Positions 1 through 64,000 of a stretch of 64,000 bases of DNA are shown here, piece by piece. Within the stretch, counting starts at the first letter, position 1. Each line of letters starts with the position of its first letter. A model generated the notes under the pieces. That model did no database searches and was not told where the DNA came from. It saw only the letters and a list, made by a program, of their open reading frames with translations. Made by a program: the position numbers and the translations under genes. Source of the stretch: Mycobacterium sp. UM_WGJ (GTDB lineage: Bacteria > Actinomycetota > Actinomycetes > Mycobacteriales > Mycobacteriaceae); contig NZ_AUWR01000009.1 of assembly GCF_000455125.1 (NCBI RefSeq), positions 1-64,000 on the forward strand. Reading direction: 5' to 3'.

Positions 1-462
1 ACTGTTCCCGCCCACCACCCCGACGATCGGGACGTCGGCGCACAACTCGGGACGAAAACTCATCCGCCCGAATCGCTCGGCGGTGATGAACACCCGCGGC
101 CGGCTGGCGGTCAGGATGAAACCCAGTTCCCGCGGACCGTAGAAGTGCACGACGGGCACCACGATCGCGCCCAGAAACGCCGCCGCCCAGAACGCCGCGG
201 CCGCCTCCATCCAGTTGGGCAACTGCAGGGCCACCACGTCACCCGGACCCACGCCGCGCGCCCGCAGGCCCGCCGCCAGTCGGCGGGCAACCAGTTCCAC
301 GTCGGCGAAACTCCCCCGCCACGGCCGCACCGCCGAGTGCACCTCGAACCCGGTTTCCGCGCTCGCTGCCAGCCCGGCGGCGAGCAGGTCACCGAGTGTT
401 TCGCGGGTCCACCATCCCTGCTCTTCGTAGCGCCGAACCAGGTCGGCAGGAATCTTTCGCAT
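1..462 (-). CDS. Acyl-CoA synthetase / AMP-dependent ligase, N-terminal part (runs off left edge)
   Basis: The first 154 residues of an ANL-superfamily ligase, which activates a carboxylic acid to its CoA thioester through an acyl-adenylate. The start is the ATG at 460-462 (MRKIPADLVRRYEEQGWW). The stretch VVALQLPNWMEAAAAFWAA and the following LGAIVVPVVHFYGPRELGF are typical of the N-terminal domain of this family. The AMP-binding and C-terminal domains lie outside the window, so substrate class cannot be judged. It is divergent from the enoyl-CoA hydratase at 520 across 57 bp that carries a copy of the island-wide palindrome, which suggests co-regulation. A longer ORF in another frame of this strand is a GC shadow. 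Confidence 0.85.
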   Translation of the reverse strand, partial: MRKIPADLVRRYEEQGWWTRETLGDLLAAGLAASAETGFEVHSAVRPWRGSFADVELVARRLAAGLRARGVGPGDVVALQLPNWMEAAAAFWAAAFLGAIVVPVVHFYGPRELGFILTASRPRVFITAERFGRMSFRPELCADVPIVGVVGGNS

Positions 463-490
463 CTCACCCGTGATGCTATTCTCCGTTTTT

Positions 491-505
491 GAGAATGCCA
501 ATATC
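491..505. promoter_or_regulatory. Island-wide palindromic operator, copy 1
   Basis: GAGAAT-GCC-AATATC, 10 of 12 arm positions matching GAGAAT-N3-ATTCTC. An additional ATTCTC half-site at 478-483 stands exactly 7 bp before it (ATTCTC-N7-GAGAAT). It lies between the divergent ligase and enoyl-CoA hydratase starts, ending 14 bp before the ATG at 520. Confidence 0.5.
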
Positions 506-519
506 TTGAGTGGAGAGCC

Positions 520-1263
520 ATGGGTCAGGACCGTCCGGACGAACTGGGCGTACAACTGGATGACGGCCTGGCCATCATCACCATCGACCGGCCCGAGGCC
601 CGCAACGCCATCGCCCCGGAGACCATGGCGCAACTCGACCGGGCACTGGACAAGGTCTCCGGCGCGCAGGCCCTGGTGATCACCGGCGGCGGCGACCGCG
701 CCTTCGTCTCCGGCGGCGACCTCAAGCAGCTCGCCGCGCTGCGCACCGAGGCCGAGGCATCGGACATGGCCTGGCGGATGCGCACCCTGTGCGATCGGAT
801 CGCCGCCTTCCCGGCACCGGTGATTGCTGCCCTGAACGGCCACGCGTTGGGCGGTGGCGCCGAAGTTGCGGTCGCCGCCGACATCCGGATCGCGGCCGCC
901 GACATCAAGATCGCGTTCAATCAGGTGTCCCTGGCGATCATGCCGGCCTGGGGTGGCGCCGAGCGGCTGGGCAGATTGGTCGGACACAGTCAGGCGTTGC
1001 TGCTGGCCGGCACCGGGACCATGCTGGACGCTTCGGCGGCCGAACGCATCGGCCTGGTCAATCGGGTGGTTCCCCGGGAGTCCTTCGACGCCGAATGGCG
1101 CGCCTTGGCCCGGTCACTGGCCAACCCGTCGGCCGGGGAGATCAAACGGGTGCTCGGTGGCGCAACAGCGGACGAGGCGGTGGCGGCGTTCGCCCGGCTG
1201 TGGGTCGCCGACGAGCACTGGGAGGCCGCGGATCGCCTCCAACAAGGCAGGAAGCAGCGCTAA
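520..1263 (+). CDS. Enoyl-CoA hydratase/isomerase family protein
   Basis: A 247-residue crotonase-fold protein, the usual length for the family. The oxyanion-hole region is ALNGHALGGGAEV (about residues 105-117), and the first catalytic glutamate (equivalent to Glu144 of rat crotonase) is present in GGGAEV. The second acid (Glu164 equivalent, normally in a QPE motif) falls in FNQVSL, where serine replaces glutamate, so it may be an isomerase, a hydrolase or a hydratase with altered chemistry. The ATG at 520 has a GGAG ribosome site. Its stop overlaps the convergent TetR stop by 4 bp. It probably acts in CoA-ester beta-oxidation together with the divergent ligase. Confidence 0.85.
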   Translation: MGQDRPDELGVQLDDGLAIITIDRPEARNAIAPETMAQLDRALDKVSGAQALVITGGGDRAFVSGGDLKQLAALRTEAEASDMAWRMRTLCDRIAAFPAPVIAALNGHALGGGAEVAVAADIRIAAADIKIAFNQVSLAIMPAWGGAERLGRLVGHSQALLLAGTGTMLDASAAERIGLVNRVVPRESFDAEWRALARSLANPSAGEIKRVLGGATADEAVAAFARLWVADEHWEAADRLQQGRKQR

Positions 1264-1913
1264 TGCTCGACGGGCCCCGACACCAGCGCGACGCCCGAAA
1301 GCGGCGCGGACGGTGGCGGGTCGCCCTCGAGCCGGTGCAGCCAGCGCTCGACGAACTCGATGGTCTCGGGATGGCCGAGGGTCATGCCCAGCGCCTCCTG
1401 CTCGATGATCAGCATCCGCGAGGCGCTGGTCATGAGGACCATCAGTACCGTCGGCGGGAACTCCGCGTCGTCGACGCCGTACCGGGCGAACAGCCCGGAC
1501 ACCGCCTGGATCTGTTCGGCGCGCAGCCGCTCGGCGTAATTGGCGATCTCGGCCCGCAAGGCCTCGCGCTCGTTGGCCACGGTAATGAACTGCATGGTCA
1601 ACGCCGTCCATGCCGGATCGGTGTTGAATCGCCACAGCGCCCAGAGCGGCTTCGGCGACGCCAGCACCGCCGCCTGTTCGGCCAATCCCTGATCGCCACG
1701 CCGGCGGAAGATCGCCAGGAACAGGTCATCCATGGTGCGGAAGTAATAGTGCACGAGCTGATGCTTGAGGCCCGCCCGCTCAGCAACGCGACGGGAACTG
1801 ACCGCACCGGCGCCGTCGGTCAGCAGCAGCTCTTCCGCGGCGTCGAGCAACAGGGTCCGGTTCTTCGCGTCCGGGGCACCAATTCTGCGCTGTCCCTTAG
1901 CCGATTCGGGCAT
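1260..1913 (-). CDS. TetR-family transcriptional regulator
   Basis: A 217-residue TetR-type regulator. The N-terminal helix-turn-helix spans roughly residues 20-65: LLLDAAEELLLTDG, then VSSRRVAERAGLKHQLVHYYF, with the family's usual YYF end. The C-terminal ligand domain is divergent, as is normal. It starts 139 bp from the divergent P450 at 2053. Of the three TetR genes here it is the one without its own dedicated operator in sight. It is therefore a candidate, along with the IclR gene at 26020 or an unseen gene, for the factor that reads the island-wide palindrome. That link is inference only. Confidence 0.88.
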   Translation of the reverse strand: MPESAKGQRRIGAPDAKNRTLLLDAAEELLLTDGAGAVSSRRVAERAGLKHQLVHYYFRTMDDLFLAIFRRRGDQGLAEQAAVLASPKPLWALWRFNTDPAWTALTMQFITVANEREALRAEIANYAERLRAEQIQAVSGLFARYGVDDAEFPPTVLMVLMTSASRMLIIEQEALGMTLGHPETIEFVERWLHRLEGDPPPSAPLSGVALVSGPVEH

Positions 1914-2052
1914 ACAGGTCGCTCCGCATCGTTGTCGTCACCTTTACACCTTCGGCGGCCATCGTAGTGGCGCCGCAACCCTTGACCCCCAACCCCGCCC
2001 ATGCTAAGCAGGTGCACAGCATCTGTCAGCCCGTTCTGCAGAGAGGTCCACG

Positions 2053-3351
2053 TTGACTGACTTCGCGACGATCGATTTCTTCACCGATCAGTCCCTGGTA
2101 CCCGATCCCCACCCGTACTTCGACTACCTGCGGGCCCAGAGCCCGGTCACGCCGCTGGGCGTGTACGACGTGGTCGCGGTAACCGGCCACGAAGAGGCCA
2201 ACGAGATCTACCGCGACTCCGACACCTACTCCAACCTGGTCGCGGTCGGCGGACCGTTCCCGCCGCTGCCGTTCACCCCCGAAGGCGACGACATCAGCGA
2301 GCAGATCGAGGCGCACCGCCACCTGATGCCGATGACCGAACACATGGTCACCATGGACCCGCCCACGCACACGAAGGCGCGGTCGATACTGAGCCGACTG
2401 CTGACCCCCAAGCGACTCAAGGAGAACCAGGACTTCATGTGGCAGCTGGCCGACCGCCAGCTCGACTACTTCATCGACAGCGGCAGCTGCGAATTCCTCA
2501 CCTCCTACGCCAGGCCGTTCGCAATGCTGGTGGTCGCCGACCTGCTCGGCGTACCCGAAGAGGACCGGCCGGTGTTCCAGGAGGTGCTGGGCGCACCGCA
2601 GCCGGGTGCCCGCATCGGCGCACTGGACCACGAGGAGCTGGCCCACGATCCGCTGGCCTGGCTGGACGACAAGTTCAGCCGCTACCTGTCTGACCGGCGC
2701 GAGAACCCGCGCGGCGACGTACTGACCGATCTGGCCACCGCCACCTACGAAGACGGCTCGATCCCCGAGATCGCCGACGTGGTCAAGAGCGCCACCTTCC
2801 TGTTCGGTGCCGGGCAGGAGACCACCACCAAACTGCTCAGTGCCGCATTGCGGTTCATGGCCGAGGACCCCGGCCTCGTCGAGCAGTTGCGCGCCGATCG
2901 CAGCAAGATCCCGAACTTCCTCGAGGAGACCCTGCGGCTGGAAAGCCCGGTGAAGACCGACCCCCGATTGGTGCGCAAGACCACCACGCTGGGCGGGGTC
3001 GAACTGAAGGCCGGCACCGTCGTGGTCATGTTCCCCGGCGCCGTCAACCGCGACCCCCGCAAATTCGAGAACCCGCATGAGCTGCGAATCGACCGTCCCA
3101 ACGTGCGCGAGCACCTGGCATTCGCCCGGGGCAGCCACACCTGTCCGGGCTCACCGCTGGCCCGCGCCGAGAGCCGCATCTCGCTGGAACGAATCCTGGA
3201 TCGGATGACCGACATTCGGCTCGACGAGACCCAGCACGGCCCGGCCGGCGAGCGCCGGTTCACCTTCGAGCCGACATTCATCCTGCGCGGATTGACCGAA
3301 CTGCATCTGGAATTCACGCCAGTGGCGGCTCCGGCCACCGCGGGCCTGTAG
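2053..3351 (+). CDS. Cytochrome P450
   Basis: A 432-residue class I P450 that needs an external ferredoxin. It shows the I-helix oxygen-activation motif AGQETT (residues 253-258), the ExxR motif EETLR (Glu292/Arg295) and the heme loop FARGSHTCPGSPLAR with the thiolate Cys364. The start is TTG at 2053, with GAGAGG about 6 bp upstream; no ATG fits. It is closely similar to the P450 at 59386-60684: both begin with IDFFTDQ, share LLTPKRLKEN and have the CPGSPLARAE heme loop. The next gene, 29 bp on, is another P450, followed by a mycofactocin-type SDR, so the likely route is hydroxylation and then alcohol oxidation. Confidence 0.95.
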   Translation: MTDFATIDFFTDQSLVPDPHPYFDYLRAQSPVTPLGVYDVVAVTGHEEANEIYRDSDTYSNLVAVGGPFPPLPFTPEGDDISEQIEAHRHLMPMTEHMVTMDPPTHTKARSILSRLLTPKRLKENQDFMWQLADRQLDYFIDSGSCEFLTSYARPFAMLVVADLLGVPEEDRPVFQEVLGAPQPGARIGALDHEELAHDPLAWLDDKFSRYLSDRRENPRGDVLTDLATATYEDGSIPEIADVVKSATFLFGAGQETTTKLLSAALRFMAEDPGLVEQLRADRSKIPNFLEETLRLESPVKTDPRLVRKTTTLGGVELKAGTVVVMFPGAVNRDPRKFENPHELRIDRPNVREHLAFARGSHTCPGSPLARAESRISLERILDRMTDIRLDETQHGPAGERRFTFEPTFILRGLTELHLEFTPVAAPATAGL

Positions 3352-3380
3352 ACCGCAGCTCTGCCGAAGGGACCAACAAC

Positions 3381-4583
3381 ATGACGGTGACCACCACCGA
3401 CGAAGCGCGCTACGACCCGTATGACGTTGACCTCAACAGCAATCCGTACCCGATGTTTCGTCGGCTTCGCGAAGAGGCACCGCTGTACTACAACGCCGAG
3501 CACGACTTCTACGCACTGAGCCGGTTCGACGACGTCAACAAGGCCCTGGTCGATCACCAGACCTTCAGCTCGGCGCGCGGGGCGATTCTGGAGCTGATCA
3601 AGGCCAATACCCCGATCCCGCCCGGCCTGATCCTGTTCGAGGACCCACCGATCCACGACATTCACCGCAAGTTGCTGGCCCGGATGTTCACCCCGCGCAA
3701 GATCGCCGAACTCGAATCCAAGATCCGCGAGTACTGCGCCCGTTGCCTCGATCCCCTGATCGGCACCGGCCGCCTCGATTTCGTGGCGGACCTCGGCGCC
3801 CAGATGCCCATGCGGGTCATCGGCATGCTGGTGGGCATTCCCGAAGCCGATCAGGAGATCATCCGGGACCGCTCGAATGACAACATGCGCACCGAAGCCG
3901 GCAAGCCGATGACGGTTGCCTCCGAAGGCTTCGACGACGGTTCGATCTTCGCCGACTATCTGGACTGGCGCGTCGAGCACCCGTCCGACGACATCATGAC
4001 CGAACTGCTCAACGTCGAATTCACCGACGAATCCGGCACCACTCGGCGGCTGACACGCGACGAGTTGCTGATGTACGTGATGCTGGTGGCCGGGGCCGGA
4101 AACGAAACCACCACCCGGCTGATCGGTTGGACCGGCAAGGTGCTCTCAGAGCATCCCGACCAGCGTCGCGAGTTGGTGGCGAACCCCGCGCTGATCCCGC
4201 AGGCGATCGAAGAGCTGCTGCGCTTCGAGCCACCGGCACCGCACGTGGCGCGCTACGTCACCCGCGATGTGGAGTACTACGGCCAGACCGTGCCCGAAGG
4301 TGCCGTGATGATGATGCTGATCGGCGCGGCCAACCGCGACCACCGCCGGTTCGCCCCGGACGGGGACGTTTTCGACATCCACCGCGAGGCACGCCAGCAC
4401 CTGACTTTCAGTGTGGGCGCGCACTACTGCTTGGGTGCCGCACTGGCCCGCCTGGAAGGGCGAATCGCGCTGGAGGAGATCCTCAAACGCTTCCCCGAGT
4501 GGGACGTCGACCTCACCAAGGCAGCGCTGTCACCGACTTCGACGGTCCGCGGGTGGGAGTCCATGCCCGCTTCGGTCGGATGA
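3381..4583 (+). CDS. Cytochrome P450
   Basis: A 400-residue P450 starting at ATG 3381 behind GAAGGG. The I-helix motif is AGAGNETTT (237-245), ExxR is Glu278/Arg281 in EELLRFEPP, and the heme loop is FSVGAHYCLGAALAR with Cys350. It resembles the P450 at 57464 (both carry REEAPLYYNAE near residue 30) more than its upstream neighbour, so the adjacent pair is not a recent tandem duplication. It is 34 bp from the following SDR and probably shares a transcript with it. No ferredoxin gene is adjacent; one from elsewhere in the island may serve it. Confidence 0.95.
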   Translation: MTVTTTDEARYDPYDVDLNSNPYPMFRRLREEAPLYYNAEHDFYALSRFDDVNKALVDHQTFSSARGAILELIKANTPIPPGLILFEDPPIHDIHRKLLARMFTPRKIAELESKIREYCARCLDPLIGTGRLDFVADLGAQMPMRVIGMLVGIPEADQEIIRDRSNDNMRTEAGKPMTVASEGFDDGSIFADYLDWRVEHPSDDIMTELLNVEFTDESGTTRRLTRDELLMYVMLVAGAGNETTTRLIGWTGKVLSEHPDQRRELVANPALIPQAIEELLRFEPPAPHVARYVTRDVEYYGQTVPEGAVMMMLIGAANRDHRRFAPDGDVFDIHREARQHLTFSVGAHYCLGAALARLEGRIALEEILKRFPEWDVDLTKAALSPTSTVRGWESMPASVG

Positions 4584-4617
4584 ATCCACTTCTACGAGAT
4601 ACGAATTGAGGGTTTCC

Positions 4618-5457
4618 ATGACTGGACGTGTTGAGGGCAAGGTCGCATTCATCACCGGCGCAGCCCACGGCCAGGGCCGCAGCCACGCGGTGCGGCTGGC
4701 CGAGGAGGGCGCCGACATCATCGCGATCGACGTCTGTAAGCCGATCGTCGCGAATTCGCCGATCCCGCCGGCCACCCCGGAGGAACTGGCCGAGACCGTC
4801 GACCTGGTCAAGGCCCGAGGCCGCCGGATCTTCACCGCCGAAGTCGATGTGCGCGACTTCGACGGACTCAAGGCCGCGGTGGACGCCGGCGTGGAGGAGC
4901 TGGGTCGCCTGGACATCATCGTGGCCAACGCCGGCATCGGCAACGGTGGCGACACCCTGGACCAGTGCACCGAACACGACTGGCAGGAGATGATCGACAT
5001 CAACCTGTCGGGCGTGTGGAAAACCGTCAAAGCGGGTGTCCCGCACCTTATTTCCGGAGGAAGGGGCGGGTCGATCATCCTGACCAGCTCCGTCGGCGGA
5101 CTCAAGGCCTACCCGCATTGCGGCAACTACGTCGCCGCCAAGCACGGCGTGGTGGGCATCATGCGCTCGTTCGCCGTCGAGTTGGGACATCAGAACATTC
5201 GCGTCAACACCGTGCACCCCACCCACGTCAGCACCGGAATGATCATGAACGAGGGCACCTGGAAGATGTTCCGCCCGGACCTGGAGAACCCCGGTCCCGA
5301 GGACATGGCGCCGATCTGCCAGATGTTCCACACCCTGCCGGTGCCCTGGGTGGACGCGGTGGACATCAGCAACGCCGTGCTGTTCCTGGCCTCTGACGAA
5401 GCCCGCTACATCACCGGCGTCACCTTGCCGGTCGACGCGGGAAGCTGCCTGAAATAG
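4618..5457 (+). CDS. Mycofactocin-dependent-type short-chain dehydrogenase
   Basis: A 279-residue SDR. The Rossmann motif is TGAAHGQGRSHAVRLAEEG (from residue 14), followed by DIIAIDVC and a family-specific insert (IVANSPIPPATPEELAETV). The active site is TSSVGG with YVAAK. The GQGRSHA signature and the insert after the NAD-binding strand match the mycofactocin-coupled SDR family, whose NAD(H) is not freely exchanged and is re-oxidised through mycofactocin. It probably oxidises an alcohol made by the two upstream P450s. The ATG at 4618 is used; the longer reading frame from 4411 overlaps the P450 and is rejected. A paralogue lies at 43485. Confidence 0.93.
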   Translation: MTGRVEGKVAFITGAAHGQGRSHAVRLAEEGADIIAIDVCKPIVANSPIPPATPEELAETVDLVKARGRRIFTAEVDVRDFDGLKAAVDAGVEELGRLDIIVANAGIGNGGDTLDQCTEHDWQEMIDINLSGVWKTVKAGVPHLISGGRGGSIILTSSVGGLKAYPHCGNYVAAKHGVVGIMRSFAVELGHQNIRVNTVHPTHVSTGMIMNEGTWKMFRPDLENPGPEDMAPICQMFHTLPVPWVDAVDISNAVLFLASDEARYITGVTLPVDAGSCLK

Positions 5458-5468
5458 CTGTCTCGGTA

Positions 5469-5531
5469 CGTTGACTCTGCGTCCACCAGGCGAAAGTGCG
5501 AGTGACCTGTCTGGTGAGCGCAGAGTCAACG
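5469..5531. repeat. 63-bp interrupted palindrome (large hairpin)
   Basis: A perfect 13-bp inverted repeat, CGTTGACTCTGCG at 5469-5481 and CGCAGAGTCAACG at 5519-5531. After a 2-nt mismatch the stem continues with CACCAG/CTGGTG, leaving a loop of about 21 nt. It sits just after the SDR stop and just before the TetR promoter. It could be a terminator-like structure, a small structured RNA or a copy of a dispersed repeat. There is no T-run, so it is not a classical intrinsic terminator. Confidence 0.7.
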
Positions 5532-5544
5532 ACCTGGATATGCG

Positions 5545-5578
5545 TTGACGGCCGATTATGCAACTGATCATAATCGGC
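5545..5578 (+). promoter_or_regulatory. Autoregulated promoter and TetR operator
   Basis: TTGACG at 5545-5550 and CATAAT at 5569-5574, 18 bp apart, make a good SigA-type promoter. The predicted start of transcription is about 5581, the A of the TetR ATG. A perfect 10-bp inverted repeat, GCCGATTATG (5551-5560) and CATAATCGGC (5569-5578), covers the spacer and the -10 box. This is the expected position for a self-repressing TetR operator. Confidence 0.75.
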
Positions 5579-5580
5579 CG

Positions 5581-6186
5581 ATGGCGCGCGACACCCGGCA
5601 GGCGATGGTGCTGACCGCCGTGGCACTGCTGCGCGAACGCGGCGCCGACGGGATCACCCTGGACACCCTGGTGAGCCGCAGTGGCGCGCAGCGCGGCTCG
5701 ATCTATCACCACTTTCCGGGCGGACGCGCCCAGATCCTCGACGAAGCCGTTCAACTCGGCGGCGATGCGATCGGCTCACTCATCACCGGCTCCGCAGCCG
5801 GCGGTCCGATCGCGGTGCTCGATCGGCTGGCCGCCTTCTGGCGAAAGATGCTGACCGAGACCGGCTATACCGCCGGGTGCCCGATGGTATCGGCCGCGGT
5901 CAGTTCCGGGCCCGACTCGCCGCTGCTCCATCACGCGCAGCGGATCTTCGCGGCCTGGAAGACGCGGTTGATCGACTGCTTCGTGACCGACGGCCTGGAC
6001 GCCGACGCGGCCGGCCGGCTGGCGACCATGTGCATCGCCGCGATGCAGGGCGCGATCATCATGTGCCGCACCGAGGCGAGCCTGCAGCCGCTGGACGATG
6101 TCGCCGGCGAGCTGCGGGTCCTGGTCTCCGCCCGAACCCTGTTCTGCACCACAGCCGACCCGGCCGGTTGCCCGGGCAGCATCTGA
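5581..6186 (+). CDS. TetR-family regulator (LmrA/YxaF-like)
   Basis: A 201-residue regulator. The HTH region is AVALLRERGADGITLDTLV followed by GSIYHHFPGGR; the IYHHF end of the recognition helix and a CPMVSAAV segment near residue 100 are typical of the LmrA/YxaF subgroup. The start is ATG 5581, not the in-frame TTG at 5545, because that TTG is the -35 box and the intervening codons are the operator. No ribosome site is visible, so the transcript is probably leaderless. It heads a three-gene unit with an SRPBCC protein and an LLM oxidoreductase, its likely targets. Confidence 0.9.
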   Translation: MARDTRQAMVLTAVALLRERGADGITLDTLVSRSGAQRGSIYHHFPGGRAQILDEAVQLGGDAIGSLITGSAAGGPIAVLDRLAAFWRKMLTETGYTAGCPMVSAAVSSGPDSPLLHHAQRIFAAWKTRLIDCFVTDGLDADAAGRLATMCIAAMQGAIIMCRTEASLQPLDDVAGELRVLVSARTLFCTTADPAGCPGSI

Positions 6187-6197
6187 GAGGAACCGCC

Positions 6198-6701
6198 ATG
6201 GAATGGACCGGGGCCGTATACGCCGACGCACCGACGGTGGAGGTCTCCACCTGGATCGACGCCCCGCCGGAGCGCGTCTGGGAGCTGGCCAGCGACATCC
6301 ACGCGGTCGCCGAGAGCAGTCAGGAGCTCCAGCGCGTCGAATGGGCCGACGGTGATGGGCCCCGGCTGGGCGCGCGGTTCACCGGGTATAACCGGCATCC
6401 CGCCCTCGGGGAATGGTCCACGATCTCCGAAGTGGTCGAGTTCGAACCGCTGACGGTGTTCGGTTGGGCCGTCAGCGATCCCGTCAACCCCACGTCCTCG
6501 TGGCGGTTGAGCCTGACCCCGGAGGGGACCGGCACCCGCCTGACCGAGTGGATGCAGCTGGGGCCCGCGCCGTCCGGGCTGTCACTGGCCATCTCCGCGA
6601 TGCCGGACAAGGAACAGAAGATCGTGTTCGTGCGGCTGCGTGAATTCGAGGCGGGCATGACGGCCACCCTCGATCACCTCAAACAGCGCGCCGAGCACTG
6701 A
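6198..6701 (+). CDS. SRPBCC (polyketide cyclase/START-like) protein
   Basis: A 167-residue protein of the SRPBCC helix-grip fold, which binds small hydrophobic ligands. The N-terminal strand VEVSTWIDAPPERVWELASD is the diagnostic opening of the family, followed by a beta-rich core (GEWSTISEVVEFEPLTVFGW) and a long C-terminal helix. The start ATG 6198 has AGAGGA upstream. Its TGA overlaps the ATG of the next gene by 1 bp, so the two are probably translationally coupled. The ligand and any catalytic role are unknown. Confidence 0.85.
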   Translation: MEWTGAVYADAPTVEVSTWIDAPPERVWELASDIHAVAESSQELQRVEWADGDGPRLGARFTGYNRHPALGEWSTISEVVEFEPLTVFGWAVSDPVNPTSSWRLSLTPEGTGTRLTEWMQLGPAPSGLSLAISAMPDKEQKIVFVRLREFEAGMTATLDHLKQRAEH

Positions 6702-7762
6702 TGCGCGCGGCCATCACGCTGGAAGCGGCCAGCGTCGGCAGCTGGGAGCACCAGAAGCTGCTGGTCCGCGAGGCCGAGAAGATGGGCCTGGACATCTGCT
6801 GGGTCGCCGAGGCGTGGGGCGCGGACGCGGTCTCGGCACTGGGCTACTACGCCGCGTGCACCGACCGAATGCTGCTGGGATCGGGGATCATCCAGCTGTC
6901 CACTCGCACTCCGGTCGCCATTGCCCAAGCCGCCATCACACTGTCCAACCTGTCCGGCGGACGGTTCCTGCTCGGTCTGGGCGCCTCGGGCCCCCAGGTC
7001 ATCGAGGGGCTGCACGGTCAGTCCTTCGACCGGCCGCTTCCCCGGATGCGCGAGACCATCGAGATCATCCGGCAGGCGGTCGCCGGCGAGCGGATCGCTT
7101 ATAGCGGCAAACAGTTCCAGATCCCCCGACTCGGTTCGGCCACCAAGCCCATGCGGTTGTCGATGCGCGCCGAACACTCGATCCCGCTGTATCTGGCCAG
7201 CCTCACCCCGGCGATGCTGACGCTGACCGGCGAGGTCGCCGACGGCTGGCTCGGCACCAGCTTCGTGCCCGAGGGTGCCGACGCGGCCTACTTCACCCAT
7301 CTCGACAGCGGCCTGGCCCGCTCCGGGCGCACTCGTGCGGACCTCGACGTCTGCCAGGGCGCCGAAGTATCGTTCGCCAGCGACGACAAGCATCTGAAGG
7401 AACTGATCGACAGCCGCAAGACCGAGCTGGCTTTCAGCCTGGGCGGAATGGGTTCGGCCAGTACCAATTTCTACAACCAGGCCTACAGTCGGCAGGGCTG
7501 GTCGGATGTCGCCGCCGCGGTGAAGGAGCGCTGGCAGGCCGGCGACCGGGAAGGCGCCGCCGCGTTGATCACCGACGAGATGGTGCTGGCCACCACCTTG
7601 ATCGGCACCGCTTCGATGGTTCGGGATCGCCTGCAGGTCTGGTGCGACACCGGCGTGGACACCGTGCGGGTCTACCCAGCCGGCGAGCGCCTCGAAGATC
7701 GGATCGCCACGCTAGGCGCCGCGATCGAGCTGGTGCACTCGATCACGCGCACCGGCCGGTAG
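6701..7762 (+). CDS. LLM-class (luciferase-like) F420- or flavin-dependent oxidoreductase
   Basis: A 353-residue TIM-barrel protein of the luciferase-like family, with the typical LGSGIIQLSTRTPVAIAQ strand-loop and LSGGRFLLGLGASGPQVIEG. The general pattern matches mycobacterial F420-dependent enzymes of this fold, but F420 versus FMN use cannot be told from sequence by eye. It is the last gene of the TetR-SRPBCC-LLM unit and converges on the CoA-transferase with only 8 bp between their stops. It probably oxidises or reduces an alcohol, ketone or enone intermediate. Confidence 0.85.
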   Translation: MRAAITLEAASVGSWEHQKLLVREAEKMGLDICWVAEAWGADAVSALGYYAACTDRMLLGSGIIQLSTRTPVAIAQAAITLSNLSGGRFLLGLGASGPQVIEGLHGQSFDRPLPRMRETIEIIRQAVAGERIAYSGKQFQIPRLGSATKPMRLSMRAEHSIPLYLASLTPAMLTLTGEVADGWLGTSFVPEGADAAYFTHLDSGLARSGRTRADLDVCQGAEVSFASDDKHLKELIDSRKTELAFSLGGMGSASTNFYNQAYSRQGWSDVAAAVKERWQAGDREGAAALITDEMVLATTLIGTASMVRDRLQVWCDTGVDTVRVYPAGERLEDRIATLGAAIELVHSITRTGR

Positions 7763-7770
7763 CTGCCCGG

Positions 7771-10173
7771 CTATCCCGGCGAGCTGCCGATAACCCCATC
7801 GGCTACCAACGCGGCAATCTCGACCTCGGTAAGCCCCAGCTCGCTGAGCAGCTCATGATTGTGCTGGCCCAGCAGTGGTGCGGGGCGGGTATGAATGCGA
7901 CTCGGGCCCTGCGACATTCGGGCCGGCAGTGTGCTGTGCGGAGCGGGACCGTTGACCGGGTGATCGACCTGCTCGAAGAAGTTCCGCGCGGCCAGCTGCG
8001 CCAACTCGGTCTGGCGATGCGGTTGCATGACCTTGGCGACCGGTACCCCGGCGTCCCACAGTGCTGCGACGATGTCGTCGGCGCTGCGCCTCGCGCACCA
8101 GGCGGACAGCTGTTCGTCGATCAGGTCGTGGCGGGCGCGTCGTCCGGTCGCGTCCGATAAGGCCGGATCGGCAGTCCAGGCCGGGTCACCCAGCGCGGCC
8201 CGCAGACTGGCCCACTGCTCATCGGTGGCAACGGCGATGGCGACCCAGCAGTCTTCCCTGCCGAATTCGTCGACGCCGGCGGTCCGATAGAAGTTCTGCG
8301 GGGCGGCCGCCGGCCCGCGGTTTCCGTCACGTTGCAGCAACGCGCCGTTGGCGGAGTATTCGATCACCTGCTCGGCGGCGATGTTGAGTGCGGCGTCGAC
8401 CATGGCCGCCTCCACCAGCACGCCTTCCCCGGTGCGGCGCCGATGCTCCAGGGCCAGTAGCAGACCCGTCAGCGCATGCACACCCGCGTTCGGGTCACCG
8501 ATCGAGTACGGCTCGTAGGGGTTGCGATCGGGGTAGCCGGTCAGCCAGCTCAGACCGGAGGCGTCCTCGATGACGTAGGCGAACGCTGGGTTGTCCCGCC
8601 ACGGGCCGTCCAGGCCGAATCCGGGCATTCGCAGCATGATCACGTCGCTGCGCAGCGACTGCACGAAGTCGAAGTCCAGACCGAGGTTCTCGATGACGCG
8701 GGGGGTGAAGTTCTCGACGATGACATCGCAGCCGGCGATCAGGCGGTGCAGCACGTCGCGGCCGGCCTCGATCTGGAAGTCCAGCGTCAGGCCCTTCTTA
8801 TTGGTGTTGAGCGCCGAGAAGATCGGGGATTTCTCCCACCATGACTCCTCGCTGACCGGTATCCCGGCGATCAGCCGGGTGCCGTCGGGATGGCGGGTCG
8901 ACTCGAGATGGATCACCTCGGCGCCGAGCATGGCCAGCAGGTGTGTGCACGACGGACCGGCCCAGAAAGTGGTCATGTCCAGCACCCGGATGCCGCTCAG
9001 CGGCAACCGATCCCCGGCCGGTTCCGATGCCGGGGCGTCTCGGCGCACCGGCGGCAGTTGTCGGTAGAAGTCGGTGTGTTCGCCCAGCCGCGGAGCCGGG
9101 GTCGGCGTCTGTAGCGCCACACCGCGCAGCCGATAGGGCGGTAGCGGCTGAACGAACCCGTCGCGCGGATTGCGGGTGAACAACTCGCGATGCCGGAAGT
9201 GGTCAAACGTCGGCACGTTCTCGCCGTTACCGACCGGCGAGTTGGGTATCCGGAACCCCGACGCCAGGTCGCGGACATCGTCGACCTTGTGACTGCGTAC
9301 CCACTGGTACAGCTCCGGCGCGTGCAGGTTCGCCTGCTCGGTGATCGACAGCGGCGAGTTCTCGTCGATCCACTCGTCGTGCCCCGACATCGCACACAGG
9401 TCGAACCACTGCTGCGCGGTGCCGCAGCCCAGCGCGACCAGCCCGTCGGCGGCCTCGGCGACACCGGGCACCGTCGGCCGGCGTTCGGACCGCCACGGGC
9501 GATCGAGGACCTGAAAGTAGGTGACGGGATAGTAAGTCAGGCCGAGGATCTGGGCTTCCAGCCCGGACAGGTCGATCAGCTCGCCGCGGCCGTCGCGCAG
9601 CGCACGAACCCGCGACGCCAACGTCATCGCGGCCGCATACGCCCCGACCAGCCAGTCCCCGACCTGCCCGCCGATGTGTACCGGTGCGCGATCCTGCGAG
9701 CCGCGGCCGAGCCCGACCGCTCCCCCCGACCAGGCCTGCAGGGTGAACTCGGTGGCCGGGCGGTCCCGCCACGGACCTTCCAGTCCGAAGGGCGTGATGG
9801 CGGTGACCACCAGGTGCGGGTGCCGCCGGCGGATCTCAGCCGGCGACAACGACGGGTGCCGGCCGACGGCCCCGTCCGGCGACCACACCACCGCATCGGC
9901 GGAGGCCAGCAGCCGATGTACGAACTCGATGTCGTCGACGTTGCCTGGGTCGGCGACCACACTGTGTTTGGAGCAGCCCAGGAAACTGAACAGTGCACCG
10001 CCGGACGCGGGATCGACCTCGGCCTGTGATGCCGACCAGCGGCGCATCGAATCCCCTTGCGGGGGTTCGACATCTACCACCGTTGCGCCCCCGTCGGCGA
10101 GCATCTTGGTGGCATAGGCCCCGGCGATACCGTCGGACAGGTCGACGATGGTGTAGCCGTGCAGCGGCGCCAC
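7771..10173 (-). CDS. Tandem-fused CaiB/BaiF (class III) CoA-transferase
   Basis: An 800-residue protein, twice the family's usual length of about 400. The first half (about 1-380) begins MAPLHGYTIVDLSDGIAGAY and the second (about 390-800) LSGIRVLDMTTFWAGPSC; both are CaiB/BaiF domain starts. The catalytic aspartate is kept in each half: Asp173 (QVGDWLVGAYAAAMTL) and Asp560 (SIGDPNAGVHALTGLL). These enzymes move CoA between carboxylates and work as interlocked dimers, so the fusion may form an intramolecular pseudodimer. It starts at GTG 10173, 4 bp after the crotonase stop, and is the last gene of the TetR-ferredoxin-P450-amidohydrolase-crotonase operon. Confidence 0.92.
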   Translation of the reverse strand: MAPLHGYTIVDLSDGIAGAYATKMLADGGATVVDVEPPQGDSMRRWSASQAEVDPASGGALFSFLGCSKHSVVADPGNVDDIEFVHRLLASADAVVWSPDGAVGRHPSLSPAEIRRRHPHLVVTAITPFGLEGPWRDRPATEFTLQAWSGGAVGLGRGSQDRAPVHIGGQVGDWLVGAYAAAMTLASRVRALRDGRGELIDLSGLEAQILGLTYYPVTYFQVLDRPWRSERRPTVPGVAEAADGLVALGCGTAQQWFDLCAMSGHDEWIDENSPLSITEQANLHAPELYQWVRSHKVDDVRDLASGFRIPNSPVGNGENVPTFDHFRHRELFTRNPRDGFVQPLPPYRLRGVALQTPTPAPRLGEHTDFYRQLPPVRRDAPASEPAGDRLPLSGIRVLDMTTFWAGPSCTHLLAMLGAEVIHLESTRHPDGTRLIAGIPVSEESWWEKSPIFSALNTNKKGLTLDFQIEAGRDVLHRLIAGCDVIVENFTPRVIENLGLDFDFVQSLRSDVIMLRMPGFGLDGPWRDNPAFAYVIEDASGLSWLTGYPDRNPYEPYSIGDPNAGVHALTGLLLALEHRRRTGEGVLVEAAMVDAALNIAAEQVIEYSANGALLQRDGNRGPAAAPQNFYRTAGVDEFGREDCWVAIAVATDEQWASLRAALGDPAWTADPALSDATGRRARHDLIDEQLSAWCARRSADDIVAALWDAGVPVAKVMQPHRQTELAQLAARNFFEQVDHPVNGPAPHSTLPARMSQGPSRIHTRPAPLLGQHNHELLSELGLTEVEIAALVADGVIGSSPG

Positions 10174-10177
10174 GGCG

Positions 10178-11143
10178 TCAGGATTCCTTGTTGCGACTGG
10201 ACTTGCTCAGCCGGAAGTCGGGCGGGAACTTCGAGTCGTTGTCCTTGACCGCCCCGGACAGACCGGATTCGATGGCGTCGTCGAGCATCAGGTCATCGGC
10301 GTCGGGTGCCACACCCGAACCCATCGACTCGAAGAACGCCGACAGCAGGCTGCCCATGTACTCACCCTGATGCTGCTTGTAGACCTCGAAGAACATCTTC
10401 TGCATGAACACGGTGTCGACCGGACGGTTGCGCGCACAGGCCAGCGCGTACTTGTCGATCTCGGCTTCGAGTTGGTCGCGCGGGACCACCTTGTTGAGGA
10501 AGTTGCACTTCTCCATGTCGGCGGCGGTGAAAGGCCGGCCGGTGAACACCATCTCGGAGAATTTGCGAAGCCCCATCATCTGCACCCAGGTCCACATCCG
10601 CGGCCCCCAGCCGTAGTAGCGGAAGGACGGGTGGCCGAACAGTGCGTCGTCGCTGGAGATCACCAGATCGGCGTCGGCGGCCTGGTAGAAGTGCCAGCCA
10701 TAGCAGTAGCCCTTGGCCTCGACGATGCTGATCTTCTTGAGCTCCTGCAGCGGACGGTTGCCGGCCTGCACATTGGCGTACCAGGCGCTGATGGTGGCGC
10801 CGTTGCGAAAGGTGCCCTGGGGCGGATAGTTGACGTCCATGCCTTCCAAACGCAGTTCAGCCAACCGCCTTTCGGGATCCTCGACGCCCGCCATGAACTC
10901 GGGAAGGTCCGCACCGCTGCCCAGGTTGTCGCCGACACCACGGATCACCACCACTTTGACGTCGTCGTCCACGCTGGCACCACGCAGCAGGTCCGCGTAG
11001 CGCAGCCGCGCCGACGATGTCGGGGCGTTGAGGTATTCGGGCCGGTCGAAGGTGATGGTGGCGATCTTGGTGGCCGGGTCCTTGTGGTAGCGGATGATCT
11101 CTGCCGCGGACGGCCGCGCGGAAGAACCCGGCGTGTCTGACAT
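10178..11143 (-). CDS. Crotonase-superfamily protein lacking both hydratase glutamates
   Basis: A 321-residue crotonase-fold protein, longer than a standard hydratase (about 260). The N-terminal part has ITFDRPEYLNAP and the oxyanion region is VEAKGYCYGWHFYQAADADL. Aligned by eye to rat crotonase, Glu144 corresponds to a tyrosine (WHFY) and Glu164 to a serine (FGHPSF), so ordinary hydration is unlikely. Hydrolysis, C-C cleavage or decarboxylation are possible, as for other divergent crotonases such as EchA20-type ring hydrolases. ATG 11143 has AAGGAG upstream. Its place between an amidohydrolase and a CoA-transferase supports work on a CoA ester. Confidence 0.85.
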   Translation of the reverse strand: MSDTPGSSARPSAAEIIRYHKDPATKIATITFDRPEYLNAPTSSARLRYADLLRGASVDDDVKVVVIRGVGDNLGSGADLPEFMAGVEDPERRLAELRLEGMDVNYPPQGTFRNGATISAWYANVQAGNRPLQELKKISIVEAKGYCYGWHFYQAADADLVISSDDALFGHPSFRYYGWGPRMWTWVQMMGLRKFSEMVFTGRPFTAADMEKCNFLNKVVPRDQLEAEIDKYALACARNRPVDTVFMQKMFFEVYKQHQGEYMGSLLSAFFESMGSGVAPDADDLMLDDAIESGLSGAVKDNDSKFPPDFRLSKSSRNKES

Positions 11144-11210
11144 TCGCGATCAACTCCTTCAGCAGTTGCAATGAAAGCATCGGTGGTCATGACCTCGCGG
11201 CCGCCCGGCT

Positions 11211-12407
11211 TCAGACCCCCAGAAACTCCTTGACGTTGGCGCTCACGACTTTCGCCGCGTCCTGCGGTCCCAGGGCCGCGACAACGTTGGCCAGTGACTT
11301 CTCCGAGTAGCCGAAGGTGCTCTCGTTGTGCGGGTAGTCCGACGACCACATCACCTTGTCCACTCCGATCTGATCGATCAGTCGCAGGCCGAGCGGGTCG
11401 ACCATGAACGATGCGCTCATGTGGGTGTCCCAGTAGTGCCGGATGTCGTGCTGTAGTTGGTGGGTGAACATGTGTTGATAGGAGGCCAGCAGGTGTTCTG
11501 CGTCCTGCAAAGCGGTGGGAACCCAGGCGATTCCGCCTTCGAACCAGCCGATCCGCAGGCCCGGGTGACGGTCCAGGATGCCGGAGAAGATGTACTTGGC
11601 GAACTGTTCGCGGAACGAGTCGACATTGACCATCATGCCCACCACGACACTGTTGACCTCGCAGGGCGTCTTCGGCGGGGTTTCACCGATGTGGTGGGTG
11701 ATCGGTAGCCCGGCCTGCTCGATCTCGTCCCAGACCGGATCCATCACCCGGGCACCGAAGTCGATGATGTTGCCGTCGTCGTCCTTGCCGGGGTTCAGCG
11801 GCAGCAGGAACGTCTTGAGCCCCAGCGCCTTACACTCCTCCACCGTGCGCCTGGTGCCGGCGGGGTCCCACCAGTTGATCAGACCCACTCCGTAGAAGTG
11901 GCCGTTCGATCGCTCCTGCAACTCGGCCATGTACTCGTTGTAGATGCGGAATACCCGCTCCCGCAGCTCTTTGTCGGGGAAATGAAACAGCGCCAGCACC
12001 GCATTGGGGAACGCCAGTTCCTTGTCGACGCCGTCGGTGGCCAGCTCCTGGATCCGTGCCTCGATATTGCTGCTGGCCGCACCGGCCAGATCGTCGTACT
12101 GCATGAGCACCGCCGAGAAGTCGCCCGGCAGGAACGACTGCCCCTTGCGGCCGACCATGTAGGCGCCGTCCTCGTACCAGATGCGGGGCGCCTTGTCCTT
12201 GAGGTCCTCGGGGAACCGTTGGTAGAAGATGTCGTCGGCGATGGAGATGTGGTTGTCGGCGGAGAACACTTCGGTACCGGCCGGCAGACCGACACCAGCG
12301 ATGCCCGCACCGGCGCGCCCATGACGGTCCTTGGGCGCCCCGTAGCCGCCGACCGGATAGAACGCTGTGCTGTGAAACGCGGCGGCTTCAGTTGGTGTGC
12401 TGGCCAT
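11211..12407 (-). CDS. Amidohydrolase-2 (ACMSD-like) family protein
   Basis: A 398-residue TIM-barrel metal-dependent hydrolase or decarboxylase of the amidohydrolase_2 family. Visible metal-site features are SADNHISIADD near residue 49, THHIGE about residue 241, and the conserved SSDYPHNES near the C-terminus, where Asp is the usual catalytic residue. Family members hydrolyse or, more often in catabolic clusters, decarboxylate ring-derived acids. One of four such genes in the window (others at 48431, 49548, 60795). It lies 24 bp downstream of the P450 in the same operon. Confidence 0.88.
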   Translation of the reverse strand: MASTPTEAAAFHSTAFYPVGGYGAPKDRHGRAGAGIAGVGLPAGTEVFSADNHISIADDIFYQRFPEDLKDKAPRIWYEDGAYMVGRKGQSFLPGDFSAVLMQYDDLAGAASSNIEARIQELATDGVDKELAFPNAVLALFHFPDKELRERVFRIYNEYMAELQERSNGHFYGVGLINWWDPAGTRRTVEECKALGLKTFLLPLNPGKDDDGNIIDFGARVMDPVWDEIEQAGLPITHHIGETPPKTPCEVNSVVVGMMVNVDSFREQFAKYIFSGILDRHPGLRIGWFEGGIAWVPTALQDAEHLLASYQHMFTHQLQHDIRHYWDTHMSASFMVDPLGLRLIDQIGVDKVMWSSDYPHNESTFGYSEKSLANVVAALGPQDAAKVVSANVKEFLGV

Positions 12408-12431
12408 GTCAATCCACTTCCAATCGGGCGG

Positions 12432-13676
12432 TTACCAGGTGACGGGGAGTTCGTAGACGCCGTAGGCGAGCCGGTCGTTCTTGAACGGGATCTCGTTGAT
12501 GTCCACCGCCAGCTTCAGGGTGGGGATGCGCTGGAACAGGGTGTGAAATGCGATCACCATCTCGGCGCGGGCCAGCTGCTGACCGACGCACTGGTGCGGT
12601 CCAAACCCGAACGCCATGTGCTGGCGGGCCGGGCGCGCCAAGTCGAGGACGTCGGGCTCGGGGAAGACGGTGGCGTCCCAGTTGGCTGGGGCCAGGTCGA
12701 TGATGATGCCGTCACCGGCCCGGATGGTCTCGCCGCCGATCTCGATGTCCTCAAGGGCCACCCGCCGCTGGCCGGTGTGGATGATCGACAGGTAGCGCAG
12801 CAGTTCCTCGACCGCGTTAGCGATCGCGGCGTCGTCGTCGCCGCGGAACACCGCCGTCTTCTCGGCGATCTTGTCGGGCTCGTGCAGCAGCGCCACGATG
12901 CCCAGGCCGATCATGTTGGCGGTGGTCTCGTGCCCGGCGATGAGCATTCCGGTACCGAGTTGGGTGGCCTCGCGTATCGACAGCTCCCCGTCTTGCACCC
13001 GCTTGCCCAGGGCGGAGACCATGTCGTCGGCCGGTTCGGCCATCCGGGTCTCCAGCAGCTTGACCAGGTACTTGGAGAGCCCGGTGGCACCCTCGGCGAG
13101 GTCGTCGGAGGTGGCATTGCGGTCCACGCCCATAGTGGCGTGCTGCTGGAAGAACTCGTGGTCCTCATAGGGCACGCCGAGCAGTTCGCTGATGACCAGG
13201 GAGGGGATGGGCAAGGCGAATCCCTCGATCAGGTCGGCCGGTTGCGGTCCGGCCAGGATCGCGTCGATGTGTTCGTCGGTGATGCGTTGCGCGACCGGGG
13301 CCAGGGCGTCGACCCGTTTCATGGTCAGGGCCGGGGACAGAATCCGCCGGTAGCGGATGTGTTCGGCGCCGTCGGTGGTGAACACCGATTTGGGTCGGTG
13401 GTCGACGCTGGCGCGCATCATCTCGTTCCAGTGCGGGAAGCCGGGCTGGTGGTCGTCGACGCTCACGCGGGGATCGGAGAACAGGGTGCGCACCGCGTCG
13501 TAGCCGGTGATCAGCCACGGGGTGCTGCCGTCCCAGATCCGCACCCGGCTCAGCGGCCGCTGCGCGGCCAGCGCCATGGTCTCCGGCGGCGGCGCGAACG
13601 GGCATCGGCCGTCGCGGCTCATCGGATACTCCGGCGTTGCGGTGCTGGCGATGGTGGACGCTTCGGTCACGCTCAC
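12432..13676 (-). CDS. Cytochrome P450
   Basis: A 414-residue P450 with IAGHETT (246-252), EELLRY for the ExxR motif and the heme loop FGFGPHQCVGQQLAR with Cys363. The N-terminal PMSRDGRCPFAPP and this heme loop recall the CYP105-type actinobacterial group, judged by eye. GTG 13676 overlaps the TGA of the upstream ferredoxin gene by 4 bp, so ferredoxin and P450 are translationally coupled and are very probably redox partners. It is unlike the other five P450s in the window. Confidence 0.95.
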   Translation of the reverse strand: MSVTEASTIASTATPEYPMSRDGRCPFAPPPETMALAAQRPLSRVRIWDGSTPWLITGYDAVRTLFSDPRVSVDDHQPGFPHWNEMMRASVDHRPKSVFTTDGAEHIRYRRILSPALTMKRVDALAPVAQRITDEHIDAILAGPQPADLIEGFALPIPSLVISELLGVPYEDHEFFQQHATMGVDRNATSDDLAEGATGLSKYLVKLLETRMAEPADDMVSALGKRVQDGELSIREATQLGTGMLIAGHETTANMIGLGIVALLHEPDKIAEKTAVFRGDDDAAIANAVEELLRYLSIIHTGQRRVALEDIEIGGETIRAGDGIIIDLAPANWDATVFPEPDVLDLARPARQHMAFGFGPHQCVGQQLARAEMVIAFHTLFQRIPTLKLAVDINEIPFKNDRLAYGVYELPVTW

Positions 13677-13870
13677 TCCTCGACGATCTTGATGGCTCCG
13701 GACGGACAGACTCGGGCCGCCTGGCGCACGGCGTCGGCCAACTCCTGCGGCGGGGCCTCGTCGAGCAGGACGACGACACCGTCCTCATCACGCTGATCGA
13801 ACACGCGGGGCGCAAACCCCACGCATTGCCCCGAGGACGCGCAGATGTCTTGGTCGACGGTCACTTTCAT
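13673..13870 (-). CDS. 3Fe-4S-type ferredoxin (P450 partner)
   Basis: A 65-residue ferredoxin. Cluster ligands are Cys10, Cys16 and Cys55 (CASSGQC and RVCPSGA), following the CXX?XXC(X)nCP pattern of actinobacterial P450 ferredoxins. The variable position (?) is Ser13. It overlaps both neighbours by 4 bp: the regulator upstream (ATGA) and the P450 downstream (GTGA). It almost certainly passes electrons from a ferredoxin reductase, not encoded in the window, to that P450. Confidence 0.93.
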   Translation of the reverse strand: MKVTVDQDICASSGQCVGFAPRVFDQRDEDGVVVLLDEAPPQELADAVRQAARVCPSGAIKIVEE

Positions 13871-14544
13871 TGCGGGCCTCCCTGAACTCCGGTAACCGGA
13901 GCGAGCCACAGTCCCACGATTGCGTCGATCAGGTCGGATCCGGCTTCGGTCCAACTGGCAGATGCCGACCCCCCGGATGCCAGTGCTCGCTCGTGTTCGG
14001 CACAGCTGTGCATCAACAGGTTTCGGGCCATCACGTTGCGCGCCTGGTGGACCCGGACCGGCAGATCGGGAAGGCAGGTGTTGATGCCGTCGATGACCTG
14101 CACCAGCGACGGCGAACTCAACGCGTCCTTGACGACGATGTTGTGGTAGGCCGGATCGGCCATCACCTGCGCGGCAAAACGGGCGTACCAGGTCGGATTG
14201 CCCAACGCGGCAAGGTGATCGGTGAGCGGGCGGACCAGGCAGGCCACCCAATGGCGCAGGTCGGTGGAATCCGCTGCCTCCGACACCATCTCTTCGCGCA
14301 GCCGCTCGACCGGCACTCGGTGCCGGCGCTCGATCTCGCGGACCAGGTCGGTCTTGGTGCCGAAGTGGTATCCGACGGCGGCGTTATTGCCCTGGCCGGC
14401 GGCCTCGCTGACCTGCCGGTTGGAGACCGCGAATACCCCGTGGTCGGCGAACAGCCGTTCGGCCGCGGTCAGGATCGCATCCCGCGTGCTGTTGGCCCGC
14501 TCAGCCCGCACGGCCCGATCAGCGGTGGTCACGGCGTCAGTCAA
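13867..14544 (-). CDS. TetR-family regulator of the P450-CoA-transferase operon
   Basis: A 225-residue TetR protein with HTH DAILTAAERLFADHGVFAVS, then VSEAAGQGNNAAVGYHFGTK. The reading frame opens with TTG at 14544 with no convincing ribosome site; a GTG four codons later is an alternative. It is the first gene of a run of overlapping genes (ferredoxin, P450) followed by an amidohydrolase, crotonase and CoA-transferase, so it probably represses its own operon. Palindromes immediately upstream (14545-14580), one repeated before 15506, are likely binding sites. Confidence 0.9.
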   Translation of the reverse strand: MTDAVTTADRAVRAERANSTRDAILTAAERLFADHGVFAVSNRQVSEAAGQGNNAAVGYHFGTKTDLVREIERRHRVPVERLREEMVSEAADSTDLRHWVACLVRPLTDHLAALGNPTWYARFAAQVMADPAYHNIVVKDALSSPSLVQVIDGINTCLPDLPVRVHQARNVMARNLLMHSCAEHERALASGGSASASWTEAGSDLIDAIVGLWLAPVTGVQGGPQ

Positions 14545-14580
14545 CCGTGATTCACGGTTTAAGTCAAGCGATTGATTTAA
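14545..14580. promoter_or_regulatory. Probable TetR operators before the 14544 regulator
   Basis: Two palindromes side by side. CCGTGATTCACGG (14545-14557) is a 13-bp palindrome. TTAAGTCAA-N4-TTGATTTAA (14559-14580, N4 = GCGA) is a near-perfect 22-bp palindrome that overlaps the last codons of the upstream SDR. The second matches 15457-15478 at 20 of 22 positions. Confidence 0.65.
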
Positions 14581-15401
14581 TTTTCTGCGTCACCGGGCCC
14601 CCGGCGCCGGATCGCCTTGCCTGCGACGGTTCCGCCGTCCACCGGCAGCACCACGCCCGTCACGTACCGGGAGCGCTCACCGGCGAGGTAGAGCGCAGCT
14701 TCGGCGACGTCAGCCGCGGTCCCCTCCCGCTTCAGGGGCCGGTCGGCCCGCATCGTCTCGCGAATCGCCGCTTCGTATCGTTCCAGGTCCTCCGGATCCA
14801 GGTTCGCTGCCGCCGACGACGCCACGAACGGCGTCGGAACGTTGCCGGGGGCAATGGCATTGACCCGGATGTCGTAGTGGGCCAGCTCAATCGCCGCGGA
14901 TTTGGTGAACTGGATGACCGCGGCTTTCGACGCGCGGTAGGTCATCACCCCGCCGCCGGCCTGGATGCCACCGATCGAGGTCAGATTGAGGATCGACCCG
15001 CCGCCGGCCTTGGACATGTGCCGCGCGGCGTCGCGAGTACCGGCCATCACACCGAGCACGTTGACCGCCATGATGCGGTGAAAGTCAGCCAGGTCGTCGT
15101 CGAGAAACCTGTTGTGCATGGTGCCCGAGACCCCGGCGTTGTTGACCATGATGTCCAGTCCGCCGAACATCTCGACGGCCGATTCGACCAGGGCGCCCAC
15201 TTGGGCCGGGTCAGAGACATCGGCGACCCGGAAGATCGCCTCCGCACCGAGTTGGCCCGCGAGCGCTTCGCCGCGTTCGCGATCCGTGTCGGCGATGACA
15301 ACGCGTGCCCCCTCGGCGAGGAATCGCTCGGCGATCCCGCGGCCGATACCCGATGCACCTCCGGTGACGATTGCCACCTTGCCGGTCAATTCGTTGCCCA
15401 T
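14577..15401 (-). CDS. Short-chain dehydrogenase/reductase
   Basis: A 274-residue classical SDR: VTGGASGIGRGIAERF (cofactor glycine motif), DIMVNNAGVSG, the active-site serine in NLTSIGG, and YRASK for the Tyr/Lys pair. The aspartate in VVIADTDRERG suggests NAD(H) preference. ATG 15401 is preferred over the frame's first start at 15425 because GGAAGGG lies about 6 bp upstream. It precedes the TetR operon on the same strand, separated by the operator that overlaps its stop, and both flanks carry the same operator. Likely substrate: a secondary alcohol or hydroxyacyl-CoA. Confidence 0.9.
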   Translation of the reverse strand: MGNELTGKVAIVTGGASGIGRGIAERFLAEGARVVIADTDRERGEALAGQLGAEAIFRVADVSDPAQVGALVESAVEMFGGLDIMVNNAGVSGTMHNRFLDDDLADFHRIMAVNVLGVMAGTRDAARHMSKAGGGSILNLTSIGGIQAGGGVMTYRASKAAVIQFTKSAAIELAHYDIRVNAIAPGNVPTPFVASSAAANLDPEDLERYEAAIRETMRADRPLKREGTAADVAEAALYLAGERSRYVTGVVLPVDGGTVAGKAIRRRGPGDAEN

Positions 15402-15456
15402 CTGCACCCTTCCGCTGCGGACCACGTCCGTGATCGACTCAACCCGTTGGCCCGGG

Positions 15457-15478
15457 TTCAGTCAAGCGACTGATTTAA
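15457..15478. promoter_or_regulatory. Second copy of the local TetR operator
   Basis: TTCAGTCAA-N4-CTGATTTAA with N4 = GCGA, 20 of 22 positions identical to the site at 14559-14580. It lies in the 104-bp divergent gap between the SDR (start 15401) and the SnoaL-like gene (start 15506), well placed to control both. Confidence 0.65.
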
Positions 15479-15505
15479 ATGGTCAGGCGACCTAAGGTCG
15501 GCAGC

Positions 15506-15952
15506 ATGACAGACCCCGTCTCGACCGACGATCGGCTGGAGATCTCCGCGCTGCTCTACCGCTATGCCCGTGCCGTGGACACCAAGGACTGGGCGTTGTA
15601 TCGGTCGGTGTTCACCGAGGACGCCGTCATCGACTACTCATCAGCGGGCGCGATCTGCGGCACGCGTGACGAAGTCGCCGATTGGCTGGCGAGCGGCTTC
15701 CAGGAAATCCCGATGTCGATGCATTACATCACCAACATCGAAGTGCTGGAATACAGCGGCGATTCCGCGCTCGCACAGGCGATGTTCTACAACCCCATGC
15801 AGCTGCCAGGTATGACCGGGTTGAGCTATTGCGGTGGCTACTACCACCACGAACTGGTCCGCACCGGCGCTGGCTGGCGCAGCGCAAACCTGCGCGAGGA
15901 GAACGTCTGGTTCACCAATCCCCCGGCCTCAGTCCAGGAAGTCCAGCAGTAG
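15506..15952 (+). CDS. SnoaL-like / NTF2-fold protein
   Basis: A 148-residue protein of the SnoaL/NTF2-like fold. Family features are LEISALLYRYARAVDTKDWALY followed by VFTEDAVIDYSS near the N-terminus, and a C-terminal WRSANLREENVWF strand. The fold serves as ligand pocket in isomerases, dehydratases, lyases and ring-hydroxylating dioxygenase beta subunits. No oxygenase alpha subunit is adjacent, so a small isomerase or hydratase is more likely. ATG 15506 is chosen over the in-frame ATG at 15479, which overlaps the operator. The 3' end overlaps the convergent hydrolase by 24 bp. Confidence 0.8.
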   Translation: MTDPVSTDDRLEISALLYRYARAVDTKDWALYRSVFTEDAVIDYSSAGAICGTRDEVADWLASGFQEIPMSMHYITNIEVLEYSGDSALAQAMFYNPMQLPGMTGLSYCGGYYHHELVRTGAGWRSANLREENVWFTNPPASVQEVQQ

Positions 15953-16750
15953 GCCATTGACCTGTTCGGCCTGCTCGATCTGTGGGCAGTGGCCGGCGCC
16001 GTCCACAACGACGGCGCGCCCGCCGGGGATCTGGTCGGCGATCTGCCCAGCCCAGCCGGGTGGGAGCAGCTTGTCGCAGGCACCTTCAATTACCAACGTC
16101 GGCACCGAAATACGTTCGTAGGCACGGTTGCTCGATGCCGCGGCCGGCGGCTCGGCACCCGGTCGGCGGAACCGTGCCGCCGCCACCGCTTCCCAGGCGC
16201 CGGGAGCCACACTCGACGCGTGCCGCCGCCCGACATACTCCTCGTCGGCAGGATAGGCCGGATCGTGGAACAGCGCGGTTACGATCCGGCGCATCGCGGG
16301 CACCGTCGCGTCGTAGTCGTAGAGCGCGGCCATGTGTTCGTTCTGCTGGATCTCCCCGCCCCCGCAGATGAGCACCATGCGCCGCACCGGCAGCACCGGC
16401 GCCTCCGAGGTGGTGTCGACCAAAGCCATGATCGCGCCCATCGAATTGCCTACGAAATCAGCGGATTCGACTCCCAGCACCGCGCAGAACCGCGCGACAT
16501 GGCGGATCCGCATGCCGCGTCCGTCGTTGAAGTCGAGGACCTTGGCCGACTCGCCGAAGCCGAGCAGGTCCGGCGCGAGCACCCGATAGCGATCGGCCAG
16601 TGCGGGAATGGCGTGTTCCCAGCCGATTTCAGCGCTGGCACCGAACTCACCACCGTGCAGCAGGACAACCGCCGGGGCGAACGGGTCACCCGCTTCCAGG
16701 TAGGAGGTGCTCAGGCCGTCCACGACGACGGTCTTGCGCGTAACCAGCAC
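15929..16750 (-). CDS. Alpha/beta hydrolase (MhpC/meta-cleavage hydrolase-like)
   Basis: A 273-residue alpha/beta hydrolase: LLHGGEFGAS (oxyanion region), nucleophile Ser103 in GNSMG, acid near GACDK, and the catalytic histidine in GAGHCPQIEQAEQVN. The GNSMGG-like elbow and GHCPQ(I/W)E end are common in C-C bond hydrolases of meta-cleavage pathways. It starts at GTG 16750 behind GAGGAG and is the last gene of the nine-gene minus-strand operon that begins at 25880. With the hydrolase at 25017 and the esterase-like one at 16760 there are three in this operon, so roles cannot be assigned individually. Confidence 0.85.
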   Translation of the reverse strand: MLVTRKTVVVDGLSTSYLEAGDPFAPAVVLLHGGEFGASAEIGWEHAIPALADRYRVLAPDLLGFGESAKVLDFNDGRGMRIRHVARFCAVLGVESADFVGNSMGAIMALVDTTSEAPVLPVRRMVLICGGGEIQQNEHMAALYDYDATVPAMRRIVTALFHDPAYPADEEYVGRRHASSVAPGAWEAVAAARFRRPGAEPPAAASSNRAYERISVPTLVIEGACDKLLPPGWAGQIADQIPGGRAVVVDGAGHCPQIEQAEQVNGLLLDFLD

Positions 16751-16759
16751 GGGGGCTCC

Positions 16760-17518
16760 TCAGTCGGGGATCAGCGGGCCGATCGGCCGGGTCGTGGTGG
16801 CGTGCACCAATAGTTCGGCGAGTTCGGCGGGACGGCTCAGGAACGGTGAGTGTGAGGCGTCGATGGTCAGGGGTTCCACCCCGAGCCGCCCGCAGACCAG
16901 GTCTGCCAGCCACCGCGGATAGGCACGGTCCTGTTCGCAGCGGATGAAGCTGCGCCCGATGTCGGCCGCCCAGAAGGCCGGTACCGATACCGGTGCGATC
17001 GTCGTCTCGCCGAACCGCTCCGTCCCGAGCCGTTCGAAGGCCCACCGCACGGTGTCGTCGTCGCAGTCGTGGTAGAAGTACTGCCGCGCACCGTCGATAT
17101 CGGCGAAGGTCATCGTCCCGTCGTCCGCGAAGTGCAGATGGGCCAGCATGTCGCTGGCGGCGGTGTCGAAGAATTCAGCTCCCTCGCTGCCCATCGTCAT
17201 CGCATCGGTGTAGCTGCGGCCCTCCCTGGGCAGCGCCGCGGCGAGATAGACGATATGGCGCACCAGATCCGGGGCACTGTCGGCGCCTAGGGTGGCGTCG
17301 AAGCCGCCCCCGGAGTGCCCGACCAGAACATCGCCGGGTTGCAGCACCGAGGCCACGGCCTCTCGGCGGTTGGCCAGGGTGGACTCCTCATGGAGCCGGG
17401 CACCGTGGCCGGGCAGGTCGACGGCGATACCGGTGTGGCCGATCTTCTCCAACTCCGCGATGGTGCGACTCCAGCACCAGGATGCGTGAAACCCACCGTG
17501 CACGAAGACGAATCGCAT
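16760..17518 (-). CDS. Alpha/beta hydrolase, methylesterase-like
   Basis: A 252-residue hydrolase beginning directly with the oxyanion strand MRFVFVHGGFHASWCW. Nucleophile Ser69 sits in VGHSGGG, and the histidine is in IDASHSPFLSRPAEL, an arrangement typical of the plant methylesterase/hydroxynitrile lyase-like group and its bacterial relatives. The start is ATG 17518 with AGGAG about 7 bp upstream; a longer frame reaches back into the cyclase gene and is rejected. It is separated by 17 bp from the cyclase-family gene and 9 bp from the next hydrolase. It probably cleaves an ester or lactone intermediate. Confidence 0.85.
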   Translation of the reverse strand: MRFVFVHGGFHASWCWSRTIAELEKIGHTGIAVDLPGHGARLHEESTLANRREAVASVLQPGDVLVGHSGGGFDATLGADSAPDLVRHIVYLAAALPREGRSYTDAMTMGSEGAEFFDTAASDMLAHLHFADDGTMTFADIDGARQYFYHDCDDDTVRWAFERLGTERFGETTIAPVSVPAFWAADIGRSFIRCEQDRAYPRWLADLVCGRLGVEPLTIDASHSPFLSRPAELAELLVHATTTRPIGPLIPD

Positions 17519-17535
17519 GATGCTCCTGCCCCGGG

Positions 17536-18525
17536 CTATTTGATCGCGATCGGGTTCACCGGTGACCCGACTCCGCCGGTCACCCGCAACGGCGGCGCCA
17601 CCAGCTGGAACTCGTAACGGCCATCGACGGCGCAATCTGCGGCCAGCGCGCCGAGGTCCCAGTACTCCCCGAGCATCAACCCCATGTCGCGCAGGCACAG
17701 CATGTGCAGGGGCAGATATGTTCCCTCGACGCCGGAGACCGGGTCTTCGACCATCAGGTTGTCGGCGGCCACCGCGGCGACGTCGTGGGCGTGCAGCCAG
17801 GAGGCGCACCGCCAGTCCAGTCCGGCGCCCGGTTCAGCGCCGTTGCCGGTCGCCACAAACCTTTCCCACCAACCGGTTCGGACAACCACGATGTCGCCGG
17901 GTTCGACGCTGACTTTCTGGGCGCGGGCGACATCGTCGAGCTCCTCCGGAGTGATCGGGGTGCCCAGCGGCAGGAAGGTGTCTGCTCCGCGGTGCGCGAC
18001 CACATCCAGCAGCACACCGCGCGAGGTGATCCCCTTGCCGTCGACCTTGTCGATGCCGCAGTGGTAGGCGCCCAGGCTGGTCACCGAACTCGCCGGGAAG
18101 CCGTTGTAGAGCAGGTCGTCGTAGTAGACGTGTGACAGCGCATCCCATTGGCTGGCGGCCTGCAATGGCATCACGATCATGTCGTCGTTGAACCGGAACG
18201 GGTTGTCGACGAAGAACTTGCTCAGCTGCTGCGCCACGTTATTGCGATGCCATTCCGGGCCGTACTGCGCAAGCGTGCTGACGTCGCCGCCGTCGACGGT
18301 CATCACGTGAATCGGATTGTGCCGGAACTGGAAAGCGCCCTGCGGACCCGACGACCCGAAATCCACGCCGAGCGGGAAGACCTTGCCGCGGCGGACCAGG
18401 GCGGCGGCCTCGGCGACCTTCGCCGGGGTGATGAGGTTGAGCGTACCCAGCTCGTCGGCGTCGCCCCAACGTCCCCAATTGCGGACCGTCTCGGCCACCC
18501 GCCGGAACTCGGTCAGGTCGGCCAC
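17536..18525 (-). CDS. Cyclase-family (KynB-like fold) protein with altered metal site
   Basis: A 329-residue member of the cyclase superfamily that includes kynurenine formamidase. The family's metal motif HxGxHxDAPxH appears as QAASQWDALSHV (about residues 121-132): both early histidines are glutamine, while the aspartate and last histidine remain. Other family features are GRGVLLD-like SRGVLLDVVAHRG and PGDIVVVRTGWWE. The protein could use a different metal set or be a lyase or lactone hydrolase. GTG 18525 overlaps the upstream SDR by 13 bp. Its neighbours suggest hydrolytic ring opening or a C-N or C-O bond step. Confidence 0.82.
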   Translation of the reverse strand: MADLTEFRRVAETVRNWGRWGDADELGTLNLITPAKVAEAAALVRRGKVFPLGVDFGSSGPQGAFQFRHNPIHVMTVDGGDVSTLAQYGPEWHRNNVAQQLSKFFVDNPFRFNDDMIVMPLQAASQWDALSHVYYDDLLYNGFPASSVTSLGAYHCGIDKVDGKGITSRGVLLDVVAHRGADTFLPLGTPITPEELDDVARAQKVSVEPGDIVVVRTGWWERFVATGNGAEPGAGLDWRCASWLHAHDVAAVAADNLMVEDPVSGVEGTYLPLHMLCLRDMGLMLGEYWDLGALAADCAVDGRYEFQLVAPPLRVTGGVGSPVNPIAIK

Positions 18526-19349
18526 GGCACCGATCCGTCCGTCAGCGCGGCGGCGACCCGGCCGCCGGTGTTGCCGCCGTCGACCCAGAGCACCTGGCCG
18601 GTGATGTAACCGGCTGCGGGACTATTCAGGAACACCAGCGGTGCAGCCTGTTCGTCAGCGCTGGCGACCCGCCCCAAGGGTTTGGGAATGTCGTCGAGAT
18701 AGTCCTGCCCGTACCTGCTGCGCAATTGGTCGAGGATCGGGGTTTCGGTGACACCGGGTGCGGTGCAGTTGATCCGGATTCCGCGGTGCGCCAGTGGTCC
18801 GGCGTTGAGCATGCCGTAGAGGATGATCGCCTCTTTGGACAGCCGGTAGCCGCCGTCGGCGAGCGCGGCGGGATTAGCACGGCACCACTGTAATCCGGCA
18901 GCCATGCCTTGGGAGTTCAACAGGCCGACCGTGGTCTGCGCGTTCTCGCGGAATGCCGCCGCGGCCAGTGAGGACACATTGACGATCGCCGAGCCCGTCG
19001 GCATCACCGGCAGCAGCGCCTCGGTGAGGTGGCGCAAGCCCAGAAAGTTGATCGTGACCACCCGCTCGGGGTCACCGATGCCCGAGGAGACCCCGGCGAC
19101 GTTGAACAGCGCATCAACGTGTCCCGCCGCCCGGATCGCTGCGGCGGCGTGATCGATGGACGCCGGATCAGACAGATCCGTCGGGTGAAATTCGTCGACG
19201 CTTGCCGCAGGCTCGACCCGGTCCAAGCCGACGACCTGCGCCCCGAGTTCACCGAGCTGCGTCACCAGCGCCGCGCCGATTCCCGACGCGCAGCCGGTGA
19301 CCACGGCTCGTCGACCGTCGTAGCGCCACAGTCCAGACGGCGCGCTCAC
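18513..19349 (-). CDS. SDR of the 3alpha-hydroxysteroid/coniferyl-alcohol dehydrogenase-like group
   Basis: A 278-residue SDR. It starts AVVTGCASGIGAALVTQLG, with GCASGIG in place of the usual GGxxGIG, and has VNVSSLAAAAF, an inserted segment of about 40 residues, and only then YRLSK. The GCA(S/T)GIGAA motif and the insert between the active-site Ser and Tyr resemble Comamonas 3alpha-HSD (HsdA) and coniferyl-alcohol dehydrogenases. The ending TAPGVTETPIL is also shared. GTG 19349 overlaps the LLM stop by 4 bp. It probably oxidises an alicyclic or side-chain alcohol. Confidence 0.85.
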   Translation of the reverse strand: MSAPSGLWRYDGRRAVVTGCASGIGAALVTQLGELGAQVVGLDRVEPAASVDEFHPTDLSDPASIDHAAAAIRAAGHVDALFNVAGVSSGIGDPERVVTINFLGLRHLTEALLPVMPTGSAIVNVSSLAAAAFRENAQTTVGLLNSQGMAAGLQWCRANPAALADGGYRLSKEAIILYGMLNAGPLAHRGIRINCTAPGVTETPILDQLRSRYGQDYLDDIPKPLGRVASADEQAAPLVFLNSPAAGYITGQVLWVDGGNTGGRVAAALTDGSVPWPT

Positions 19350-20668
19350 TGCTGGCCGCGTTCCCGCTCTTCTCGCTCTTCCCGGGCAAGTTGCGCGGCC
19401 TGCACCCGACCCTCGTTCATCTCGGCCATCGCCTCGGGGATCTCGGTGGCGGTGAACGTGCCGCCTCGACCGGTCGGCAATCCGCCGAACGAGTAGGACT
19501 CGTCGAATGCCGGTGCGGTGGAGGCTTGTCGGCGGGACTCCAGCTTCTCCAGCACCGGTTCAAGACGCTTGGCCTTCTCGGCAACTGCCTTCTCGTCGCG
19601 TTCGATGAACTCCGGCAGCACCTCTTTGCCCATCAGTTCGATGGCTTCCATGGTCGCCTCGTGGCTGCGCGGGTTGAGCAACAGGATGAGCTCGTCGACG
19701 CCGCTCTCCTCATAGCCACGCAGGAACTCCCGTGCGGTCGCAGGGCTTCCGATTGCCCCGCGGCCCGGCCCGTAGGCCAGCGTCGGATCCTTTTCCACTT
19801 CTTCGAGGTAGCGGTTCCAGACCCCGGTTCGGCCCGGGGTGTGCTCGCCGGTCATGTAGTAGTGCATGATCCCGAACGAGAAGAATCCGCCGCCGACCCC
19901 GAGGCGTGCGATGGCCTGCTCGTCGGTGGGGGCCACCATCATCGACAGGTCGCCGCCGATGGCCAGGATGTTGGGGTTCACCTGGGGGGTGACCGGGACG
20001 CCGTTCTCTTCGAGTTCCTTGTAGTAGCCGTTGACGCGCTCGGCCAGCGGGCCGGGACCGGTGTAGGCGAAGCTCAAGGCGCCGATGCACTTACTCGCGG
20101 CCATCTGCACCGAAGCCGGCCGGGTGCAGGCCACCCAGACCGGCGGATGCGGCTTCTGCAGCGGCTTGGGCACCACGTTGCGGGCCGGCATCTGCACGTG
20201 CTGGCCGTCAAAGCCGGTAAACGGCTCCTCGGTCATGCAGCGGATCGAGACCTCGAGTGCTTCCTCCCACTGGGTGCGCTTGTCGGCCGGGTCGATCCCG
20301 AATCCGCCGAGCTCGGCGATCGAGGATCCCTCTCCGGTGCCGAATTCGACTCGGCCACCGGAGAGCAGGTCCAAGGTGGCGACCCGCTCGGCCACCCGGG
20401 CGGGGTGGTTGACCACCGGGGGCAGGTGCATGATCCCGAAACCGAGCCGGATGTTCTTGGTCCGCTGGCTGGCCGCGGCCAAGAACATCTCCGGTGCGGT
20501 GGCGTGGCAGTACTCCTCCAGGAAGTGGTGCTCGGTGAGCCAGACCGTGGAGAACCCGGCCTTGTCGGCCAGCTCCACCTCGTCGAGTCCGTCGGAGAAC
20601 AGCTGGCGTTCATCGTCGTCGGACCATGGACGCGGCAGCGCGAATTCGTAGAACAGTGAGATCTTCAC
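19346..20668 (-). CDS. LLM-class flavin-dependent monooxygenase/oxidoreductase
   Basis: A 440-residue luciferase-like protein, longer than usual because of a charged C-terminal tail rich in Glu and Arg (AREEREERERGQQ). The barrel motifs are VWLTEHHFLEEY, RLGFGIMHLPPVVNHPARVAERVATLD and SGGRVEFGTGEGSS, typical of FMN-reductase-dependent alkanal-monooxygenase-like enzymes. Start GTG 20668 has AGGAGG 6 bp upstream, a strong site. It lies 3 bp after the KstD-like gene. It may perform a Baeyer-Villiger-type or hydroxylation step, with flavin supplied by a separate reductase. Confidence 0.88.
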   Translation of the reverse strand: MKISLFYEFALPRPWSDDDERQLFSDGLDEVELADKAGFSTVWLTEHHFLEEYCHATAPEMFLAAASQRTKNIRLGFGIMHLPPVVNHPARVAERVATLDLLSGGRVEFGTGEGSSIAELGGFGIDPADKRTQWEEALEVSIRCMTEEPFTGFDGQHVQMPARNVVPKPLQKPHPPVWVACTRPASVQMAASKCIGALSFAYTGPGPLAERVNGYYKELEENGVPVTPQVNPNILAIGGDLSMMVAPTDEQAIARLGVGGGFFSFGIMHYYMTGEHTPGRTGVWNRYLEEVEKDPTLAYGPGRGAIGSPATAREFLRGYEESGVDELILLLNPRSHEATMEAIELMGKEVLPEFIERDEKAVAEKAKRLEPVLEKLESRRQASTAPAFDESYSFGGLPTGRGGTFTATEIPEAMAEMNEGRVQAAQLAREEREERERGQQ

Positions 20669-20671
20669 GGT

Positions 20672-22420
20672 TTACCTCCTGGGCGATTGGTTGGGAGCCT
20701 GCGATTCGGCGGACGGCTGGCGATCAGAAATGTCGGCAAGGTGTTGGGCGGCGACGTAACCGAAGGTCATCGCGGGGCCGATGGTCGCTCCGGCGCCGGC
20801 GTAGCTGCGGCCCATCACCGGGGCCGAGGTGTTGCCCACCGCGTAGAGGCCCTCGATCACCGAGTTGTCGGCGCGCAGTACCCGGGCGTGCTCGTCGGTA
20901 CGCAGGCCGCCCGAGGTGCCCAGATCGCCGAGGATGATGCGGAAGGCGTAGTAGGGCGGCTTGCCCAGTGGGTGCAGGTTGGGGTTGGGCAGCGTCGGGT
21001 CCCCGTAGTAGTTGTCATAGACACTGTCGCCGCGATTGAAGTCGTCATCGTGGCCGGCGCGGGCCAGCTCGTTGAACCGCTGTGCCGTGCTGCGCAGCCT
21101 TTCGGCCGGGACGCCGATCTCGCCGGCCAGCTCCGCGAAGGAGTTGGCCGCCTTCACCACGCCGGAGTCCAGCCAGGCCTGCGGTATTCGGCGCCCGGTC
21201 GGCACGGGTGCGCCGGGGATCTTCGGGATCGGCAGGTGTCCGGCGACGACGTAGCGGTGAAAGGATCGCTGGTCGGTGACCAGCCAGCACGGGATGTGGG
21301 TGACACCGGCCTGCTGGCCGGCGATCATGGCGTGCGCGAAGTCCATGTAGGGCGCCGCTTCGTTGATGAACCGCTCGCCGGCACCGTTGACGATGAATTG
21401 GGAGGGCATCATGCGTTCGTTGAGCATGAACTGCAGGCGCCCGTCGGGCCAGCACACCGCCGGGAACCACCAGGCCTCGTCGAGCAGGTCGGTCGCCGCG
21501 CCGACACGTTCCCCGGCCCGGATGCCGTCGCCGGTGGCCAGCGGGTTGCCGAAGCTCCAATCGTGTTCCAGCACAGGCTGATGCTGCTGACGCCACGCCA
21601 AGTCATGGTCGAACCCGCCGCTGGCCAGGATCACGCCGCGGCGCGCCCGGATGCGCTGCGCCCGCCCGTTGCGCTGCACCACCGCACCGATCACCGCCCC
21701 GGAGTCCTCGGTGATCAGCTCGGTCATCGCCGTGTCCAGCCACAGCGGTATGTCGCGTTCGACCATGGCCAGCCGGAGCCGCGCGGCCAGTGATTGGCCG
21801 ATGGCGGCCATCCGGTCGCCGAACACCCGGGCGCGAAACATCCGCCACAGCAGCTTCACCAGGACCGCTTTGCCACGCCAGGACTGGCGGACTTGGTAGA
21901 AGAGCCGAAGATCCTTGGGGCCCAGCCAGATCCCCTTGGGCGCCAGCGCCAGCGGGGCCAGCAGATTCTGTTCCTCGTCGCCGAGCTTGCGCAGGTCGAT
22001 GGCGGGCACGTTGATGGTGCTGCCGAGCTCGGAGCCGCCCGGCAGCTCCGGGTAGTAGTCGGCGTAGCCGGGCTTCCAGACGAACTCGAACCAGGAGCTG
22101 GCCTGTTCCAAGAACTCCATCATCCGCGGTGCAGCATCGACGTATTGCCGCAGTCGTGCGTCGCTGACCAGGCCGTCGGTGATCGCGCGCAGGTAGGTGA
22201 GGACGTCGTCGGGGTCGGGCGCATAGCCTTCCCGACGTTGCGAGGGCGCCCCCGGCACCCAGATGCCGCCGCCGGACAGCGCGGTGGAGCCACCGAAGTA
22301 GTGCGACTTCTCCACGACCAGGGTGTTCAGGCCGCGGGCGTCGGCCGCCAGCGCCGCAGTCATTCCGCCGCCGCCGGAGCCGATGATGAGCACGTCGACG
22401 ACGTGGTCGGGGTCGGTCAC
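20672..22420 (-). CDS. KstD-like FAD-dependent dehydrogenase (3-ketosteroid dehydrogenase family)
   Basis: A 582-residue flavoprotein. The FAD site is [19 protein letters not shown], then [20 protein letters not shown]. The C-terminal part has [18 protein letters not shown] and the signature [20 protein letters not shown], both characteristic of 3-ketosteroid 1- or 4-dehydrogenases; the Tyr of PYYA and the GDLGT loop match their active site. The likely reaction is insertion of a C-C double bond next to a ring ketone, but other 3-oxo ring substrates are possible. GTG 22420 overlaps the mhpB stop. A second, distinct paralogue is at 26746. Confidence 0.88.
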
Positions 22421-23367
22421 CGGATCACCTCCATGGGTTGCGCGATGCGGATGGCGAAACCGGCGATCAGTTCGGGCGCCGGCCGGTAGTAGCGCTGGGC
22501 GATGCGATAGCTTCCCTTGGCCCCAAGAGCACCGAAAGCGGCCGCCCAGGTGCGTATTTCGTGAGCCGATCCACCGCCCGCATCGGTGATGTATGCGTTG
22601 GACCAGTCGTTGAGGTCGTCAAGGCGCCCACTGTCCACGATCGACAGGAACCGCTCGTCGAATTCCGGGTTTAGCGGTGCGAGGTCGTTCGTCCCGGCGG
22701 CGAAGTCGCGCGCCGCTGCGATCACCGCTTCCTGGCGTGCCTGGCGCTGCTCGGCGCTCATGGCGGTGCCGTGCAGGATCCGGTCCCGGGTGACCGGGGG
22801 CGCGGTCGCCAGCGTCGGGATCGGCGGATCGTGCGAGAGCCCACCGGATCCCACGACGAGTACGCGCAAGTCCAGGCCGGCCAGGAACTCCCCGACCGCC
22901 GCGCCCAGCGCGCGGGCGCGGTGTATCGGCCCCAGCGGGGCGGCGACCGCGTTGAGGAAGATCGGAATCACCGGGGACGCGGCTACGTCTGCGAACAGCC
23001 GCTGCAGCGGCTGCGTCACGGCGTGGTCGACGTCCATGGACGCCGAAACGGCCACGTCCACACCGCGTTCCAGCACTGCCTCCGCGCACTCGTGCGCGAG
23101 GTCGGACGGAACGTTCAGTGCCCCCAGGTGTGTGCCGTAGTCACCGATCCCCTGGGCCGACGTGCCGATGCAGAACGGCGGCATCAGTTGCAGGAAGAAC
23201 CCGTTGTAGTGGTCCGGCGCGAAGATCACCGTCAGCTGCGGGTCGAAGTCGGCGACGAACGCCGCGGCGTGCGCGATCGCGGCCTCGATGTCGTCCATCA
23301 GTTCACGGGGTGGTCCCGGCAGATTCAGCAGTGGGCTGTGGGACATGCAGCACAGGGCCAGTGGCAT
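22417..23367 (-). CDS. mhpB: 2,3-dihydroxyphenylpropionate 1,2-dioxygenase (MhpB-type extradiol dioxygenase)
   Basis: A 316-residue type II (LigB-family) extradiol dioxygenase that cleaves a catechol ring next to the hydroxyls using Fe(II). It follows E. coli MhpB (314 residues) along its length: SHSPL near the start, [21 protein letters not shown], and an RYYRP...AGF end. With start ATG 23367 the two essential histidines fall at His115 and His179, the E. coli numbering. A GTG 12 bp earlier has no room for a ribosome site, whereas AGGGGG sits 11 bp before the ATG. It overlaps mhpA by 65 bp and the KstD-like gene by 4 bp. The true substrate may be larger than dihydroxyphenylpropionate. Confidence 0.93.
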
Positions 23368-25015
23368 CGGGGCTTTCACCCCCTTGCACGGGAAGGGCCG
23401 TCGGCTTGAGCGACAAAGCGCTGCACAGTCGTGCGCTCACCTCGGGTGCGCGCTGGGCGATGCAGGCGGCGGCAATGCAGCGGTCCGGGCGCAGGAACAG
23501 CACCGATTCGCTGTGGCGGTCGAACCAGGCCTTCAGCGCGCCGGTCCGGTCGCCGACGATGGTGATGGCGGGGTCATCGGCCTGACCGGGCGGGGTCCAG
23601 TGCAGTTGGGTCGAGGGTCGCACCGCGATGAAGCTCGCCCCCAGCGCCGTCCACCGCGCGAACGCCTCCTCGCCGAGCAGCGCCCGGGGATTGTTGTTCC
23701 AGGCCAATACCGCGAACCCGGTGCCGATCACGTCGTCGAGGAGTAGGTCTGTGCCAGTGCGGGTGTCGACGCGAGGCTGGATGAACAGGGTTCCCGCCGG
23801 GGAGTCGGGGCGCCGTGGCTGGTCATGGACGACCGCACCCTGCTCGTAGCGCGGCATCGGTTTGAACCGCATCTCCAGGACGTAGCGTTTGAGGGTCGGT
23901 ACCGCCGAGGCGGCCCGGATCACCCGGTCACGCAGGCCGGCGACGCGGCGGTTGGTCGGCGAGATCACTTTGCCCACCATCGTGGAGAGGTCGATCATGG
24001 CGCGGGCGTGCTTGCGACGCTCGGTGTCGTAGCTGTCCAGCAGGCTTGGCCGAGCCTGACCCCGGACCACCGCGGCCAGCTTCCAGCCCAGGTTCATCGC
24101 GTCGCGGATCCCGCTGTTGTAGCCCTGGCCCTGCCAGACCGGCATGAGATGGGCGGCGTCGCCGGCCAACAGCAGCCGCCCGCGGCGGAAGGCCCCGGCG
24201 ATCCGGGAGTGGTGGGTGTAGAGCCGGTGGCGGATCACGTCGACGTCGTGCGGATAAGGCAGGAACGGGGCCAGCATGGCCGCGACGAATTCGGGATCCT
24301 CGGCCTGCTCATCGGTCTCGTGGGCGTGGATCATGAACTCGAACCGGCGAATACCGTGCGCAATCGAGATCGATGCGTACGGGCGCGCCGGGTCGGCGCC
24401 GACTTCACTGTTGGGATGGCCGAGCGGGTCATTGGCGATGTCAACCACCAGCCAGCGCGTCGACGAGGTGGTGCCGTCGAAGGACACTCCCATCAGCCGG
24501 CGGGTGGCGCTGCGCCCGCCGTCGCACCCGACCACGTAGCGAGCCGACACCGTCTCGGGTTCCGGTCCGTCGCCACCGATGCTGACCGCCACCGCATCGT
24601 CGGTTTCAGCACACCCAGTCATCGGCCGGCCCCACAACACCTGGACGTGGTCGAAGCGTTCCAAGCCGCGCAGCAGTTCGGCGTCGACCAGCGGCTGCAC
24701 GAATCCATTGCGCTTGGGCCAGCCGAAACAGGCGTCGGCAGGCGCCATTTCGGCCAGCAGTCGCCGGCGGCCGTCATAGAACCGCAGGATCTGGTTCGGG
24801 ACGGTATGCGGCAGCACAGCATCCACCAGGCCGATCGCCTGGAAGGTGCGCAGCGACTCATCGTCGAGGCCGACCCCGCGGGGATAGTCGATGAGGGTGT
24901 CGCGGTCCTCGATGACCAGGGTGCGAATCCCTTGCAGGCCGAGGATGTTGGCCAGGGTCAGGCCGACCGGCCCGGCGCCGACCACGACGACTTCGACATC
25001 ACTGAGCGCAGCCAC
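23303..25015 (-). CDS. mhpA: 3-(3-hydroxyphenyl)propionate hydroxylase-like FAD monooxygenase (MhpA-type)
   Basis: A 570-residue flavin hydroxylase of the MhpA/PheA group. It has the FAD dinucleotide motif [15 protein letters not shown] (from residue 9), the DG motif [14 protein letters not shown], the GD motif [18 protein letters not shown] and [13 protein letters not shown]. These enzymes hydroxylate a phenol to a catechol with NAD(P)H and O2. Start GTG 25015 directly follows the TAG of the upstream hydrolase; the longer frame overlaps that gene and is rejected. Position next to mhpB fits making the catechol that MhpB cleaves. A C-terminal thioredoxin-like domain about 160 residues long is likely. 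Confidence 0.9.
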
Positions 25016-25016
25016 G

Positions 25017-25880
25017 CTAGCGCTCCAGCAGAAATTCCAGGTGAAGGCGGTTGAAGGTCTCGGGGTCCTCATACTGTGGCCAGTGGCCGCAGCCGGGCAT
25101 CAGTTCAAACCGGGCGCCGGGGATCATCGACGCGATCCGCTTGCCCTCCTCGACGTCGGCCGTCGGGTCGTCGCTGGTCCAGACCACCAGGGTGGGCGCA
25201 GTGATTCTTCCGTATTCGGCGGGCCCCAATAGATTCCGCGCCCGGATCTGCGGGTCCTGCAACGCCATGATGTCGCGCATTGCGTCGACGAATCCCGGCA
25301 ACCGGTAGATCCGCTGACGGCTGGCCACGATGTCGTCGTAGTCCTTGGTCTTGTCGGCCATCAACCACTTGATGCGCGCCTGGACCGTTTCCCAGCTGGG
25401 ATTCTCGACCGCAGCCATCGACAACGTGACGATTCGCTTCATCACCTCGGGATCGGCCTGGGAACCACCCGCGGTGTTGAGCACCAACCGGTGAACCCGG
25501 TCCGGGTGGTCGATGGCGGCGCGCGCCGCCACCCAGCCGCCGAGGGATTCGCCGCTGATGCTGGCCGTCTGCGCACCGATCGCGTCCAGCACGTCCACCA
25601 GGTGCGCCACGTAGTGGCCAACCTCCAGGGGGTGACCGGGCTTGTCGGTGTAGCCGTGACCGAGCATGTCCACCGACCAGGTCCAGAAATGCTCGGCGTG
25701 CGCGGCGAGATTTCGGACGTAGGCCTCGGCGTGCCCCCCGGATCCGTGCAGCAGCACCAGTACCGGCTTGGCCGGGTCGCCGGCCCGCAAGTACCGGGTG
25801 CGCACACCGCGCGCATCGAGGTAGCCCTGCTCGAACGCGACGCCCTGGAGATCACTCCAGACGCTCTCGAACTCCGGCAC
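25017..25880 (-). CDS. Meta-cleavage-product hydrolase (MhpC-like alpha/beta hydrolase)
   Basis: A 287-residue alpha/beta hydrolase: [12 protein letters not shown] (oxyanion), nucleophile Ser112 in SGESLGG, acid in TSDDPTAD, His in [15 protein letters not shown]. The GESLGG elbow and GHWPQ(Y/W)E ending are the pattern of MhpC/BphD/HsaD-type C-C hydrolases. It heads the operon, followed at 1 bp by mhpA and then mhpB, the natural order hydrolase, hydroxylase and ring-cleavage enzyme. An island-type operator (25907-25921) lies 26 bp upstream, so the operon probably belongs to the wider regulon. Confidence 0.87.
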
Positions 25881-25906
25881 CGGCCACCTCTTCCCTAGCT
25901 CGCGGT

Positions 25907-25921
25907 GGAAATGTGATTCTC
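25907..25921. promoter_or_regulatory. Island-wide palindromic operator, copy 2
   Basis: GGAAAT-GTG-ATTCTC. The right arm is perfect and the left arm has two changes from GAGAAT. It lies 26 bp before the start of the meta-cleavage operon, in the 139-bp gap divergent from the IclR gene. The core differs from the perfect copy at 62307 only in the left arm. Confidence 0.6.
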
Positions 25922-26019
25922 GTTTTACGGCATATTGGACGTGCTTTTATCGCACATGTATGTACGTTATATTCAAGAGCATCACTCTCATGCGGGTGGA
26001 TGTCAAGGAGGCCCTGCCG

Positions 26020-26721
26020 ATGCCCACGCTGATGCCCGACGCTGCCGCCGAGACCGCGCGGGGTTCGCAGACCCTGGCCCGCGGGTTGGCCGCCTTACAG
26101 GCGGTTGCCGCCGCGCCGGAGGGGTTGACGGTGCAACAGGTCGCCGACCGCGTCGGCGTGCACCGGACCATCAGTTACCGATTACTGAACACGCTGACCG
26201 GCTTCCGGCTGATCGCCAAGGGGGACGACGGCCGGTATCGCCCGGCCGCAGCGTTGGCCGTACTGGGAGCCTCGTTCGACAACAACGTGCGACAGGTGAG
26301 CCTGCCGACCCTGCGCGCGCTCGCCGACGAACTCGGGACCACGGTCTCGCTGCTGGTTGCCGAGGGCGATCAGCAGGTGGCCGTCGCGGTCATCGTCCCC
26401 ACCCAAGTCGGCTACCAACTCGCGTTCCACGAGGGCAGCCGCCATCCGCTCAGCCTGGGCGCCGCCGGGATCGCGCTGCTGGCAGCCATGCCTGCGCGCC
26501 CCGGAGAACGCGACATCGTCCCGCAGACTCGGGAGCGCGGCTGGGTGGTCACCCACGGCGAGATCGAGCCCGGAACCTTCGGGTTGGCCGTTCCGGTTCG
26601 CCGCCGCCCCCCGGCGCCGCCGACCTGCATCAACCTGATCTCGCACCGCGAGGACGTGGTGCTGCGCGGTCGCGATGCCGTGCTGGCCGCTGCCGGCCGC
26701 CTGTCCGAGATCTTGAGCTGA
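26020..26721 (+). CDS. IclR-family transcriptional regulator
   Basis: A 233-residue regulator. The winged HTH is LARGLAALQAVAAAPEGL, then VQQVADRVGVHRTISYRLL and DDGRYRPA. The C-terminal effector domain (SLPTLRALADELGTTVSLLV; LSLGAAGIALLAAM) is present but ends a little early for the family. ATG 26020 is chosen because AAGGAGG stands 8 bp before it; the longer frame from 25960 lacks a site. It is divergent from the meta-cleavage operon and 24 bp upstream of a KstD-like gene, both plausible targets. IclR proteins in aromatic catabolism can activate or repress. Confidence 0.9.
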   Translation: MPTLMPDAAAETARGSQTLARGLAALQAVAAAPEGLTVQQVADRVGVHRTISYRLLNTLTGFRLIAKGDDGRYRPAAALAVLGASFDNNVRQVSLPTLRALADELGTTVSLLVAEGDQQVAVAVIVPTQVGYQLAFHEGSRHPLSLGAAGIALLAAMPARPGERDIVPQTRERGWVVTHGEIEPGTFGLAVPVRRRPPAPPTCINLISHREDVVLRGRDAVLAAAGRLSEILS

Positions 26722-26745
26722 ATCCGCCCGAGAGGAACATCTTTG

Positions 26746-28371
26746 ATGCCAGCCGGCGCGCAACACGATTGGGACGACACCGTCGACGTGGCGGTGCTGG
26801 GCACCGGTGGTGCCGGGCTCACCGCCGCGCTCGCCGCAGCAGTACATGGCGCATCGGTGGCCCTCTACGAGAAGTCGGACACGGTGGGCGGCACCACCGC
26901 GGTCTCGGGTGGCATCGCCTGGATTCCGGCACACAATCGGGCCCCCGGGCTCAGTGTCGAGGCCGCGATGGATTACCTGCGCGCCCAGTCCTTCGGCGCG
27001 ATGGACGACGCGCTGGTCTCGACGTTCGTACAGACCGGCCAGGAGATGGTCGACTTCGTCGAAGCCCACAGCGATGTCCGCTTCGAGGTCGCCACCGGCT
27101 TCCCGGACTACAAGCCGGAGCTGCCCGGCGGGCGCCCGTCGGGCGGCCGCTCGCTGAGCCCGCTGCCCTATGACGTCTCCCGAGTGGGCTCTTGGCAGGA
27201 CCGGATCACCGCGTTCCCCGCCGACTACAGCAATGTCGGGTTCGACGCCGAGACCCGCGCCCGGCTGCACGCCGACATCGAAACAACAGACGCCGGCGAT
27301 ATCTGCGTGGCCGGTACCGCGCTGATCGCCGGGTTGCTGCGCGGTGTGCTCGACGCCGGGGTCGCGCCGCAGACCGGGTGCCGCGGCGTCGAGCTCCTCG
27401 CCGACGCCGAGGGCATCGCGGGTGTGCGGGTCGATGGCGACGGCTCGTCGCGGCGGGTGCGCGCCCGACGGGGCGTGATCCTGGCCAACGGCGGTTTCGA
27501 ATGGGACGTCTCCCTGGTGGAGGCCTTTCTGCGCGGGCCGATGCGCGGTGCGGTGTCACCGCCGAACAACACCGGTGACGCGCTGCGCATGGCGATGGCG
27601 CAGGGCGCAGACCTGGCCAACATGGGCGAGGCGTGGTGGGTCCCGATCGTCCGGATCCCCGGTGACACCATCGACGGGGAGCAGCGCAGCCGCAGCGTAC
27701 GGCTCGAGCGGACTCGCCCGCGCAGCATCATCGTCAACCGGGCAGGGCGGCGGTTCGTGAACGAGGCCTGCGATTACAACTCGATGGCTGGCGCGTTCCA
27801 CTACCTGGAACCGCGCGCCGGATACGTCAATGATCCGGCGTGGATCGTGTTCGACGCCGGACACCTGCGCCGGTACGGCTTTCTCGGCGTCGCACCCGAC
27901 GACACCGCACCGGAGTGGTTCTCCGAATCACCCGACCTGGCCGGCCTGGCCGCCAAGACCGGAATCGACGCCGAGGGCCTGGCGCGCACGGTGGCCGCCT
28001 GGAACCGCGACGTCGCGGCGGGGTCGGATCCCGAATTCGGGCGCGGATCCAGCGCCTACGACGGCTATTGGGGCGACGACCAAGCGAGCACGGTTGCCGG
28101 GCGCACCCTGGGACCTATCGACACCGCACCCTTCTACGCCGTACCGCTGTCCGTCGGCGCGATGGGCACCAAGGGCGGACCCCGCACCGACTCCGATGGC
28201 CGGGTCCTGCACGTCACCGGCCGGCCCATCCCCGGGCTGTTCGCCGCGGGCAACGCGATGGCGGGCGTGACGGGCCGGGCCTACGGTGGCGCGGGCGGCA
28301 CCATCGGACCGGCCATGGTGTTCGGCTTCCGCGCGGGGCGCGCAGCTGCCACCACCGACGCGGAGGCGTAG
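26746..28371 (+). CDS. KstD-like FAD-dependent dehydrogenase (second copy)
   Basis: A 541-residue flavoprotein with VDVAVLGTGGAGLTAALAAA, YEKSDTVGGTTAVSGGI, then near the end APFYAVPLSVGAMGTKGG and AAGNAMAGVTGRAYGGAGG. This is the ketosteroid-dehydrogenase/fumarate-reductase flavoprotein layout. It differs from the 20672 gene in the active-site loop (GAMGTKGG against GDLGTSGG), so the two probably act on different intermediates or positions. ATG 26746 follows AGAGGA; the preceding TTG is not needed. It is followed by a secreted protein and two Mam genes on the same strand. Confidence 0.87.
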   Translation: MPAGAQHDWDDTVDVAVLGTGGAGLTAALAAAVHGASVALYEKSDTVGGTTAVSGGIAWIPAHNRAPGLSVEAAMDYLRAQSFGAMDDALVSTFVQTGQEMVDFVEAHSDVRFEVATGFPDYKPELPGGRPSGGRSLSPLPYDVSRVGSWQDRITAFPADYSNVGFDAETRARLHADIETTDAGDICVAGTALIAGLLRGVLDAGVAPQTGCRGVELLADAEGIAGVRVDGDGSSRRVRARRGVILANGGFEWDVSLVEAFLRGPMRGAVSPPNNTGDALRMAMAQGADLANMGEAWWVPIVRIPGDTIDGEQRSRSVRLERTRPRSIIVNRAGRRFVNEACDYNSMAGAFHYLEPRAGYVNDPAWIVFDAGHLRRYGFLGVAPDDTAPEWFSESPDLAGLAAKTGIDAEGLARTVAAWNRDVAAGSDPEFGRGSSAYDGYWGDDQASTVAGRTLGPIDTAPFYAVPLSVGAMGTKGGPRTDSDGRVLHVTGRPIPGLFAAGNAMAGVTGRAYGGAGGTIGPAMVFGFRAGRAAATTDAEA

Positions 28372-28401
28372 CCGGCCGATTGGTCTCGCGGTCGGCACAG
28401 C

Positions 28402-28438
28402 GGAAATGTTATTCTTCGCTACCAAGAATTTGAGTCTT
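28402..28438. promoter_or_regulatory. Island-wide operator, copy 3, phased double site
   Basis: GGAAAT-GTT-ATTCTT (28402-28416) and AAGAAT-TTG-AGTCTT (28424-28438). The two are 22 bp apart, leaving ATTCTT-N7-AAGAAT in the middle, as at 478-496 and 48323-48341. It lies 44 bp before the secreted-protein start at 28482. Confidence 0.5.
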
Positions 28439-28481
28439 TGCCCACGCGGCCGCTCCGGCCGGTGCAGCAGTGGAGGACCCC

Positions 28482-28913
28482 GTGACAGGCAGGCAGGTCA
28501 GCGCATCGTCCCTGGTCGTGGGGACAGCGTGCGCCGCAGCGCTGGCCGCCGCCATCCCGGCGGGCGCCGACGATCCGACGCCGCACCGGGTCCGCTACTC
28601 GGTCAGTGCGACTCAGACCGCGCAAGCGTACGTCTACTACCGCGAGGTTCAGCCGCCCAATTTCGGCGAGTACAGCCACAACCCGTACCAGTACAGTCCC
28701 CGTGCAGACGTCACGATCGGCCCCAACCAGCCCTGGATCTTCGAGACCAACCTGGCCGATCCGCAAGATTGGGCCATGGTGGTGGTGTCGCTGCCCGGAA
28801 TGCATCCGGAGCTGCCCACGCCCGGGTTCGTCTGCGAACTGCGCGTTGACGACGTCGTGGTCGCCACCGACGCCGGTACCAAGGGGGCGCTCTGCTCGCT
28901 CCGCACTTGGTGA
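28482..28913 (+). CDS. Secreted conserved mycobacterial protein
   Basis: A 143-residue protein with an N-terminal signal peptide (SLVVGTACAAALAAAIPAGA) and probable cleavage after AGA-D. The mature part is beta-rich and aromatic: QAYVYYREVQPPNFGEYSHN, a WIFETNLADPQDWAMVV stretch, and two cysteines (FVCEL and ALCSL) that could form a disulfide. GTG 28482 is preferred because GGAGG lies 5 bp upstream. I do not recognise a function. Its position before two Mam genes suggests a cell-envelope accessory role with the Mce system. Confidence 0.75.
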   Translation: MTGRQVSASSLVVGTACAAALAAAIPAGADDPTPHRVRYSVSATQTAQAYVYYREVQPPNFGEYSHNPYQYSPRADVTIGPNQPWIFETNLADPQDWAMVVVSLPGMHPELPTPGFVCELRVDDVVVATDAGTKGALCSLRTW

Positions 28914-28953
28914 GGGACCCTGGTGCTGGGTGGATAACGGACAGGAGAGGCGT

Positions 28954-29766
28954 ATGCCGTCGCGTGATCCGGCGAAGCCGGGGGGGCCCAGAAAACATGC
29001 CGGGAAGCACGCCGCCAAGCGCGCTTCGAAAGACGCCCTGACGCTGGCGGAGGCCGAGGCGAAGGCCGCCGAGGCGGCGGCGGAGCTGGCCCGCGCCCGA
29101 GCGGAGCTGCTCAAGGCCCAGCAGGAGCCCGAGCCGGAATCCACTGCGGCGGTCGAGCTGGAAACCGCTCAGGTGATCGAGACTTCCGAAGCGGCCGAGC
29201 CGGCCCCGGGAGTTGGCGAAGGGGTTGAGGAGGGTTCCGCCGAACAGCCGGCTGAGAAGTCCAGCACGATCACCGGAATCCGCAAAGTGCTGCCCTGGGC
29301 AGCGGCGACGCTGGCCGTGCTCACCATCGGTGGACTTATCGCGGCGGACGTGGTGATGCTGGCCCACCACAACAGTGTGGCGCTGCGCCAGCGCCAATCC
29401 GCCGAATACGCCGCGGCCGCTCGTCAGGGCGTGGTGACGCTGATGTCGTTGAATTACGAAACCGTCGATGACAACGTCAAGGCGATCCTCGACAACTCGA
29501 CCGGCGAGTTCAAGAAGGACTTCGAAGCCCACGCCGGCGACTTCGCCCAGGTGGCCCGCAAGTCGAAAACCGTCACCACGGTCGACACGGCGGTCGCGGG
29601 GGTGGAATCGATGTCGGACAACGACGCGGTGGTGCTGGTCGCGGCCAACACCAAGGTCACCAATATCGCTGGAGCCAAAGAGGAACCCCGCGCTTGGCGC
29701 CTCACCGTACACCTGGCCCACGAAGGCGATCGGATCAAGATGTCGAAGGTGGACTTCGCGGCATGA
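28954..29766 (+). CDS. Mce-associated membrane protein (Mam-like)
   Basis: A 270-residue protein. It has a basic start (KHAGKHAAKRASKDA), an Ala/Glu-rich helical, probably coiled-coil segment at about residues 28-58, an acidic linker, one membrane helix at about 113-135 (VLPWAAATLAVLTIGGLIAA) and an extracytoplasmic domain (AAARQGVVTLMSLNYETVDD) of the type found in Mce-associated proteins. ATG 28954 follows AGGAGAGG. It overlaps the next gene by ATGA. The pair faces the mce operon and converges with it, unlike canonical operons where mam genes lie directly downstream of mceF. Confidence 0.82.
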   Translation: MPSRDPAKPGGPRKHAGKHAAKRASKDALTLAEAEAKAAEAAAELARARAELLKAQQEPEPESTAAVELETAQVIETSEAAEPAPGVGEGVEEGSAEQPAEKSSTITGIRKVLPWAAATLAVLTIGGLIAADVVMLAHHNSVALRQRQSAEYAAAARQGVVTLMSLNYETVDDNVKAILDNSTGEFKKDFEAHAGDFAQVARKSKTVTTVDTAVAGVESMSDNDAVVLVAANTKVTNIAGAKEEPRAWRLTVHLAHEGDRIKMSKVDFAA

Positions 29767-30419
29767 GCGAACCCGACGAGACCGACGTGACACCCGAGGC
29801 GACCGAGTCCGAGTCCGACGACGAGGCCGTGCCCACCGAGGCCGACGGCGCCCTCAAAGATGACGCCCTGGAACCTGACCAGCAGCTGGGGGAAGAGCCA
29901 CCGGCCGAGCAGCCGCAAGCCGGCCCGACCGTCTCCACGGCGCGCTGGGTCGCCGCCGCCCTGGCCGGGCTGCTGGTGGCGTCGGCGGGGCTGACTGCCT
30001 GGCTGTACTTCGGAGTGCTTCGGGCCGATCAGCAACTCGGACCCGCGGCCGAGCAGGCCGTGATGGCTGCCGCCGCCGACGGCGCGGTCGCCGTGTTGAC
30101 GTATGCACCCAAGACGATGGAGCAGGACTTCGCCACCGCCGAGAGCCACCTCACCGGCGACTTCCTCGCGCGCTACACCGATTTCACCCAGAAGGTCGTT
30201 ACCCCGGCGGTCAAGGAGAAGGAAGTACAGACAGTGGCCGCGGTGGTGCGCAAGGGGCTGGTATCCCTGCACCCCAGGTCCGCGGAGGTGCTGATCTACC
30301 TCAACCAGACCACGATCAGCAAGACGAATCCGGACGGCTCGTTCTCGATGAGCAGCGTCAAGGTCGGCTTGGAGAAGCACGACGGCCGGTGGCTGATCTC
30401 CTCGTTCGACCCGGTCTGA
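29763..30419 (+). CDS. Mce-associated membrane protein (Mam-like)
   Basis: A 218-residue protein with an acidic cytoplasmic N-terminus of about 58 residues, a membrane helix at about 61-83 (RWVAAALAGLLVASAGL) and an NTF2-like extracytoplasmic domain: AVAVLTYAPKTMEQDFATA through HDGRWLISSFDPV. The last motif is typical for Mam proteins. It overlaps the upstream Mam gene by 4 bp. It ends 24 bp from a convergent secreted-protein gene. It probably stabilises or assembles with the Mce complex. Confidence 0.83.
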   Translation: MSEPDETDVTPEATESESDDEAVPTEADGALKDDALEPDQQLGEEPPAEQPQAGPTVSTARWVAAALAGLLVASAGLTAWLYFGVLRADQQLGPAAEQAVMAAAADGAVAVLTYAPKTMEQDFATAESHLTGDFLARYTDFTQKVVTPAVKEKEVQTVAAVVRKGLVSLHPRSAEVLIYLNQTTISKTNPDGSFSMSSVKVGLEKHDGRWLISSFDPV

Positions 30420-30443
30420 CCATTCTCTGCAGACAGCCGCGAG

Positions 30444-30902
30444 CTACATGCGCACCAGGGCGAACGTCCAGGTGTTGACGCCGCCCGGACCATTCATACA
30501 GCCCACGTCGAAATGTGATTCGACGACGCCGGCCAGCGTGTTCGCGTCCCAGGTGTAGGTGTCGCGCGTCGGCATTGAAGGTCCGAACGGGCAAGTCAGA
30601 CCGTTCGGGTAATCAGAGGTGAACGAGTACTGACCGTTCACCAGTCTGGCGGTCCCGCCGTAGTATCCGCGGCCGAAGAAATGCGGCCGGTCGATCGCAC
30701 TCACCGTTACACAGCCCGCCGGCAGGTCGTCGAACTTGCCCATCGTCTCGCAGGGGTAGGCCGCCCAGACCCACGTGGCGTCGGTCCACCGATTGGTCAG
30801 GACTTCGTAGTTGCCGTAGCGCATATCGGCTGCGGCGGCCGGCGCCACGGCTATGGCGATGGTCAACGCACCGAGCGCTGCCCCGGCAGTGGTTCGGATC
30901 AT
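30444..30902 (-). CDS. Secreted protein of unknown function
   Basis: A 152-residue protein with signal peptide MIRTTAGAALGALTIAIAV and cleavage after AAA-D. The mature domain begins RYGNYEVLTNRWTDATWVW, has four cysteines (PCET, GCVT, TCPF, GCMN) that could form two disulfides, and ends VNTWTFALVRM. ATG 30902 is used because GAGGAG is 7 bp upstream; an earlier ATG at 30920 overlaps that site. It is the last of three secreted-protein genes following mceF on the same strand. No function recognised. Confidence 0.78.
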   Translation of the reverse strand: MIRTTAGAALGALTIAIAVAPAAAADMRYGNYEVLTNRWTDATWVWAAYPCETMGKFDDLPAGCVTVSAIDRPHFFGRGYYGGTARLVNGQYSFTSDYPNGLTCPFGPSMPTRDTYTWDANTLAGVVESHFDVGCMNGPGGVNTWTFALVRM

Positions 30903-30938
30903 GGGTGAACTCCTCGGCATACCAGAAGCGTTGTTCCG

Positions 30939-31358
30939 CTACAGATCACCACGACGCCACAACGACTCACCGTCGGCGACACAGGTCAAGAAAAGCCCAT
31001 CGGGTGCCTGCGCCACCTCACCCGAATACTCGTCGCACTTGCTGTTCTCCTCTTTGATGCCGTGCATCTCCGGGGAACGGAACCAGCGGGGCTCGTAGCG
31101 GCGCGGGGACGCGCAGTACACCAGTCGACCAGGCAGGGTCGAGGGCCCGGCGACCGCGGATCCGAAAACGAAGTAGGTGGTATTTGAGCACGGCGCACCC
31201 AGCACGACGTTCGGCATGATTCCGGGTGTACATGCCGGGACATCGCACATCGGCACGTACGGATCTGCGACCGCCGGCGCCGCGGGCGTCACCTCGGCGA
31301 CCGTCCCGGCGGCAAGTACCGCCGCGACAAGCACTTTCATCACGCGAGTGGTCTGCAT
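30939..31358 (-). CDS. Secreted protein of unknown function
   Basis: A 139-residue protein with signal peptide VMKVLVAAVLAAGTV and an Ala/Pro-rich cleavage region (VADP). It has six cysteines in a compact mature domain (MCDVPACTPG, APCSNT, VYCASP, SKCDEY, LTCVAD), suggesting a disulfide-stabilised exported protein. ATG 31358 has a G-rich site (GGGGGGAG) about 3 bp upstream, which is close. It is the middle gene of the secreted trio after mceF. I cannot assign a function. Confidence 0.75.
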   Translation of the reverse strand: MQTTRVMKVLVAAVLAAGTVAEVTPAAPAVADPYVPMCDVPACTPGIMPNVVLGAPCSNTTYFVFGSAVAGPSTLPGRLVYCASPRRYEPRWFRSPEMHGIKEENSKCDEYSGEVAQAPDGLFLTCVADGESLWRRGDL

Positions 31359-31374
31359 GGTCTCCCCCCAGCAC

Positions 31375-31881
31375 CTAGAGTCGCTCGACGGTCAACGGCA
31401 TGAGGATCACCGTGGGCTGGTTACGGCCACACGCGCCCGAGACTCCGATCGTCCGGTCGTAACCGACGAGCCGGTCGATATTGCGTTTCTCGTATTGACC
31501 GTTGGTATCACTGCCTTGGAACTGGTAGCGCTGGCGACCCGACGAGGTGGTGCCGTCCGGGCAGGTCTGCCAGTTCTCGTGGAAGCGGTCGACGATCCAG
31601 CGCGAGGTACGGAACTCCAGCGGTGCGGTCCAGCCCTGGTCGCTGCTCACCTGGCCGGTGCAGACGTGCGCGTTCTCGCAGCTGGAGCTGAACGTCCACA
31701 CCGACGTAACGGTGACCTCGTTCATGAAGACCTCGTTGGTCTTGGCCCAGTCCCCGTTCGAGGTGACCCGGTAGGGGCCGTTGAGCTCAAAGCCCAGGCC
31801 CGCGTGCGCCGGCGGCGCCGGGGTCGCCCCGACCACAAGTCCGAACGCCGCTGTGGCGACGATCAATTCACGTACGCGCAT
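31375..31881 (-). CDS. Secreted protein of unknown function
   Basis: A 168-residue protein with a signal peptide (ELIVATAAFGLVVGATPAPP, cleavage after AHA). The mature protein starts GLGFELNGPYRVTSNGDWAK and contains a VTSVWTFSSSCENAHVCTG segment and TCPDG, with paired cysteines. The GxYRxTSNGxWA opening is, in my recollection, shared by a family of mycobacterial exported proteins of unknown function. ATG 31881 lies behind GGGAGGA. It is 17 bp after mceF, so it is probably co-transcribed and related to Mce function. Confidence 0.78.
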   Translation of the reverse strand: MRVRELIVATAAFGLVVGATPAPPAHAGLGFELNGPYRVTSNGDWAKTNEVFMNEVTVTSVWTFSSSCENAHVCTGQVSSDQGWTAPLEFRTSRWIVDRFHENWQTCPDGTTSSGRQRYQFQGSDTNGQYEKRNIDRLVGYDRTIGVSGACGRNQPTVILMPLTVERL

Positions 31882-31898
31882 TCGTCCTCCCTCGGCGC

Positions 31899-33440
31899 TC
31901 AGAATGGCATCAGGTCGGTCCACGACTTGGGCCCCGCACCCGGCACCAAACTCGTCTGCTGCTCGTAGCGCCCGTCGGGGGTCATGTACTTGCCGGTGTT
32001 CGGGTCGTAGGGCACCACCGCGACCGACGGCGTCTGCTCACCGATCCCGGAGTTCCCTGCCAGCGGCGGCGGCGCGGGCACCACCGGCCGAGGCGAATCA
32101 GGCGGCGTCCCCGACGGAGTGGCCCACGGCGGCAGCGGAGTGCCTCCGACGGGAGCGAAGAGCCGGTCGCTGAAGTCGACCCGGTCATCGACCGGGACGC
32201 CCTGCTTGAGCAGGTTCGGGTCGAACGGCCCGGGGCCGGTGAGGTGCTGGCGCATCGCGATCGGGACGAAGCCCTTCGGGTCGTCGCAGAGTTCGACAGT
32301 GGGCGCGCGCTTGCCCGGATGCTCGATACACGGGAAGTTGCGGGCACCGCGGACCGACACCGGTGAGTCCTGCGGCAGTTTGCAGTACAGACCGTCGGGA
32401 GTGTCGATTGTGGTGGTATCGGCCGGGGAACGCCACGACGACGGCGGCAAGAACCCCACCGTACAGGGGTTGGGGTCACCGAACGTGAGAGTGAAGTCGC
32501 CCTGGGGCAGACCAGTCGGGTTGTTCTTGGGCAGACCGAACGACTGCTGGGCCGCAATGTATCCGGGCAACAGCACCATCAACTGCTCCAGCGACGGGTT
32601 GTAAACCATCAGCACCTGGCCGAGGGTGTTCAGGTTCGCCAGCAGAATCGGCAGCGTGGGTTTGAGATCCTGCATCAGGCCGGAGACTTCGTCGGCGAAT
32701 CCGGGTCCGCGTTGCAGGATGGCCCGTAACTGGGGATCGTTGGCGGCGACCTGTTCGGAGATCCCGGCAACGCTGCGCGCCCAGGTCCGGATCGCATCGG
32801 TGCTTCGTTCCTGGGAGTCCAGCAGTGGCGCACCGTCATCGATCAGTTTGCGCACCTTATCCGAGACCCGGTTGGCGTCACCGCTGATGGTGGTGGCCGA
32901 GTCCAGCAGTGACTGAAAGTCGTAGCCGGCGCCGTCGAAGGCCTGGAACGTCTCGTCGAGCAGGCCGCTGAGCTTGTCCTTGGGGATGCTGTCGACCAGT
33001 GCACTGACCTGATCGAGCATCGGGCCGACCTGTTGCGGGACTTGCGTGTCAGCGGCTGCGATCACCGAGCCCGTGTGCAGGTACGGGCCGTTGTCGCTGC
33101 GCGGTTGCAGATCGACGTACTGCTCGCCGATCGCCGACACGCTGCGCACCGCGGCCACCAGATCGGCCGGGATCTTCGGGGACCGATTCAGCGACAGCGT
33201 GGCCCGCACGCCATTGGACGTCAACGAGACATCGGTGACCGTGCCGACCTGCACCCCGTTGTAGGTGACATTGGAGAACCGGTAGAGCCCCCCGGTCTCG
33301 GGCAGGTCCAGCTTGACCACCACCCGGCCGATCCCGAGCATGGTCGGCACCTGCATGTAGCCGAACAACATGGCTCCCACACCGATCACCGATGCCACCA
33401 GGAACAGGATCAGCTGGATCCGAACAAAGCGTGTCAGCAT
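31899..33440 (-). CDS. MCE-family protein MceF
   Basis: A 513-residue MCE protein and the sixth in order. It has an N-terminal membrane anchor (LILFLVASVIGVGAMLFGY, about residues 10-28), an MCE domain at about 35-115 (RVVVKLDLPETGGLYRFSNV; YNGVQVGTVTDV) and a long helical region. The C-terminal tail from about residue 420 is Pro-rich, then reads NTGKYMTPDGRYEQQTSLVPG. It directly follows mceE with no gap. MceF subunits form part of the lipid-conducting assembly in the envelope. Confidence 0.93.
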   Translation of the reverse strand: MLTRFVRIQLILFLVASVIGVGAMLFGYMQVPTMLGIGRVVVKLDLPETGGLYRFSNVTYNGVQVGTVTDVSLTSNGVRATLSLNRSPKIPADLVAAVRSVSAIGEQYVDLQPRSDNGPYLHTGSVIAAADTQVPQQVGPMLDQVSALVDSIPKDKLSGLLDETFQAFDGAGYDFQSLLDSATTISGDANRVSDKVRKLIDDGAPLLDSQERSTDAIRTWARSVAGISEQVAANDPQLRAILQRGPGFADEVSGLMQDLKPTLPILLANLNTLGQVLMVYNPSLEQLMVLLPGYIAAQQSFGLPKNNPTGLPQGDFTLTFGDPNPCTVGFLPPSSWRSPADTTTIDTPDGLYCKLPQDSPVSVRGARNFPCIEHPGKRAPTVELCDDPKGFVPIAMRQHLTGPGPFDPNLLKQGVPVDDRVDFSDRLFAPVGGTPLPPWATPSGTPPDSPRPVVPAPPPLAGNSGIGEQTPSVAVVPYDPNTGKYMTPDGRYEQQTSLVPGAGPKSWTDLMPF

Positions 33441-34604
33441 CTAGCCACCGCCTCCCGAGGCAACCGCTCCCGGCGGCACGGCCTGGCCCGATGACTGCAG
33501 GATCGGCTCTTGCAGCGGATCGTAGGAATAGTTCAGATACCACGGGTCACCGGGCGCCGGAACCAGTTTCGCGTCCTCGTCACCCCACTGCGTGCCGGCG
33601 AACAGCGCCCGCTTGAGTCGGGGCTTGGTGAGGTCGAAAACGGCGAACAGGTTCAAGAAGTCGCCCCGCACGGCACGCTCGATCGCGTTGGGGCCGTAGG
33701 GGAAGGCCGAGGCGTAGGCCACTGCCGAGTTGAGCTCCGGGCCGATGTTGGCCAGCGAACGCAAGGCCGGCTCGATGTGGATGAGATCGGAGACCAGTTG
33801 GTGCCCGGAGTCGTTGACCAGACCCGACGACAGGTCACCGAACTGCCCCAGCTTGGTCAACGCGGTGACGAATTTTGGTCGCTCCCTTATCAAGACGTCG
33901 ATGGCCGGCGGGATCTTGTTCAGCGCACGGTTGATGGTGTCGCGCTGCCCGGCGAAAGTCGTGGCCGCCCGATTCATCTCGCCGATGGCGTCGACGATGT
34001 TGTCCCGCTGCCGGTCCAACGCGCCGGTGAAGTGGTCCAGCCGCACGATCAGATCGCGGATGTCGGCCTCACGGCCGGCCATGGACGCACTGAAGTTATG
34101 GATGATGTCACCGATCTGACCAAGTCCGCCGCCGTTGACCAGCACAGCCAGCGACGACAGCGTCTGCTCGGTCGACGGATAGGTCGACGAGTCGCTTAGC
34201 GGGATGGTGGCCCCGGACATCAGCCTGCCCGTCGGCGCCTGTCCGATCGGCGGATTGAGCGCCAGGTGCATCGAACCGAGCAGGCTGGTCTGCCCGACGG
34301 TCGCGACCGCATTCGCCGGGACTTCGACGCCGGGGTTGACCGCGATGTCGACATTGGCGTGCCAGTCGCTGACGGTCATCTTGCCGACGCTGCCGATCAC
34401 CACGTCGGAAAGCATCACCGGCGAATTAGATTCCAGTGTCCCGACATTGGCCAGCTGGACCGTGAAATGCTGCGCCCCGGCTCCGCGGCCCTCAACACCC
34501 GGCAGCGCCAGCGAGTTCAAACCGCCGAAGGCACAGCCGGTCGAGGTACCGGCGACCGCGAGGGCAAGCGCCGCACTGCGCCGCAGGGAACGGAGACCGA
34601 TCAT
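33441..34604 (-). CDS. MCE-family lipoprotein MceE
   Basis: A 387-residue MCE protein with a lipoprotein-like start: SLRRSAALALAVAGTSTGC with Cys24 as the probable lipidated residue. The lipobox is loose (S-T-G-C). The MCE domain follows (HFTVQLANVGTLESNSPVML). ATG 34604 overlaps the mceD stop by 4 bp; the much longer frame that begins at 35018 runs through mceD and is rejected. The E subunit is the lipoprotein of mycobacterial mce operons, and this one is in the expected place. Confidence 0.92.
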   Translation of the reverse strand: MIGLRSLRRSAALALAVAGTSTGCAFGGLNSLALPGVEGRGAGAQHFTVQLANVGTLESNSPVMLSDVVIGSVGKMTVSDWHANVDIAVNPGVEVPANAVATVGQTSLLGSMHLALNPPIGQAPTGRLMSGATIPLSDSSTYPSTEQTLSSLAVLVNGGGLGQIGDIIHNFSASMAGREADIRDLIVRLDHFTGALDRQRDNIVDAIGEMNRAATTFAGQRDTINRALNKIPPAIDVLIRERPKFVTALTKLGQFGDLSSGLVNDSGHQLVSDLIHIEPALRSLANIGPELNSAVAYASAFPYGPNAIERAVRGDFLNLFAVFDLTKPRLKRALFAGTQWGDEDAKLVPAPGDPWYLNYSYDPLQEPILQSSGQAVPPGAVASGGGG

Positions 34605-36052
34605 GGCGAGGGTGTCCCTTCCGCCGGTAACGGACCTGGCAGGCCGGGCGGCGGCCCCGGCGGCGGGCCGCCCGGCAGCAACATCCCGTCGAAGGTGGTC
34701 GGGCTGGGCAGCGGCACTCCGGGGATCAGCGGCGGTGTCGCTGCGGCGGGCAATCCGTCCGGCGCGTAGGAACCGCGGGGCTGCAACGGATCGGTCCAGC
34801 CCGGCGGCGGGGGAACATCGCCGTGCAACCCGGTGTAGGCCGAGATCGACGGCTCCTGTTCCGGCAGGTTCCCGGGGTGCTCTGCGTGCGGCATCAACGC
34901 CGGATCGGTGTAGATCAACTTCTCCGGGCTGGCCGCCTTGGTCAGGTACGGCGACATCGGAAACGGGAGGCCGTTGAAGTTCAGCAGCCGCATAGCCGGC
35001 CCAAGGTACTGCTCGCACAGCTTTCCGGTCTCCGTCGACGTCACGTTGCCGATCGCGCCGGTCATCGTGCAGATCGCCTGGACCGGGTTACTGAAGTTGG
35101 CGAACGCGAACGAACCCACCGGGGTCCCGCTGGTCACGTTGTACATGTTGAGCGTGTTGGCGATCGCGTTCGGGGTGATGTGCAGAATGTTGCGGATCGC
35201 ATTCTTCGAATCGACCAGCGTCTGACTGACCTTGGCCACGCCCTGCAAGGCCTCGGCGGTTTCGGCGCGGCTGCCCGCCACGAAATCCCGCACCGTGTCG
35301 ATCGCGCCGGCGAAGTCGGTGAGAGCTGCATCCAGGTTGGATCGGCTGTCGTTGACCACGCTCGTCAAGGTGGCGAGCCGGGATTCGAACACCACGATCT
35401 GCTGATCGCTGTCGCGTAGCGCGGTCACGAAGGTCTGCAGACCCGAAATGATGTCGACGATGTTGCCGCTGCCCTCGGCGAAGATCCGGGCCACGCCGGA
35501 CAGTTGCGCCAACGTCTCGCGCAGTTTGGCGCCGTTACCGTCCATCGCATTGGCCGCGCTGTCGATGAAGCGCGACGCCGACGTTCCCGAAACTCCGCTA
35601 CGCGGCCCCAATTCGGCGGCAAGCCGGTTCAACTGGGTCTTGACCTCATCCCACTCGACCGGGACAGCGGTGTGCTCGCGCGGGATCACCGCGCCGTCGG
35701 CAAGGGTCGGCCCGTCGCCGCGATGGTAGGCGGGGGTCAGTTGGACGAACCGCGCCGCCACCAGGTTGGGGGCGACGATGACAGCTTTGGCGTCGGCCGG
35801 GATCGGCACCTTGCGGTCGACCCGCAACGTCAGTTTGGCCTGTGTGCCCTGCGGTTCGATACGGTCGATGGAGCCGACCTTCACCCCGGCGACCCGGACC
35901 TCGTCACCGGGATAGATGGCGGTCGCGGTGGAGAAGTACGCCGTGATCCCGGTCGGTTTCAGTACGGTCTGACGGACGAGCATGCCCGCACCCGCCAGCA
36001 GCACTGCCGCCAGGGCGGCTGCCGCAATCTGCAGTGGTTTACGAGTCCTCAT
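34601..36052 (-). CDS. MCE-family protein MceD
   Basis: A 483-residue MCE protein: N-terminal membrane helix (IAAAALAAVLLAGAGMLV), MCE domain (ITAYFSTATAIYPGDEVRV; GVKVGSIDRIEPQG) and a helical body to about residue 360. The last 100 residues are Pro-rich, with PPGPPPGLPGPLPAEG at the end, a feature common in MceD proteins and probably lying near the peptidoglycan. ATG 36052 overlaps the mceC stop by 4 bp and its own stop overlaps mceE by 4 bp, so translation is coupled along the operon. Confidence 0.93.
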   Translation of the reverse strand: MRTRKPLQIAAAALAAVLLAGAGMLVRQTVLKPTGITAYFSTATAIYPGDEVRVAGVKVGSIDRIEPQGTQAKLTLRVDRKVPIPADAKAVIVAPNLVAARFVQLTPAYHRGDGPTLADGAVIPREHTAVPVEWDEVKTQLNRLAAELGPRSGVSGTSASRFIDSAANAMDGNGAKLRETLAQLSGVARIFAEGSGNIVDIISGLQTFVTALRDSDQQIVVFESRLATLTSVVNDSRSNLDAALTDFAGAIDTVRDFVAGSRAETAEALQGVAKVSQTLVDSKNAIRNILHITPNAIANTLNMYNVTSGTPVGSFAFANFSNPVQAICTMTGAIGNVTSTETGKLCEQYLGPAMRLLNFNGLPFPMSPYLTKAASPEKLIYTDPALMPHAEHPGNLPEQEPSISAYTGLHGDVPPPPGWTDPLQPRGSYAPDGLPAAATPPLIPGVPLPSPTTFDGMLLPGGPPPGPPPGLPGPLPAEGTPSP

Positions 36053-37143
36053 CGGGGCGGCAGGTCTCCTGGTTGCGGGATCCCATTGACCGGGAACGGA
36101 AGTTCGGCACGCGGCCCGGCATTGTCCGGCGGCTGCCCGGCGTCGACGCCACGCCGGAATCCGAAGGCGTAGTCGAAGAACGGCTGAAGCAGCTGCGGCA
36201 GGAACAGGTTCGGAACGTAGGCGCTGTAGTAAGCCCCGTTGGACACTGTCTCGCCTTGGGTGAGTTCGTATTTCGCCAGACCGGGCAGCGCCTTGGCGAG
36301 GTTGTCCCGGTTCTTCACCAAGATCTTGTTCAGTTCGATGATCTTCTCGAGCGTCGGTTTGAGCTGTTCGTTGTTCTGGGCGACCAGTTCGGACAGCTGC
36401 CGGGACACCGCCGACGTGCTGACCAGCAGATTGACGATGGCCTGCCGTCGGGTGTTGAGCACGTCGACAAGGCTGTCGGCGTCCAGGATCAGCGAATTGA
36501 TCTGCTGGCTGCGTTCGGAGAGCACACCGGTGAGATCTGCGGCCGACTTCAGCAGGTCGGCGAGGCCCTCATTGCGGCTGTTCACCGCCCGGGACAGCCT
36601 GCTCAGACCGTCGAACGTCGGCCCCAACTGCGGAGCGATCTGGTTGATGGTGTCCGAGAGGGTGTCCAGCGACCGGTTCAGCGACTCGGTGTCGGTGCCG
36701 GCGGTGTTCGTGGTCAGTTCACCGACCACGTCGACCAGCGAGTACGGCGAGGACGTGCGGGTGAGCGGGATGACCTCGAGCGGGCGCATCTTGCCGCTGC
36801 CGGCCGGCTCCACCGTCAGCACCCGCTCACCGAGCAGCGACCCGGTGCGGATGTGTGCGGTGGTCTGCCCGCCCAGCCCGTACTTGCCCGCCAGGGTGAA
36901 GGTCACTAGGGCATCGCCGTTGTCTAACGCGACATCGGTGACCGAGCCCACCTTGATCCCCGACAACGTGACATCAGCGCCAGTGCTGAGACCACCGGCT
37001 TCCGCGAACCGGGCCTGGTAGCGCACGCAGGTGGCCCACTGGATCAGTTGTTCGGGCTGCAGCCCGATCGCAACGATAAACGCGACGACCACGATGCCGA
37101 TCAGGCCCATTCGCGTCAGGTGGCTGCCATGGTATTTCAGCAT
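36049..37143 (-). CDS. MCE-family protein MceC
   Basis: A 364-residue MCE protein. The N-terminal membrane helix is MGLIGIVVVAFIVAIGLQP. The MCE domain has ARFAEAGGLSTGADVTLSGI and GSVTDVALDNG, followed by a long amphipathic helical region that ends with YELTQGETVSNGAYYSAYV and a Pro-rich tail. It starts at ATG 37143, 46 bp after mceB, the only appreciable gap inside the mce run. I see no promoter-like element in that gap. Confidence 0.93.
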   Translation of the reverse strand: MLKYHGSHLTRMGLIGIVVVAFIVAIGLQPEQLIQWATCVRYQARFAEAGGLSTGADVTLSGIKVGSVTDVALDNGDALVTFTLAGKYGLGGQTTAHIRTGSLLGERVLTVEPAGSGKMRPLEVIPLTRTSSPYSLVDVVGELTTNTAGTDTESLNRSLDTLSDTINQIAPQLGPTFDGLSRLSRAVNSRNEGLADLLKSAADLTGVLSERSQQINSLILDADSLVDVLNTRRQAIVNLLVSTSAVSRQLSELVAQNNEQLKPTLEKIIELNKILVKNRDNLAKALPGLAKYELTQGETVSNGAYYSAYVPNLFLPQLLQPFFDYAFGFRRGVDAGQPPDNAGPRAELPFPVNGIPQPGDLPPR

Positions 37144-37189
37144 CGGCCGACCCCCCGTCGTGGTGGGGCGGAGCCGGACGGCATGGCAC

Positions 37190-38218
37190 TCAGTCGGTGT
37201 CGCTGCATCGGCCCTCCTCCGCCTTGATCCAGGGGAACACCGCTGTGCGGCCTTGGGTGTCGCTGACCCGGATCTGGACAGCGCAGAGGTAGTACTGGAT
37301 AAACCCGCCGTAGGCGCCGAGTCGGATGGCCTTGCGGTAGTTCTCCGGAGCCTTCTGCAACGACATGTCCAGGCCGGCCAGGTCAGCGTTGATCGCCGTG
37401 GTCAACCGATCCACCTGAGTGATGGTGTTGGTCAAAGGATCCCGGGCGTTGCCGAGCAGATCGGCCAGCGACGCGGTGCCGCGGTCCAGAGCGGACACCG
37501 CGGTCCCGATCGGGTCGCGATCGGCCGCCAGGCCGGCGACCAGCTTGCTCAGCCGGTCGATCGCCCCGGAGAACCGTTTGTCGCCGTTGGACAGGGTGGC
37601 CAGCGTCGTACGCAGTTGGTCGATCAGCGATTCGATCACCTGGTTGTTGTCGGCCAAGGAGTTTGAGAACGACGACGTCCGCGACATCAATGAGTCGATG
37701 GTGCCGCCTTGGCCCTGCATGATCTGAATCAACGAGGCCGTGAGCGAATTGACGTCCTGCGGATTCAGTCCGCGGATCACCGGCTTGAGGCCGTTGAGCA
37801 GCAGGTCCAGATCCAGCGCCGGCGCGGTGCGCTCGAGCGGGATCTGCGCTCCCTTTCCCAACAGCCGAGTCGAACCCGGCCCATCGACCAGTTCCAGGTA
37901 GCGGTCACCGACCAGGTTCAGGTAGCGCACCGAGGCCTGGGTGCCGGTGGTGAGCGGGATGTTGCGGTCGGCTTGGAACTTCACCAGAACCGTTCCGTCT
38001 GGACGCAGCGATACGCCACCGACCGTGCCGACCCGCACGCCGGCGACCCGCACGCTGTCGCCGGCCTTGAGCCGCGAAGCGTCGGCGAACACCGCCTGAT
38101 AGCCCACCGTTGGGCCGGTCCGCACTTCGGCGAAGATCGCGAACAGAAACACCGTCGCCAGTACCATCACCACGGCGTAGACGCCGAACTTGACCAGAGT
38201 CGCCAGCCCGCTTCTCAT
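37190..38218 (-). CDS. MCE-family protein MceB
   Basis: A 342-residue MCE protein with membrane helix FGVYAVVMVLATVFLFAIF (about 11-29) and an MCE domain from about residue 38: YQAVFADASRLKAGDSVRV, then VRVGTVGGVSLRPDG. The C-terminal region carries two cysteines (YYLCAVQ and GRCSDTD), a common feature in MceB proteins. ATG 38218 overlaps the mceA stop by 4 bp. It belongs to the A-F set with no missing member. Confidence 0.93.
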   Translation of the reverse strand: MRSGLATLVKFGVYAVVMVLATVFLFAIFAEVRTGPTVGYQAVFADASRLKAGDSVRVAGVRVGTVGGVSLRPDGTVLVKFQADRNIPLTTGTQASVRYLNLVGDRYLELVDGPGSTRLLGKGAQIPLERTAPALDLDLLLNGLKPVIRGLNPQDVNSLTASLIQIMQGQGGTIDSLMSRTSSFSNSLADNNQVIESLIDQLRTTLATLSNGDKRFSGAIDRLSKLVAGLAADRDPIGTAVSALDRGTASLADLLGNARDPLTNTITQVDRLTTAINADLAGLDMSLQKAPENYRKAIRLGAYGGFIQYYLCAVQIRVSDTQGRTAVFPWIKAEEGRCSDTD

Positions 38219-39516
38219 CCCGGCATCCCCACTTGGGCGCTGTTGCGCGGCGGCCCACCGATCGGGCCGAACAGCGCTTGCTTGAGGCCATCGGAGTTGA
38301 GCAGGATGCCCTGGTTGCCGTATTCGTACGGGTTGGCGCCGGTGTCGGCGATCAACGCGGGCACCCGGTACTCCGGCGGTACGTCGGGCAGGCCCAATTC
38401 GGTGCAGTAGGACCGGTCGGAGCGGGCCGCCACCTTCGGTAGATGGTCGGGGTAGCGGTAGCGTTCCTTGGCCAGGGTGAAGCTGGCGGTGATGATGATG
38501 CCGGGGACATCGAACGGCGGGGATTTGGCGAACGGCACCAGACCGCCGATCGAGCAGCCGAGTTCCTCGTGATACTTGTCCAGCAGCGCGGCGGTCGGCT
38601 CCAGTACCTGTGTCAAGTCGGTCAGGGCCTGTCGATTCTCACCCAGCACCTCGTTGCCGGTATCGGCCAGCCCGATGGCGCTGAGCAGGAAGGTGTCCAG
38701 GCTGTCCTGCTCGGCCACGATGCTGTCACTCATGGTGGTGGTGGCATTCAGGGCGGCGGTCAGGTCCGGGGCCGCATCAGCGTAGGACCGGAACACCGGT
38801 GCCATGGTGGCGGTCTCGTGTTCCAAGGTGCCCAGGCTGGGCTCGATCTCGGTCAGCAGCTTGTCGAAGTCGGTGAGCGCCTGCCCCAGCTTCTGCCCGC
38901 GTCCGTTGAACGCCGTCGAGACCGCACTCAGAGTCTCGTTGAGCTTCTTCGGGTCGATCTTGTCCAAGACCCGCACCAGCTGCTGGAACACCGTATTGAT
39001 CTCGACGGTAACGTGTTCGCCCGCCAGGACCTGGCCGGCATGCATGCGGGCGGTGACCGGTTCCGGCGGCGGCACCAGATCGACGAACTTGGCCCCGAAC
39101 ACCGTCGAGGAGGCGATCCGGGCGGTGACGTTGGCCGGAATCAGCGCCAGCTGTCCCGGCTCCATCTTCAGATGCAGGACAGCAGTGCCGTCCGGCTTGG
39201 CCTCGATGTCGTCGACCTTGCCGACCTGTACACCGCGGATCTTTACCTTGGCGTCGGGGTACATCACCAGGCCGGCGCGCTGCGACAGCACCGTGACGGG
39301 CACGGTGCGGGTGAAGCTGTCGCGAAACAGCGCGATCGGCAGCCCGATGAGGGCCGCGATCGTCAGCACCGTCGCCAGTCCGATCAGCGGACGCAGGTAC
39401 GTCGGTTGCCGGCGCCGCGCCCCTTCGGGCCGATGCCGGCCCGCGGCGACCGGCCCTCGGTCCGGATCGTTGAGGTGGCCGCCCAGCGGCGGATCTGCCG
39501 TCGCTCCCTGAACCAT
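38215..39516 (-). CDS. MCE-family protein MceA
   Basis: A 433-residue MCE protein, first of the six. A basic cytoplasmic N-terminus of about 40 residues precedes the membrane helix LRPLIGLATVLTIAALIGLP (41-60). The MCE domain follows: VLSQRAGLVMYPDAKVKIRG and VQVGKVDDIEAKPDG. ATG 39516 overlaps the TAA of the upstream thiolase-like fragment, and no separate ribosome site is obvious, so it probably relies on translational coupling. In canonical operons two yrbE permease genes come immediately before mceA; here they are absent. Confidence 0.93.
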   Translation of the reverse strand: MVQGATADPPLGGHLNDPDRGPVAAGRHRPEGARRRQPTYLRPLIGLATVLTIAALIGLPIALFRDSFTRTVPVTVLSQRAGLVMYPDAKVKIRGVQVGKVDDIEAKPDGTAVLHLKMEPGQLALIPANVTARIASSTVFGAKFVDLVPPPEPVTARMHAGQVLAGEHVTVEINTVFQQLVRVLDKIDPKKLNETLSAVSTAFNGRGQKLGQALTDFDKLLTEIEPSLGTLEHETATMAPVFRSYADAAPDLTAALNATTTMSDSIVAEQDSLDTFLLSAIGLADTGNEVLGENRQALTDLTQVLEPTAALLDKYHEELGCSIGGLVPFAKSPPFDVPGIIITASFTLAKERYRYPDHLPKVAARSDRSYCTELGLPDVPPEYRVPALIADTGANPYEYGNQGILLNSDGLKQALFGPIGGPPRNSAQVGMPG

Positions 39517-39704
39517 TACCGCCCCGTCACCGCGGCGTTGAGGCGGACGTCATCGCGAGCCGGGATCAGCGCTCCGACACCACTGAGCACCATCGCTGCC
39601 GCCCCTTCCACGATGGTTACCGCCGACACCGCAGGCTCGAAGAGTTCTACGCACTGTGCCACACCACTGGCACCCAGCGGGTGGCCTTTGGCGATGTATG
39701 GCAT
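39516..39704 (-). pseudogene. Thiolase C-terminal remnant, possibly still translated
   Basis: A 62-residue frame beginning MPYIAKGHPLGASGVAQCVEL. KGHPLGASG is the thiolase C-terminal active-site motif, which in an intact enzyme follows about 330 residues. After about residue 22 the similarity to thiolases fades. A strong ribosome site (AAGGAG) sits 8 bp before the ATG, and its TAA overlaps the mceA ATG, so it may act as a leader that couples translation into mceA. It is probably what remains of a thiolase after a deletion that also joined the CoA-transferase gene to the mce operon. Confidence 0.7.
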
Positions 39705-39733
39705 CGAGAAACTCCTTGCTGCTACCCGGTCGC

Positions 39734-40939
39734 CTAGGTGACCGCGCCGACGGTCTTGAGTTCGATGATGCGGTCCCAGTCCAGGCCGAGCTCGGCCAGG
39801 ATCTCGTCGGTCTGCTCGGCGAATCTGGGTGCCGCACCGGTCCTCGGGGCGGTCACGTCGAACTGCACCGGGTTGGCGACCAATTCGAGTTCGCCGGCCT
39901 GCACGATGTATTCGTTGGCGCGGATCTGCGCGTCCGCAGCGGCCTGCAAGGTGTCCTGGACCGGCGCCCACGGGCCGGCCAGGGTGGCGAAGCGCTCACT
40001 CCACTCGGCTAGCGTCCGCTTGGCCATCGCCGCGCACAGGATCTCCACCGCGGCCGGGGTGTGCTCGGCGAAGGACTGCGCGGTGGCGAACCGTGGATCG
40101 TCGATGTAGTCATGCAGTTCCATGTGTTGGCACACGTCGGCCCAGAACTTGGTGGGCTGCATCATGACAAACGAGATGTAGCGCTCGTCGGCGGTCGCGT
40201 ACACCCCCACCAGCGGGTTGATCGGCGAGCCATGCACGCCTGGCGGTTGTTGAATCAGGCGCTCGCCCAGATGACTGGTCAAGGCGACGGTGTGGCCCAT
40301 GGCCCACAGGCCGCTGCCCAGCAGCGATACGTCCACCACCGACGGCTCGCCGGTGCGCTCGCGCTTGAACAGCGCCGCCGCGATACCGCCGGCCAGGTTG
40401 GTGCCGGAGATGGTGTCCCCGTAGGCCGGCCCGGGCGGTGCGATCATGCCGTCGATACCGGGCGGGGTGATGGTGGCGGCGGTACCGGCGCGACACCAGA
40501 AGGCGGTCATGTCGTAGCCGCCTTTTTCCGATTCGGTGCCGCGGGGGCCCAGCGCGCTGCCGCGCGCGTAGATGATCTTCGGGTTGACCGCACGAATGTC
40601 CTCGACGTCCATAGCGAACTTCTTGCGGTGACCGGGAAGGAAACTGGTCAGGAAAACGTCTGCGCCTTTTGCCAATTCGAGCAACACCTCGCGCCCCTCG
40701 GGCGTCGACACGTCCAGGCCGATGCTGCGCTTTCCGCGGTTGGCGTGCTCGATGTTGGGGTTGGGGTCGCCCTCGACCCGCAACATGCCGGTCTGACGCA
40801 GCCCGCGCTGCGGGTCGCCGGTGACCGCATGCTCGACCTTGATGACCTCAGCACCCCATTCGGCCAGTACCGCACCGGCCGACGGGACAAATCCGTACAT
40901 CGCGACCTCGAGCACCCGGATGCCCTCCAGCGGCCTCAT
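39734..40939 (-). CDS. CaiB/BaiF (class III) CoA-transferase
   Basis: A 401-residue single-domain CoA-transferase: MRPLEGIRVLEVAMYGFVP, then VIKVEH, NRGKRSIGLDVSTPEG, and the catalytic Asp in PAYGDTISGTNLAGG (about residue 175). It transfers CoA to a carboxylic acid without using ATP. ATG 40939 overlaps the aldehyde dehydrogenase stop by 4 bp, so aldehyde to acid to acyl-CoA is a natural sequence. It ends 29 bp before the thiolase remnant and the mce genes, so metabolism and uptake genes probably share one transcript. Confidence 0.93.
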   Translation of the reverse strand: MRPLEGIRVLEVAMYGFVPSAGAVLAEWGAEVIKVEHAVTGDPQRGLRQTGMLRVEGDPNPNIEHANRGKRSIGLDVSTPEGREVLLELAKGADVFLTSFLPGHRKKFAMDVEDIRAVNPKIIYARGSALGPRGTESEKGGYDMTAFWCRAGTAATITPPGIDGMIAPPGPAYGDTISGTNLAGGIAAALFKRERTGEPSVVDVSLLGSGLWAMGHTVALTSHLGERLIQQPPGVHGSPINPLVGVYATADERYISFVMMQPTKFWADVCQHMELHDYIDDPRFATAQSFAEHTPAAVEILCAAMAKRTLAEWSERFATLAGPWAPVQDTLQAAADAQIRANEYIVQAGELELVANPVQFDVTAPRTGAAPRFAEQTDEILAELGLDWDRIIELKTVGAVT

Positions 40940-42435
40940 TCGGCGGCTCCGACGGGCGTGGCGAGGGTCTTGCTCTCCAGGAATTCCTCCAGCCCCGCGA
41001 CACCCATCTCCCGGCCGATGCCGGACTGCTTGTATCCCCCGAACGGCGCGTCCGGGCTGAAGTAGTTGCCACCGTTGATCGAGAAGGTTCCGGTCCGGAT
41101 CCGGCGGGCCAGCGCCAGCGCCCGGTCCTGGCTGCCGAAAACGGCACCGGACAGTCCGTAGATCGAGTTGTTGGCGATGCGGACCGCATCATCGTCGTCG
41201 TCATAGCCGATCACCGTCAGGACGGGTCCGAAGACCTCCTCCTGGGCGATCTCGCTGTCCGGGTCGACGTTGGTCAACAGCGTTGGGGTGTAGAAGAAGC
41301 CGGGGTCGACCTTTTCCCCGCCGGTCACCAGCGTGGCACCGGCGGCCACCGCGCGTTGCACCATGGCGTCGACCTTGTCGCGCTGCTTAGCGCTGATCAG
41401 CGGCCCCATGTAGGTCTTGGGGTCGGTCGGGTCGCCGTAGCGCACGTGCGAGAAGTTTGTCTTGATCATCTCGACGATCTCGTCGTGATGGCTGTTGGGC
41501 ACCAGCAGCCTCGATGTCAGTGCGCAGCCCTGGCCGGCGTGGGTGACCATGGAGAACGCGGCGAACACCGCGGCCATGTTGAAGTCGGCGTCATCGAGGA
41601 CGATGGCCGCGGACTTGCCGCCCAGCTCCAAGAAGACCCGCTTGAGTGTCCCGCTGGCAGCGGCCATGATCGCCCGCCCAGTCGGGGTGGATCCGGTGAA
41701 AGTGACCATGTCCACGCCCGCGTCGGTGGTCAACACGGCACCGACCGCGGGGTCCGACGAGCTGAGCACATTGACCACCCCGGCGGGGATATCAGTGTGG
41801 TTGGCGATCAGTTCGCCGAGCGCGAGAGTGATCAGCGGCGTGTCGGGCGCGGCCTTGAGTACCACGGTGCAGCCGGCGGCCAGCGCGGGCGCGAGCTTCG
41901 CCAGGGCCAGTTGGTTGGGGTAGTTGTAGGCGATGATCGCGCCGACGACGCCGGCGGCTTCCTTCTCCACCCAGCGGTGATGCAGCATTCCGCGGCTCTC
42001 GACGTTGCCGAGATCTTCGGTCATCGGATAGTTCTTCAGCAGATCGGCGTAGTAGCGCACGATCGCGATCGGCTGGTCCAGCTGTGCACCCTGGGTCAGC
42101 GCCGGGGTAGCACCGACCTCGGCGATGGTCAGTGCGGCGAGTTCGTCACGGTGCTCGACGAGCGCACGGTGCAGTTGGTCCAGGCAGCGGATCCGCAGTG
42201 CGGTGTCGGTGGCCCACTCACCGGTATCGAAGGCCCGACGGGCCGCCGCGATGGCCGCGCCCGCGTCCTCGACGCCGGCCTCGGGGGCGTAGCCCAGGAG
42301 TTCGCCGGTGGCCGGGTTGAGCGAGGCATACGTGGTGTCCGCCTCCACCAACTCACCGTTGATCAGCAGTCGCCGGTCGACACCCTGTCCCATGGAGCTA
42401 TCGGCGGCGGTCTCTGCTGTGTCCTGCGTACGCAT
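40936..42435 (-). CDS. NAD(P)-dependent aldehyde dehydrogenase
   Basis: A 499-residue ALDH: NPATGELLGYAPEAG, IIAYNYPNQLALAKLAPALAA (Asn oxyanion residue in YNYP), FTGSTPTGR, the glutamate in LELGGKSA, the catalytic cysteine in HAGQGCALTSRLLV, and EEVFGPVLTV. ATG 42435 with GGAGG 4 bp upstream; the TTG just before it is too close to the site. It is the first gene of a long minus-strand unit through the CoA-transferase and mce genes. The phased half-sites at 42450-42499 lie directly upstream. Confidence 0.94.
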   Translation of the reverse strand: MRTQDTAETAADSSMGQGVDRRLLINGELVEADTTYASLNPATGELLGYAPEAGVEDAGAAIAAARRAFDTGEWATDTALRIRCLDQLHRALVEHRDELAALTIAEVGATPALTQGAQLDQPIAIVRYYADLLKNYPMTEDLGNVESRGMLHHRWVEKEAAGVVGAIIAYNYPNQLALAKLAPALAAGCTVVLKAAPDTPLITLALGELIANHTDIPAGVVNVLSSSDPAVGAVLTTDAGVDMVTFTGSTPTGRAIMAAASGTLKRVFLELGGKSAAIVLDDADFNMAAVFAAFSMVTHAGQGCALTSRLLVPNSHHDEIVEMIKTNFSHVRYGDPTDPKTYMGPLISAKQRDKVDAMVQRAVAAGATLVTGGEKVDPGFFYTPTLLTNVDPDSEIAQEEVFGPVLTVIGYDDDDDAVRIANNSIYGLSGAVFGSQDRALALARRIRTGTFSINGGNYFSPDAPFGGYKQSGIGREMGVAGLEEFLESKTLATPVGAAE

Positions 42436-42449
42436 CAAGCCTCCAGACG

Positions 42450-42499
42450 GGTAACTAGGTTCTCATCTGCGGCGAATCATACATCTCCTATGTGAGAAC
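42450..42499. promoter_or_regulatory. Island-wide operator, copy 4, phased half-sites
   Basis: GGTAAC-TAG-GTTCTC (42450-42464), a GCGAAT half-site at 42472-42477 and GAGAAC at 42494-42499. The left ends are exactly 22 bp apart each time. GTTCTC-N7-GCGAAT repeats the N7 architecture seen at other copies. The first site is 14 bp from the aldehyde dehydrogenase start. The matches are weaker than at 48190 or 62307. Confidence 0.45.
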
Positions 42500-42614
42500 T
42501 CAAGGCCGCCCGAAAAGCGTTGCAACCTGCCGTTCTACGGCGAGAGTTAATGCGGCTGCGGCATTTTCGCAGCTTAGAGGGAGTCCGGGTGCGCCTTGCC
42601 AGAATCCAATGTGC

Positions 42615-42651
42615 GAGAGTACGATTCTCACCACTCGGAAGGGAGATTCTT
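42615..42651. promoter_or_regulatory. Island-wide operator, copy 5, double site
   Basis: GAGAGT-ACG-ATTCTC (42615-42629), 11 of 12 arm positions. A weaker GGAAGG-GAG-ATTCTT starts exactly 22 bp later (42637-42651), overlapping the ribosome site of the SDR that starts at 42653. The rest of the 217-bp divergent region 42436-42652 holds nothing else I can identify. Confidence 0.65.
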
Positions 42652-42652
42652 T

Positions 42653-43429
42653 GTGACCGAGACCGGCCTCGTAAGGACTGCTGTCGTGACCGGGGGCGCC
42701 TCGGGCATCGGTGCGGCGGTCGTGGCCCGATTGCGGGCCGCCGGCCATCGGGTGGCCATCATCGATCTCAAACCCAACGGCGGTTCAGCGAGCCTCGACG
42801 GAGGAGAGGCGAAGCTGGGACCGGCGCATGAACACGGCCAGGATCTGGCCTTCGCCGCCGACGTGACCGATCGCGCACAGATCGACGCCGCACTGACCCA
42901 GATCCGCGAACAGCTCGGCCCGGTCACCATCCTGGTCAACGCCGCCGGCAAAGACGGCTTCAAAAAGTTCAGCCACATCAGCTTCGAGGACTGGCAACAG
43001 ATCATCGACATCAATCTCAACGGGGTCTTCCACACCGTTCAGGCGGTGCTGCCCGACATGGTCGAGGCCGGCTGGGGGCGCATCGTCAACATCTCCTCGT
43101 CGAGCACGCACTCCGGCACTCCCTATATGGCGCACTACGTCGCGGCCAAGTCCGCCGTCAACGGGCTCACCAAGACCTTGGCGCTGGAGTACGGGCCGAG
43201 CGGTATCACGGTCAACGCCGTGCCGCCGGGCTTCATCGACACCCCCATGCTGCGCAACGCCGACCGTCAAGGCTTCCTCGGCAACATCGAGGACAACATC
43301 GCCAAGACCCCCGTGCGACGCATGGGAAAACCCGACGACATCGCCGCCGCCTGCGCGTTCCTGGTGTCCGAGGAGGCCGGCTACATCACGGGACAGATCC
43401 TCGGCGTCAATGGCGGCCGAAACACCTGA
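42653..43429 (+). CDS. Short-chain dehydrogenase/reductase
   Basis: A 258-residue SDR with VVTGGASGIGAAVVARL, DLKPNGG (aspartate for NAD preference), NAAGKDGF, the active-site serine in VNISSSSTHSG and YVAAK. The layout resembles 3-hydroxyacyl-CoA/3-oxoacyl-reductase-type SDRs. GTG 43653-type numbering aside, the start is the GTG at 42653-42655 with GGGAG 7 bp upstream; the longer frame from 42596 would run through the operator and is rejected. A mycofactocin-type SDR, ferredoxin and P450 follow on the same strand. Confidence 0.9.
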   Translation: MTETGLVRTAVVTGGASGIGAAVVARLRAAGHRVAIIDLKPNGGSASLDGGEAKLGPAHEHGQDLAFAADVTDRAQIDAALTQIREQLGPVTILVNAAGKDGFKKFSHISFEDWQQIIDINLNGVFHTVQAVLPDMVEAGWGRIVNISSSSTHSGTPYMAHYVAAKSAVNGLTKTLALEYGPSGITVNAVPPGFIDTPMLRNADRQGFLGNIEDNIAKTPVRRMGKPDDIAAACAFLVSEEAGYITGQILGVNGGRNT

Positions 43430-43484
43430 CATTCAAGATATTTCCACGCCACGGCGTGCACGGGCACCAACGAAAGGAACACCA

Positions 43485-44345
43485 GTGGGACGCGTTGCCG
43501 GGAAGGTCGCATTCATCACGGGGGCAGCCCGCGGGCAGGGCCGCAGCCATGCACTGCGACTTGCCGAGGAAGGCGCCGACATCATCGCCGTCGACCTGTG
43601 CCAGGACATCGAGACGATCGGCTACCCGATGGCGCGGCCGGAGGATCTCGAGGAGACCGCCAAGCTGGTCGAGAAGACCGGTCGCAGCATTGTCACCGCG
43701 CAGGCCGACGTACGCGACGCAGCGGCGCTCAAGACCGCGCTGGACGCCGGCCTGGCCGAGTTCGGCAAGCTCGACATCGTAGTCGCGCAGGCCGGTGTCG
43801 CAGGCATGAAGGGCAACCCGCCGCTGCAGGCCTGGACCGACGTCATCAATACCAACCTGGTCGGAACCATCAACGGCATCCAGGTCGCGCTGCCCCACCT
43901 GTCCGAAGGCGCCTCGATCATCGCCACCTCCTCGGCGGCCGCGTTGATGGACGCCCATCAGAAGGCGAACCCGGGCGCCGACCCCGGCGGGATGGCCTAC
44001 ATGACCTCCAAGCGGTTGATCGCACAGTACGTCCATGATCTCGCAACGGAGTTGGCGGTACGCGGCATCCGGGCCAACGTCATCCACCCGACCAACTGCA
44101 ACACCGACATGTTGCAGAGCGAGCCGATGTACCGCTCCTTCCGGCCCGACCTGGAACACCCGACCCGCGCCGACGCCGAGCCGGTCTTCTACGTCCAGCA
44201 GGCGATGAAGGTGCCGTTCATCGAACCCGAGGACATCTCCAACGCAGTGCTGTGGCTCGCTTCCGAGGAGGCCCGCTACGTCACCGGCATGCAGTTGCGA
44301 GTTGACGCCGGCGGATACCTGAAGTGGTACGACTACCACGTCTGA
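43485..44345 (+). CDS. Mycofactocin-dependent-type short-chain dehydrogenase
   Basis: A 286-residue SDR: VAFITGAARGQGRSHALRL, then DIIAVDLC and the insert IETIGYPMARPEDLEETA that marks the mycofactocin-coupled group. The active site is TSSAAALMDAHQ...YMTSK. GTG 43485 has AAAGGA upstream; the longer frame overlaps the previous SDR. It is a paralogue of the 4618 gene with the same P450-neighbour arrangement, and probably oxidises an alcohol made by the P450 at 44605. No mft biosynthesis genes are in the window. Confidence 0.93.
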   Translation: MGRVAGKVAFITGAARGQGRSHALRLAEEGADIIAVDLCQDIETIGYPMARPEDLEETAKLVEKTGRSIVTAQADVRDAAALKTALDAGLAEFGKLDIVVAQAGVAGMKGNPPLQAWTDVINTNLVGTINGIQVALPHLSEGASIIATSSAAALMDAHQKANPGADPGGMAYMTSKRLIAQYVHDLATELAVRGIRANVIHPTNCNTDMLQSEPMYRSFRPDLEHPTRADAEPVFYVQQAMKVPFIEPEDISNAVLWLASEEARYVTGMQLRVDAGGYLKWYDYHV

Positions 44346-44396
44346 TGGCACCCGTCGTTTCGCAGCGCACCGAAATCGGTTGAAAGGAGCGAGAAC

Positions 44397-44591
44397 ATGA
44401 AGGTTTCCGTTGATGGCCAGCGGTGCCAGGGCCACACGCTGTGCGCGATGATCGCGCCCGACTCCTTCGTGCTCAACGACATTGACGGCACCTCTTCGCC
44501 GGTGTCCGAAGTGGTTCCGGCCGATCAGCAGGACGCCGTGCGTGAGGCCGCACACTCCTGCCCCGAACAGGCCATTCTCATCGAGGAATGA
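44397..44591 (+). CDS. 3Fe-4S-type ferredoxin (P450 partner)
   Basis: A 64-residue ferredoxin with ligands Cys10, Cys16 (CQGHTLC) and Cys55 (SCPEQA); the variable position is His13. ATG 44397 lies behind AAAGGAGCG. It ends 13 bp before the P450 start at 44605, so the two are almost certainly a redox pair. The C-terminal IEE and overall size are standard for this class. Confidence 0.94.
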   Translation: MKVSVDGQRCQGHTLCAMIAPDSFVLNDIDGTSSPVSEVVPADQQDAVREAAHSCPEQAILIEE

Positions 44592-44604
44592 AAGGGAGGA
44601 TTCC

Positions 44605-45987
44605 TTGAGCGTCAACGACTCACTGCCCGCGACCGGCCAAGACGATGCATCCGACGATCGCAAGAAGAACACCTTCTACTTCGATCGGCACACCCCGGAG
44701 TACCGCGATCGATTCGACGAGATCACCAGCGAGATGCACGCCAAGTGTCCGATGGCGTGGAGTCCCACCTACAACGGGCACTGGGTGGCCGCCGACAGCA
44801 AGCATGTCTTCGAGCTGGCCCGCTGTCCGGTCGTCTCCAACCACCACGACGTCAGCGGCGAAACTCCTTTCCAGGGCATCACAATTCCCAAGGCGAGCCG
44901 TGCGACCGTGGTGCGCGGCGGCATCCTGGAGATGGATGAGCCCGAACACAGCGCCTACCGTGGCGCGCTGAACCCGTACCTGTCCCCCGCTGCGATCAAG
45001 CGGTGGGTGCCGTTCGTGGATGAGATCACCCGCGCCGCGCTCGATGAGCACATCGAGTCGGGCCAGATCGATTTTGTCGAGCACCTGGCCAACGTGGTGC
45101 CCGCGGTGTTCACCCTCGCCATGATGGGCATCGAACTCAAGAAGTGGAACGTCTACAGCGAGCCCACCCACGCCTCGGTGTACACCCCGGAGCACTCACC
45201 CGATCGTGAAAAGATCAACGAGCAGCATCGCGAGATGGGCATCGACATCATCAACAACATGATGGAGATCCGGGAGAACCCGCGCCCGGGGCTGGTCAAC
45301 GCGATGCTGCAGTTGCGCATCGACGGTGAGCCGGCACCCGACATCGAGATCCTGGGCAACCTGGGCCTGGTCATCGGCGGCGGTTTCGACACCACCACGG
45401 CGCTGACGGCGCACGCACTGGAATGGCTCGGCCAGAATCCGGCCGAGCGCACCCGGCTCAGCCGGGAACGCGCGACGCTGTTGGACCCGGCGACCGAGGA
45501 ATTCCTCCGGTTCTTCACGCCCGCCCCCGGCGACGGCCGGACATTCGCCGAGGACGTCGAGGTGGAGGGCCAGCAGTTCAAACAGTTCGAGCGACTGTGG
45601 CTGTCGTGGGCGATGGCCAACCGCGACCCGGCCATCTTCGAAGATCCCAACAGCATCATTTTGGACCGTAAAGGCAACCGGCACTTCAGCTTCGGCCTGG
45701 GAGTACACCGCTGCATCGGGTCCAACGTGGCGCGCACGGTTTTCAAGTCGATGCTGACCGCGGTGCTCGACCGGATGCCCGACTACCAGTGCGACCCTGC
45801 AGGCGCGGTGCACTACGACACGATCGGCGTCATCCAGGGCATGCGGAACCTGCCGGCCACCTTCACCCCGGGCAAGCGGCTCGGGCCGGGGCTGGACGCG
45901 ACCCTGGAGAAGCTGCAGCGGATCTGCGATGAGCAGGAGTGCGCGCGCCCGATCACCGAGCGCAAGGAACCGGTCGTCATCGACTGA
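44605..45987 (+). CDS. Cytochrome P450
   Basis: A 460-residue P450, the largest in the window. The I-helix motif is GGGFDTTTA (258-266) with Asp as the acid. The ExxR motif is EEFLRFFTP. The heme loop is FSFGLGVHRCIGSNVAR with Cys370. A C-terminal extension of about 60 residues (GKRLGPGLDATLEKLQRIC) follows the last core strand. The start is TTG 44605 with GGGAGGA about 5 bp upstream; no ATG is suitably placed. Its ferredoxin is directly upstream. It converges on the acyl-CoA dehydrogenase with 8 bp between stops. Confidence 0.95.
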   Translation: MSVNDSLPATGQDDASDDRKKNTFYFDRHTPEYRDRFDEITSEMHAKCPMAWSPTYNGHWVAADSKHVFELARCPVVSNHHDVSGETPFQGITIPKASRATVVRGGILEMDEPEHSAYRGALNPYLSPAAIKRWVPFVDEITRAALDEHIESGQIDFVEHLANVVPAVFTLAMMGIELKKWNVYSEPTHASVYTPEHSPDREKINEQHREMGIDIINNMMEIRENPRPGLVNAMLQLRIDGEPAPDIEILGNLGLVIGGGFDTTTALTAHALEWLGQNPAERTRLSRERATLLDPATEEFLRFFTPAPGDGRTFAEDVEVEGQQFKQFERLWLSWAMANRDPAIFEDPNSIILDRKGNRHFSFGLGVHRCIGSNVARTVFKSMLTAVLDRMPDYQCDPAGAVHYDTIGVIQGMRNLPATFTPGKRLGPGLDATLEKLQRICDEQECARPITERKEPVVID

Positions 45988-45995
45988 GCCTCGCG

Positions 45996-47171
45996 CTAGC
46001 CGCGAGGCAGTCCCAGCCCCTGTTGGGCAATGATGTTGCGGTGAATCTCCGAGGTACCCCCGGCGATGGTGCCGGAGAAGCTTCGGGCGTGCCGCTCGAA
46101 CCAGCTGGCGAAGTAACTGTCGAGGTTCATCGGCGCATATGATCCCGAATTCGCAGGGTGTACCAGGCCGTCCGCACCGGCCGCGTCCAGCGCGTGACCG
46201 GAGGCGAACATCTCGGCCTCGGAACCGAGCAGCTTGAGCACCGACAGTGCGGCCGCGTCCTCCTCGCCGCGCGCCGCGCGCGCCAGCGCCGCCGACCCCA
46301 GCAGGCGCAGGGCCTGATAATCCATGACCGCGGTGGCAAACCGGTCACGTTCGAGCGCACCCTCGGGATGGAAGTCGGCGATGATGTTGTCCAGCCGGTC
46401 GGCGAAACCCAGCCACATCATGGTGCGTTCGTGCCCCAGGGATCCGTTGGCCACCCGCCAGCCACCGTGCAGCGGACCGACGAGATTCTCCGCCGGCACC
46501 CGCACATCGGTGAAGAAGACCTCGTTGAAGTCTTCGTCGTCGATCCCGCAGATGGTGGGGAACGGACGGCGCACCACCCCCGCGGTGTCGGTCGGGATGA
46601 CCAGCACACTGATGCCCTTGTGTTTGGGCGCATCGGGATCGGTACGAACGAAGGTGAGCAGCACGTCGGCATCGTGGGCGCCCGAGGTCCACACCTTCTG
46701 GCCGTTGACGATGAAGTCTTCTCCGTCACGATCGGCCCTGGTCCGCAAGGACGCCAGGTCCGATCCCGCACTCGGCTCACTCATGCCCAGCGAGGCGGTG
46801 ATCTCAGCACGCAGAATCGGCACCGCCCAGCGTTGCTTCTGCTCATCGCTACCGAACGAAAGAAGCGATGCCGCAATAATATTCACACCTTGCGGATTGA
46901 AGCTGTGATAGATGCGGCGCCGGCACAGCTCTTCTAGATGCACGAACTGCTGCAGCAGGGTGGCGTTGCGACCACCGAACTCCGGCGGATTGCCGGGCAA
47001 CAACCAGCCGTTGTCGAACAGCAGTCGCTGCCAGTCGCGCGCCCATTGCGGCATGTGCGACACCGAACGTGGCCGCTCCAAGGCGTCGGCCTCGGGGGGC
47101 AGGCTGGCGTCGAGGAAGGCCGCGAACTCGGCGCGGAACTCCTCGACGTGCGCGTCAAATGCGAGCTGCAA
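45996..47171 (-). CDS. Acyl-CoA dehydrogenase, first subunit
   Basis: A 391-residue FadE-type dehydrogenase with SLGMSEPSAGSDLASL (substrate/flavin loop), VNGQKVWTSGAHDAD and the C-terminal FAD motif GGTSEIHRNIIAQQGLGLPRG. Its 5' end overlaps the other dehydrogenase by 17 bp. Two adjacent, unequal FadE genes are the mark of the alpha2beta2 heterotetramers that handle steroid-type side chains in actinobacteria (for example ChsE1-ChsE2). This subunit keeps the usual FAD and substrate elements. It probably introduces the double bond in a bulky CoA ester. Confidence 0.93.
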   Translation of the reverse strand: MQLAFDAHVEEFRAEFAAFLDASLPPEADALERPRSVSHMPQWARDWQRLLFDNGWLLPGNPPEFGGRNATLLQQFVHLEELCRRRIYHSFNPQGVNIIAASLLSFGSDEQKQRWAVPILRAEITASLGMSEPSAGSDLASLRTRADRDGEDFIVNGQKVWTSGAHDADVLLTFVRTDPDAPKHKGISVLVIPTDTAGVVRRPFPTICGIDDEDFNEVFFTDVRVPAENLVGPLHGGWRVANGSLGHERTMMWLGFADRLDNIIADFHPEGALERDRFATAVMDYQALRLLGSAALARAARGEEDAAALSVLKLLGSEAEMFASGHALDAAGADGLVHPANSGSYAPMNLDSYFASWFERHARSFSGTIAGGTSEIHRNIIAQQGLGLPRG

Positions 47172-48162
47172 GGTACTCCTCGGCGATCGCGGCGCGGTGC
47201 TGCGCGGCGCCCCCCAGCATCAACTCGCCCGCCTTGGCCCGCTTGAGCGCGAACTGCAGGTCGTTCTCCCAAGTGAAGCCCATCGCGCCGAACAGTTGCA
47301 GCCCATGGCGGAAGACCACCGACTGGCATTCCCCAGCGGCGGCCTTGGCCATGGCGGATGCCATCCGCCGCCGCGGGTCATCGACTGTGATCGTCAACGC
47401 GGCGAAATAGGCCAGCGCCCGGGCGCGTTCGATCGCCACGTGCATGTCGGCGGCCTTGTGCTGGACGGCCTGGAAGGAGCCGATCGGCACCCCGAACTGT
47501 TGCCGGCTGCGGACATGCTCCAAGGCCAGGTCGAGGATGCGCTGGCAGGCACCGACCATCGTCATCGCCATTCCGCTGAGCGCGACGTGGCGCGCCCGCT
47601 CGACGTCGACGCGGATCCGGGCCCCGTCAGGCACCTCAACGCCGGCGAAGGACACGTCGCTGACGTGCAACGTCGGGTCGAAGACGGCCGATTTTCGGGT
47701 CGTCACCGCGCCGGCGTCGACCAAGAACACACCCGCCGCGGTGACTACCGCCAGCCGATCGGCGCGGTCGCCGTCCAGGACACGCAGGGCGGTTCCCTCC
47801 AGCACCCAGCCGGCGGCGTTGCGATGCGCACTCACCCCACTGAAGACCGCTGCGCCAGTGGAACCGTCCGGGTTGTGGCGCTCACCGACCAGCGGGGCGA
47901 ATTGGGTCATGGTCGCCAGGAAGGGCGTCGGGTCGGTGGCGCGGCCCAGTTCTTCCAGGACGATCGCCAGCTCTACCGCGTTCTCGGGCTCGTGCAGCTC
48001 GGTCCAGCCCAGGTCGACGTAGACCTTCCAGAGTGAGTCGACTGCGCCGCCTTCCTCTCCCTCGGCGACACGGCGTACCAGCGAGGGCGAGCACTGCTTG
48101 CCCACCACATCGCGTACCGTGCCCTGCCACAGTCGCTGATCTTCGTCGAACTCCAAAAGCAT
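47155..48162 (-). CDS. Acyl-CoA dehydrogenase, second subunit
   Basis: A 335-residue, shorter FadE-like protein: LLEFDEDQRLWQGTVRDVV, HVRSRQQFGVPIGSFQAVQH (helical FAD region) and GAMGFTWENDLQFALKRAK. It lacks the SEPxAGSD loop and the GGTSEIHRN motif of its partner, as expected for the complementary subunit of a heterotetramer. ATG 48162 with GAGAGG 8 bp upstream is chosen over the frame's first TTG at 48180. A perfect island operator (48190-48204) lies 27 bp upstream, so this pair is a core regulon member. Confidence 0.9.
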   Translation of the reverse strand: MLLEFDEDQRLWQGTVRDVVGKQCSPSLVRRVAEGEEGGAVDSLWKVYVDLGWTELHEPENAVELAIVLEELGRATDPTPFLATMTQFAPLVGERHNPDGSTGAAVFSGVSAHRNAAGWVLEGTALRVLDGDRADRLAVVTAAGVFLVDAGAVTTRKSAVFDPTLHVSDVSFAGVEVPDGARIRVDVERARHVALSGMAMTMVGACQRILDLALEHVRSRQQFGVPIGSFQAVQHKAADMHVAIERARALAYFAALTITVDDPRRRMASAMAKAAAGECQSVVFRHGLQLFGAMGFTWENDLQFALKRAKAGELMLGGAAQHRAAIAEEYLAARI

Positions 48163-48189
48163 CGCAGCCACCTCTCCCAAGCGCCGATT

Positions 48190-48204
48190 GAGAATAACAT
48201 TCTC
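48190..48204. promoter_or_regulatory. Island-wide operator, copy 6, perfect
   Basis: GAGAAT-AAC-ATTCTC, all 12 arm positions matching. It ends the 5' region of the acyl-CoA dehydrogenase pair, 27 bp before its start. Confidence 0.8.
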
Positions 48205-48313
48205 GCTAATGGATGTAACGATCTCGTGTTGAGATGCCTTGCCGTCGCTGCATAACGACGTAGTGATCTGGCGACGACGTCACCCACTGCGGGCAACCGT
48301 CGCGGGTCAGTAT

Positions 48314-48341
48314 GAGAATCTTGTTCTTGCATGCAAAGAAT
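48314..48341. promoter_or_regulatory. Island-wide operator, copy 7, with phased half-site
   Basis: GAGAAT-CTT-GTTCTT (48314-48328) and an AAGAAT half-site at 48336-48341, exactly 22 bp on, giving GTTCTT-N7-AAGAAT. A TATACA hexamer at 48347-48352 could be a -10 box for the amidohydrolase operon. The 268-bp divergent region 48163-48430 otherwise shows nothing recognisable. Confidence 0.6.
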
Positions 48342-48430
48342 ACAGCTATACAATGGGTACCACCGGGGGGTCGGGCGGCACGGTGACTGCACCACGTGCC
48401 CGGCGGGCGGTACTACGAAGGGCGGCGTTG

Positions 48431-49519
48431 ATGATCGAGCACCCCGACGGCACCCGCACGCCTGTCATCGACGCCAGTGTGCACATCTTTGCGGCATCCA
48501 ACTCCGACCTCCGCACCTTCATGCGCGAACCGTTCAAGAGCCGCGGCTTTCCCGACTACGAAATGGACTGGTACGGCGCGCCGGGCGGCGAGTACGCCCC
48601 CGGCACCGACGGCCCGCAGCGCCAATACCCGGGGTCGGACCCCGACCTGGTCGCCCAGCACCTGTTCGCCGAACGCGGGATCGACGTGGCGGTGCTGCAC
48701 CCGATGACCCGCGGGGTCATGCCGGACCGGCATCTGGGATCTGCGATCGCCGCGGCGCACAACGAGATTCTGGTGTCGCGCTGGCTGGACCACCCCGAGT
48801 ACGGCGAGCGCTTCCGGGGCACCATCCGGGTCAACCCCGACGACATCGCCGGCGCGCTGCGGGAGATCGAACGCTGGAAGGATCACCCCCGGATCGTGCA
48901 GATCGGCGTTCCGTTGCAATCCCGGGAACTCTTCGGCAAACCGCAGTTCTGGCCGCTGTGGGAGGCGGCCATCGACGCGAGCCTGCCGGTCGTGGCACAC
49001 ATCGAGGTGGGTTCGGGCATCTCCGCCTCGCCGACGCCGTCCGGCGTGCCCCGCACCTACGAGCAGTACGTCAGCTTCATGGCATGCAATTACCTGTACC
49101 ACCTGATGAACATGATCGCCGAGGGCGTCTTCGAGCGGATGCCGGCGCTGAAGTTCGTGTGGGCCGACGGCGCCGCGGACTTGCTGACGCCGATCATCTG
49201 GCGGATGGACACCTTCGGCCGGCCACACCTGGAGCAAACACCCTGGGCGCCGAAGATGCCCAGCGACTACCTGCCCGGCCACGTCTACTTCGTGCAGGGC
49301 GCCATGGACGGCCCCGGGGACACCGATTTTGCCGGCGAATGGTTCGGCTTCACCGGCAAAGAGGACATGGTGATGTACGGGTCCAGCTATCCGCACTGGC
49401 AGCGCAACGACCTGATCGTTCCACGCGCATTCAGCGCCGAACAGCGCGACAAGCTGTGCTGGCGCAACGCCAGTCGGCTATACGGCATCGACGTGGGCGC
49501 CGTCGCGGGCGCACACTAG
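48431..49519 (+). CDS. Amidohydrolase-2 family protein with degenerate active site
   Basis: A 362-residue member of the amidohydrolase_2 family, with IDASVHIFAASNSDL at the N-terminus, VVAHIEVGSG and FVWADGAADLLTPIIWRMD. The normally invariant C-terminal motif (S/G)xDYPH reads MYGSSYPHWQ, so serine replaces the catalytic aspartate. Its partner 28 bp downstream keeps it. It may be a structural or regulatory subunit of a heteromer. The start is taken as ATG 48431; an in-frame ATG at 48353 lies directly after the possible -10 box and is less likely. Confidence 0.82.
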   Translation: MIEHPDGTRTPVIDASVHIFAASNSDLRTFMREPFKSRGFPDYEMDWYGAPGGEYAPGTDGPQRQYPGSDPDLVAQHLFAERGIDVAVLHPMTRGVMPDRHLGSAIAAAHNEILVSRWLDHPEYGERFRGTIRVNPDDIAGALREIERWKDHPRIVQIGVPLQSRELFGKPQFWPLWEAAIDASLPVVAHIEVGSGISASPTPSGVPRTYEQYVSFMACNYLYHLMNMIAEGVFERMPALKFVWADGAADLLTPIIWRMDTFGRPHLEQTPWAPKMPSDYLPGHVYFVQGAMDGPGDTDFAGEWFGFTGKEDMVMYGSSYPHWQRNDLIVPRAFSAEQRDKLCWRNASRLYGIDVGAVAGAH

Positions 49520-49547
49520 AGAGCAGCAGGAATCAAGGGAGTTCACG

Positions 49548-50690
49548 ATGACCGTGACAGCCACCGAGCGTAAGCCGGCCGCCGAGCGAATCGCTGTGCG
49601 GTGTGTGGATTCGGACGTTCACCCGGTGCCGCGGCGCGGCGACCTGGTGCAATATCTCCCCGAGCCCTGGCGCAGCAAGTACTTTCTGCCCCGTCGGGTC
49701 GGCGAGCAGATCTACTACGACGCCCCCGACTACGCACACGCCTTCGCCATGCGTGTTGACGCGTTCCCGGCCGATGGCGAATTCCCGGGAAGCGACCCGG
49801 AGTTGGCGTTCAAACAACTCATCATGGAAGCGGGCGCCGACTACGCGATCCTTGAGCCCGCCGCCTACCCGGCCCGCTTCCCCGAAGCACAGCAGGCGAT
49901 GTCGACTGCGCTCAACGACTGGCAGGCCAACCATTGGCTCGACGCCAAGAACAACTGGCATGAGCGCTGGCGCGGCTCGATCTGCGCCGCGATCGAGGAC
50001 CCCGCCGGCGCGGTCGCCGAGATCGAGAAATGGGCCGGGCACCCCTACATGGCGCAGATCCTGATCAAGGCCGAGCCACGGCCCGCGTGGGGCGACCCCA
50101 AGTACGACCCGATCTGGGCGGCGGCCACCAAGCACGACATCACCGTGAGCTGCCACCTGTCCCGCAGCCATCACGAAGAACTGCCGATGCCGCCGGTAGG
50201 AATGCCCAGCTACAACCACGATTTCATGGTCACCTACTCGCTGCTGGCAGCGAACCAGGTGATGAGCCTGGTGTTCGACGGGGTCTTCGACCGGCACCCG
50301 AACCTGCGCATCGTGCTCGTCGAACACGCCTTCACCTGGATCCTGCCGCTGATGTGGCGGATGGACGCCATCTACGCGGCCCGCAAGTCATGGGTGGACA
50401 TCAAGCGCAAGCCCAGTGAATACGTCAAGGAACACATCAAATTCACCACCCAGCCATTGGACTACCCGGAGGATAAGACCGAACTCTCACGTGCCCTGGA
50501 ATGGATGGAGTGCGAGAAGATCCTGCTCTATTCCTCGGACTACCCGCACTGGACCTTCGACGATCCGCGCTGGCTGGTCAAACACCTGCCCAAGGCGGCC
50601 CGGGAAGCGGTGATGTTCAAAAACGGACTGCAGACCTACCACCTTCCCGACACGGTCCCGGCCCTCGAGGGACAGGTGCGGGTGTTCTAG
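49548..50690 (+). CDS. Amidohydrolase-2 (ACMSD-like) family protein
   Basis: A 380-residue metal-dependent hydrolase or decarboxylase: VDSDVHPVPRRGDLVQYLP (DxHP metal motif), SCHLSRSHHEELP, VLVEHAFTWILPLMWRMD, and an intact LLYSSDYPHWTFDDP. It is homologous to the upstream gene (shared LPLMWRMD/TPIIWRMD and YPHW) but retains the catalytic Asp. ATG 49548 with AAGGGAG upstream. A Rieske ferredoxin gene follows with no gap. Together they look like a unit acting on a ring-derived acid. Confidence 0.9.
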   Translation: MTVTATERKPAAERIAVRCVDSDVHPVPRRGDLVQYLPEPWRSKYFLPRRVGEQIYYDAPDYAHAFAMRVDAFPADGEFPGSDPELAFKQLIMEAGADYAILEPAAYPARFPEAQQAMSTALNDWQANHWLDAKNNWHERWRGSICAAIEDPAGAVAEIEKWAGHPYMAQILIKAEPRPAWGDPKYDPIWAAATKHDITVSCHLSRSHHEELPMPPVGMPSYNHDFMVTYSLLAANQVMSLVFDGVFDRHPNLRIVLVEHAFTWILPLMWRMDAIYAARKSWVDIKRKPSEYVKEHIKFTTQPLDYPEDKTELSRALEWMECEKILLYSSDYPHWTFDDPRWLVKHLPKAAREAVMFKNGLQTYHLPDTVPALEGQVRVF

Positions 50691-51083
50691 ATGAGCCACG
50701 ACGAGCAGCGGCCCCGGCTGGCCCAGGGCCGCGAGCACATTGTTGCCACGATCGATGAAATCCCGCCCGGCACGCACAAGCTCGTGCCGATCGGGCATCA
50801 CGGAGTCGGCGTGTACAACATCAATGGGACGTTCTACGCAATCGCGAACTTCTGCCCTCACCAGGGCGGTCCGCTGTGCTCGGGCCGGCTGCGCGGCCGT
50901 ACCGTCGTCGACGAGGAGCGCCCGGGCGACGCCGCCATGGTCCGCGACCTCGAGTACATCTACTGCCCTTGGCATCAATGGGGTTTCGAACTCGCCACCG
51001 GTACGACCGCGGTCAAACCGGAGTGGAGCATCCGCACCTACCCGGTGCGGGTAGTCGGCAACGACGTCCTCGTCCAGGCCTAG
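50691..51083 (+). CDS. Rieske 2Fe-2S protein (ferredoxin-like)
   Basis: A 130-residue single-domain Rieske protein. Ligands are Cys55/His57 in FCPHQGGPLC and Cys92/His95 in YCPWHQWGFEL. The loop between the two pairs is long (34 residues), carrying DEERPGDAAMV, unlike small toluene-type Rieske ferredoxins. The ATG directly follows the amidohydrolase TAG. It may deliver electrons to the Rieske oxygenase at 62889, or serve an oxygenase outside the window. Confidence 0.9.
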   Translation: MSHDEQRPRLAQGREHIVATIDEIPPGTHKLVPIGHHGVGVYNINGTFYAIANFCPHQGGPLCSGRLRGRTVVDEERPGDAAMVRDLEYIYCPWHQWGFELATGTTAVKPEWSIRTYPVRVVGNDVLVQA

Positions 51084-51099
51084 CGCACAGGAGTTTTCG

Positions 51100-51966
51100 G
51101 TGGCCTCTATCGAAGTCAACGCCGGCAACGTTGTCTACGAGATCCTCGGTACCACGGGTGAGCTGATCGTCTTGACCCCCGGTGGGCGATTCTCCAAGGA
51201 GATCCCCGGATTGCGCCCGCTCGCCGACGCTCTCGTCGAAGGCGGGTACCGCGTGCTGCTGTGGGACCGGCCCAACTGCGGGGCCTCCGACGTGCAGTTC
51301 TACGGCCAGTCCGAATCGCACATGCGCGCCGAAACCCTGCACGGACTGTTGACCGCCCTGGGGACTGGACCGGTCATCCTGGCCGGCGGCTCGGGTGGGG
51401 CACGCGACTCGATCCTGACCACCATGCTCTATCCGGAGTTGGTCACCAAGCTGGCCCTGTGGAACATCGTGGGCGGCATCTACGGCACCTTCGTGCTCGG
51501 GTCCTACTACGTGGTGCCCAGCATCCTGGCCGCGCGTGGTGGCGGCCCGGCGGCCCTGCTGGGCGTACGCGAATGGCAGGAGCGGATCGAGGAGAATCCC
51601 AACAACAAACAACGGCTGCTCGACCTGGACGGCGATGCGTTCCTCAAGGTGATGTTGCGCTGGCTCAACGCCTTCGTCTCCAAGCCGGGCCAGACGATTC
51701 CCGGCGTGGACGACGAGATGTTCGACCGGATCACGGTTCCCACACTGATCATCCGCGGCGGCGAGAACGACTGGGACCACCCGAAACGGACCTCACTGGA
51801 GGTCAACTGCCTGATCAAGGGATCCGAGCTGATCGACCCACCCTGGCCCGAAGACGCCTGGGAGCGGGCCGCTGAAGATCGGGCATCGGGAAAAGTCAGT
51901 CACTTCAACATGTTCGACACCTGGGTGCAGGCCGCCCCGGCGATCCTGGAATTTTTGGGCCGCTGA
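51100..51966 (+). CDS. Alpha/beta hydrolase
   Basis: A 288-residue hydrolase: LTPGGRFSKEIPGLRPLADA, WDRPNCGASD, the nucleophile Ser98 in AGGSGGARDS, and TLIIRGGENDWDHPK for the acid. The C-terminal histidine is probably that in KVSHFNMFDTW. The GGSGGA elbow differs from the GxSxGG of the meta-cleavage hydrolases, so a different ester, lactone or C-C substrate is likely. GTG 51100 has CAGGAG 6 bp upstream. It follows the Rieske gene by 16 bp and converges on a hypothetical gene at 51972. Confidence 0.87.
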   Translation: MASIEVNAGNVVYEILGTTGELIVLTPGGRFSKEIPGLRPLADALVEGGYRVLLWDRPNCGASDVQFYGQSESHMRAETLHGLLTALGTGPVILAGGSGGARDSILTTMLYPELVTKLALWNIVGGIYGTFVLGSYYVVPSILAARGGGPAALLGVREWQERIEENPNNKQRLLDLDGDAFLKVMLRWLNAFVSKPGQTIPGVDDEMFDRITVPTLIIRGGENDWDHPKRTSLEVNCLIKGSELIDPPWPEDAWERAAEDRASGKVSHFNMFDTWVQAAPAILEFLGR

Positions 51967-51971
51967 TGCAC

Positions 51972-52442
51972 TCAGCTGGTATGGATGTGAACCTCGCAGT
52001 TCAGCGACGCCTCCAGCGCCGTGTGGATCCGGCTTTCGCCGACCCGCTGCAGATCCGACTCCGCCAACGTCACGTGCACGATGTCCAGACCATCGGGCCC
52101 CGCTGCGCGAGCGATCTCGCCGGACAGTCCCAGCCCGGCCAGCACCCCGTGCACGTCGTCATCGGTGCCCCTGCTGAGGTAGGTCACCACACCTGGCGTC
52201 GGCGCCGTGCCGAAGGCTTTGGCGCACAGCCGCACACCGATATCAATGACGTCCCGTTCGGCTCCGGTGATCAGCAACCGTACGTGTCGCCGGCCCACCG
52301 GCATGGCGGCGATGTCGGCATCGACCACATCGACACCGGCTTGGCCGGCCAGCTCGCGCAGCGTTGCCATTCCCGACATCAGATGCTCGGGCACCAGCTT
52401 CCCGGCCGGGTCGACGTCGAGTCGCACCACCGCTGTTCTCAC
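51972..52442 (-). CDS. Hypothetical protein
   Basis: A 156-residue soluble protein (from GTG 52442: MRTAVVRLDVDPAGKLVPEH), alternating strand and helix, with GRRHVRLLITGAERDVIDIG and a C-terminal SRIHTALEASLNCEVHIHTS. No signal peptide or membrane segment. I do not recognise the family. It is divergent from the NuoF-like gene, with only 29 bp between start codons. An alternative TTG start at 52472 would touch the neighbour's ATG and is less likely. Confidence 0.65.
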   Translation of the reverse strand: MRTAVVRLDVDPAGKLVPEHLMSGMATLRELAGQAGVDVVDADIAAMPVGRRHVRLLITGAERDVIDIGVRLCAKAFGTAPTPGVVTYLSRGTDDDVHGVLAGLGLSGEIARAAGPDGLDIVHVTLAESDLQRVGESRIHTALEASLNCEVHIHTS

Positions 52443-52471
52443 GTCCGCGAGCCTAGTCAAACGAGGTGTCA

Positions 52472-53782
52472 ATGACGACCAACAGCACGGTCACTCCGGA
52501 CGCCAAAGCGATCACTGTGGCCGCCTGGCCGGGCTGCCCGCCGCGACTGCTGCGACTGCAGTCCGGTGTCGAGGGCGCAACGGAATACCAGGCCGGCGGC
52601 TATCGACCGCTGCGCGACCCGGACGAGCTTCTCGCCGAGGTGGAACGCAGCGGTCTGCTCGGCCGCGGCGGCGCGGGATTCCCGCTCGCAGTCAAGCTGC
52701 GTTCGGTGCGCGACGCCGGCCGCCGCGGCCGCGACACCGTCGTGGTGGCCAATGGCGAAGAGGGCGAACCAGCCTCGATCAAGGACCGGTGGCTGCTGCG
52801 CAACCGACCCCATCTGGTACTGGACGGGTTACGGCTGGCCGCGGCTACGGTGGCGGCACGTCGCGCCTACGTCTATGTCTCCGATGCCTGGGCGGCCCGC
52901 AGCGTCGAGAACGCCCTGACCGAGGTCGGCCCGGAAGTCCTTGGCGGGCTGTCGATCCGGGTGGTCACCGTCGACGCGGGCTATGTGGCCGGCGAGGAGA
53001 CTGCGGCGGTGCGGGCCATCAACGGCGGCCCGGCCAAGCCGACGGACAAACCACCTCGCCCCTACCAACAGGGAGTCGGTGCGCTGCCGACCCTGGTCTC
53101 CAATGTCGAAACGCTGGCGAATCTCCCCTATCTGCAACAGCACGGAGCCGAAGCGTTTCGCACGCACGGAACTGCCTTGTCGCCGGGTACCTTCCTGGCC
53201 ACGGTCAGCGGCGGCGGGGTTTCGCCCGTGCTCTACGAGCTGCCGCATGGCGTCCCGATCGCCGAACTGCTGAGCGCGCACGGGATTGCGGCCGAGCAGG
53301 TCCGCGGTGTTCTGATGGGTGGGTATTTCGCCGGTCTGCTCAACCACGAAGCGCTGCGGGTCACCCTCGACCACGAGTCGCTGCGCGCGAGCGGCAGCGG
53401 CCTGGGCTGCGGGGCGATCTGCGTTCTCACCGACGACTGCCCGGTGGCGGTGACGGCCGCGGTATTGGCCTATTTCGGCAGGGAGAACGCCGGGCAGTGT
53501 GGGTCGTGCTTCAACGGCACCGTGGCTATGGCGGCGGTCGCCGAAGCCCTGCGGGATGGAGTCGCGACCACCGAAGACGTGCAGCGGCTGCAACGGTGGG
53601 CCGGTGTGCTGCCCGGGCGCGGCGCCTGCGGCACGCTGGACGGTGCCACCCATGTTGCCGCCAGTCTACTGACCCGGTTTCCGGAGTTGGTGACGCGCCA
53701 CCTCGACGGCGCCTGCGACGTCTGCCGTGGCGGCGCCTTCCGCGCGATGCGTCCCTACCAGGTCGAGGAGGTGACGGCATGA
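52472..53782 (+). CDS. NuoF-like (NADH dehydrogenase 51-kDa/SLBB) flavoprotein
   Basis: A 436-residue protein homologous to the NADH-binding subunit of complex I. It has GLLGRGGAGFPLAVKL (64-71 for GRGGAGFP, FMN/NADH site), NGEEGEPASIKDR (94-106), AGYVAGEETAAV and a C-terminal cluster region. The NuoF CxxCxxC motif appears as CGSCFNG (Cys343, Cys346), so the third cysteine is missing; further cysteines occur in GACGT and CDVC. No other complex I genes are near. With the ferredoxin overlapping its 3' end it is probably an NAD(P)H:ferredoxin oxidoreductase. ATG 52472 with GAGG upstream. Confidence 0.85.
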   Translation: MTTNSTVTPDAKAITVAAWPGCPPRLLRLQSGVEGATEYQAGGYRPLRDPDELLAEVERSGLLGRGGAGFPLAVKLRSVRDAGRRGRDTVVVANGEEGEPASIKDRWLLRNRPHLVLDGLRLAAATVAARRAYVYVSDAWAARSVENALTEVGPEVLGGLSIRVVTVDAGYVAGEETAAVRAINGGPAKPTDKPPRPYQQGVGALPTLVSNVETLANLPYLQQHGAEAFRTHGTALSPGTFLATVSGGGVSPVLYELPHGVPIAELLSAHGIAAEQVRGVLMGGYFAGLLNHEALRVTLDHESLRASGSGLGCGAICVLTDDCPVAVTAAVLAYFGRENAGQCGSCFNGTVAMAAVAEALRDGVATTEDVQRLQRWAGVLPGRGACGTLDGATHVAASLLTRFPELVTRHLDGACDVCRGGAFRAMRPYQVEEVTA

Positions 53783-53988
53783 AGATCCGCCTGGACCGCA
53801 CGCTGTGCGACGGGTTCGGGTTCTGCGCCAAACACGCGCCCAAACATTTTTCGCTGGACGACTGGGGCTATGCGTCCTTGACGGGCGACGGGTCGGTTGA
53901 GAATGCCGACGAGCACGATGTCAGGCGCGCCCTGCTGGACTGCCCGGTGCACGCCATCATCGAAATCACCGGAGAGGTCGACTTGTGA
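53779..53988 (+). CDS. 3Fe-4S-type ferredoxin with unusual Phe at the variable position
   Basis: A 69-residue ferredoxin with Cys10, Cys16 (CDGFGFC) and Cys55 (LDCPVHA). The variable residue is Phe13, which is uncommon for this class as far as I know. It overlaps the NuoF-like gene by 4 bp and the DUF35-thiolase fusion by 4 bp, so it is translationally locked between a flavoprotein reductase and a lyase, not next to a P450. It probably accepts electrons from the NuoF-like protein. Confidence 0.92.
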   Translation: MKIRLDRTLCDGFGFCAKHAPKHFSLDDWGYASLTGDGSVENADEHDVRRALLDCPVHAIIEITGEVDL

Positions 53989-55640
53989 GCGCACCTGGCC
54001 GCCCCCTTCCCGCGGTCACCCCCGAGAACGAATTCTTTTGGTCCGCTGGAGCTGACGGCGTGCTGCGGCTGCAGAATTGTCTCGATTGCGCCGCACTGAT
54101 CCATCCGCCACAACCGGTGTGCCGGTATTGCCGCAGCATGAATATGGGTGTGCGTGACGTGTCTGGCCGGGCCACGCTGGCGGGCTTCACCGTCAACCAC
54201 CGATTCAGCTTGCCCGGTCTGCCGGCGCCCTATGTGGTGGCCCAGGTAGCGATCGACGAAGACCCACGAGTTCGGCTGACCACCACCCTCATCGACTGCG
54301 ACCCCGACCGGCTCGGGCTGGGCCAGCAGGTGGAGGTGGCGTTCGAGAACATCGACGATGTCTGGCTACCGCTGTTTCGGCCGGTGCCCGACAGTGCGGA
54401 GATCAAGCCGCTTCCCGAAGATGAGATCGCGCCCGAAGACTACGCACAGCATGTGCGCCCGATGGTGTCCGCCGACAAGTTCGAGGACAAGGTGGCGATC
54501 ACCGGGGTCGGGGCGTCACGACTGGGCCGTCGGCTGATGGCCGCGCCGCTGGCGCTGACCGTGCAGGCATGCCAGGCGGCCGTCACCGATGCGGGCTTGA
54601 CCTTCGAGGACATCGACGGACTCTCCACGTACCCGGGCTTAGACGTCGCGGGCATGGGCGAGGGCGGGGTGTCGGCGCTGGAGGGCGCGTTGGGGTTCCG
54701 CCCGACCTGGATCAACGGCGGCATGGACACCTTCGGTCCGAGCGGCTCTGTCATTGCCGCGATGATGGCCGTGGCCACCGGGCTGGCCCGGCACGTGTTG
54801 TGTTTCCGAACCGTATGGGAGTCGACCTTCGGCGAGCTGCTGAAGGTAGGCAAAGCCTCACCACCCGGCGGACGGCGTACGAACAGTTGGCAGGTTCCGT
54901 TCGGCGCCACCTCGGCAGCACACACCCTGGCACTCAATGCGCAGCGGCATTTCCACCGCTACGGGACCACCCGCGAGACACTCGGCTGGATCGCGTTGAA
55001 CCAGCGGGCCAATGCCGCACTCAACCCGACCGCGATCTACCGCGATCCGATGGGCATGGAGGACTACCTGTCCGCTCGGATGATCACCACCCCGTTCGGT
55101 CTCTACGACTGCGACGTCCCGTGCGATGGCGCGGTCGCGGTGATCGTGTCGGCCGTCGATGCGGCACGCGACTTGGCCAAGCCGCCGATCCGCGTCGAGG
55201 CGGTCGGCACCCAGATCATCGAGCGAACCGACTGGGACCAGAGCACGCTGACCCACGAACCGCAGGTCCTCGGCCAGTCCGCGCACCTGTGGTCCCGGAC
55301 GTCGTTGCGGCCGGCGGACGTCGACGTCGCCGAACTCTACGACGGGTTCACCTTCAACTGCCTGTCTTGGATTGAGGCACTGGGCTTCTGCGGCATCGGG
55401 GAGGCGAAGAGCTTCTTGGACGGGGGCGTCAACATCGCACGCGACGGGGTGCTGCCGCTGAACACCCACGGTGGTCAGCTCTCGCACGGCCGTACGCACG
55501 GCATGGGACTGATCCACGAGGCGGTCACCCAGCTGCGCGGTGAGGCCGGTGAACGCCAGATCGCCGATGCGCGGGTCGCCGTGGCCAGCAGCGGCGGACT
55601 GACACCGAGTGGGGTCATCTTGCTGCGGACCGACTCGTGA
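53985..55640 (+). CDS. DUF35 (OB-fold, zinc) and thiolase-like (Ltp2-type) fusion, probable retro-aldolase
   Basis: A 551-residue two-domain protein. Residues 1 to about 135 form a DUF35 acyl-CoA-associated domain with zinc-ribbon cysteines 32, 35, 46 and 49 (NCLDC...VCRYC) and an OB fold. From about 168 (VAITGVGASRLGRR) it is a thiolase-like lipid-transfer-protein domain ending GVLPLNTHGGQLSHGRTHG. In sterol catabolism DUF35 proteins (ChsH2) and Ltp2 are separate chains that together split the side chain by retro-aldol cleavage. Here they are one polypeptide. GTG 53985 overlaps the ferredoxin stop by 4 bp. Confidence 0.9.
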   Translation: MSAPGRPLPAVTPENEFFWSAGADGVLRLQNCLDCAALIHPPQPVCRYCRSMNMGVRDVSGRATLAGFTVNHRFSLPGLPAPYVVAQVAIDEDPRVRLTTTLIDCDPDRLGLGQQVEVAFENIDDVWLPLFRPVPDSAEIKPLPEDEIAPEDYAQHVRPMVSADKFEDKVAITGVGASRLGRRLMAAPLALTVQACQAAVTDAGLTFEDIDGLSTYPGLDVAGMGEGGVSALEGALGFRPTWINGGMDTFGPSGSVIAAMMAVATGLARHVLCFRTVWESTFGELLKVGKASPPGGRRTNSWQVPFGATSAAHTLALNAQRHFHRYGTTRETLGWIALNQRANAALNPTAIYRDPMGMEDYLSARMITTPFGLYDCDVPCDGAVAVIVSAVDAARDLAKPPIRVEAVGTQIIERTDWDQSTLTHEPQVLGQSAHLWSRTSLRPADVDVAELYDGFTFNCLSWIEALGFCGIGEAKSFLDGGVNIARDGVLPLNTHGGQLSHGRTHGMGLIHEAVTQLRGEAGERQIADARVAVASSGGLTPSGVILLRTDS

Positions 55641-55654
55641 GGACCGACTCGTGA
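55627..55654. repeat. Perfect 14-bp tandem duplication at a gene junction
   Basis: GGACCGACTCGTGA occurs twice in a row (55627-55640 and 55641-55654). The first copy supplies the stop of the DUF35-thiolase gene. The second supplies the GTG start of the next gene, and the GAGGA formed at the junction makes a ribosome site 7 bp before it. Confidence 0.9.
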
Positions 55655-56532
55655 ACACAACGGTGCGCCCGCGGATGGTCAGTGCCGACGGGGTCCCGAT
55701 GTCGGCACTGGTCGCCGAGGTCCCCGATCCGCGTGCGGTGGTTGTCGCGCTGCACGGTGGTGGGACCACGTCGATCTACTTCGACTGCCCCGGACAGCCC
55801 ACGCTGTCGCTGTTGAGAGCCGGTGCGGCGCTGGGCTACACCGTGATCGCGTTAGATCGTCCGGGCTACGGCAGCTCAGCCCTGTATCCGGAGGCGATGA
55901 CCGAGCCCGAGCAACGCGTCCGGCTGGCCTATCTGGCCGTCGATCGGATCCTGGGCGAACGGGGTCGTGGCGCAGGGCTGTTCGTGCTGGGTCATTCCAA
56001 CGGTTGCGAGCTGGCGGTGCGGATGGCCGCAACCGACCGCGGCGCGGAGCTGCTCGGTCTGGAACTGGCCGGCACCGGACTGCGCTACCAAGACGCCGCG
56101 CGTACCGCATTGAGTTCGGCCGGACCCGGACAGCGGCCCGCCGGTCTGCGCGAACTGCTCTGGGAGCCCGCCGCGCTGTACCCGGAGGCGGTGCTGCGCG
56201 GGATCACCAACGCATCGTCGGGCGCTCCGTATGAGGCCGACATGGTGGCCAGTTGGCCGCGACGGGACTTTCCGGCACTGGCCGCACAGGTTCGGGCGCC
56301 GGTGCGCTTCACCTTCGCCGAACACGAGAAGGTCTGGGAGTCCGGCCCGGCCGCGCAACGCGAGATCCGCGCTATCTTCACCGCCGCAGACAGTTTCACC
56401 AGCAACCACCAGCTCGAGTCGGGTCATAATCTCAGCCTTGGCTTCAGCGCAGCGCAGTACCACCAGTCGGTGCTGTCATTCGTCAACGATTGCGCGACCG
56501 CCATCGTCGCGCGAGACTCGGAGGTCAGCTGA
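55651..56532 (+). CDS. Alpha/beta hydrolase
   Basis: A 293-residue hydrolase: VVVALHGGGTTSIYFDCP (oxyanion), ALDRPGYGSS, nucleophile Ser116 in LGHSNGCE and a His in LESGHNLSLGF. GTG 55651 is chosen because of the duplication-derived GAGGA 7 bp upstream; the frame's ATG at 55609 lies inside the previous gene. It overlaps the next gene by TGATG. It is probably a thioesterase or ester hydrolase acting after retro-aldol cleavage; this is inferred from position only. Confidence 0.85.
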   Translation: MNTTVRPRMVSADGVPMSALVAEVPDPRAVVVALHGGGTTSIYFDCPGQPTLSLLRAGAALGYTVIALDRPGYGSSALYPEAMTEPEQRVRLAYLAVDRILGERGRGAGLFVLGHSNGCELAVRMAATDRGAELLGLELAGTGLRYQDAARTALSSAGPGQRPAGLRELLWEPAALYPEAVLRGITNASSGAPYEADMVASWPRRDFPALAAQVRAPVRFTFAEHEKVWESGPAAQREIRAIFTAADSFTSNHQLESGHNLSLGFSAAQYHQSVLSFVNDCATAIVARDSEVS

Positions 56533-57350
56533 TGCGGGTCGGATTCATCGGGTTGGGCAGCCAGGGCGCGCCGATGGCGCGGCGCATCATCGAGGGCGGC
56601 TACGCCACGACATTGTGGGCGCGAAGAGACGGCACGCTGGAGTCCTTCTCCGACACCGAGGCACGCATCGCCGATTCCCCCGCGAAGTTGGCCGGCCAAA
56701 GCGACCTGGTCTGCCTGTGCGTGGTGGGCGACGCCGATGTCGAGGAAGTGGTCCGGGGCGACAGCGGTGTGCTGGCCGGACTGCAGCCCGGCGGAATCAT
56801 CGCGATTCACAGCACGGTCCATCCCGACACCTGTCGCCGGTTGGCGCAGGACTGTGCCGAACAGCAGGTCTCGGTGATCGATGCTCCGGTCAGCGGCGGC
56901 GGTCCGGCCGCCGCGGCCGGCACCTTGCTGGTGATGGCCGGGGGTGAGTCCGACGTCGTCGAGCGCTGCCGGCCCGTCTTCGAGACCTACGCCGACCCGG
57001 TGGTGCATCTGGGCGAACTGGGCACCGGTCAGATGACCAAGCTGCTCAACAACCTGTTGTTCACCGCTAACCTCGGGACCGCCGCCACCGCGCTGGCTCT
57101 GGGCGAGCAACTGGGCGTCGCCACCGACCGACTCGCCGAGGTGGTGTCCCGGGGCAGCGCGAACAGCTTCGCGCTGAACAGCATCCGGGGGTCGGGCGGC
57201 ACCCTGGACCGGCTGGCGGGGCTGGCAGGAGCCCTGCTGCAGAAGGATGTCCGATTGGTGTCTGATCTGGCCCAGCGGGCGGGGGCAGATCCTTCAGCGG
57301 TGCTCGATGCCGCTGATGCGGCGCTGGCGCTGATGGATCACCCCCGGTGA
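56532..57350 (+). CDS. 3-hydroxyisobutyrate dehydrogenase-like (beta-hydroxyacid dehydrogenase) oxidoreductase
   Basis: A 272-residue beta-hydroxyacid dehydrogenase. The NAD(P) motif is GLGSQG (7-12), the substrate motif DAPVSGGGPAAAAGTL (117-132) and the catalytic lysine Lys170 in GTGQMTKLLNN. Length is slightly below the family's 290-300. Arginine at WARRDG suggests NADP preference. ATG 56532 shares a base with the preceding stop. It may oxidise a hydroxy-acid or reduce an aldehyde released in side-chain cleavage. Confidence 0.9.
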   Translation: MRVGFIGLGSQGAPMARRIIEGGYATTLWARRDGTLESFSDTEARIADSPAKLAGQSDLVCLCVVGDADVEEVVRGDSGVLAGLQPGGIIAIHSTVHPDTCRRLAQDCAEQQVSVIDAPVSGGGPAAAAGTLLVMAGGESDVVERCRPVFETYADPVVHLGELGTGQMTKLLNNLLFTANLGTAATALALGEQLGVATDRLAEVVSRGSANSFALNSIRGSGGTLDRLAGLAGALLQKDVRLVSDLAQRAGADPSAVLDAADAALALMDHPR

Positions 57351-57463
57351 CGCCGGTCTGCGCAGAACCCTTCCGACACGCTGCCGTTTACCTTACAGTA
57401 GCGGTTATAGTCCATCGTCCCAGCGTCGGCTTCGCCTAGCTTCCGGCGCACCGAGGAGGTTCG

Positions 57464-58666
57464 ATGACCAAGGCGGAACTCATCTTCGACCCGTTCTCCG
57501 AAGAGTATTACGAGAACCCCTTCGACATCTATCGGCGCATGCGCGAGGAAGCACCGCTGTACTACAACGCCGAAGAGGACTTCTACGCGCTGACCCGCCA
57601 CGAAGATGTGTCGGCGGCTCTCAAGGACTTCGAGACCTATTCGTCGGCCCGCGGCTGCGATCTCGCGATGGTGCGCTCGGGTGAGGCGCCGCAGAAAATG
57701 ATCATCTTCATGGACCCACCGGATCACCGGCATATGCGCAGCCTGCTCAACAAGGCCTTCACCCCGCGCGCGATCCAGGCCCAGCGCGACACCGTCATCG
57801 AGCAGGTCGAGCGGTTCCTGGGCGCCGTCGACCCCGACGGTTTCGACGTGGTGCAGGACTTCTCCGGCCCGTTCCCGGTAGAGGTCATCACCCGGATGGC
57901 CGGCGTGCCTGATGAGTACCGTCAACAGGTTCGGCACTGGATCGACACCTCGCTGCAGCGCGAGCCGGGGCAGATCGAGGTCAGCGAAGCCGGCATGCAG
58001 GCCACCATCGAGACCGCAACCTACTACTACGGACTGATCCAGGAACGGCGCGCCAACCCGCAGGACGACATGATCAGCAGGCTGATTGCCGCCGAGATGC
58101 CCGGCGAGGACGGCAGCATGCGGCGCCTCGACGATATCGAGATCACCGGATTCGCCTCGCTACTCGGGGCCGCCGGTGCGGAAACCGTCACCAAGCTGGT
58201 CGGCAACGCCGCAGTGATCTTCGCCCGCCAGCCCGACCAGTGGCAGAAGCTCCTCGACGATCGCAGCAAGGTTCCCGCGGCAGTCGAGGAACTGCTGCGC
58301 TACGAGGGCCCGGTGCAGTACAACGTCCGCTACACCCTCAAGGAAGCGCACGTCGCCGGTGGCACCATTCCGGCCGGCAAACCGGTGTTCTTGATCGCCG
58401 CGGCCGCCAACCGGGATCCCGAGGCGTTCACCGATCCCGACACCTTCGACGTCGACCGGGACCAGACCCAGGCGCAACACCTGGGCCTCGGGTATGGGAT
58501 TCACAGCTGCCTGGGGGCAGCGCTGGCCCGGATGGAAAGCGTCATCGCCTTGGAGCGACTGCTGGACTTCATGCCTCGCTATGAGGTGGATTGGGCTGGC
58601 CTGCAACGAGTTCACATGCAGAACGTCTCCGGCTGGAAGAACGTTCCCGTCCGCGTGCTGCGTTAG
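57464..58666 (+). CDS. Cytochrome P450
   Basis: A 400-residue P450 with AGAETVTK in the I-helix (second Thr of the usual TT is Val), EELLRY for ExxR and the heme loop LGYGIHSCLGAALAR with Cys349. The heme-loop phenylalanine of FxxGxxxC is Leu342 here. It is a paralogue of the P450 at 3381 (REEAPLYYNAE, DFYAL). ATG 57464 follows GAGGAGG. The 113-bp gap before it has no island operator that I can see. Its partner ferredoxin starts 8 bp after its stop. Confidence 0.95.
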   Translation: MTKAELIFDPFSEEYYENPFDIYRRMREEAPLYYNAEEDFYALTRHEDVSAALKDFETYSSARGCDLAMVRSGEAPQKMIIFMDPPDHRHMRSLLNKAFTPRAIQAQRDTVIEQVERFLGAVDPDGFDVVQDFSGPFPVEVITRMAGVPDEYRQQVRHWIDTSLQREPGQIEVSEAGMQATIETATYYYGLIQERRANPQDDMISRLIAAEMPGEDGSMRRLDDIEITGFASLLGAAGAETVTKLVGNAAVIFARQPDQWQKLLDDRSKVPAAVEELLRYEGPVQYNVRYTLKEAHVAGGTIPAGKPVFLIAAAANRDPEAFTDPDTFDVDRDQTQAQHLGLGYGIHSCLGAALARMESVIALERLLDFMPRYEVDWAGLQRVHMQNVSGWKNVPVRVLR

Positions 58667-58674
58667 GGGTGTCA

Positions 58675-58884
58675 ATGTCACGCCGACAGGTGGTGGTCGA
58701 TTACGGGTTGTGCGAAGCCAACGCGATCTGTATGGGCGTCAACCCGGAGGTGTTCCACGTCGATGACGACGACAACCTCTTCATTCTCAAACCTGACATC
58801 ACCGCCGAGACCGAACGCGACGTCGCCGAGGCGGTCCGCCGCTGCCCCCGCCAGGCGCTGGCGATCGTCGAGGTCGACGACTAG
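58675..58884 (+). CDS. 3Fe-4S-type ferredoxin (P450 partner)
   Basis: A 69-residue ferredoxin with Cys13, Cys19 (CEANAIC) and Cys57 (RRCPRQA). The variable position is Asn16. The acidic mid-section (HVDDDDNLF) is typical of a protein that docks to a basic P450 face. ATG 58675 is used; longer frames overlap the P450. It lies directly behind the P450 at 57464 and overlaps the convergent DUF1330 gene by 4 bp. Confidence 0.93.
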   Translation: MSRRQVVVDYGLCEANAICMGVNPEVFHVDDDDNLFILKPDITAETERDVAEAVRRCPRQALAIVEVDD

Positions 58885-59183
58885 CGCGCCGGGAATCCCG
58901 ACAGGATCACCGCGTTGCACTCGGCCGCGGCCTGCCGAAGCTTCGCCGCCTCCTGGTAGGCCTCGGAGTGGTACCAGGCGCGGGCGGCGTCGACGGTTTC
59001 GAACTCCAATACCACGGTTTGGTTTCCGTGCCACTGGCCTTCCAGCACCTCATGCTGGGTCTCGACGGCCAGGATCGTGGCGCCGGCCATCGTCGGCCCG
59101 GCAGCCTTACCGTAGGCAACCATGCCCGCGGGGTCCTTGATGGCCTCGGTCAAGATGACATATCCCTTGGGCGCGTTCGCCAT
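58881..59183 (-). CDS. DUF1330-family protein
   Basis: A 100-residue dimeric alpha/beta-barrel-type protein: KGYVILTEAIKDPAGMVAYG, then EVLEGQWHGNQTVVLEFETV and ARAWYHSEAYQEAAKLR, the family's hallmark strings. Its biochemical role is not established; relatives often lie in catabolic clusters and may be small isomerases or ligand binders. ATG 59183 has AGGAGA upstream and shares a base with the stop of the ferredoxin before it, so the two are co-translated with the P450 at 59386. Confidence 0.87.
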   Translation of the reverse strand: MANAPKGYVILTEAIKDPAGMVAYGKAAGPTMAGATILAVETQHEVLEGQWHGNQTVVLEFETVDAARAWYHSEAYQEAAKLRQAAAECNAVILSGFPAR

Positions 59184-59389
59184 TAGCTCTCCTGAGTTTC
59201 GGTGACGTCGTCGATGGCACGTTCTGGGCATTGCTTGATGGCGTCGCGTACCGCGTCTTCGAACTGCGCCGGCACTTCGTCAACGGTGACCTCGGAATAA
59301 CCGTCGTCGTTGATGACGAACACCTGCGGGCAGATCGTGGTGCAGATGCCATGTCCGGCACAGCGATCGGGGTCGACCCAGGCCTTCAT
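59183..59389 (-). CDS. 3Fe-4S-type ferredoxin (P450 partner)
   Basis: A 68-residue ferredoxin with Cys10, Cys16 (CAGHGIC), Cys54 (QCPERA) and an additional Cys20 in TTICPQ. His13 is the variable residue. The acidic C-terminus ends DDVTETQES. ATG 59389 overlaps the P450 stop by 4 bp, so they are a coupled redox pair. It resembles the 44397 ferredoxin in having His at the variable position. Confidence 0.93.
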   Translation of the reverse strand: MKAWVDPDRCAGHGICTTICPQVFVINDDGYSEVTVDEVPAQFEDAVRDAIKQCPERAIDDVTETQES

Positions 59390-60684
59390 CGCGCCGCCCG
59401 ATCGGCCGCGGGGGTGAATTCCAGGTTCAGTTGGATCAGCCCGCGCAGGATGTAGGTCGGGATGTAGTGGAACTGACGCGCCCCCTGCGGGCCGTGCAGC
59501 TCGTCAGAGATCCTGATGTCGGTGGTGCGGTCCAGCAGCCGCTCGATGGCGATGCGGGTTTCGGCGCGGGCCAGCGGCGAGCCGGGGCAGCTGTGGATGC
59601 CGCGGCCGAAGGTGATGTGCTGACGGGCATTCGGGCGGGCAGGGTCGAAGGTGTCCGGGTCGGCGAAGCGGCGCGGATCCCGATTCGCCGCGGCTGCCAG
59701 CACCATCAGCGTGGTGCCGGCCGGGACGTGGACTCCGCCGATCTCGGCATCCACCCGGGAGAGCCGGAAATCGCCCTTGACCGGGGTCTCGAAGCGCAGC
59801 ACCTCCTCGATGAAGTTCGGGATACGGCTGCGGTCCTCACGGAGACGCTGCTGGATGTCGGGCCGCTCCCCGATGATCTTCAGTGCGGAGCCGAGCAGTC
59901 GCACCGTGGTTTCCTGGCCGGCCGAGTAGACGTTGGCGGCGACCTTGGCCACATCCATCGGGTCTGGGACGGAACCGTCGGGGAACGTCGCCTCCGCCAT
60001 GCCGGTCAGCACGTCTCCGCGCGGCGCACGGCGGCGGTCGGCGACGTAGCCGGCGAAGGTGGCGTAGAGGTACTCCAATGGGCTGTGCGCCAACGCCTTT
60101 GCATCGGTGCTGCCGATCCCACCGCCGACGTTGCGGTGCATGTTCTTGACGAAGTCGTCACGGTCCTCATCCGGGACGCCCAGCAGTTCCGCGATGACCA
60201 GCAGGGTGAACGGGGCCGCGAAGCCGCCGATGAATTCGCCGGCGCCGGGCGCGAGGAAATCGTCGAGTACCGCATCGGCGAGCTCCCACATGGCGTCCTC
60301 GTTCTCCTTGAGACGCTTGGGCGTGAGCAGCCGCATCAGCAACGCACGATGGTTGGTGTGCGTCGGAGGATCCAGGGTCGGCAGTTGGTCACTGAACGGC
60401 AGTTCGTCGCGATGCTTGTCGATCAGGCCCGCGACGGTCTCGCCCCCCAGGTCGCCGTCGAGCGGCACCGGGAAGCCGGGGAACGGGCCGGTCACCGCGA
60501 TGCACGACGAGAAGACCTCGGCGTTGCCGGCCACCGCGGTCGCCTCGTCCCAGCCGGTCACCATCGTCACACCGTGGTGCGGTTCGCGGGTTACCGGCGA
60601 GCGTTCCCGCAGCGCGCGCAGATAGGGGTACGGGTCGCTGACCACCGTTTGGTCGGTGAAGAAGTCGATCGTGTCTGGATCCAT
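59386..60684 (-). CDS. Cytochrome P450
   Basis: A 432-residue P450 with SAGQETT (I-helix, about 254-260), EEVLRFETP (ExxR) and FGRGIHSCPGSPLAR with Cys366. It is the counterpart of the P450 at 2053: same length, IDFFTDQ opening, DPPTHT, LLTPKRLKENED. ATG 60684 is chosen; the frame's earlier start at 60720 would place codons across the operator. A perfect island operator is 27 bp upstream. The operon continues with a ferredoxin and a DUF1330 protein. Confidence 0.95.
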   Translation of the reverse strand: MDPDTIDFFTDQTVVSDPYPYLRALRERSPVTREPHHGVTMVTGWDEATAVAGNAEVFSSCIAVTGPFPGFPVPLDGDLGGETVAGLIDKHRDELPFSDQLPTLDPPTHTNHRALLMRLLTPKRLKENEDAMWELADAVLDDFLAPGAGEFIGGFAAPFTLLVIAELLGVPDEDRDDFVKNMHRNVGGGIGSTDAKALAHSPLEYLYATFAGYVADRRRAPRGDVLTGMAEATFPDGSVPDPMDVAKVAANVYSAGQETTVRLLGSALKIIGERPDIQQRLREDRSRIPNFIEEVLRFETPVKGDFRLSRVDAEIGGVHVPAGTTLMVLAAAANRDPRRFADPDTFDPARPNARQHITFGRGIHSCPGSPLARAETRIAIERLLDRTTDIRISDELHGPQGARQFHYIPTYILRGLIQLNLEFTPAADRAAR

Positions 60685-60711
60685 CGAGCCGTTCCGCTCC
60701 CTCTCACATCC

Positions 60712-60726
60712 GAGAATCACATTCTC
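60712..60726. promoter_or_regulatory. Island-wide operator, copy 8, perfect
   Basis: GAGAAT-CAC-ATTCTC, all 12 arm positions matching, 27 bp before the P450 start at 60684 in the gap after the amidohydrolase stop. Confidence 0.8.
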
Positions 60727-60794
60727 GTAACCGGTGAACAGAATTTCATATCCCGACGGCGCCCGTCAATGTTGTCCAAGCCGCCGGGGCCGAC

Positions 60795-62075
60795 TCAGCT
60801 GTTCGACCGCGCGGCTTCCATCAACGCGTTCGCCTGACGATCGCCATCCTTGTGGTGGCTGAGCGCACGGATCGAGACATCGTGCCCCACGGCAGCCTTC
60901 CGCAGCGCCCCCACGGTGGCCTGCTCGCGGGGAATGTGGCCGAACGGGTCGAATGAGTACCAACGCATCGCGTTCTGGTGGGTCATCTTGTTGATGTCGT
61001 CATCGGAGACGTTGTTGGCGGTCAGCACATCCCACAACTCTTCGGGCGCTCCGGGCCACATCGAGTCACTGTGCGGATAGTCGGCTTCCCAGGCGATGTT
61101 GTCGATACCGATCAGGTGCCGCAGCTGAACACCCACCGGATCGGAGATGAAACAGGTCAGGAAGTGATCCCGGAACACCTCGGAGGGAACCTTCCCGCCG
61201 AAGTCCTGACCGGTCCAGGTCGAATGCATCTCGTAGGTGCGGTCCACGCGCTCCAGGAAGTACGGGATCCACCCGGTGCCGCCCTCGGACAGGGCGATCT
61301 TGAGATCCGGGTACTGCTTGATCGGCCTGGACCACAACAGATCCGCGGCGGCTTGCACGATATTCATCGGCTGCAGGGTGATCATCACGTCCATCGGCGC
61401 ATCGGGCGCGGTGATGGCCAGCTTGCCGGAAGATCCGATGTGCACATTGAGCACCGTGTCGGTGTCGCACAGCGCCCGCCACAGCGGGTCCCAATACGCG
61501 TCGTGGAAACTCGGGTAGCCCATCGCGGCCGGGTTCTCGGTGAACGTCAAGGCGTGCACGCCCTTCTTAGACACCCGCCGCACTTCGTCGGCACACCTCT
61601 GCGCATCCCAGATCACCGGGATCGCCATCGGAATAAAGCGTCCGGGATAGGCCCCGCACCATTCGTCGATGTGCCAGTCGTTATAGGCCTGCACCAGCGC
61701 CACCGAGAAGTCCGCGTCGTCGGTGGCGAAGAGCCGGCCGGCGAAGCCGGGGAACGACGGGAAGCAGATCGATCCCAGAATGCCGCCGGCATTCATGTCC
61801 TTGACCCGCTCGTCGACGTTGTAGCAACCGGGCCGGATCTCGTCGAGGCCCTGCGGTTCCAGCCCGTACTCCTCTTTGGGCCGGCCCGCGACCGCGTTGA
61901 GTGCGACATTGGGGATCACCACGTCACGGAACTGCCACGAGTCAGAACCGTCCGCGTTGTGCACCAGACGCGGCGCGTCATCGAGGTACTTGCGCGGCAG
62001 GTGGTTGGCGAACATGTCCGGTGGTTCCACGGTGTGGTCGTCAACGCTGACCAGAATCATGTCGTCCTTGTTCAT
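60795..62075 (-). CDS. Amidohydrolase-2 (ACMSD-like) family protein
   Basis: A 426-residue member of the family: VDDHTVEPPDMFANHLP (N-terminal metal motif), NVHIGSSG, IALSEGGTGWIPYFLERVD and an intact EADYPHSDSMWP with the catalytic Asp. In this subgroup decarboxylation of ring-derived acids is common. ATG 62075 follows GGAGGA, so the frame's first ATG at 62135 is not needed. It is upstream of, and in the same direction as, the P450-ferredoxin unit, which has its own operator. Confidence 0.9.
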   Translation of the reverse strand: MNKDDMILVSVDDHTVEPPDMFANHLPRKYLDDAPRLVHNADGSDSWQFRDVVIPNVALNAVAGRPKEEYGLEPQGLDEIRPGCYNVDERVKDMNAGGILGSICFPSFPGFAGRLFATDDADFSVALVQAYNDWHIDEWCGAYPGRFIPMAIPVIWDAQRCADEVRRVSKKGVHALTFTENPAAMGYPSFHDAYWDPLWRALCDTDTVLNVHIGSSGKLAITAPDAPMDVMITLQPMNIVQAAADLLWSRPIKQYPDLKIALSEGGTGWIPYFLERVDRTYEMHSTWTGQDFGGKVPSEVFRDHFLTCFISDPVGVQLRHLIGIDNIAWEADYPHSDSMWPGAPEELWDVLTANNVSDDDINKMTHQNAMRWYSFDPFGHIPREQATVGALRKAAVGHDVSIRALSHHKDGDRQANALMEAARSNS

Positions 62076-62263
62076 GGCCGTCCTCCGTTCCGGGTGCGGC
62101 AGCGGCCGGTCCCCTGACGCTTCCGACGTCTCCAATGAAAACTATCTTCCCGCTTTCGGAGAATCAACCTTCGCCGAAGCGCTCGGCGTTGCGCCGCCCA
62201 CGGCACGGCCGGGGCGTAGAGCACGTCTACCCCGCCTCGCGCCGCCTGCGCAAACAGCGAAGT

Positions 62264-62303
62264 ATTGACCAATCGAGTCAAACATGGAAATCTGTTGGTC
62301 AAT
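62264..62303. repeat. 9-bp inverted repeat beside operator copy 9
   Basis: ATTGACCAA (62264-62272) and TTGGTCAAT (62295-62303), a perfect inverted repeat with a 22-bp spacer, ending 3 bp before the operator at 62307. It may be a second regulator's site. The rest of the 263-bp divergent region 62076-62338 has only degenerate operator-like strings (62137-62151, and a GAGAAT half-site at 62159). Confidence 0.6.
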
Positions 62304-62306
62304 TAT

Positions 62307-62321
62307 GAGAATGTGATTCTC
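62307..62321. promoter_or_regulatory. Island-wide operator, copy 9, perfect
   Basis: GAGAAT-GTG-ATTCTC, all 12 arm positions matching and flanked by T and A to give a 17-bp palindrome. It ends 17 bp before the start codon at 62339. Confidence 0.82.
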
Positions 62322-62338
62322 ATCTGCGAGGAGGAACG

Positions 62339-62884
62339 ATGCGCCTGACTCCGCTGTCGGAGTCCCAGTGGGACGAAGAGGCGGTCCAACGTGCCCTGGC
62401 CCAGGTGCTGACCGCGGATCGGCGCAACTCCCGCGACGCCGGGTCGGCGATGACCATGCTGGTTCACCACCCGAAGCTGGCGCGGGCCTTCCTCAAATTC
62501 AATGTCGAGTTGCTGTATCGCTCGTCGCTGCCCGGAAACCTTCGCGAGCTTGCGATCCTGCGGACCGCCCACCGCCGCGGCTGCGAATACGAGTGGGTGC
62601 ACCACATCACGATCGGCAAGGAATCCGGCCTCACCGACACCGACATCGAAGACCTGCAGCACGGCGCCGGACGCGGCGAGCTGCACCAAGCCGTGGTGAA
62701 CGCAGCCGACGAACTCGACGAGACCTCCCGACTCTCCCCCGCCACCGAGGCTGTCCTCGCCAAACACCTGGACGAGCAACAACTGATGGAACTCGTCTTC
62801 ACGGTCGGCTGCTACAGCATGCTGGCCATGGCATTCAACACCTTTGGTGTCGAACTTGACGAAAAACCCGAATCAGAGAGGTAG
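62339..62884 (+). CDS. Carboxymuconolactone decarboxylase-family (AhpD-like fold) protein
   Basis: A 181-residue CMD-fold protein: KFNVELLYRSSLPGNLRELA, RTAHRRGCEYEWVHHITIG and FTVGCYSMLAMAFNTFGVEL. The helical core is typical. There is a single Cys (RGCEYEW) at the site where AhpD-type peroxidases have CxxC, so a lyase or ligand-binding role is more likely than peroxidase. ATG 62339 follows GAGGAGGA. It overlaps no gene and is 4 bp from the Rieske oxygenase, which it probably accompanies in an operon. Confidence 0.87.
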   Translation: MRLTPLSESQWDEEAVQRALAQVLTADRRNSRDAGSAMTMLVHHPKLARAFLKFNVELLYRSSLPGNLRELAILRTAHRRGCEYEWVHHITIGKESGLTDTDIEDLQHGAGRGELHQAVVNAADELDETSRLSPATEAVLAKHLDEQQLMELVFTVGCYSMLAMAFNTFGVELDEKPESER

Positions 62885-62888
62885 TACC

Positions 62889-64000
62889 GTGGCGCATTTC
62901 CCCAAGCCGGCTGCCGGCAGCTGGACGCAGAGCTATCCCGAATTGGGCACCGAGCCAGTCGATTACAGCGACTCCATCGACCCCGCGTTCTTCGAAGCCG
63001 AGCGCGAGGCGGTCTTCAAGCGCACGTGGATCAACGTGGGACGCGTCGAACGGCTGCCCAAGACCGGTAGCTACTTCACTCGGGAGCTGCCGTCGGTGTG
63101 CAAGGGCACCTCGATCATCGTCGTCAAAGGCAAAGACGGCGTGGTCCGGGCCTTCCACAACATCTGCCGCCACCGTGGAAACAAGCTGGTGTGGAACGAC
63201 TTCCCCAACGAGGAGACCTCCGGGATCTGCCGGCAGTTCACCTGCAAGTACCACGCCTGGCGCTACAGCCTGGACGGAGACCTGACCTTCGTCCAGCAGG
63301 AGGACGAGTTCTTCAACGTCGACAAGACCGACTACGGCCTGGCCGGGGTGCGCTGCGAAGTTTGGGAGGGCTTCATCTTCGTCAACTTCGACGACGACGC
63401 GCAACCGCTCGCCGACTACCTCGGGCCGCTGGCCAAGGGGATCGAGGGCTACCCATTCGGCGAGATGACCGAAACCTACTCCTACCGCGCTGAAGTCGGC
63501 AGCAACTGGAAGCTGTTCATCGACGCGTTCATCGAGTTCTACCACGCGCCGATCCTGCACCAGGGGCAGTACACCAAGGAAGAAGCCGCCAAGATCCAGA
63601 AGTTCGGCTACGAAGCGCTGCACTACGAGCTGGCCGGCCCGCACAGCCTGCAGTCGACATGGGGTGGACAGGCACCGCCTCCCGACATGTCCATGGTCAA
63701 GCCATTGGACCAGGTACTGCGCAGCGGGCTGTTCGGCCCGTGGGACAAGCCGGAGCCCATCGCCAACCTCAAGGAGCTGCCGCCAGGCGTGAACGTCAAG
63801 CGAGTGCCGCAGTGGGGCATCGACTCGTGGCTGTTCTACCCGAACTTCATGCTGCTGATCTGGGAGCCAGGTTGGTATCTGACCTACCAGTACTGGCCGA
63901 CCGCCGTCGACAAGCACACCTTCGAGGCCAACCTGTACTTCGTGCCGCCGAAGAATGCCCGCGAACGCCTGGCCCAGGAGCTGGCCGCCGTCACGTTCAA
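62889..64000 (+). CDS. Rieske non-heme iron oxygenase, alpha-subunit type (runs off right edge)
   Basis: The first 370 residues of a ring-hydroxylating-type oxygenase. Rieske ligands are Cys93/His95 (ICRHRGNKL) and Cys119/His122 (TCKYHAWRYSLDG). The mononuclear iron site has His219 and His224 in FIEFYHAPILH, with Asp212 as the bridging residue. GTG 62889 has AGAGAGG 7 bp upstream. No beta-subunit gene can be seen before the window ends. It probably hydroxylates or demethylates an intermediate; the Rieske protein at 50691 could be its electron donor. Confidence 0.93.
   Translation, partial: MAHFPKPAAGSWTQSYPELGTEPVDYSDSIDPAFFEAEREAVFKRTWINVGRVERLPKTGSYFTRELPSVCKGTSIIVVKGKDGVVRAFHNICRHRGNKLVWNDFPNEETSGICRQFTCKYHAWRYSLDGDLTFVQQEDEFFNVDKTDYGLAGVRCEVWEGFIFVNFDDDAQPLADYLGPLAKGIEGYPFGEMTETYSYRAEVGSNWKLFIDAFIEFYHAPILHQGQYTKEEAAKIQKFGYEALHYELAGPHSLQSTWGGQAPPPDMSMVKPLDQVLRSGLFGPWDKPEPIANLKELPPGVNVKRVPQWGIDSWLFYPNFMLLIWEPGWYLTYQYWPTAVDKHTFEANLYFVPPKNARERLAQELAAVTF

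Follow-up and report, generated by a model that had tools for sequence, protein, structure and literature searches.

A palindrome in front of catabolic operons of a Mycobacterium gene island is predicted to be the operator of an autoregulated TetR-type repressor

Gene organization and candidate operators of the island

The window, i.e., the whole stretch of 64,000 nucleotides analysed from Mycobacterium sp. UM_WGJ, contains a catabolic island in which the following transcription units are putative targets of a common regulator. Gene coordinates were obtained with a simple codon-usage caller instead of a published gene finder, and start codons and the distances measured from them may therefore shift.

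15929..25880, minus strand: putative target operon encoding an HsaD-like hydrolase, an MhpA-type hydroxylase, an MhpB-type extradiol dioxygenase, a KstD-like flavoprotein and more genes
25960..28371, plus strand: putative target unit encoding a short IclR-type regulator (25960-26721) and a second KstD-like flavoprotein (26746-28371)
30444..42435, minus strand: putative target operon encoding an aldehyde dehydrogenase (ALDH), a CoA-transferase-like protein and an mce importer set
42686..45987, plus strand: putative target unit encoding two SDRs, a 64-aa ORF and a P450
45996..48162, minus strand: putative target unit encoding an acyl-CoA dehydrogenase-like pair, below specific cut-offs
48431..58884, plus strand: putative target operon(s) encoding amidohydrolases, a NuoF-like flavoprotein, a thiolase with a ChsH2-type OB domain, a hydroxyisobutyrate-type dehydrogenase and a P450
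58881..60684, minus strand: putative target unit encoding a P450 (59386-60684) and small ORFs
62339..63998, plus strand, extending past the window: putative target operon encoding a carboxymuconolactone decarboxylase family protein and a Rieske oxygenase

The region 48431..58884 includes an opposed ORF (51972-52430) and thus possibly comprises more than one unit. The MhpA- and MhpB-type enzymes score above their cut-offs, and four proteins of the 30444..42435 operon exceed the mce cut-off of TIGR00996, two other families in the same operon scoring below theirs. The HsaD-like hydrolase reaches 131.7 bits against a cut-off of 400, and the scores of the KstD-like proteins do not reach the KstD equivalog cut-offs, the nearest solved structure of the KstD-like protein being a 3-oxosteroid 1-dehydrogenase. 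For the Rieske protein, carnitine monooxygenase is the nearest among solved structures and KshA is not the closest. Orthologues of KshA, KstD and HsaD, which would characterize a steroid catabolic island, were not found in the island, and none of the target genes inspected identifies the substrate.

The candidate operators in the window are copies of the 15-bp palindrome GAGAAT-N3-ATTCTC:

491..505: imperfect candidate operator (2 mismatches), 14 bp before an enoyl-CoA hydratase gene at 520-1263 (Pfam ECH_1)
25907..25921: imperfect candidate operator (2 mismatches), between the leftward ring-cleavage operon (from 25880) and the rightward IclR-KstD-like unit (from 25960)
28402..28416: weak candidate operator (3 mismatches), preceding genes 28482-30419
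28424..28438: second weak palindrome, just after the 28402 copy
42615..42629: candidate operator (1 mismatch), between the leftward ALDH/CoA-transferase-like/mce operon and the rightward SDR/P450 unit
48190..48204: perfect candidate operator, in the gap that separates the acyl-CoA dehydrogenase-like pair (leftward) from the amidohydrolase operon (rightward)
48314..48328: second imperfect candidate operator (2 mismatches) in the same gap, on the amidohydrolase side
60712..60726: perfect candidate operator, 27 bp before the leftward P450 unit
62307..62321: perfect candidate operator, 17 bp before the rightward carboxymuconolactone decarboxylase family/Rieske operon and 231 bp from a leftward amidohydrolase gene

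The original prediction, made on the window alone, had listed nine copies. Its perfect copies at 48190, 60712 and 62307 and its one-mismatch copy at 42615 were correctly located. Among the weaker ones, those at 491, 25907 and 48314 were retained, whereas that at 28402 proved to be a weak match, one of 10 three-mismatch matches in the window, and that at 42450 was dropped (4 mismatches, one of 53 such matches in the window, with the right half alone retained in the two alignable relatives). All nine fall outside called genes, in agreement with the intergenic placement claimed for them. Alternative start codons in the ORF list would touch or almost touch the 60712 and 48314 sites.

Abundance, placement and conservation of the palindrome

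The palindrome is strongly enriched over its controls. Indeed, 8 perfect and 4 one-mismatch copies were found in the host genome (4.47 Mb, probably of a Mycolicibacter), compared with 1 for the reversed pattern, and allowing up to 2 mismatches gave 40 motif sites versus 5 control sites, so that the background frequency named as grounds for refuting the original prediction was not observed. Within the window, 7 copies with at most 2 mismatches contrast with a mean of 0.84 and a maximum of 3 in 100 shuffles, none of which reached 7. Although intergenic DNA represents 5-9% of the sequence inspected, 11 of the 12 strong host sites (at most 1 mismatch) are intergenic, counting a copy on contig C24 that shares 2 bases with the 3' end of the gene before it, and 10 of these 11 lie 17-56 bp from a start codon; the remaining strong site (C94:5295) is located within a gene. 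Strong sites within genes are similarly few in two other genomes (2/13 in G020 and 1/12 in G034), and among two-mismatch host sites 10 of the 20 inspected, out of 28 in total, fall within genes. Of the 12 strong sites, 8 are outside the window from which the motif was first proposed, and 7 are on contigs other than C9, to which the window belongs. The regulon thus reaches beyond the island, even if one of these sites, on C88, is contiguous with the window's island in two relatives.

Footprinting over 28 loci, some of which may be one assembly under two handles (e.g., L108 and L190), revealed fixed arms and drifting spacers. The 60712 site has perfect arms and a variable spacer in all 13 aligned loci, and the 62307 site is perfect in 11 of 14 aligned loci and has 1 mismatch in the other 3. 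Both alignable relatives keep the 48190 site perfect, the 42615 site with identical 15 bases (the SDR start being at 56 bp and the ALDH start at 179 bp), the 48314 site with 2 mismatches, and the 25907 site with 2 mismatches in one and 1 in the other. In these two relatives the arms of the 28402 and 28424 palindromes are also retained, with different spacers, and the 28402 copy, despite its weak match, may be real given its conservation together with its neighbour. None of the 28 loci provides alignable DNA at 491. Several orthologous targets in G034 and G020 retain the site as well: the copy is perfect in both at the gene pair corresponding to 48190, has 1 mismatch in both in front of the P450 homologues (compare 60712), and next to the orthologous amidohydrolase and Rieske genes (compare 62307) is perfect in G034 and has 1 mismatch in G020.

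Association of the palindrome with a TetR-type regulator

The original prediction looked for the cognate factor among the regulators of the window. The best-supported candidate is instead a TetR-family regulator gene 5.5 kb beyond its end (C9:69495-70148), together with a 77% identical paralogue elsewhere in the genome (C11:118162-118812), each flanked by a site on both sides. Two TetR genes inside the window, P0002 (1260-1913) and P0003 (5581-6186), were set aside, since their promoters carry no site with at most 2 mismatches.

A perfect copy was found 133-142 bp upstream of the TetR start in 79 of 80 related loci, the exception, L144 (M. tilburgii), having no upstream copy, and a downstream copy with at most 2 mismatches in 69 of 80, compared with 2 of 80 for the reversed control on either flank. 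At least 7 sites occur in 164 of 169 TetR-bearing Mycobacterium genomes and in 0 of 29 TetR-less ones; these 198 sampled genomes share ancestry, and the counts do not amount to 198 independent trials. The TetR search scored at most 15 candidates per genome and the IclR search discussed below at most 13, and genomes without a match were in part set by subtraction from the matched list (9 for TetR, 20 for IclR). The TetR genes present in G026, G085 and G216 have no upstream copy with 2 or fewer mismatches. In 24 genomes of other families no TetR orthologue was detected and motif sites numbered 0-3 each, and plasmids gave no TetR match at E 1e-30. Taken with the genome-wide count and the footprinting, the TetR loci and the co-occurrence uphold the proposal of a single palindrome read by a single factor, probably of TetR type. 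Motif, placement, conservation and link to TetR are in this way established computationally.

Both paralogues contain the TetR_N domain (PF00440, E 4e-7 and 1.6e-7, above the curated cut-off). The predicted structure comprises ten helices (pLDDT 77.8), and a search with it returned 178 PDB matches at E <=0.001, most of the best 50 bearing the name of a TetR-type or transcriptional regulator; the nearest are FadR repressors, several with bound acyl-CoA, at 15-21% identity. In all 71 distinct TetR promoters the operator includes a TANNNT -10-like hexamer, suggesting that the site overlies promoter parts, and a further TANNNT is present at +27/+28 in 62 of 71. At the TetR promoter a degenerate GAGA...TCTC element some 22 bp further downstream was considered as a regular second operator, but its position is that of the probable -10 box.

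The palindrome is very probably the binding site of a TetR-type repressor. We consider it highly likely, in addition, that it serves as the operator of an autoregulated Mycobacterium TetR that would repress the adjoining catabolic operons and be relieved by an acyl-CoA.

Alternative explanations

Since the spacer frequently completes a TANNNT -10-like hexamer, the palindrome might be thought a conserved promoter sequence or a structural or nucleoid-protein site with no dedicated regulator. This is scarcely credible, as its two-fold symmetry exceeds that of any -10 box, the targets belong to one functional class and none of the 29 TetR-less genomes reaches 7 sites. Another candidate is the window's own regulator of IclR type (25960-26721), either as the cognate factor, TetR being just one of its targets, or, in a softer version, as a second protein using the 25907 site. 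The IclR promoter bears that site, which is perfect in G020 and has 2 mismatches in G034, and beside IclR in 20 further genomes a match with at most 3 mismatches was found in 19, compared with 1 of 20 for the control (best match with 0 mismatches in 4 genomes, 1 in 3, 2 in 6, 3 in 6 and 4 in 1). One arm at IclR promoters often reads GGAAAT in place of GAGAAT, and IclR boxes with GGAAAT arms exist in E. coli. IclR also co-occurs with the motif nearly as closely as TetR does, in 158 of 198 genomes, but all 158 have TetR. Moreover, the promoter copy is perfect at IclR in 4 of 20 genomes versus 79 of 80 loci at TetR, and the C11 island repeats TetR and its two sites, whereas none of the host's 12 IclR matches lies on C11. 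TetR occurs without an IclR match (E 1e-50) in 11 genomes, 6 of which hold 9-16 sites. IclR was rejected as the sole factor; a role for it in either version appears quite improbable. If TetR is the factor, it could still act as an activator, or each paralogue could serve part of the regulon and answer to a ligand of its own. Between the two proteins, 8 of the first 80 residues differ and 41 of the next 136, so that ligand choice could differ over a common operator. Nevertheless, the position of most strong sites, 17-56 bp from the nearest start codon and over the promoter core, fits repression, and a single TetR copy is present in most of the TetR-bearing genomes listed, so that a paralogue split cannot be the general mode. 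Both variants are regarded as rather unlikely.

The classes of genes preceded by the palindrome resemble those of the KstR, KstR2 and motif X regulons, and a variant of the KstR or KstR2 operator, or of the "motif X" assigned to Rv0767c at genes induced by phytosterol, would account for this likeness. KstR, which controls the upper pathway of cholesterol catabolism, shares with the system proposed here a TetR repressor, a palindromic operator and many operons. Its operator is TnnAACnnGTTnnA; the only exact match in the window lies within a gene and the window promoters contain none, in line with the earlier claim of a regulon distinct from KstR. The two exact matches to the KstR2 core CAAGnnCTTG are also within genes, leaving the window promoters without it. 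KstR2, described in PMC3068626 as the repressor of genes for the C/D rings of cholesterol, has in common with the motif's TetR its family, a short inverted repeat, autoregulation, divergent promoters, an operator tens of bp from starts and acyl-CoA catabolic targets, whereas its motif, AnCAAGnnCTTGnT, spans 14 bp with a 2-bp core, against 15 bp with a 3-bp core here. The KstR2 regulon gene set is unlike that of the window, and the KstR2 protein, compared by fold match alone, is 19% identical to the motif's TetR. Motif X is reported in PMC6593523 as a palindrome preceding 14 operons that include genes for P450, SDR, aldehyde dehydrogenase and TetR proteins, and the Rv0767c/G155_05115 system resembles ours in its mycobacterial TetR, for which autoregulation is proposed, and in having P450, SDR and ALDH genes as targets. 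The comparison with motif X relied on the footprint of the Rv0768-type ALDH locus rather than on the published logo: in 10 genomes this locus displays TGGACA-N2-TGTCC and has no GAGAAT site with at most 1 mismatch within 4 kb, and the divergent TetR-like proteins there, compared in 6 of the 10, show no significant similarity to the motif's TetR (best E 0.15). Rv0767c adjoins Rv0768 in gene order. With exact KstR and KstR2 matches lying within genes and a different footprint at the Rv0768-type locus, factors of these three types are unlikely, and identity of the palindrome with any of their operators is very improbable.

Proposed regulatory mechanism

Our preferred reading, repression by TetR, can be pictured as follows. 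A TetR dimer on the palindrome would cover the promoter core and block transcription of its own gene and of the operons at about eleven strong sites. These operons would degrade a ring-containing, CoA-activated lipid, a substrate class suggested by the enzyme set: acyl-CoA ligases, acyl-CoA dehydrogenases, hydratases, CoA-transferases, P450s with redox partners, a Rieske oxygenase and amidohydrolases, with KstD-like and MhpA/MhpB-type ring enzymes and an mce importer as further putative targets. In the presence of the substrate, a CoA-thioester intermediate would occupy the C-terminal pocket and release the repressor. Here we infer that TetR binds and represses, what class of substrate is degraded and, from the closeness of the TetR fold to acyl-CoA-binding FadR, that the effector is an acyl-CoA.

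In a broader and more speculative proposal, which we judge about equally likely to hold or to fail, this would be a third mycobacterial catabolic repressor system, independent of KstR and KstR2. On sensing a ring-containing acyl-CoA, it would switch on the mce import of a polycyclic or terpenoid lipid together with its oxygenation, the removal of its side chain by an aldolase-like pair of thiolase and OB-fold protein, ring aromatisation and meta-cleavage. The system would be retained by most mycobacteria sampled, missing in a minority of lineages, and doubled in Mycolicibacter, where two TetR paralogues with near-identical DNA-binding halves would share one operator set over two islands.

A conserved mycobacterial catabolic island thus gains one candidate switch, one predicted operator and a list of operons, set apart from the KstR/KstR2 cholesterol regulons and the Rv0767c-type system in spite of confusable gene classes. 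The question of its substrate becomes directly testable, either by searching for a ligand able to free the repressor or by searching for a carbon source on which the operons are induced. The label "undescribed" in the original prediction rests on literature searches, which gave no description of the motif or of this TetR among the papers listed, although logo-only figures would escape a text search.

The closest structural likeness is to the TetR-family FadR proteins of Bacillus and Thermus, which share with the motif's TetR the nearest predicted fold and fatty-acid-type catabolic targets. Their operator and pathway differ from those proposed here. The fold matches include B. subtilis FadR with stearoyl-CoA (E 7.7e-7) and Thermus FadR with dodecyl-CoA (E 1.0e-5).

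Motif copies in the window and across the genome

The original prediction, that one palindrome, GAGAAT-N3-ATTCTC, marks most promoters of the island as a candidate regulon, is sound in its main claim and stands well above the controls run. Seven copies with at most two mismatches were found in the window, against a mean of 0.84 and a maximum of 3 in shuffled sequences:

48190, perfect copy
60712, perfect copy
62307, perfect copy
42615, one-mismatch copy
491, two-mismatch copy
25907, two-mismatch copy
48314, two-mismatch copy

The window scan confirmed the perfect and one-mismatch copies as originally called, and all nine copies named earlier lie outside gene calls. Among the weaker ones, 491, 25907, and 48314 held, whereas 28402 and 42450 are poorer than first stated, with three and four mismatches, respectively, classes that number 10 and 53 sites in the window. 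At 28402-28438, two imperfect palindromes lie 22 bp apart, their arms kept and their spacers altered in two relatives; this pair is a possible tandem operator before the genes at 28482-30419.

The whole-genome scan suggested with the prediction (4.47 Mb in 116 contigs, of which C9, whose bases 1-64000 form the window, has 71,456 bases) placed the motif above the reversed-pattern control, with 8 perfect and 4 one-mismatch sites (12 versus 1), and 40 versus 5 at up to two mismatches. Five of these 12 strong sites are on C9, three on C11, and one each on C8, C24, C88, and C94. Eleven have an intergenic centre with a start codon less than 300 bp away (17-56 bp in ten cases, 86 bp in the eleventh), although only 5-9% of the own-genome sequence examined is intergenic; the C24 copy shares two bases with the end of the gene before it, and the twelfth site, C94:5295, sits within a gene. 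The two-mismatch class is mixed, since 10 sites were intergenic and 10 within genes among the 20 of 28 examined (3 in the window, 17 elsewhere). In L107 and L109, two loci from other genomes, the distal half carries the genes that end C9 followed directly by those of C88; both contigs therefore probably adjoin, and the C88 site is probably part of this island.

A TetR-type candidate regulator and its co-occurrence with the sites

The TetR-type factor that had been expected has a candidate with flanking sites, but this probable regulator lies outside the window. Two TetR genes, C9:69495-70148 and C11:118162-118812, are 77% identical, and each has one site upstream and another downstream. The C9 protein was searched against named genomes and the best 80 of 396 relative-encoding stretches were kept, all of them titled Mycobacterium or recent split genera; the nearest relatives among these 80 are from Mycolicibacter heraklionensis, nonchromogenicus, and longobardus. 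In 79 of these best 80 loci, the TetR start is preceded by a perfect site at a distance of 133-142 bp, the exception being L144 from M. tilburgii, and a downstream site (up to two mismatches, within 400 bp) is found in 69; the reversed control turns up in only 2, both flanks counted. Altogether, the 80 loci (1.58 Mb) hold 223 sites with at most one mismatch versus 0 controls.

In a set of 61 genomes, host included, the host and 28 of the 36 other members of the genus carry a TetR orthologue (identity of at least 75%), compared with none of 24 from other families, which have 0-3 sites each. Among 198 genomes of the genus (host included, completeness of at least 95%), compared with kinship ignored, the 169 with TetR have a median of 12 sites, and 164 of them at least 7; the 29 without it have a median of 2 and a maximum of 6, none reaching 7. 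In the three genomes that have most sites without having TetR (G019, G186, and G132), none of 15 sites is perfect and 10 of 12 examined are within genes. The predicted regulon occurs in most of the genus as sampled. Five TetR-bearing genomes hold just 4-5 sites: G078 and G189 retain a copy upstream of TetR with one mismatch, and the upstream region in G026, G085, and G216 has no copy at up to two mismatches. The DNA-binding half of TetR is almost unchanged in these last three.

The rival candidate is the IclR regulator at 25960-26721, which lies beside site 25907 and a KstD-like gene and may also bind there. Of the 198 genomes, 158 carry it, always together with TetR; TetR occurs without IclR in 11 genomes, six of them with 9-16 sites. 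Next to the IclR gene of 20 relatives, the motif is matched at best perfectly in 4, with 1 mismatch in 3, 2 in 6, 3 in 6, and 4 in 1, versus a reversed control with up to three mismatches in 1 of 20. Because of this graded match, site 25907 is conserved yet weaker, and the unit of IclR and KstD-like genes appears to be a target. At this promoter (25907-25921; L281-L300), GGAAAT often replaces GAGAAT in one arm, as also found at C11:117976, and this arm possibly denotes a lower-affinity or shared site. The IclR_C match spans only 70 of 174 profile positions; the gene may be decaying or mis-framed, since its reading has one internal stop in several relatives.

Conservation of sites and neighbours

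Footprinting drew on 12 named loci plus 16 stretches from genomes G016 and G022. Both arms are perfect at 60712 in 13 of 13 aligned loci, with the spacer in many forms; 62307 is perfect in 11 of 14 and has one mismatch in 3, and site 69362 of C9 is perfect in 14 of 14. Sites 25907, 42615, 48190, and 48314 are kept in both alignable relatives, the arms of 28402 and of palindrome 28424 are retained in theirs, and 491 had no alignable relatives in this set. The gene order amidohydrolase, decarboxylase, Rieske ... TetR is as in the host in 13 of 15 loci compared.

In genomes G020 and G034, 11 of 13 and 11 of 12 sites, respectively, lie outside genes, and several precede orthologues of host targets:

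C88, reductase/acyl-CoA ligase pair
TetR gene
62307, amidohydrolase side
48190, acyl-CoA dehydrogenase/amidohydrolase pair
C24, amidohydrolase
60712, P450
25907, HsaD-like/IclR pair (G020)

In both genomes, a perfect site is followed at 220-239 bp by a gene of 642-650 aa (L252 in G034, L259 in G020) that corresponds to none of the host proteins compared.

Relation to known systems

A TetR repressor with a palindromic operator and a catabolic regulon is a well-known kind of system. Exact sites of the KstR and KstR2 regulons number zero in the window promoters, in line with the claim of an operator unlike that of KstR. The literature searches listed no account of either the GAGAAT motif or this TetR, although logos given only in figures would escape them. 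PMC6593523 assigns a "motif X" to the Rv0767c orthologue. An aldehyde dehydrogenase locus of the Rv0768 type was located in 10 of 11 genomes searched, and in these 10 no GAGAAT site with one mismatch or fewer lies within 4 kb of it. Instead, the ten loci (L223-L232; host C81:7956-8300) share a TGGACA-N2-TGTCC footprint between the aldehyde dehydrogenase and a divergent TetR-like gene, which is probably motif X, and six of the ten TetR-like proteins, compared with the present TetR, had no significant similarity to it. By footprint and protein, these look like two systems, subject to what the motif X logo shows.

Target functions and proposed mechanism

Putative targets in the window include enzymes of the MhpA and MhpB types, which exceed their NCBIfam cut-offs, and an HsaD-like hydrolase and KstD-like flavoproteins, which fall short of the specific ones, together with mce proteins, an aldehyde dehydrogenase, acyl-CoA dehydrogenases, a thiolase with a ChsH2-type OB domain, P450s, and amidohydrolases. 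For an acyl-CoA dehydrogenase subunit just beyond the window, the closest solved structure is Tcur3483, a cholesterol-type heteromeric enzyme; KshA was not the closest match of the Rieske protein in structure comparison. We infer that this set fits the breakdown of a ring- and side-chain-bearing lipid via CoA esters, ring aromatisation, and meta-cleavage.

The DNA-binding half of TetR is almost invariant across the genomes compared. The predicted model of the protein (pLDDT 77.8, pTM 0.70) shows a TetR fold whose first helix is long (residues 9-44). The best guess for the effector is an acyl-CoA, since the closest solved structures are TetR-type FadR repressors (15-21% identity), including a stearoyl-CoA complex.

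Half of the 50 pairs of site and gene taken from the host, G020, and G034 have the start codon no more than 47 bp away. Because a TANNNT hexamer is found within the operator in 71 of 71 distinct TetR promoters, and a further one at +27/+28 in 62, TetR occupancy would cover promoter core elements, an arrangement that would suit repression. In many of these 71 promoters (L107-L186), a degenerate GAGA...TCTC element also lies some 20 bp past the start of the operator, where it overlaps the probable -10 box.
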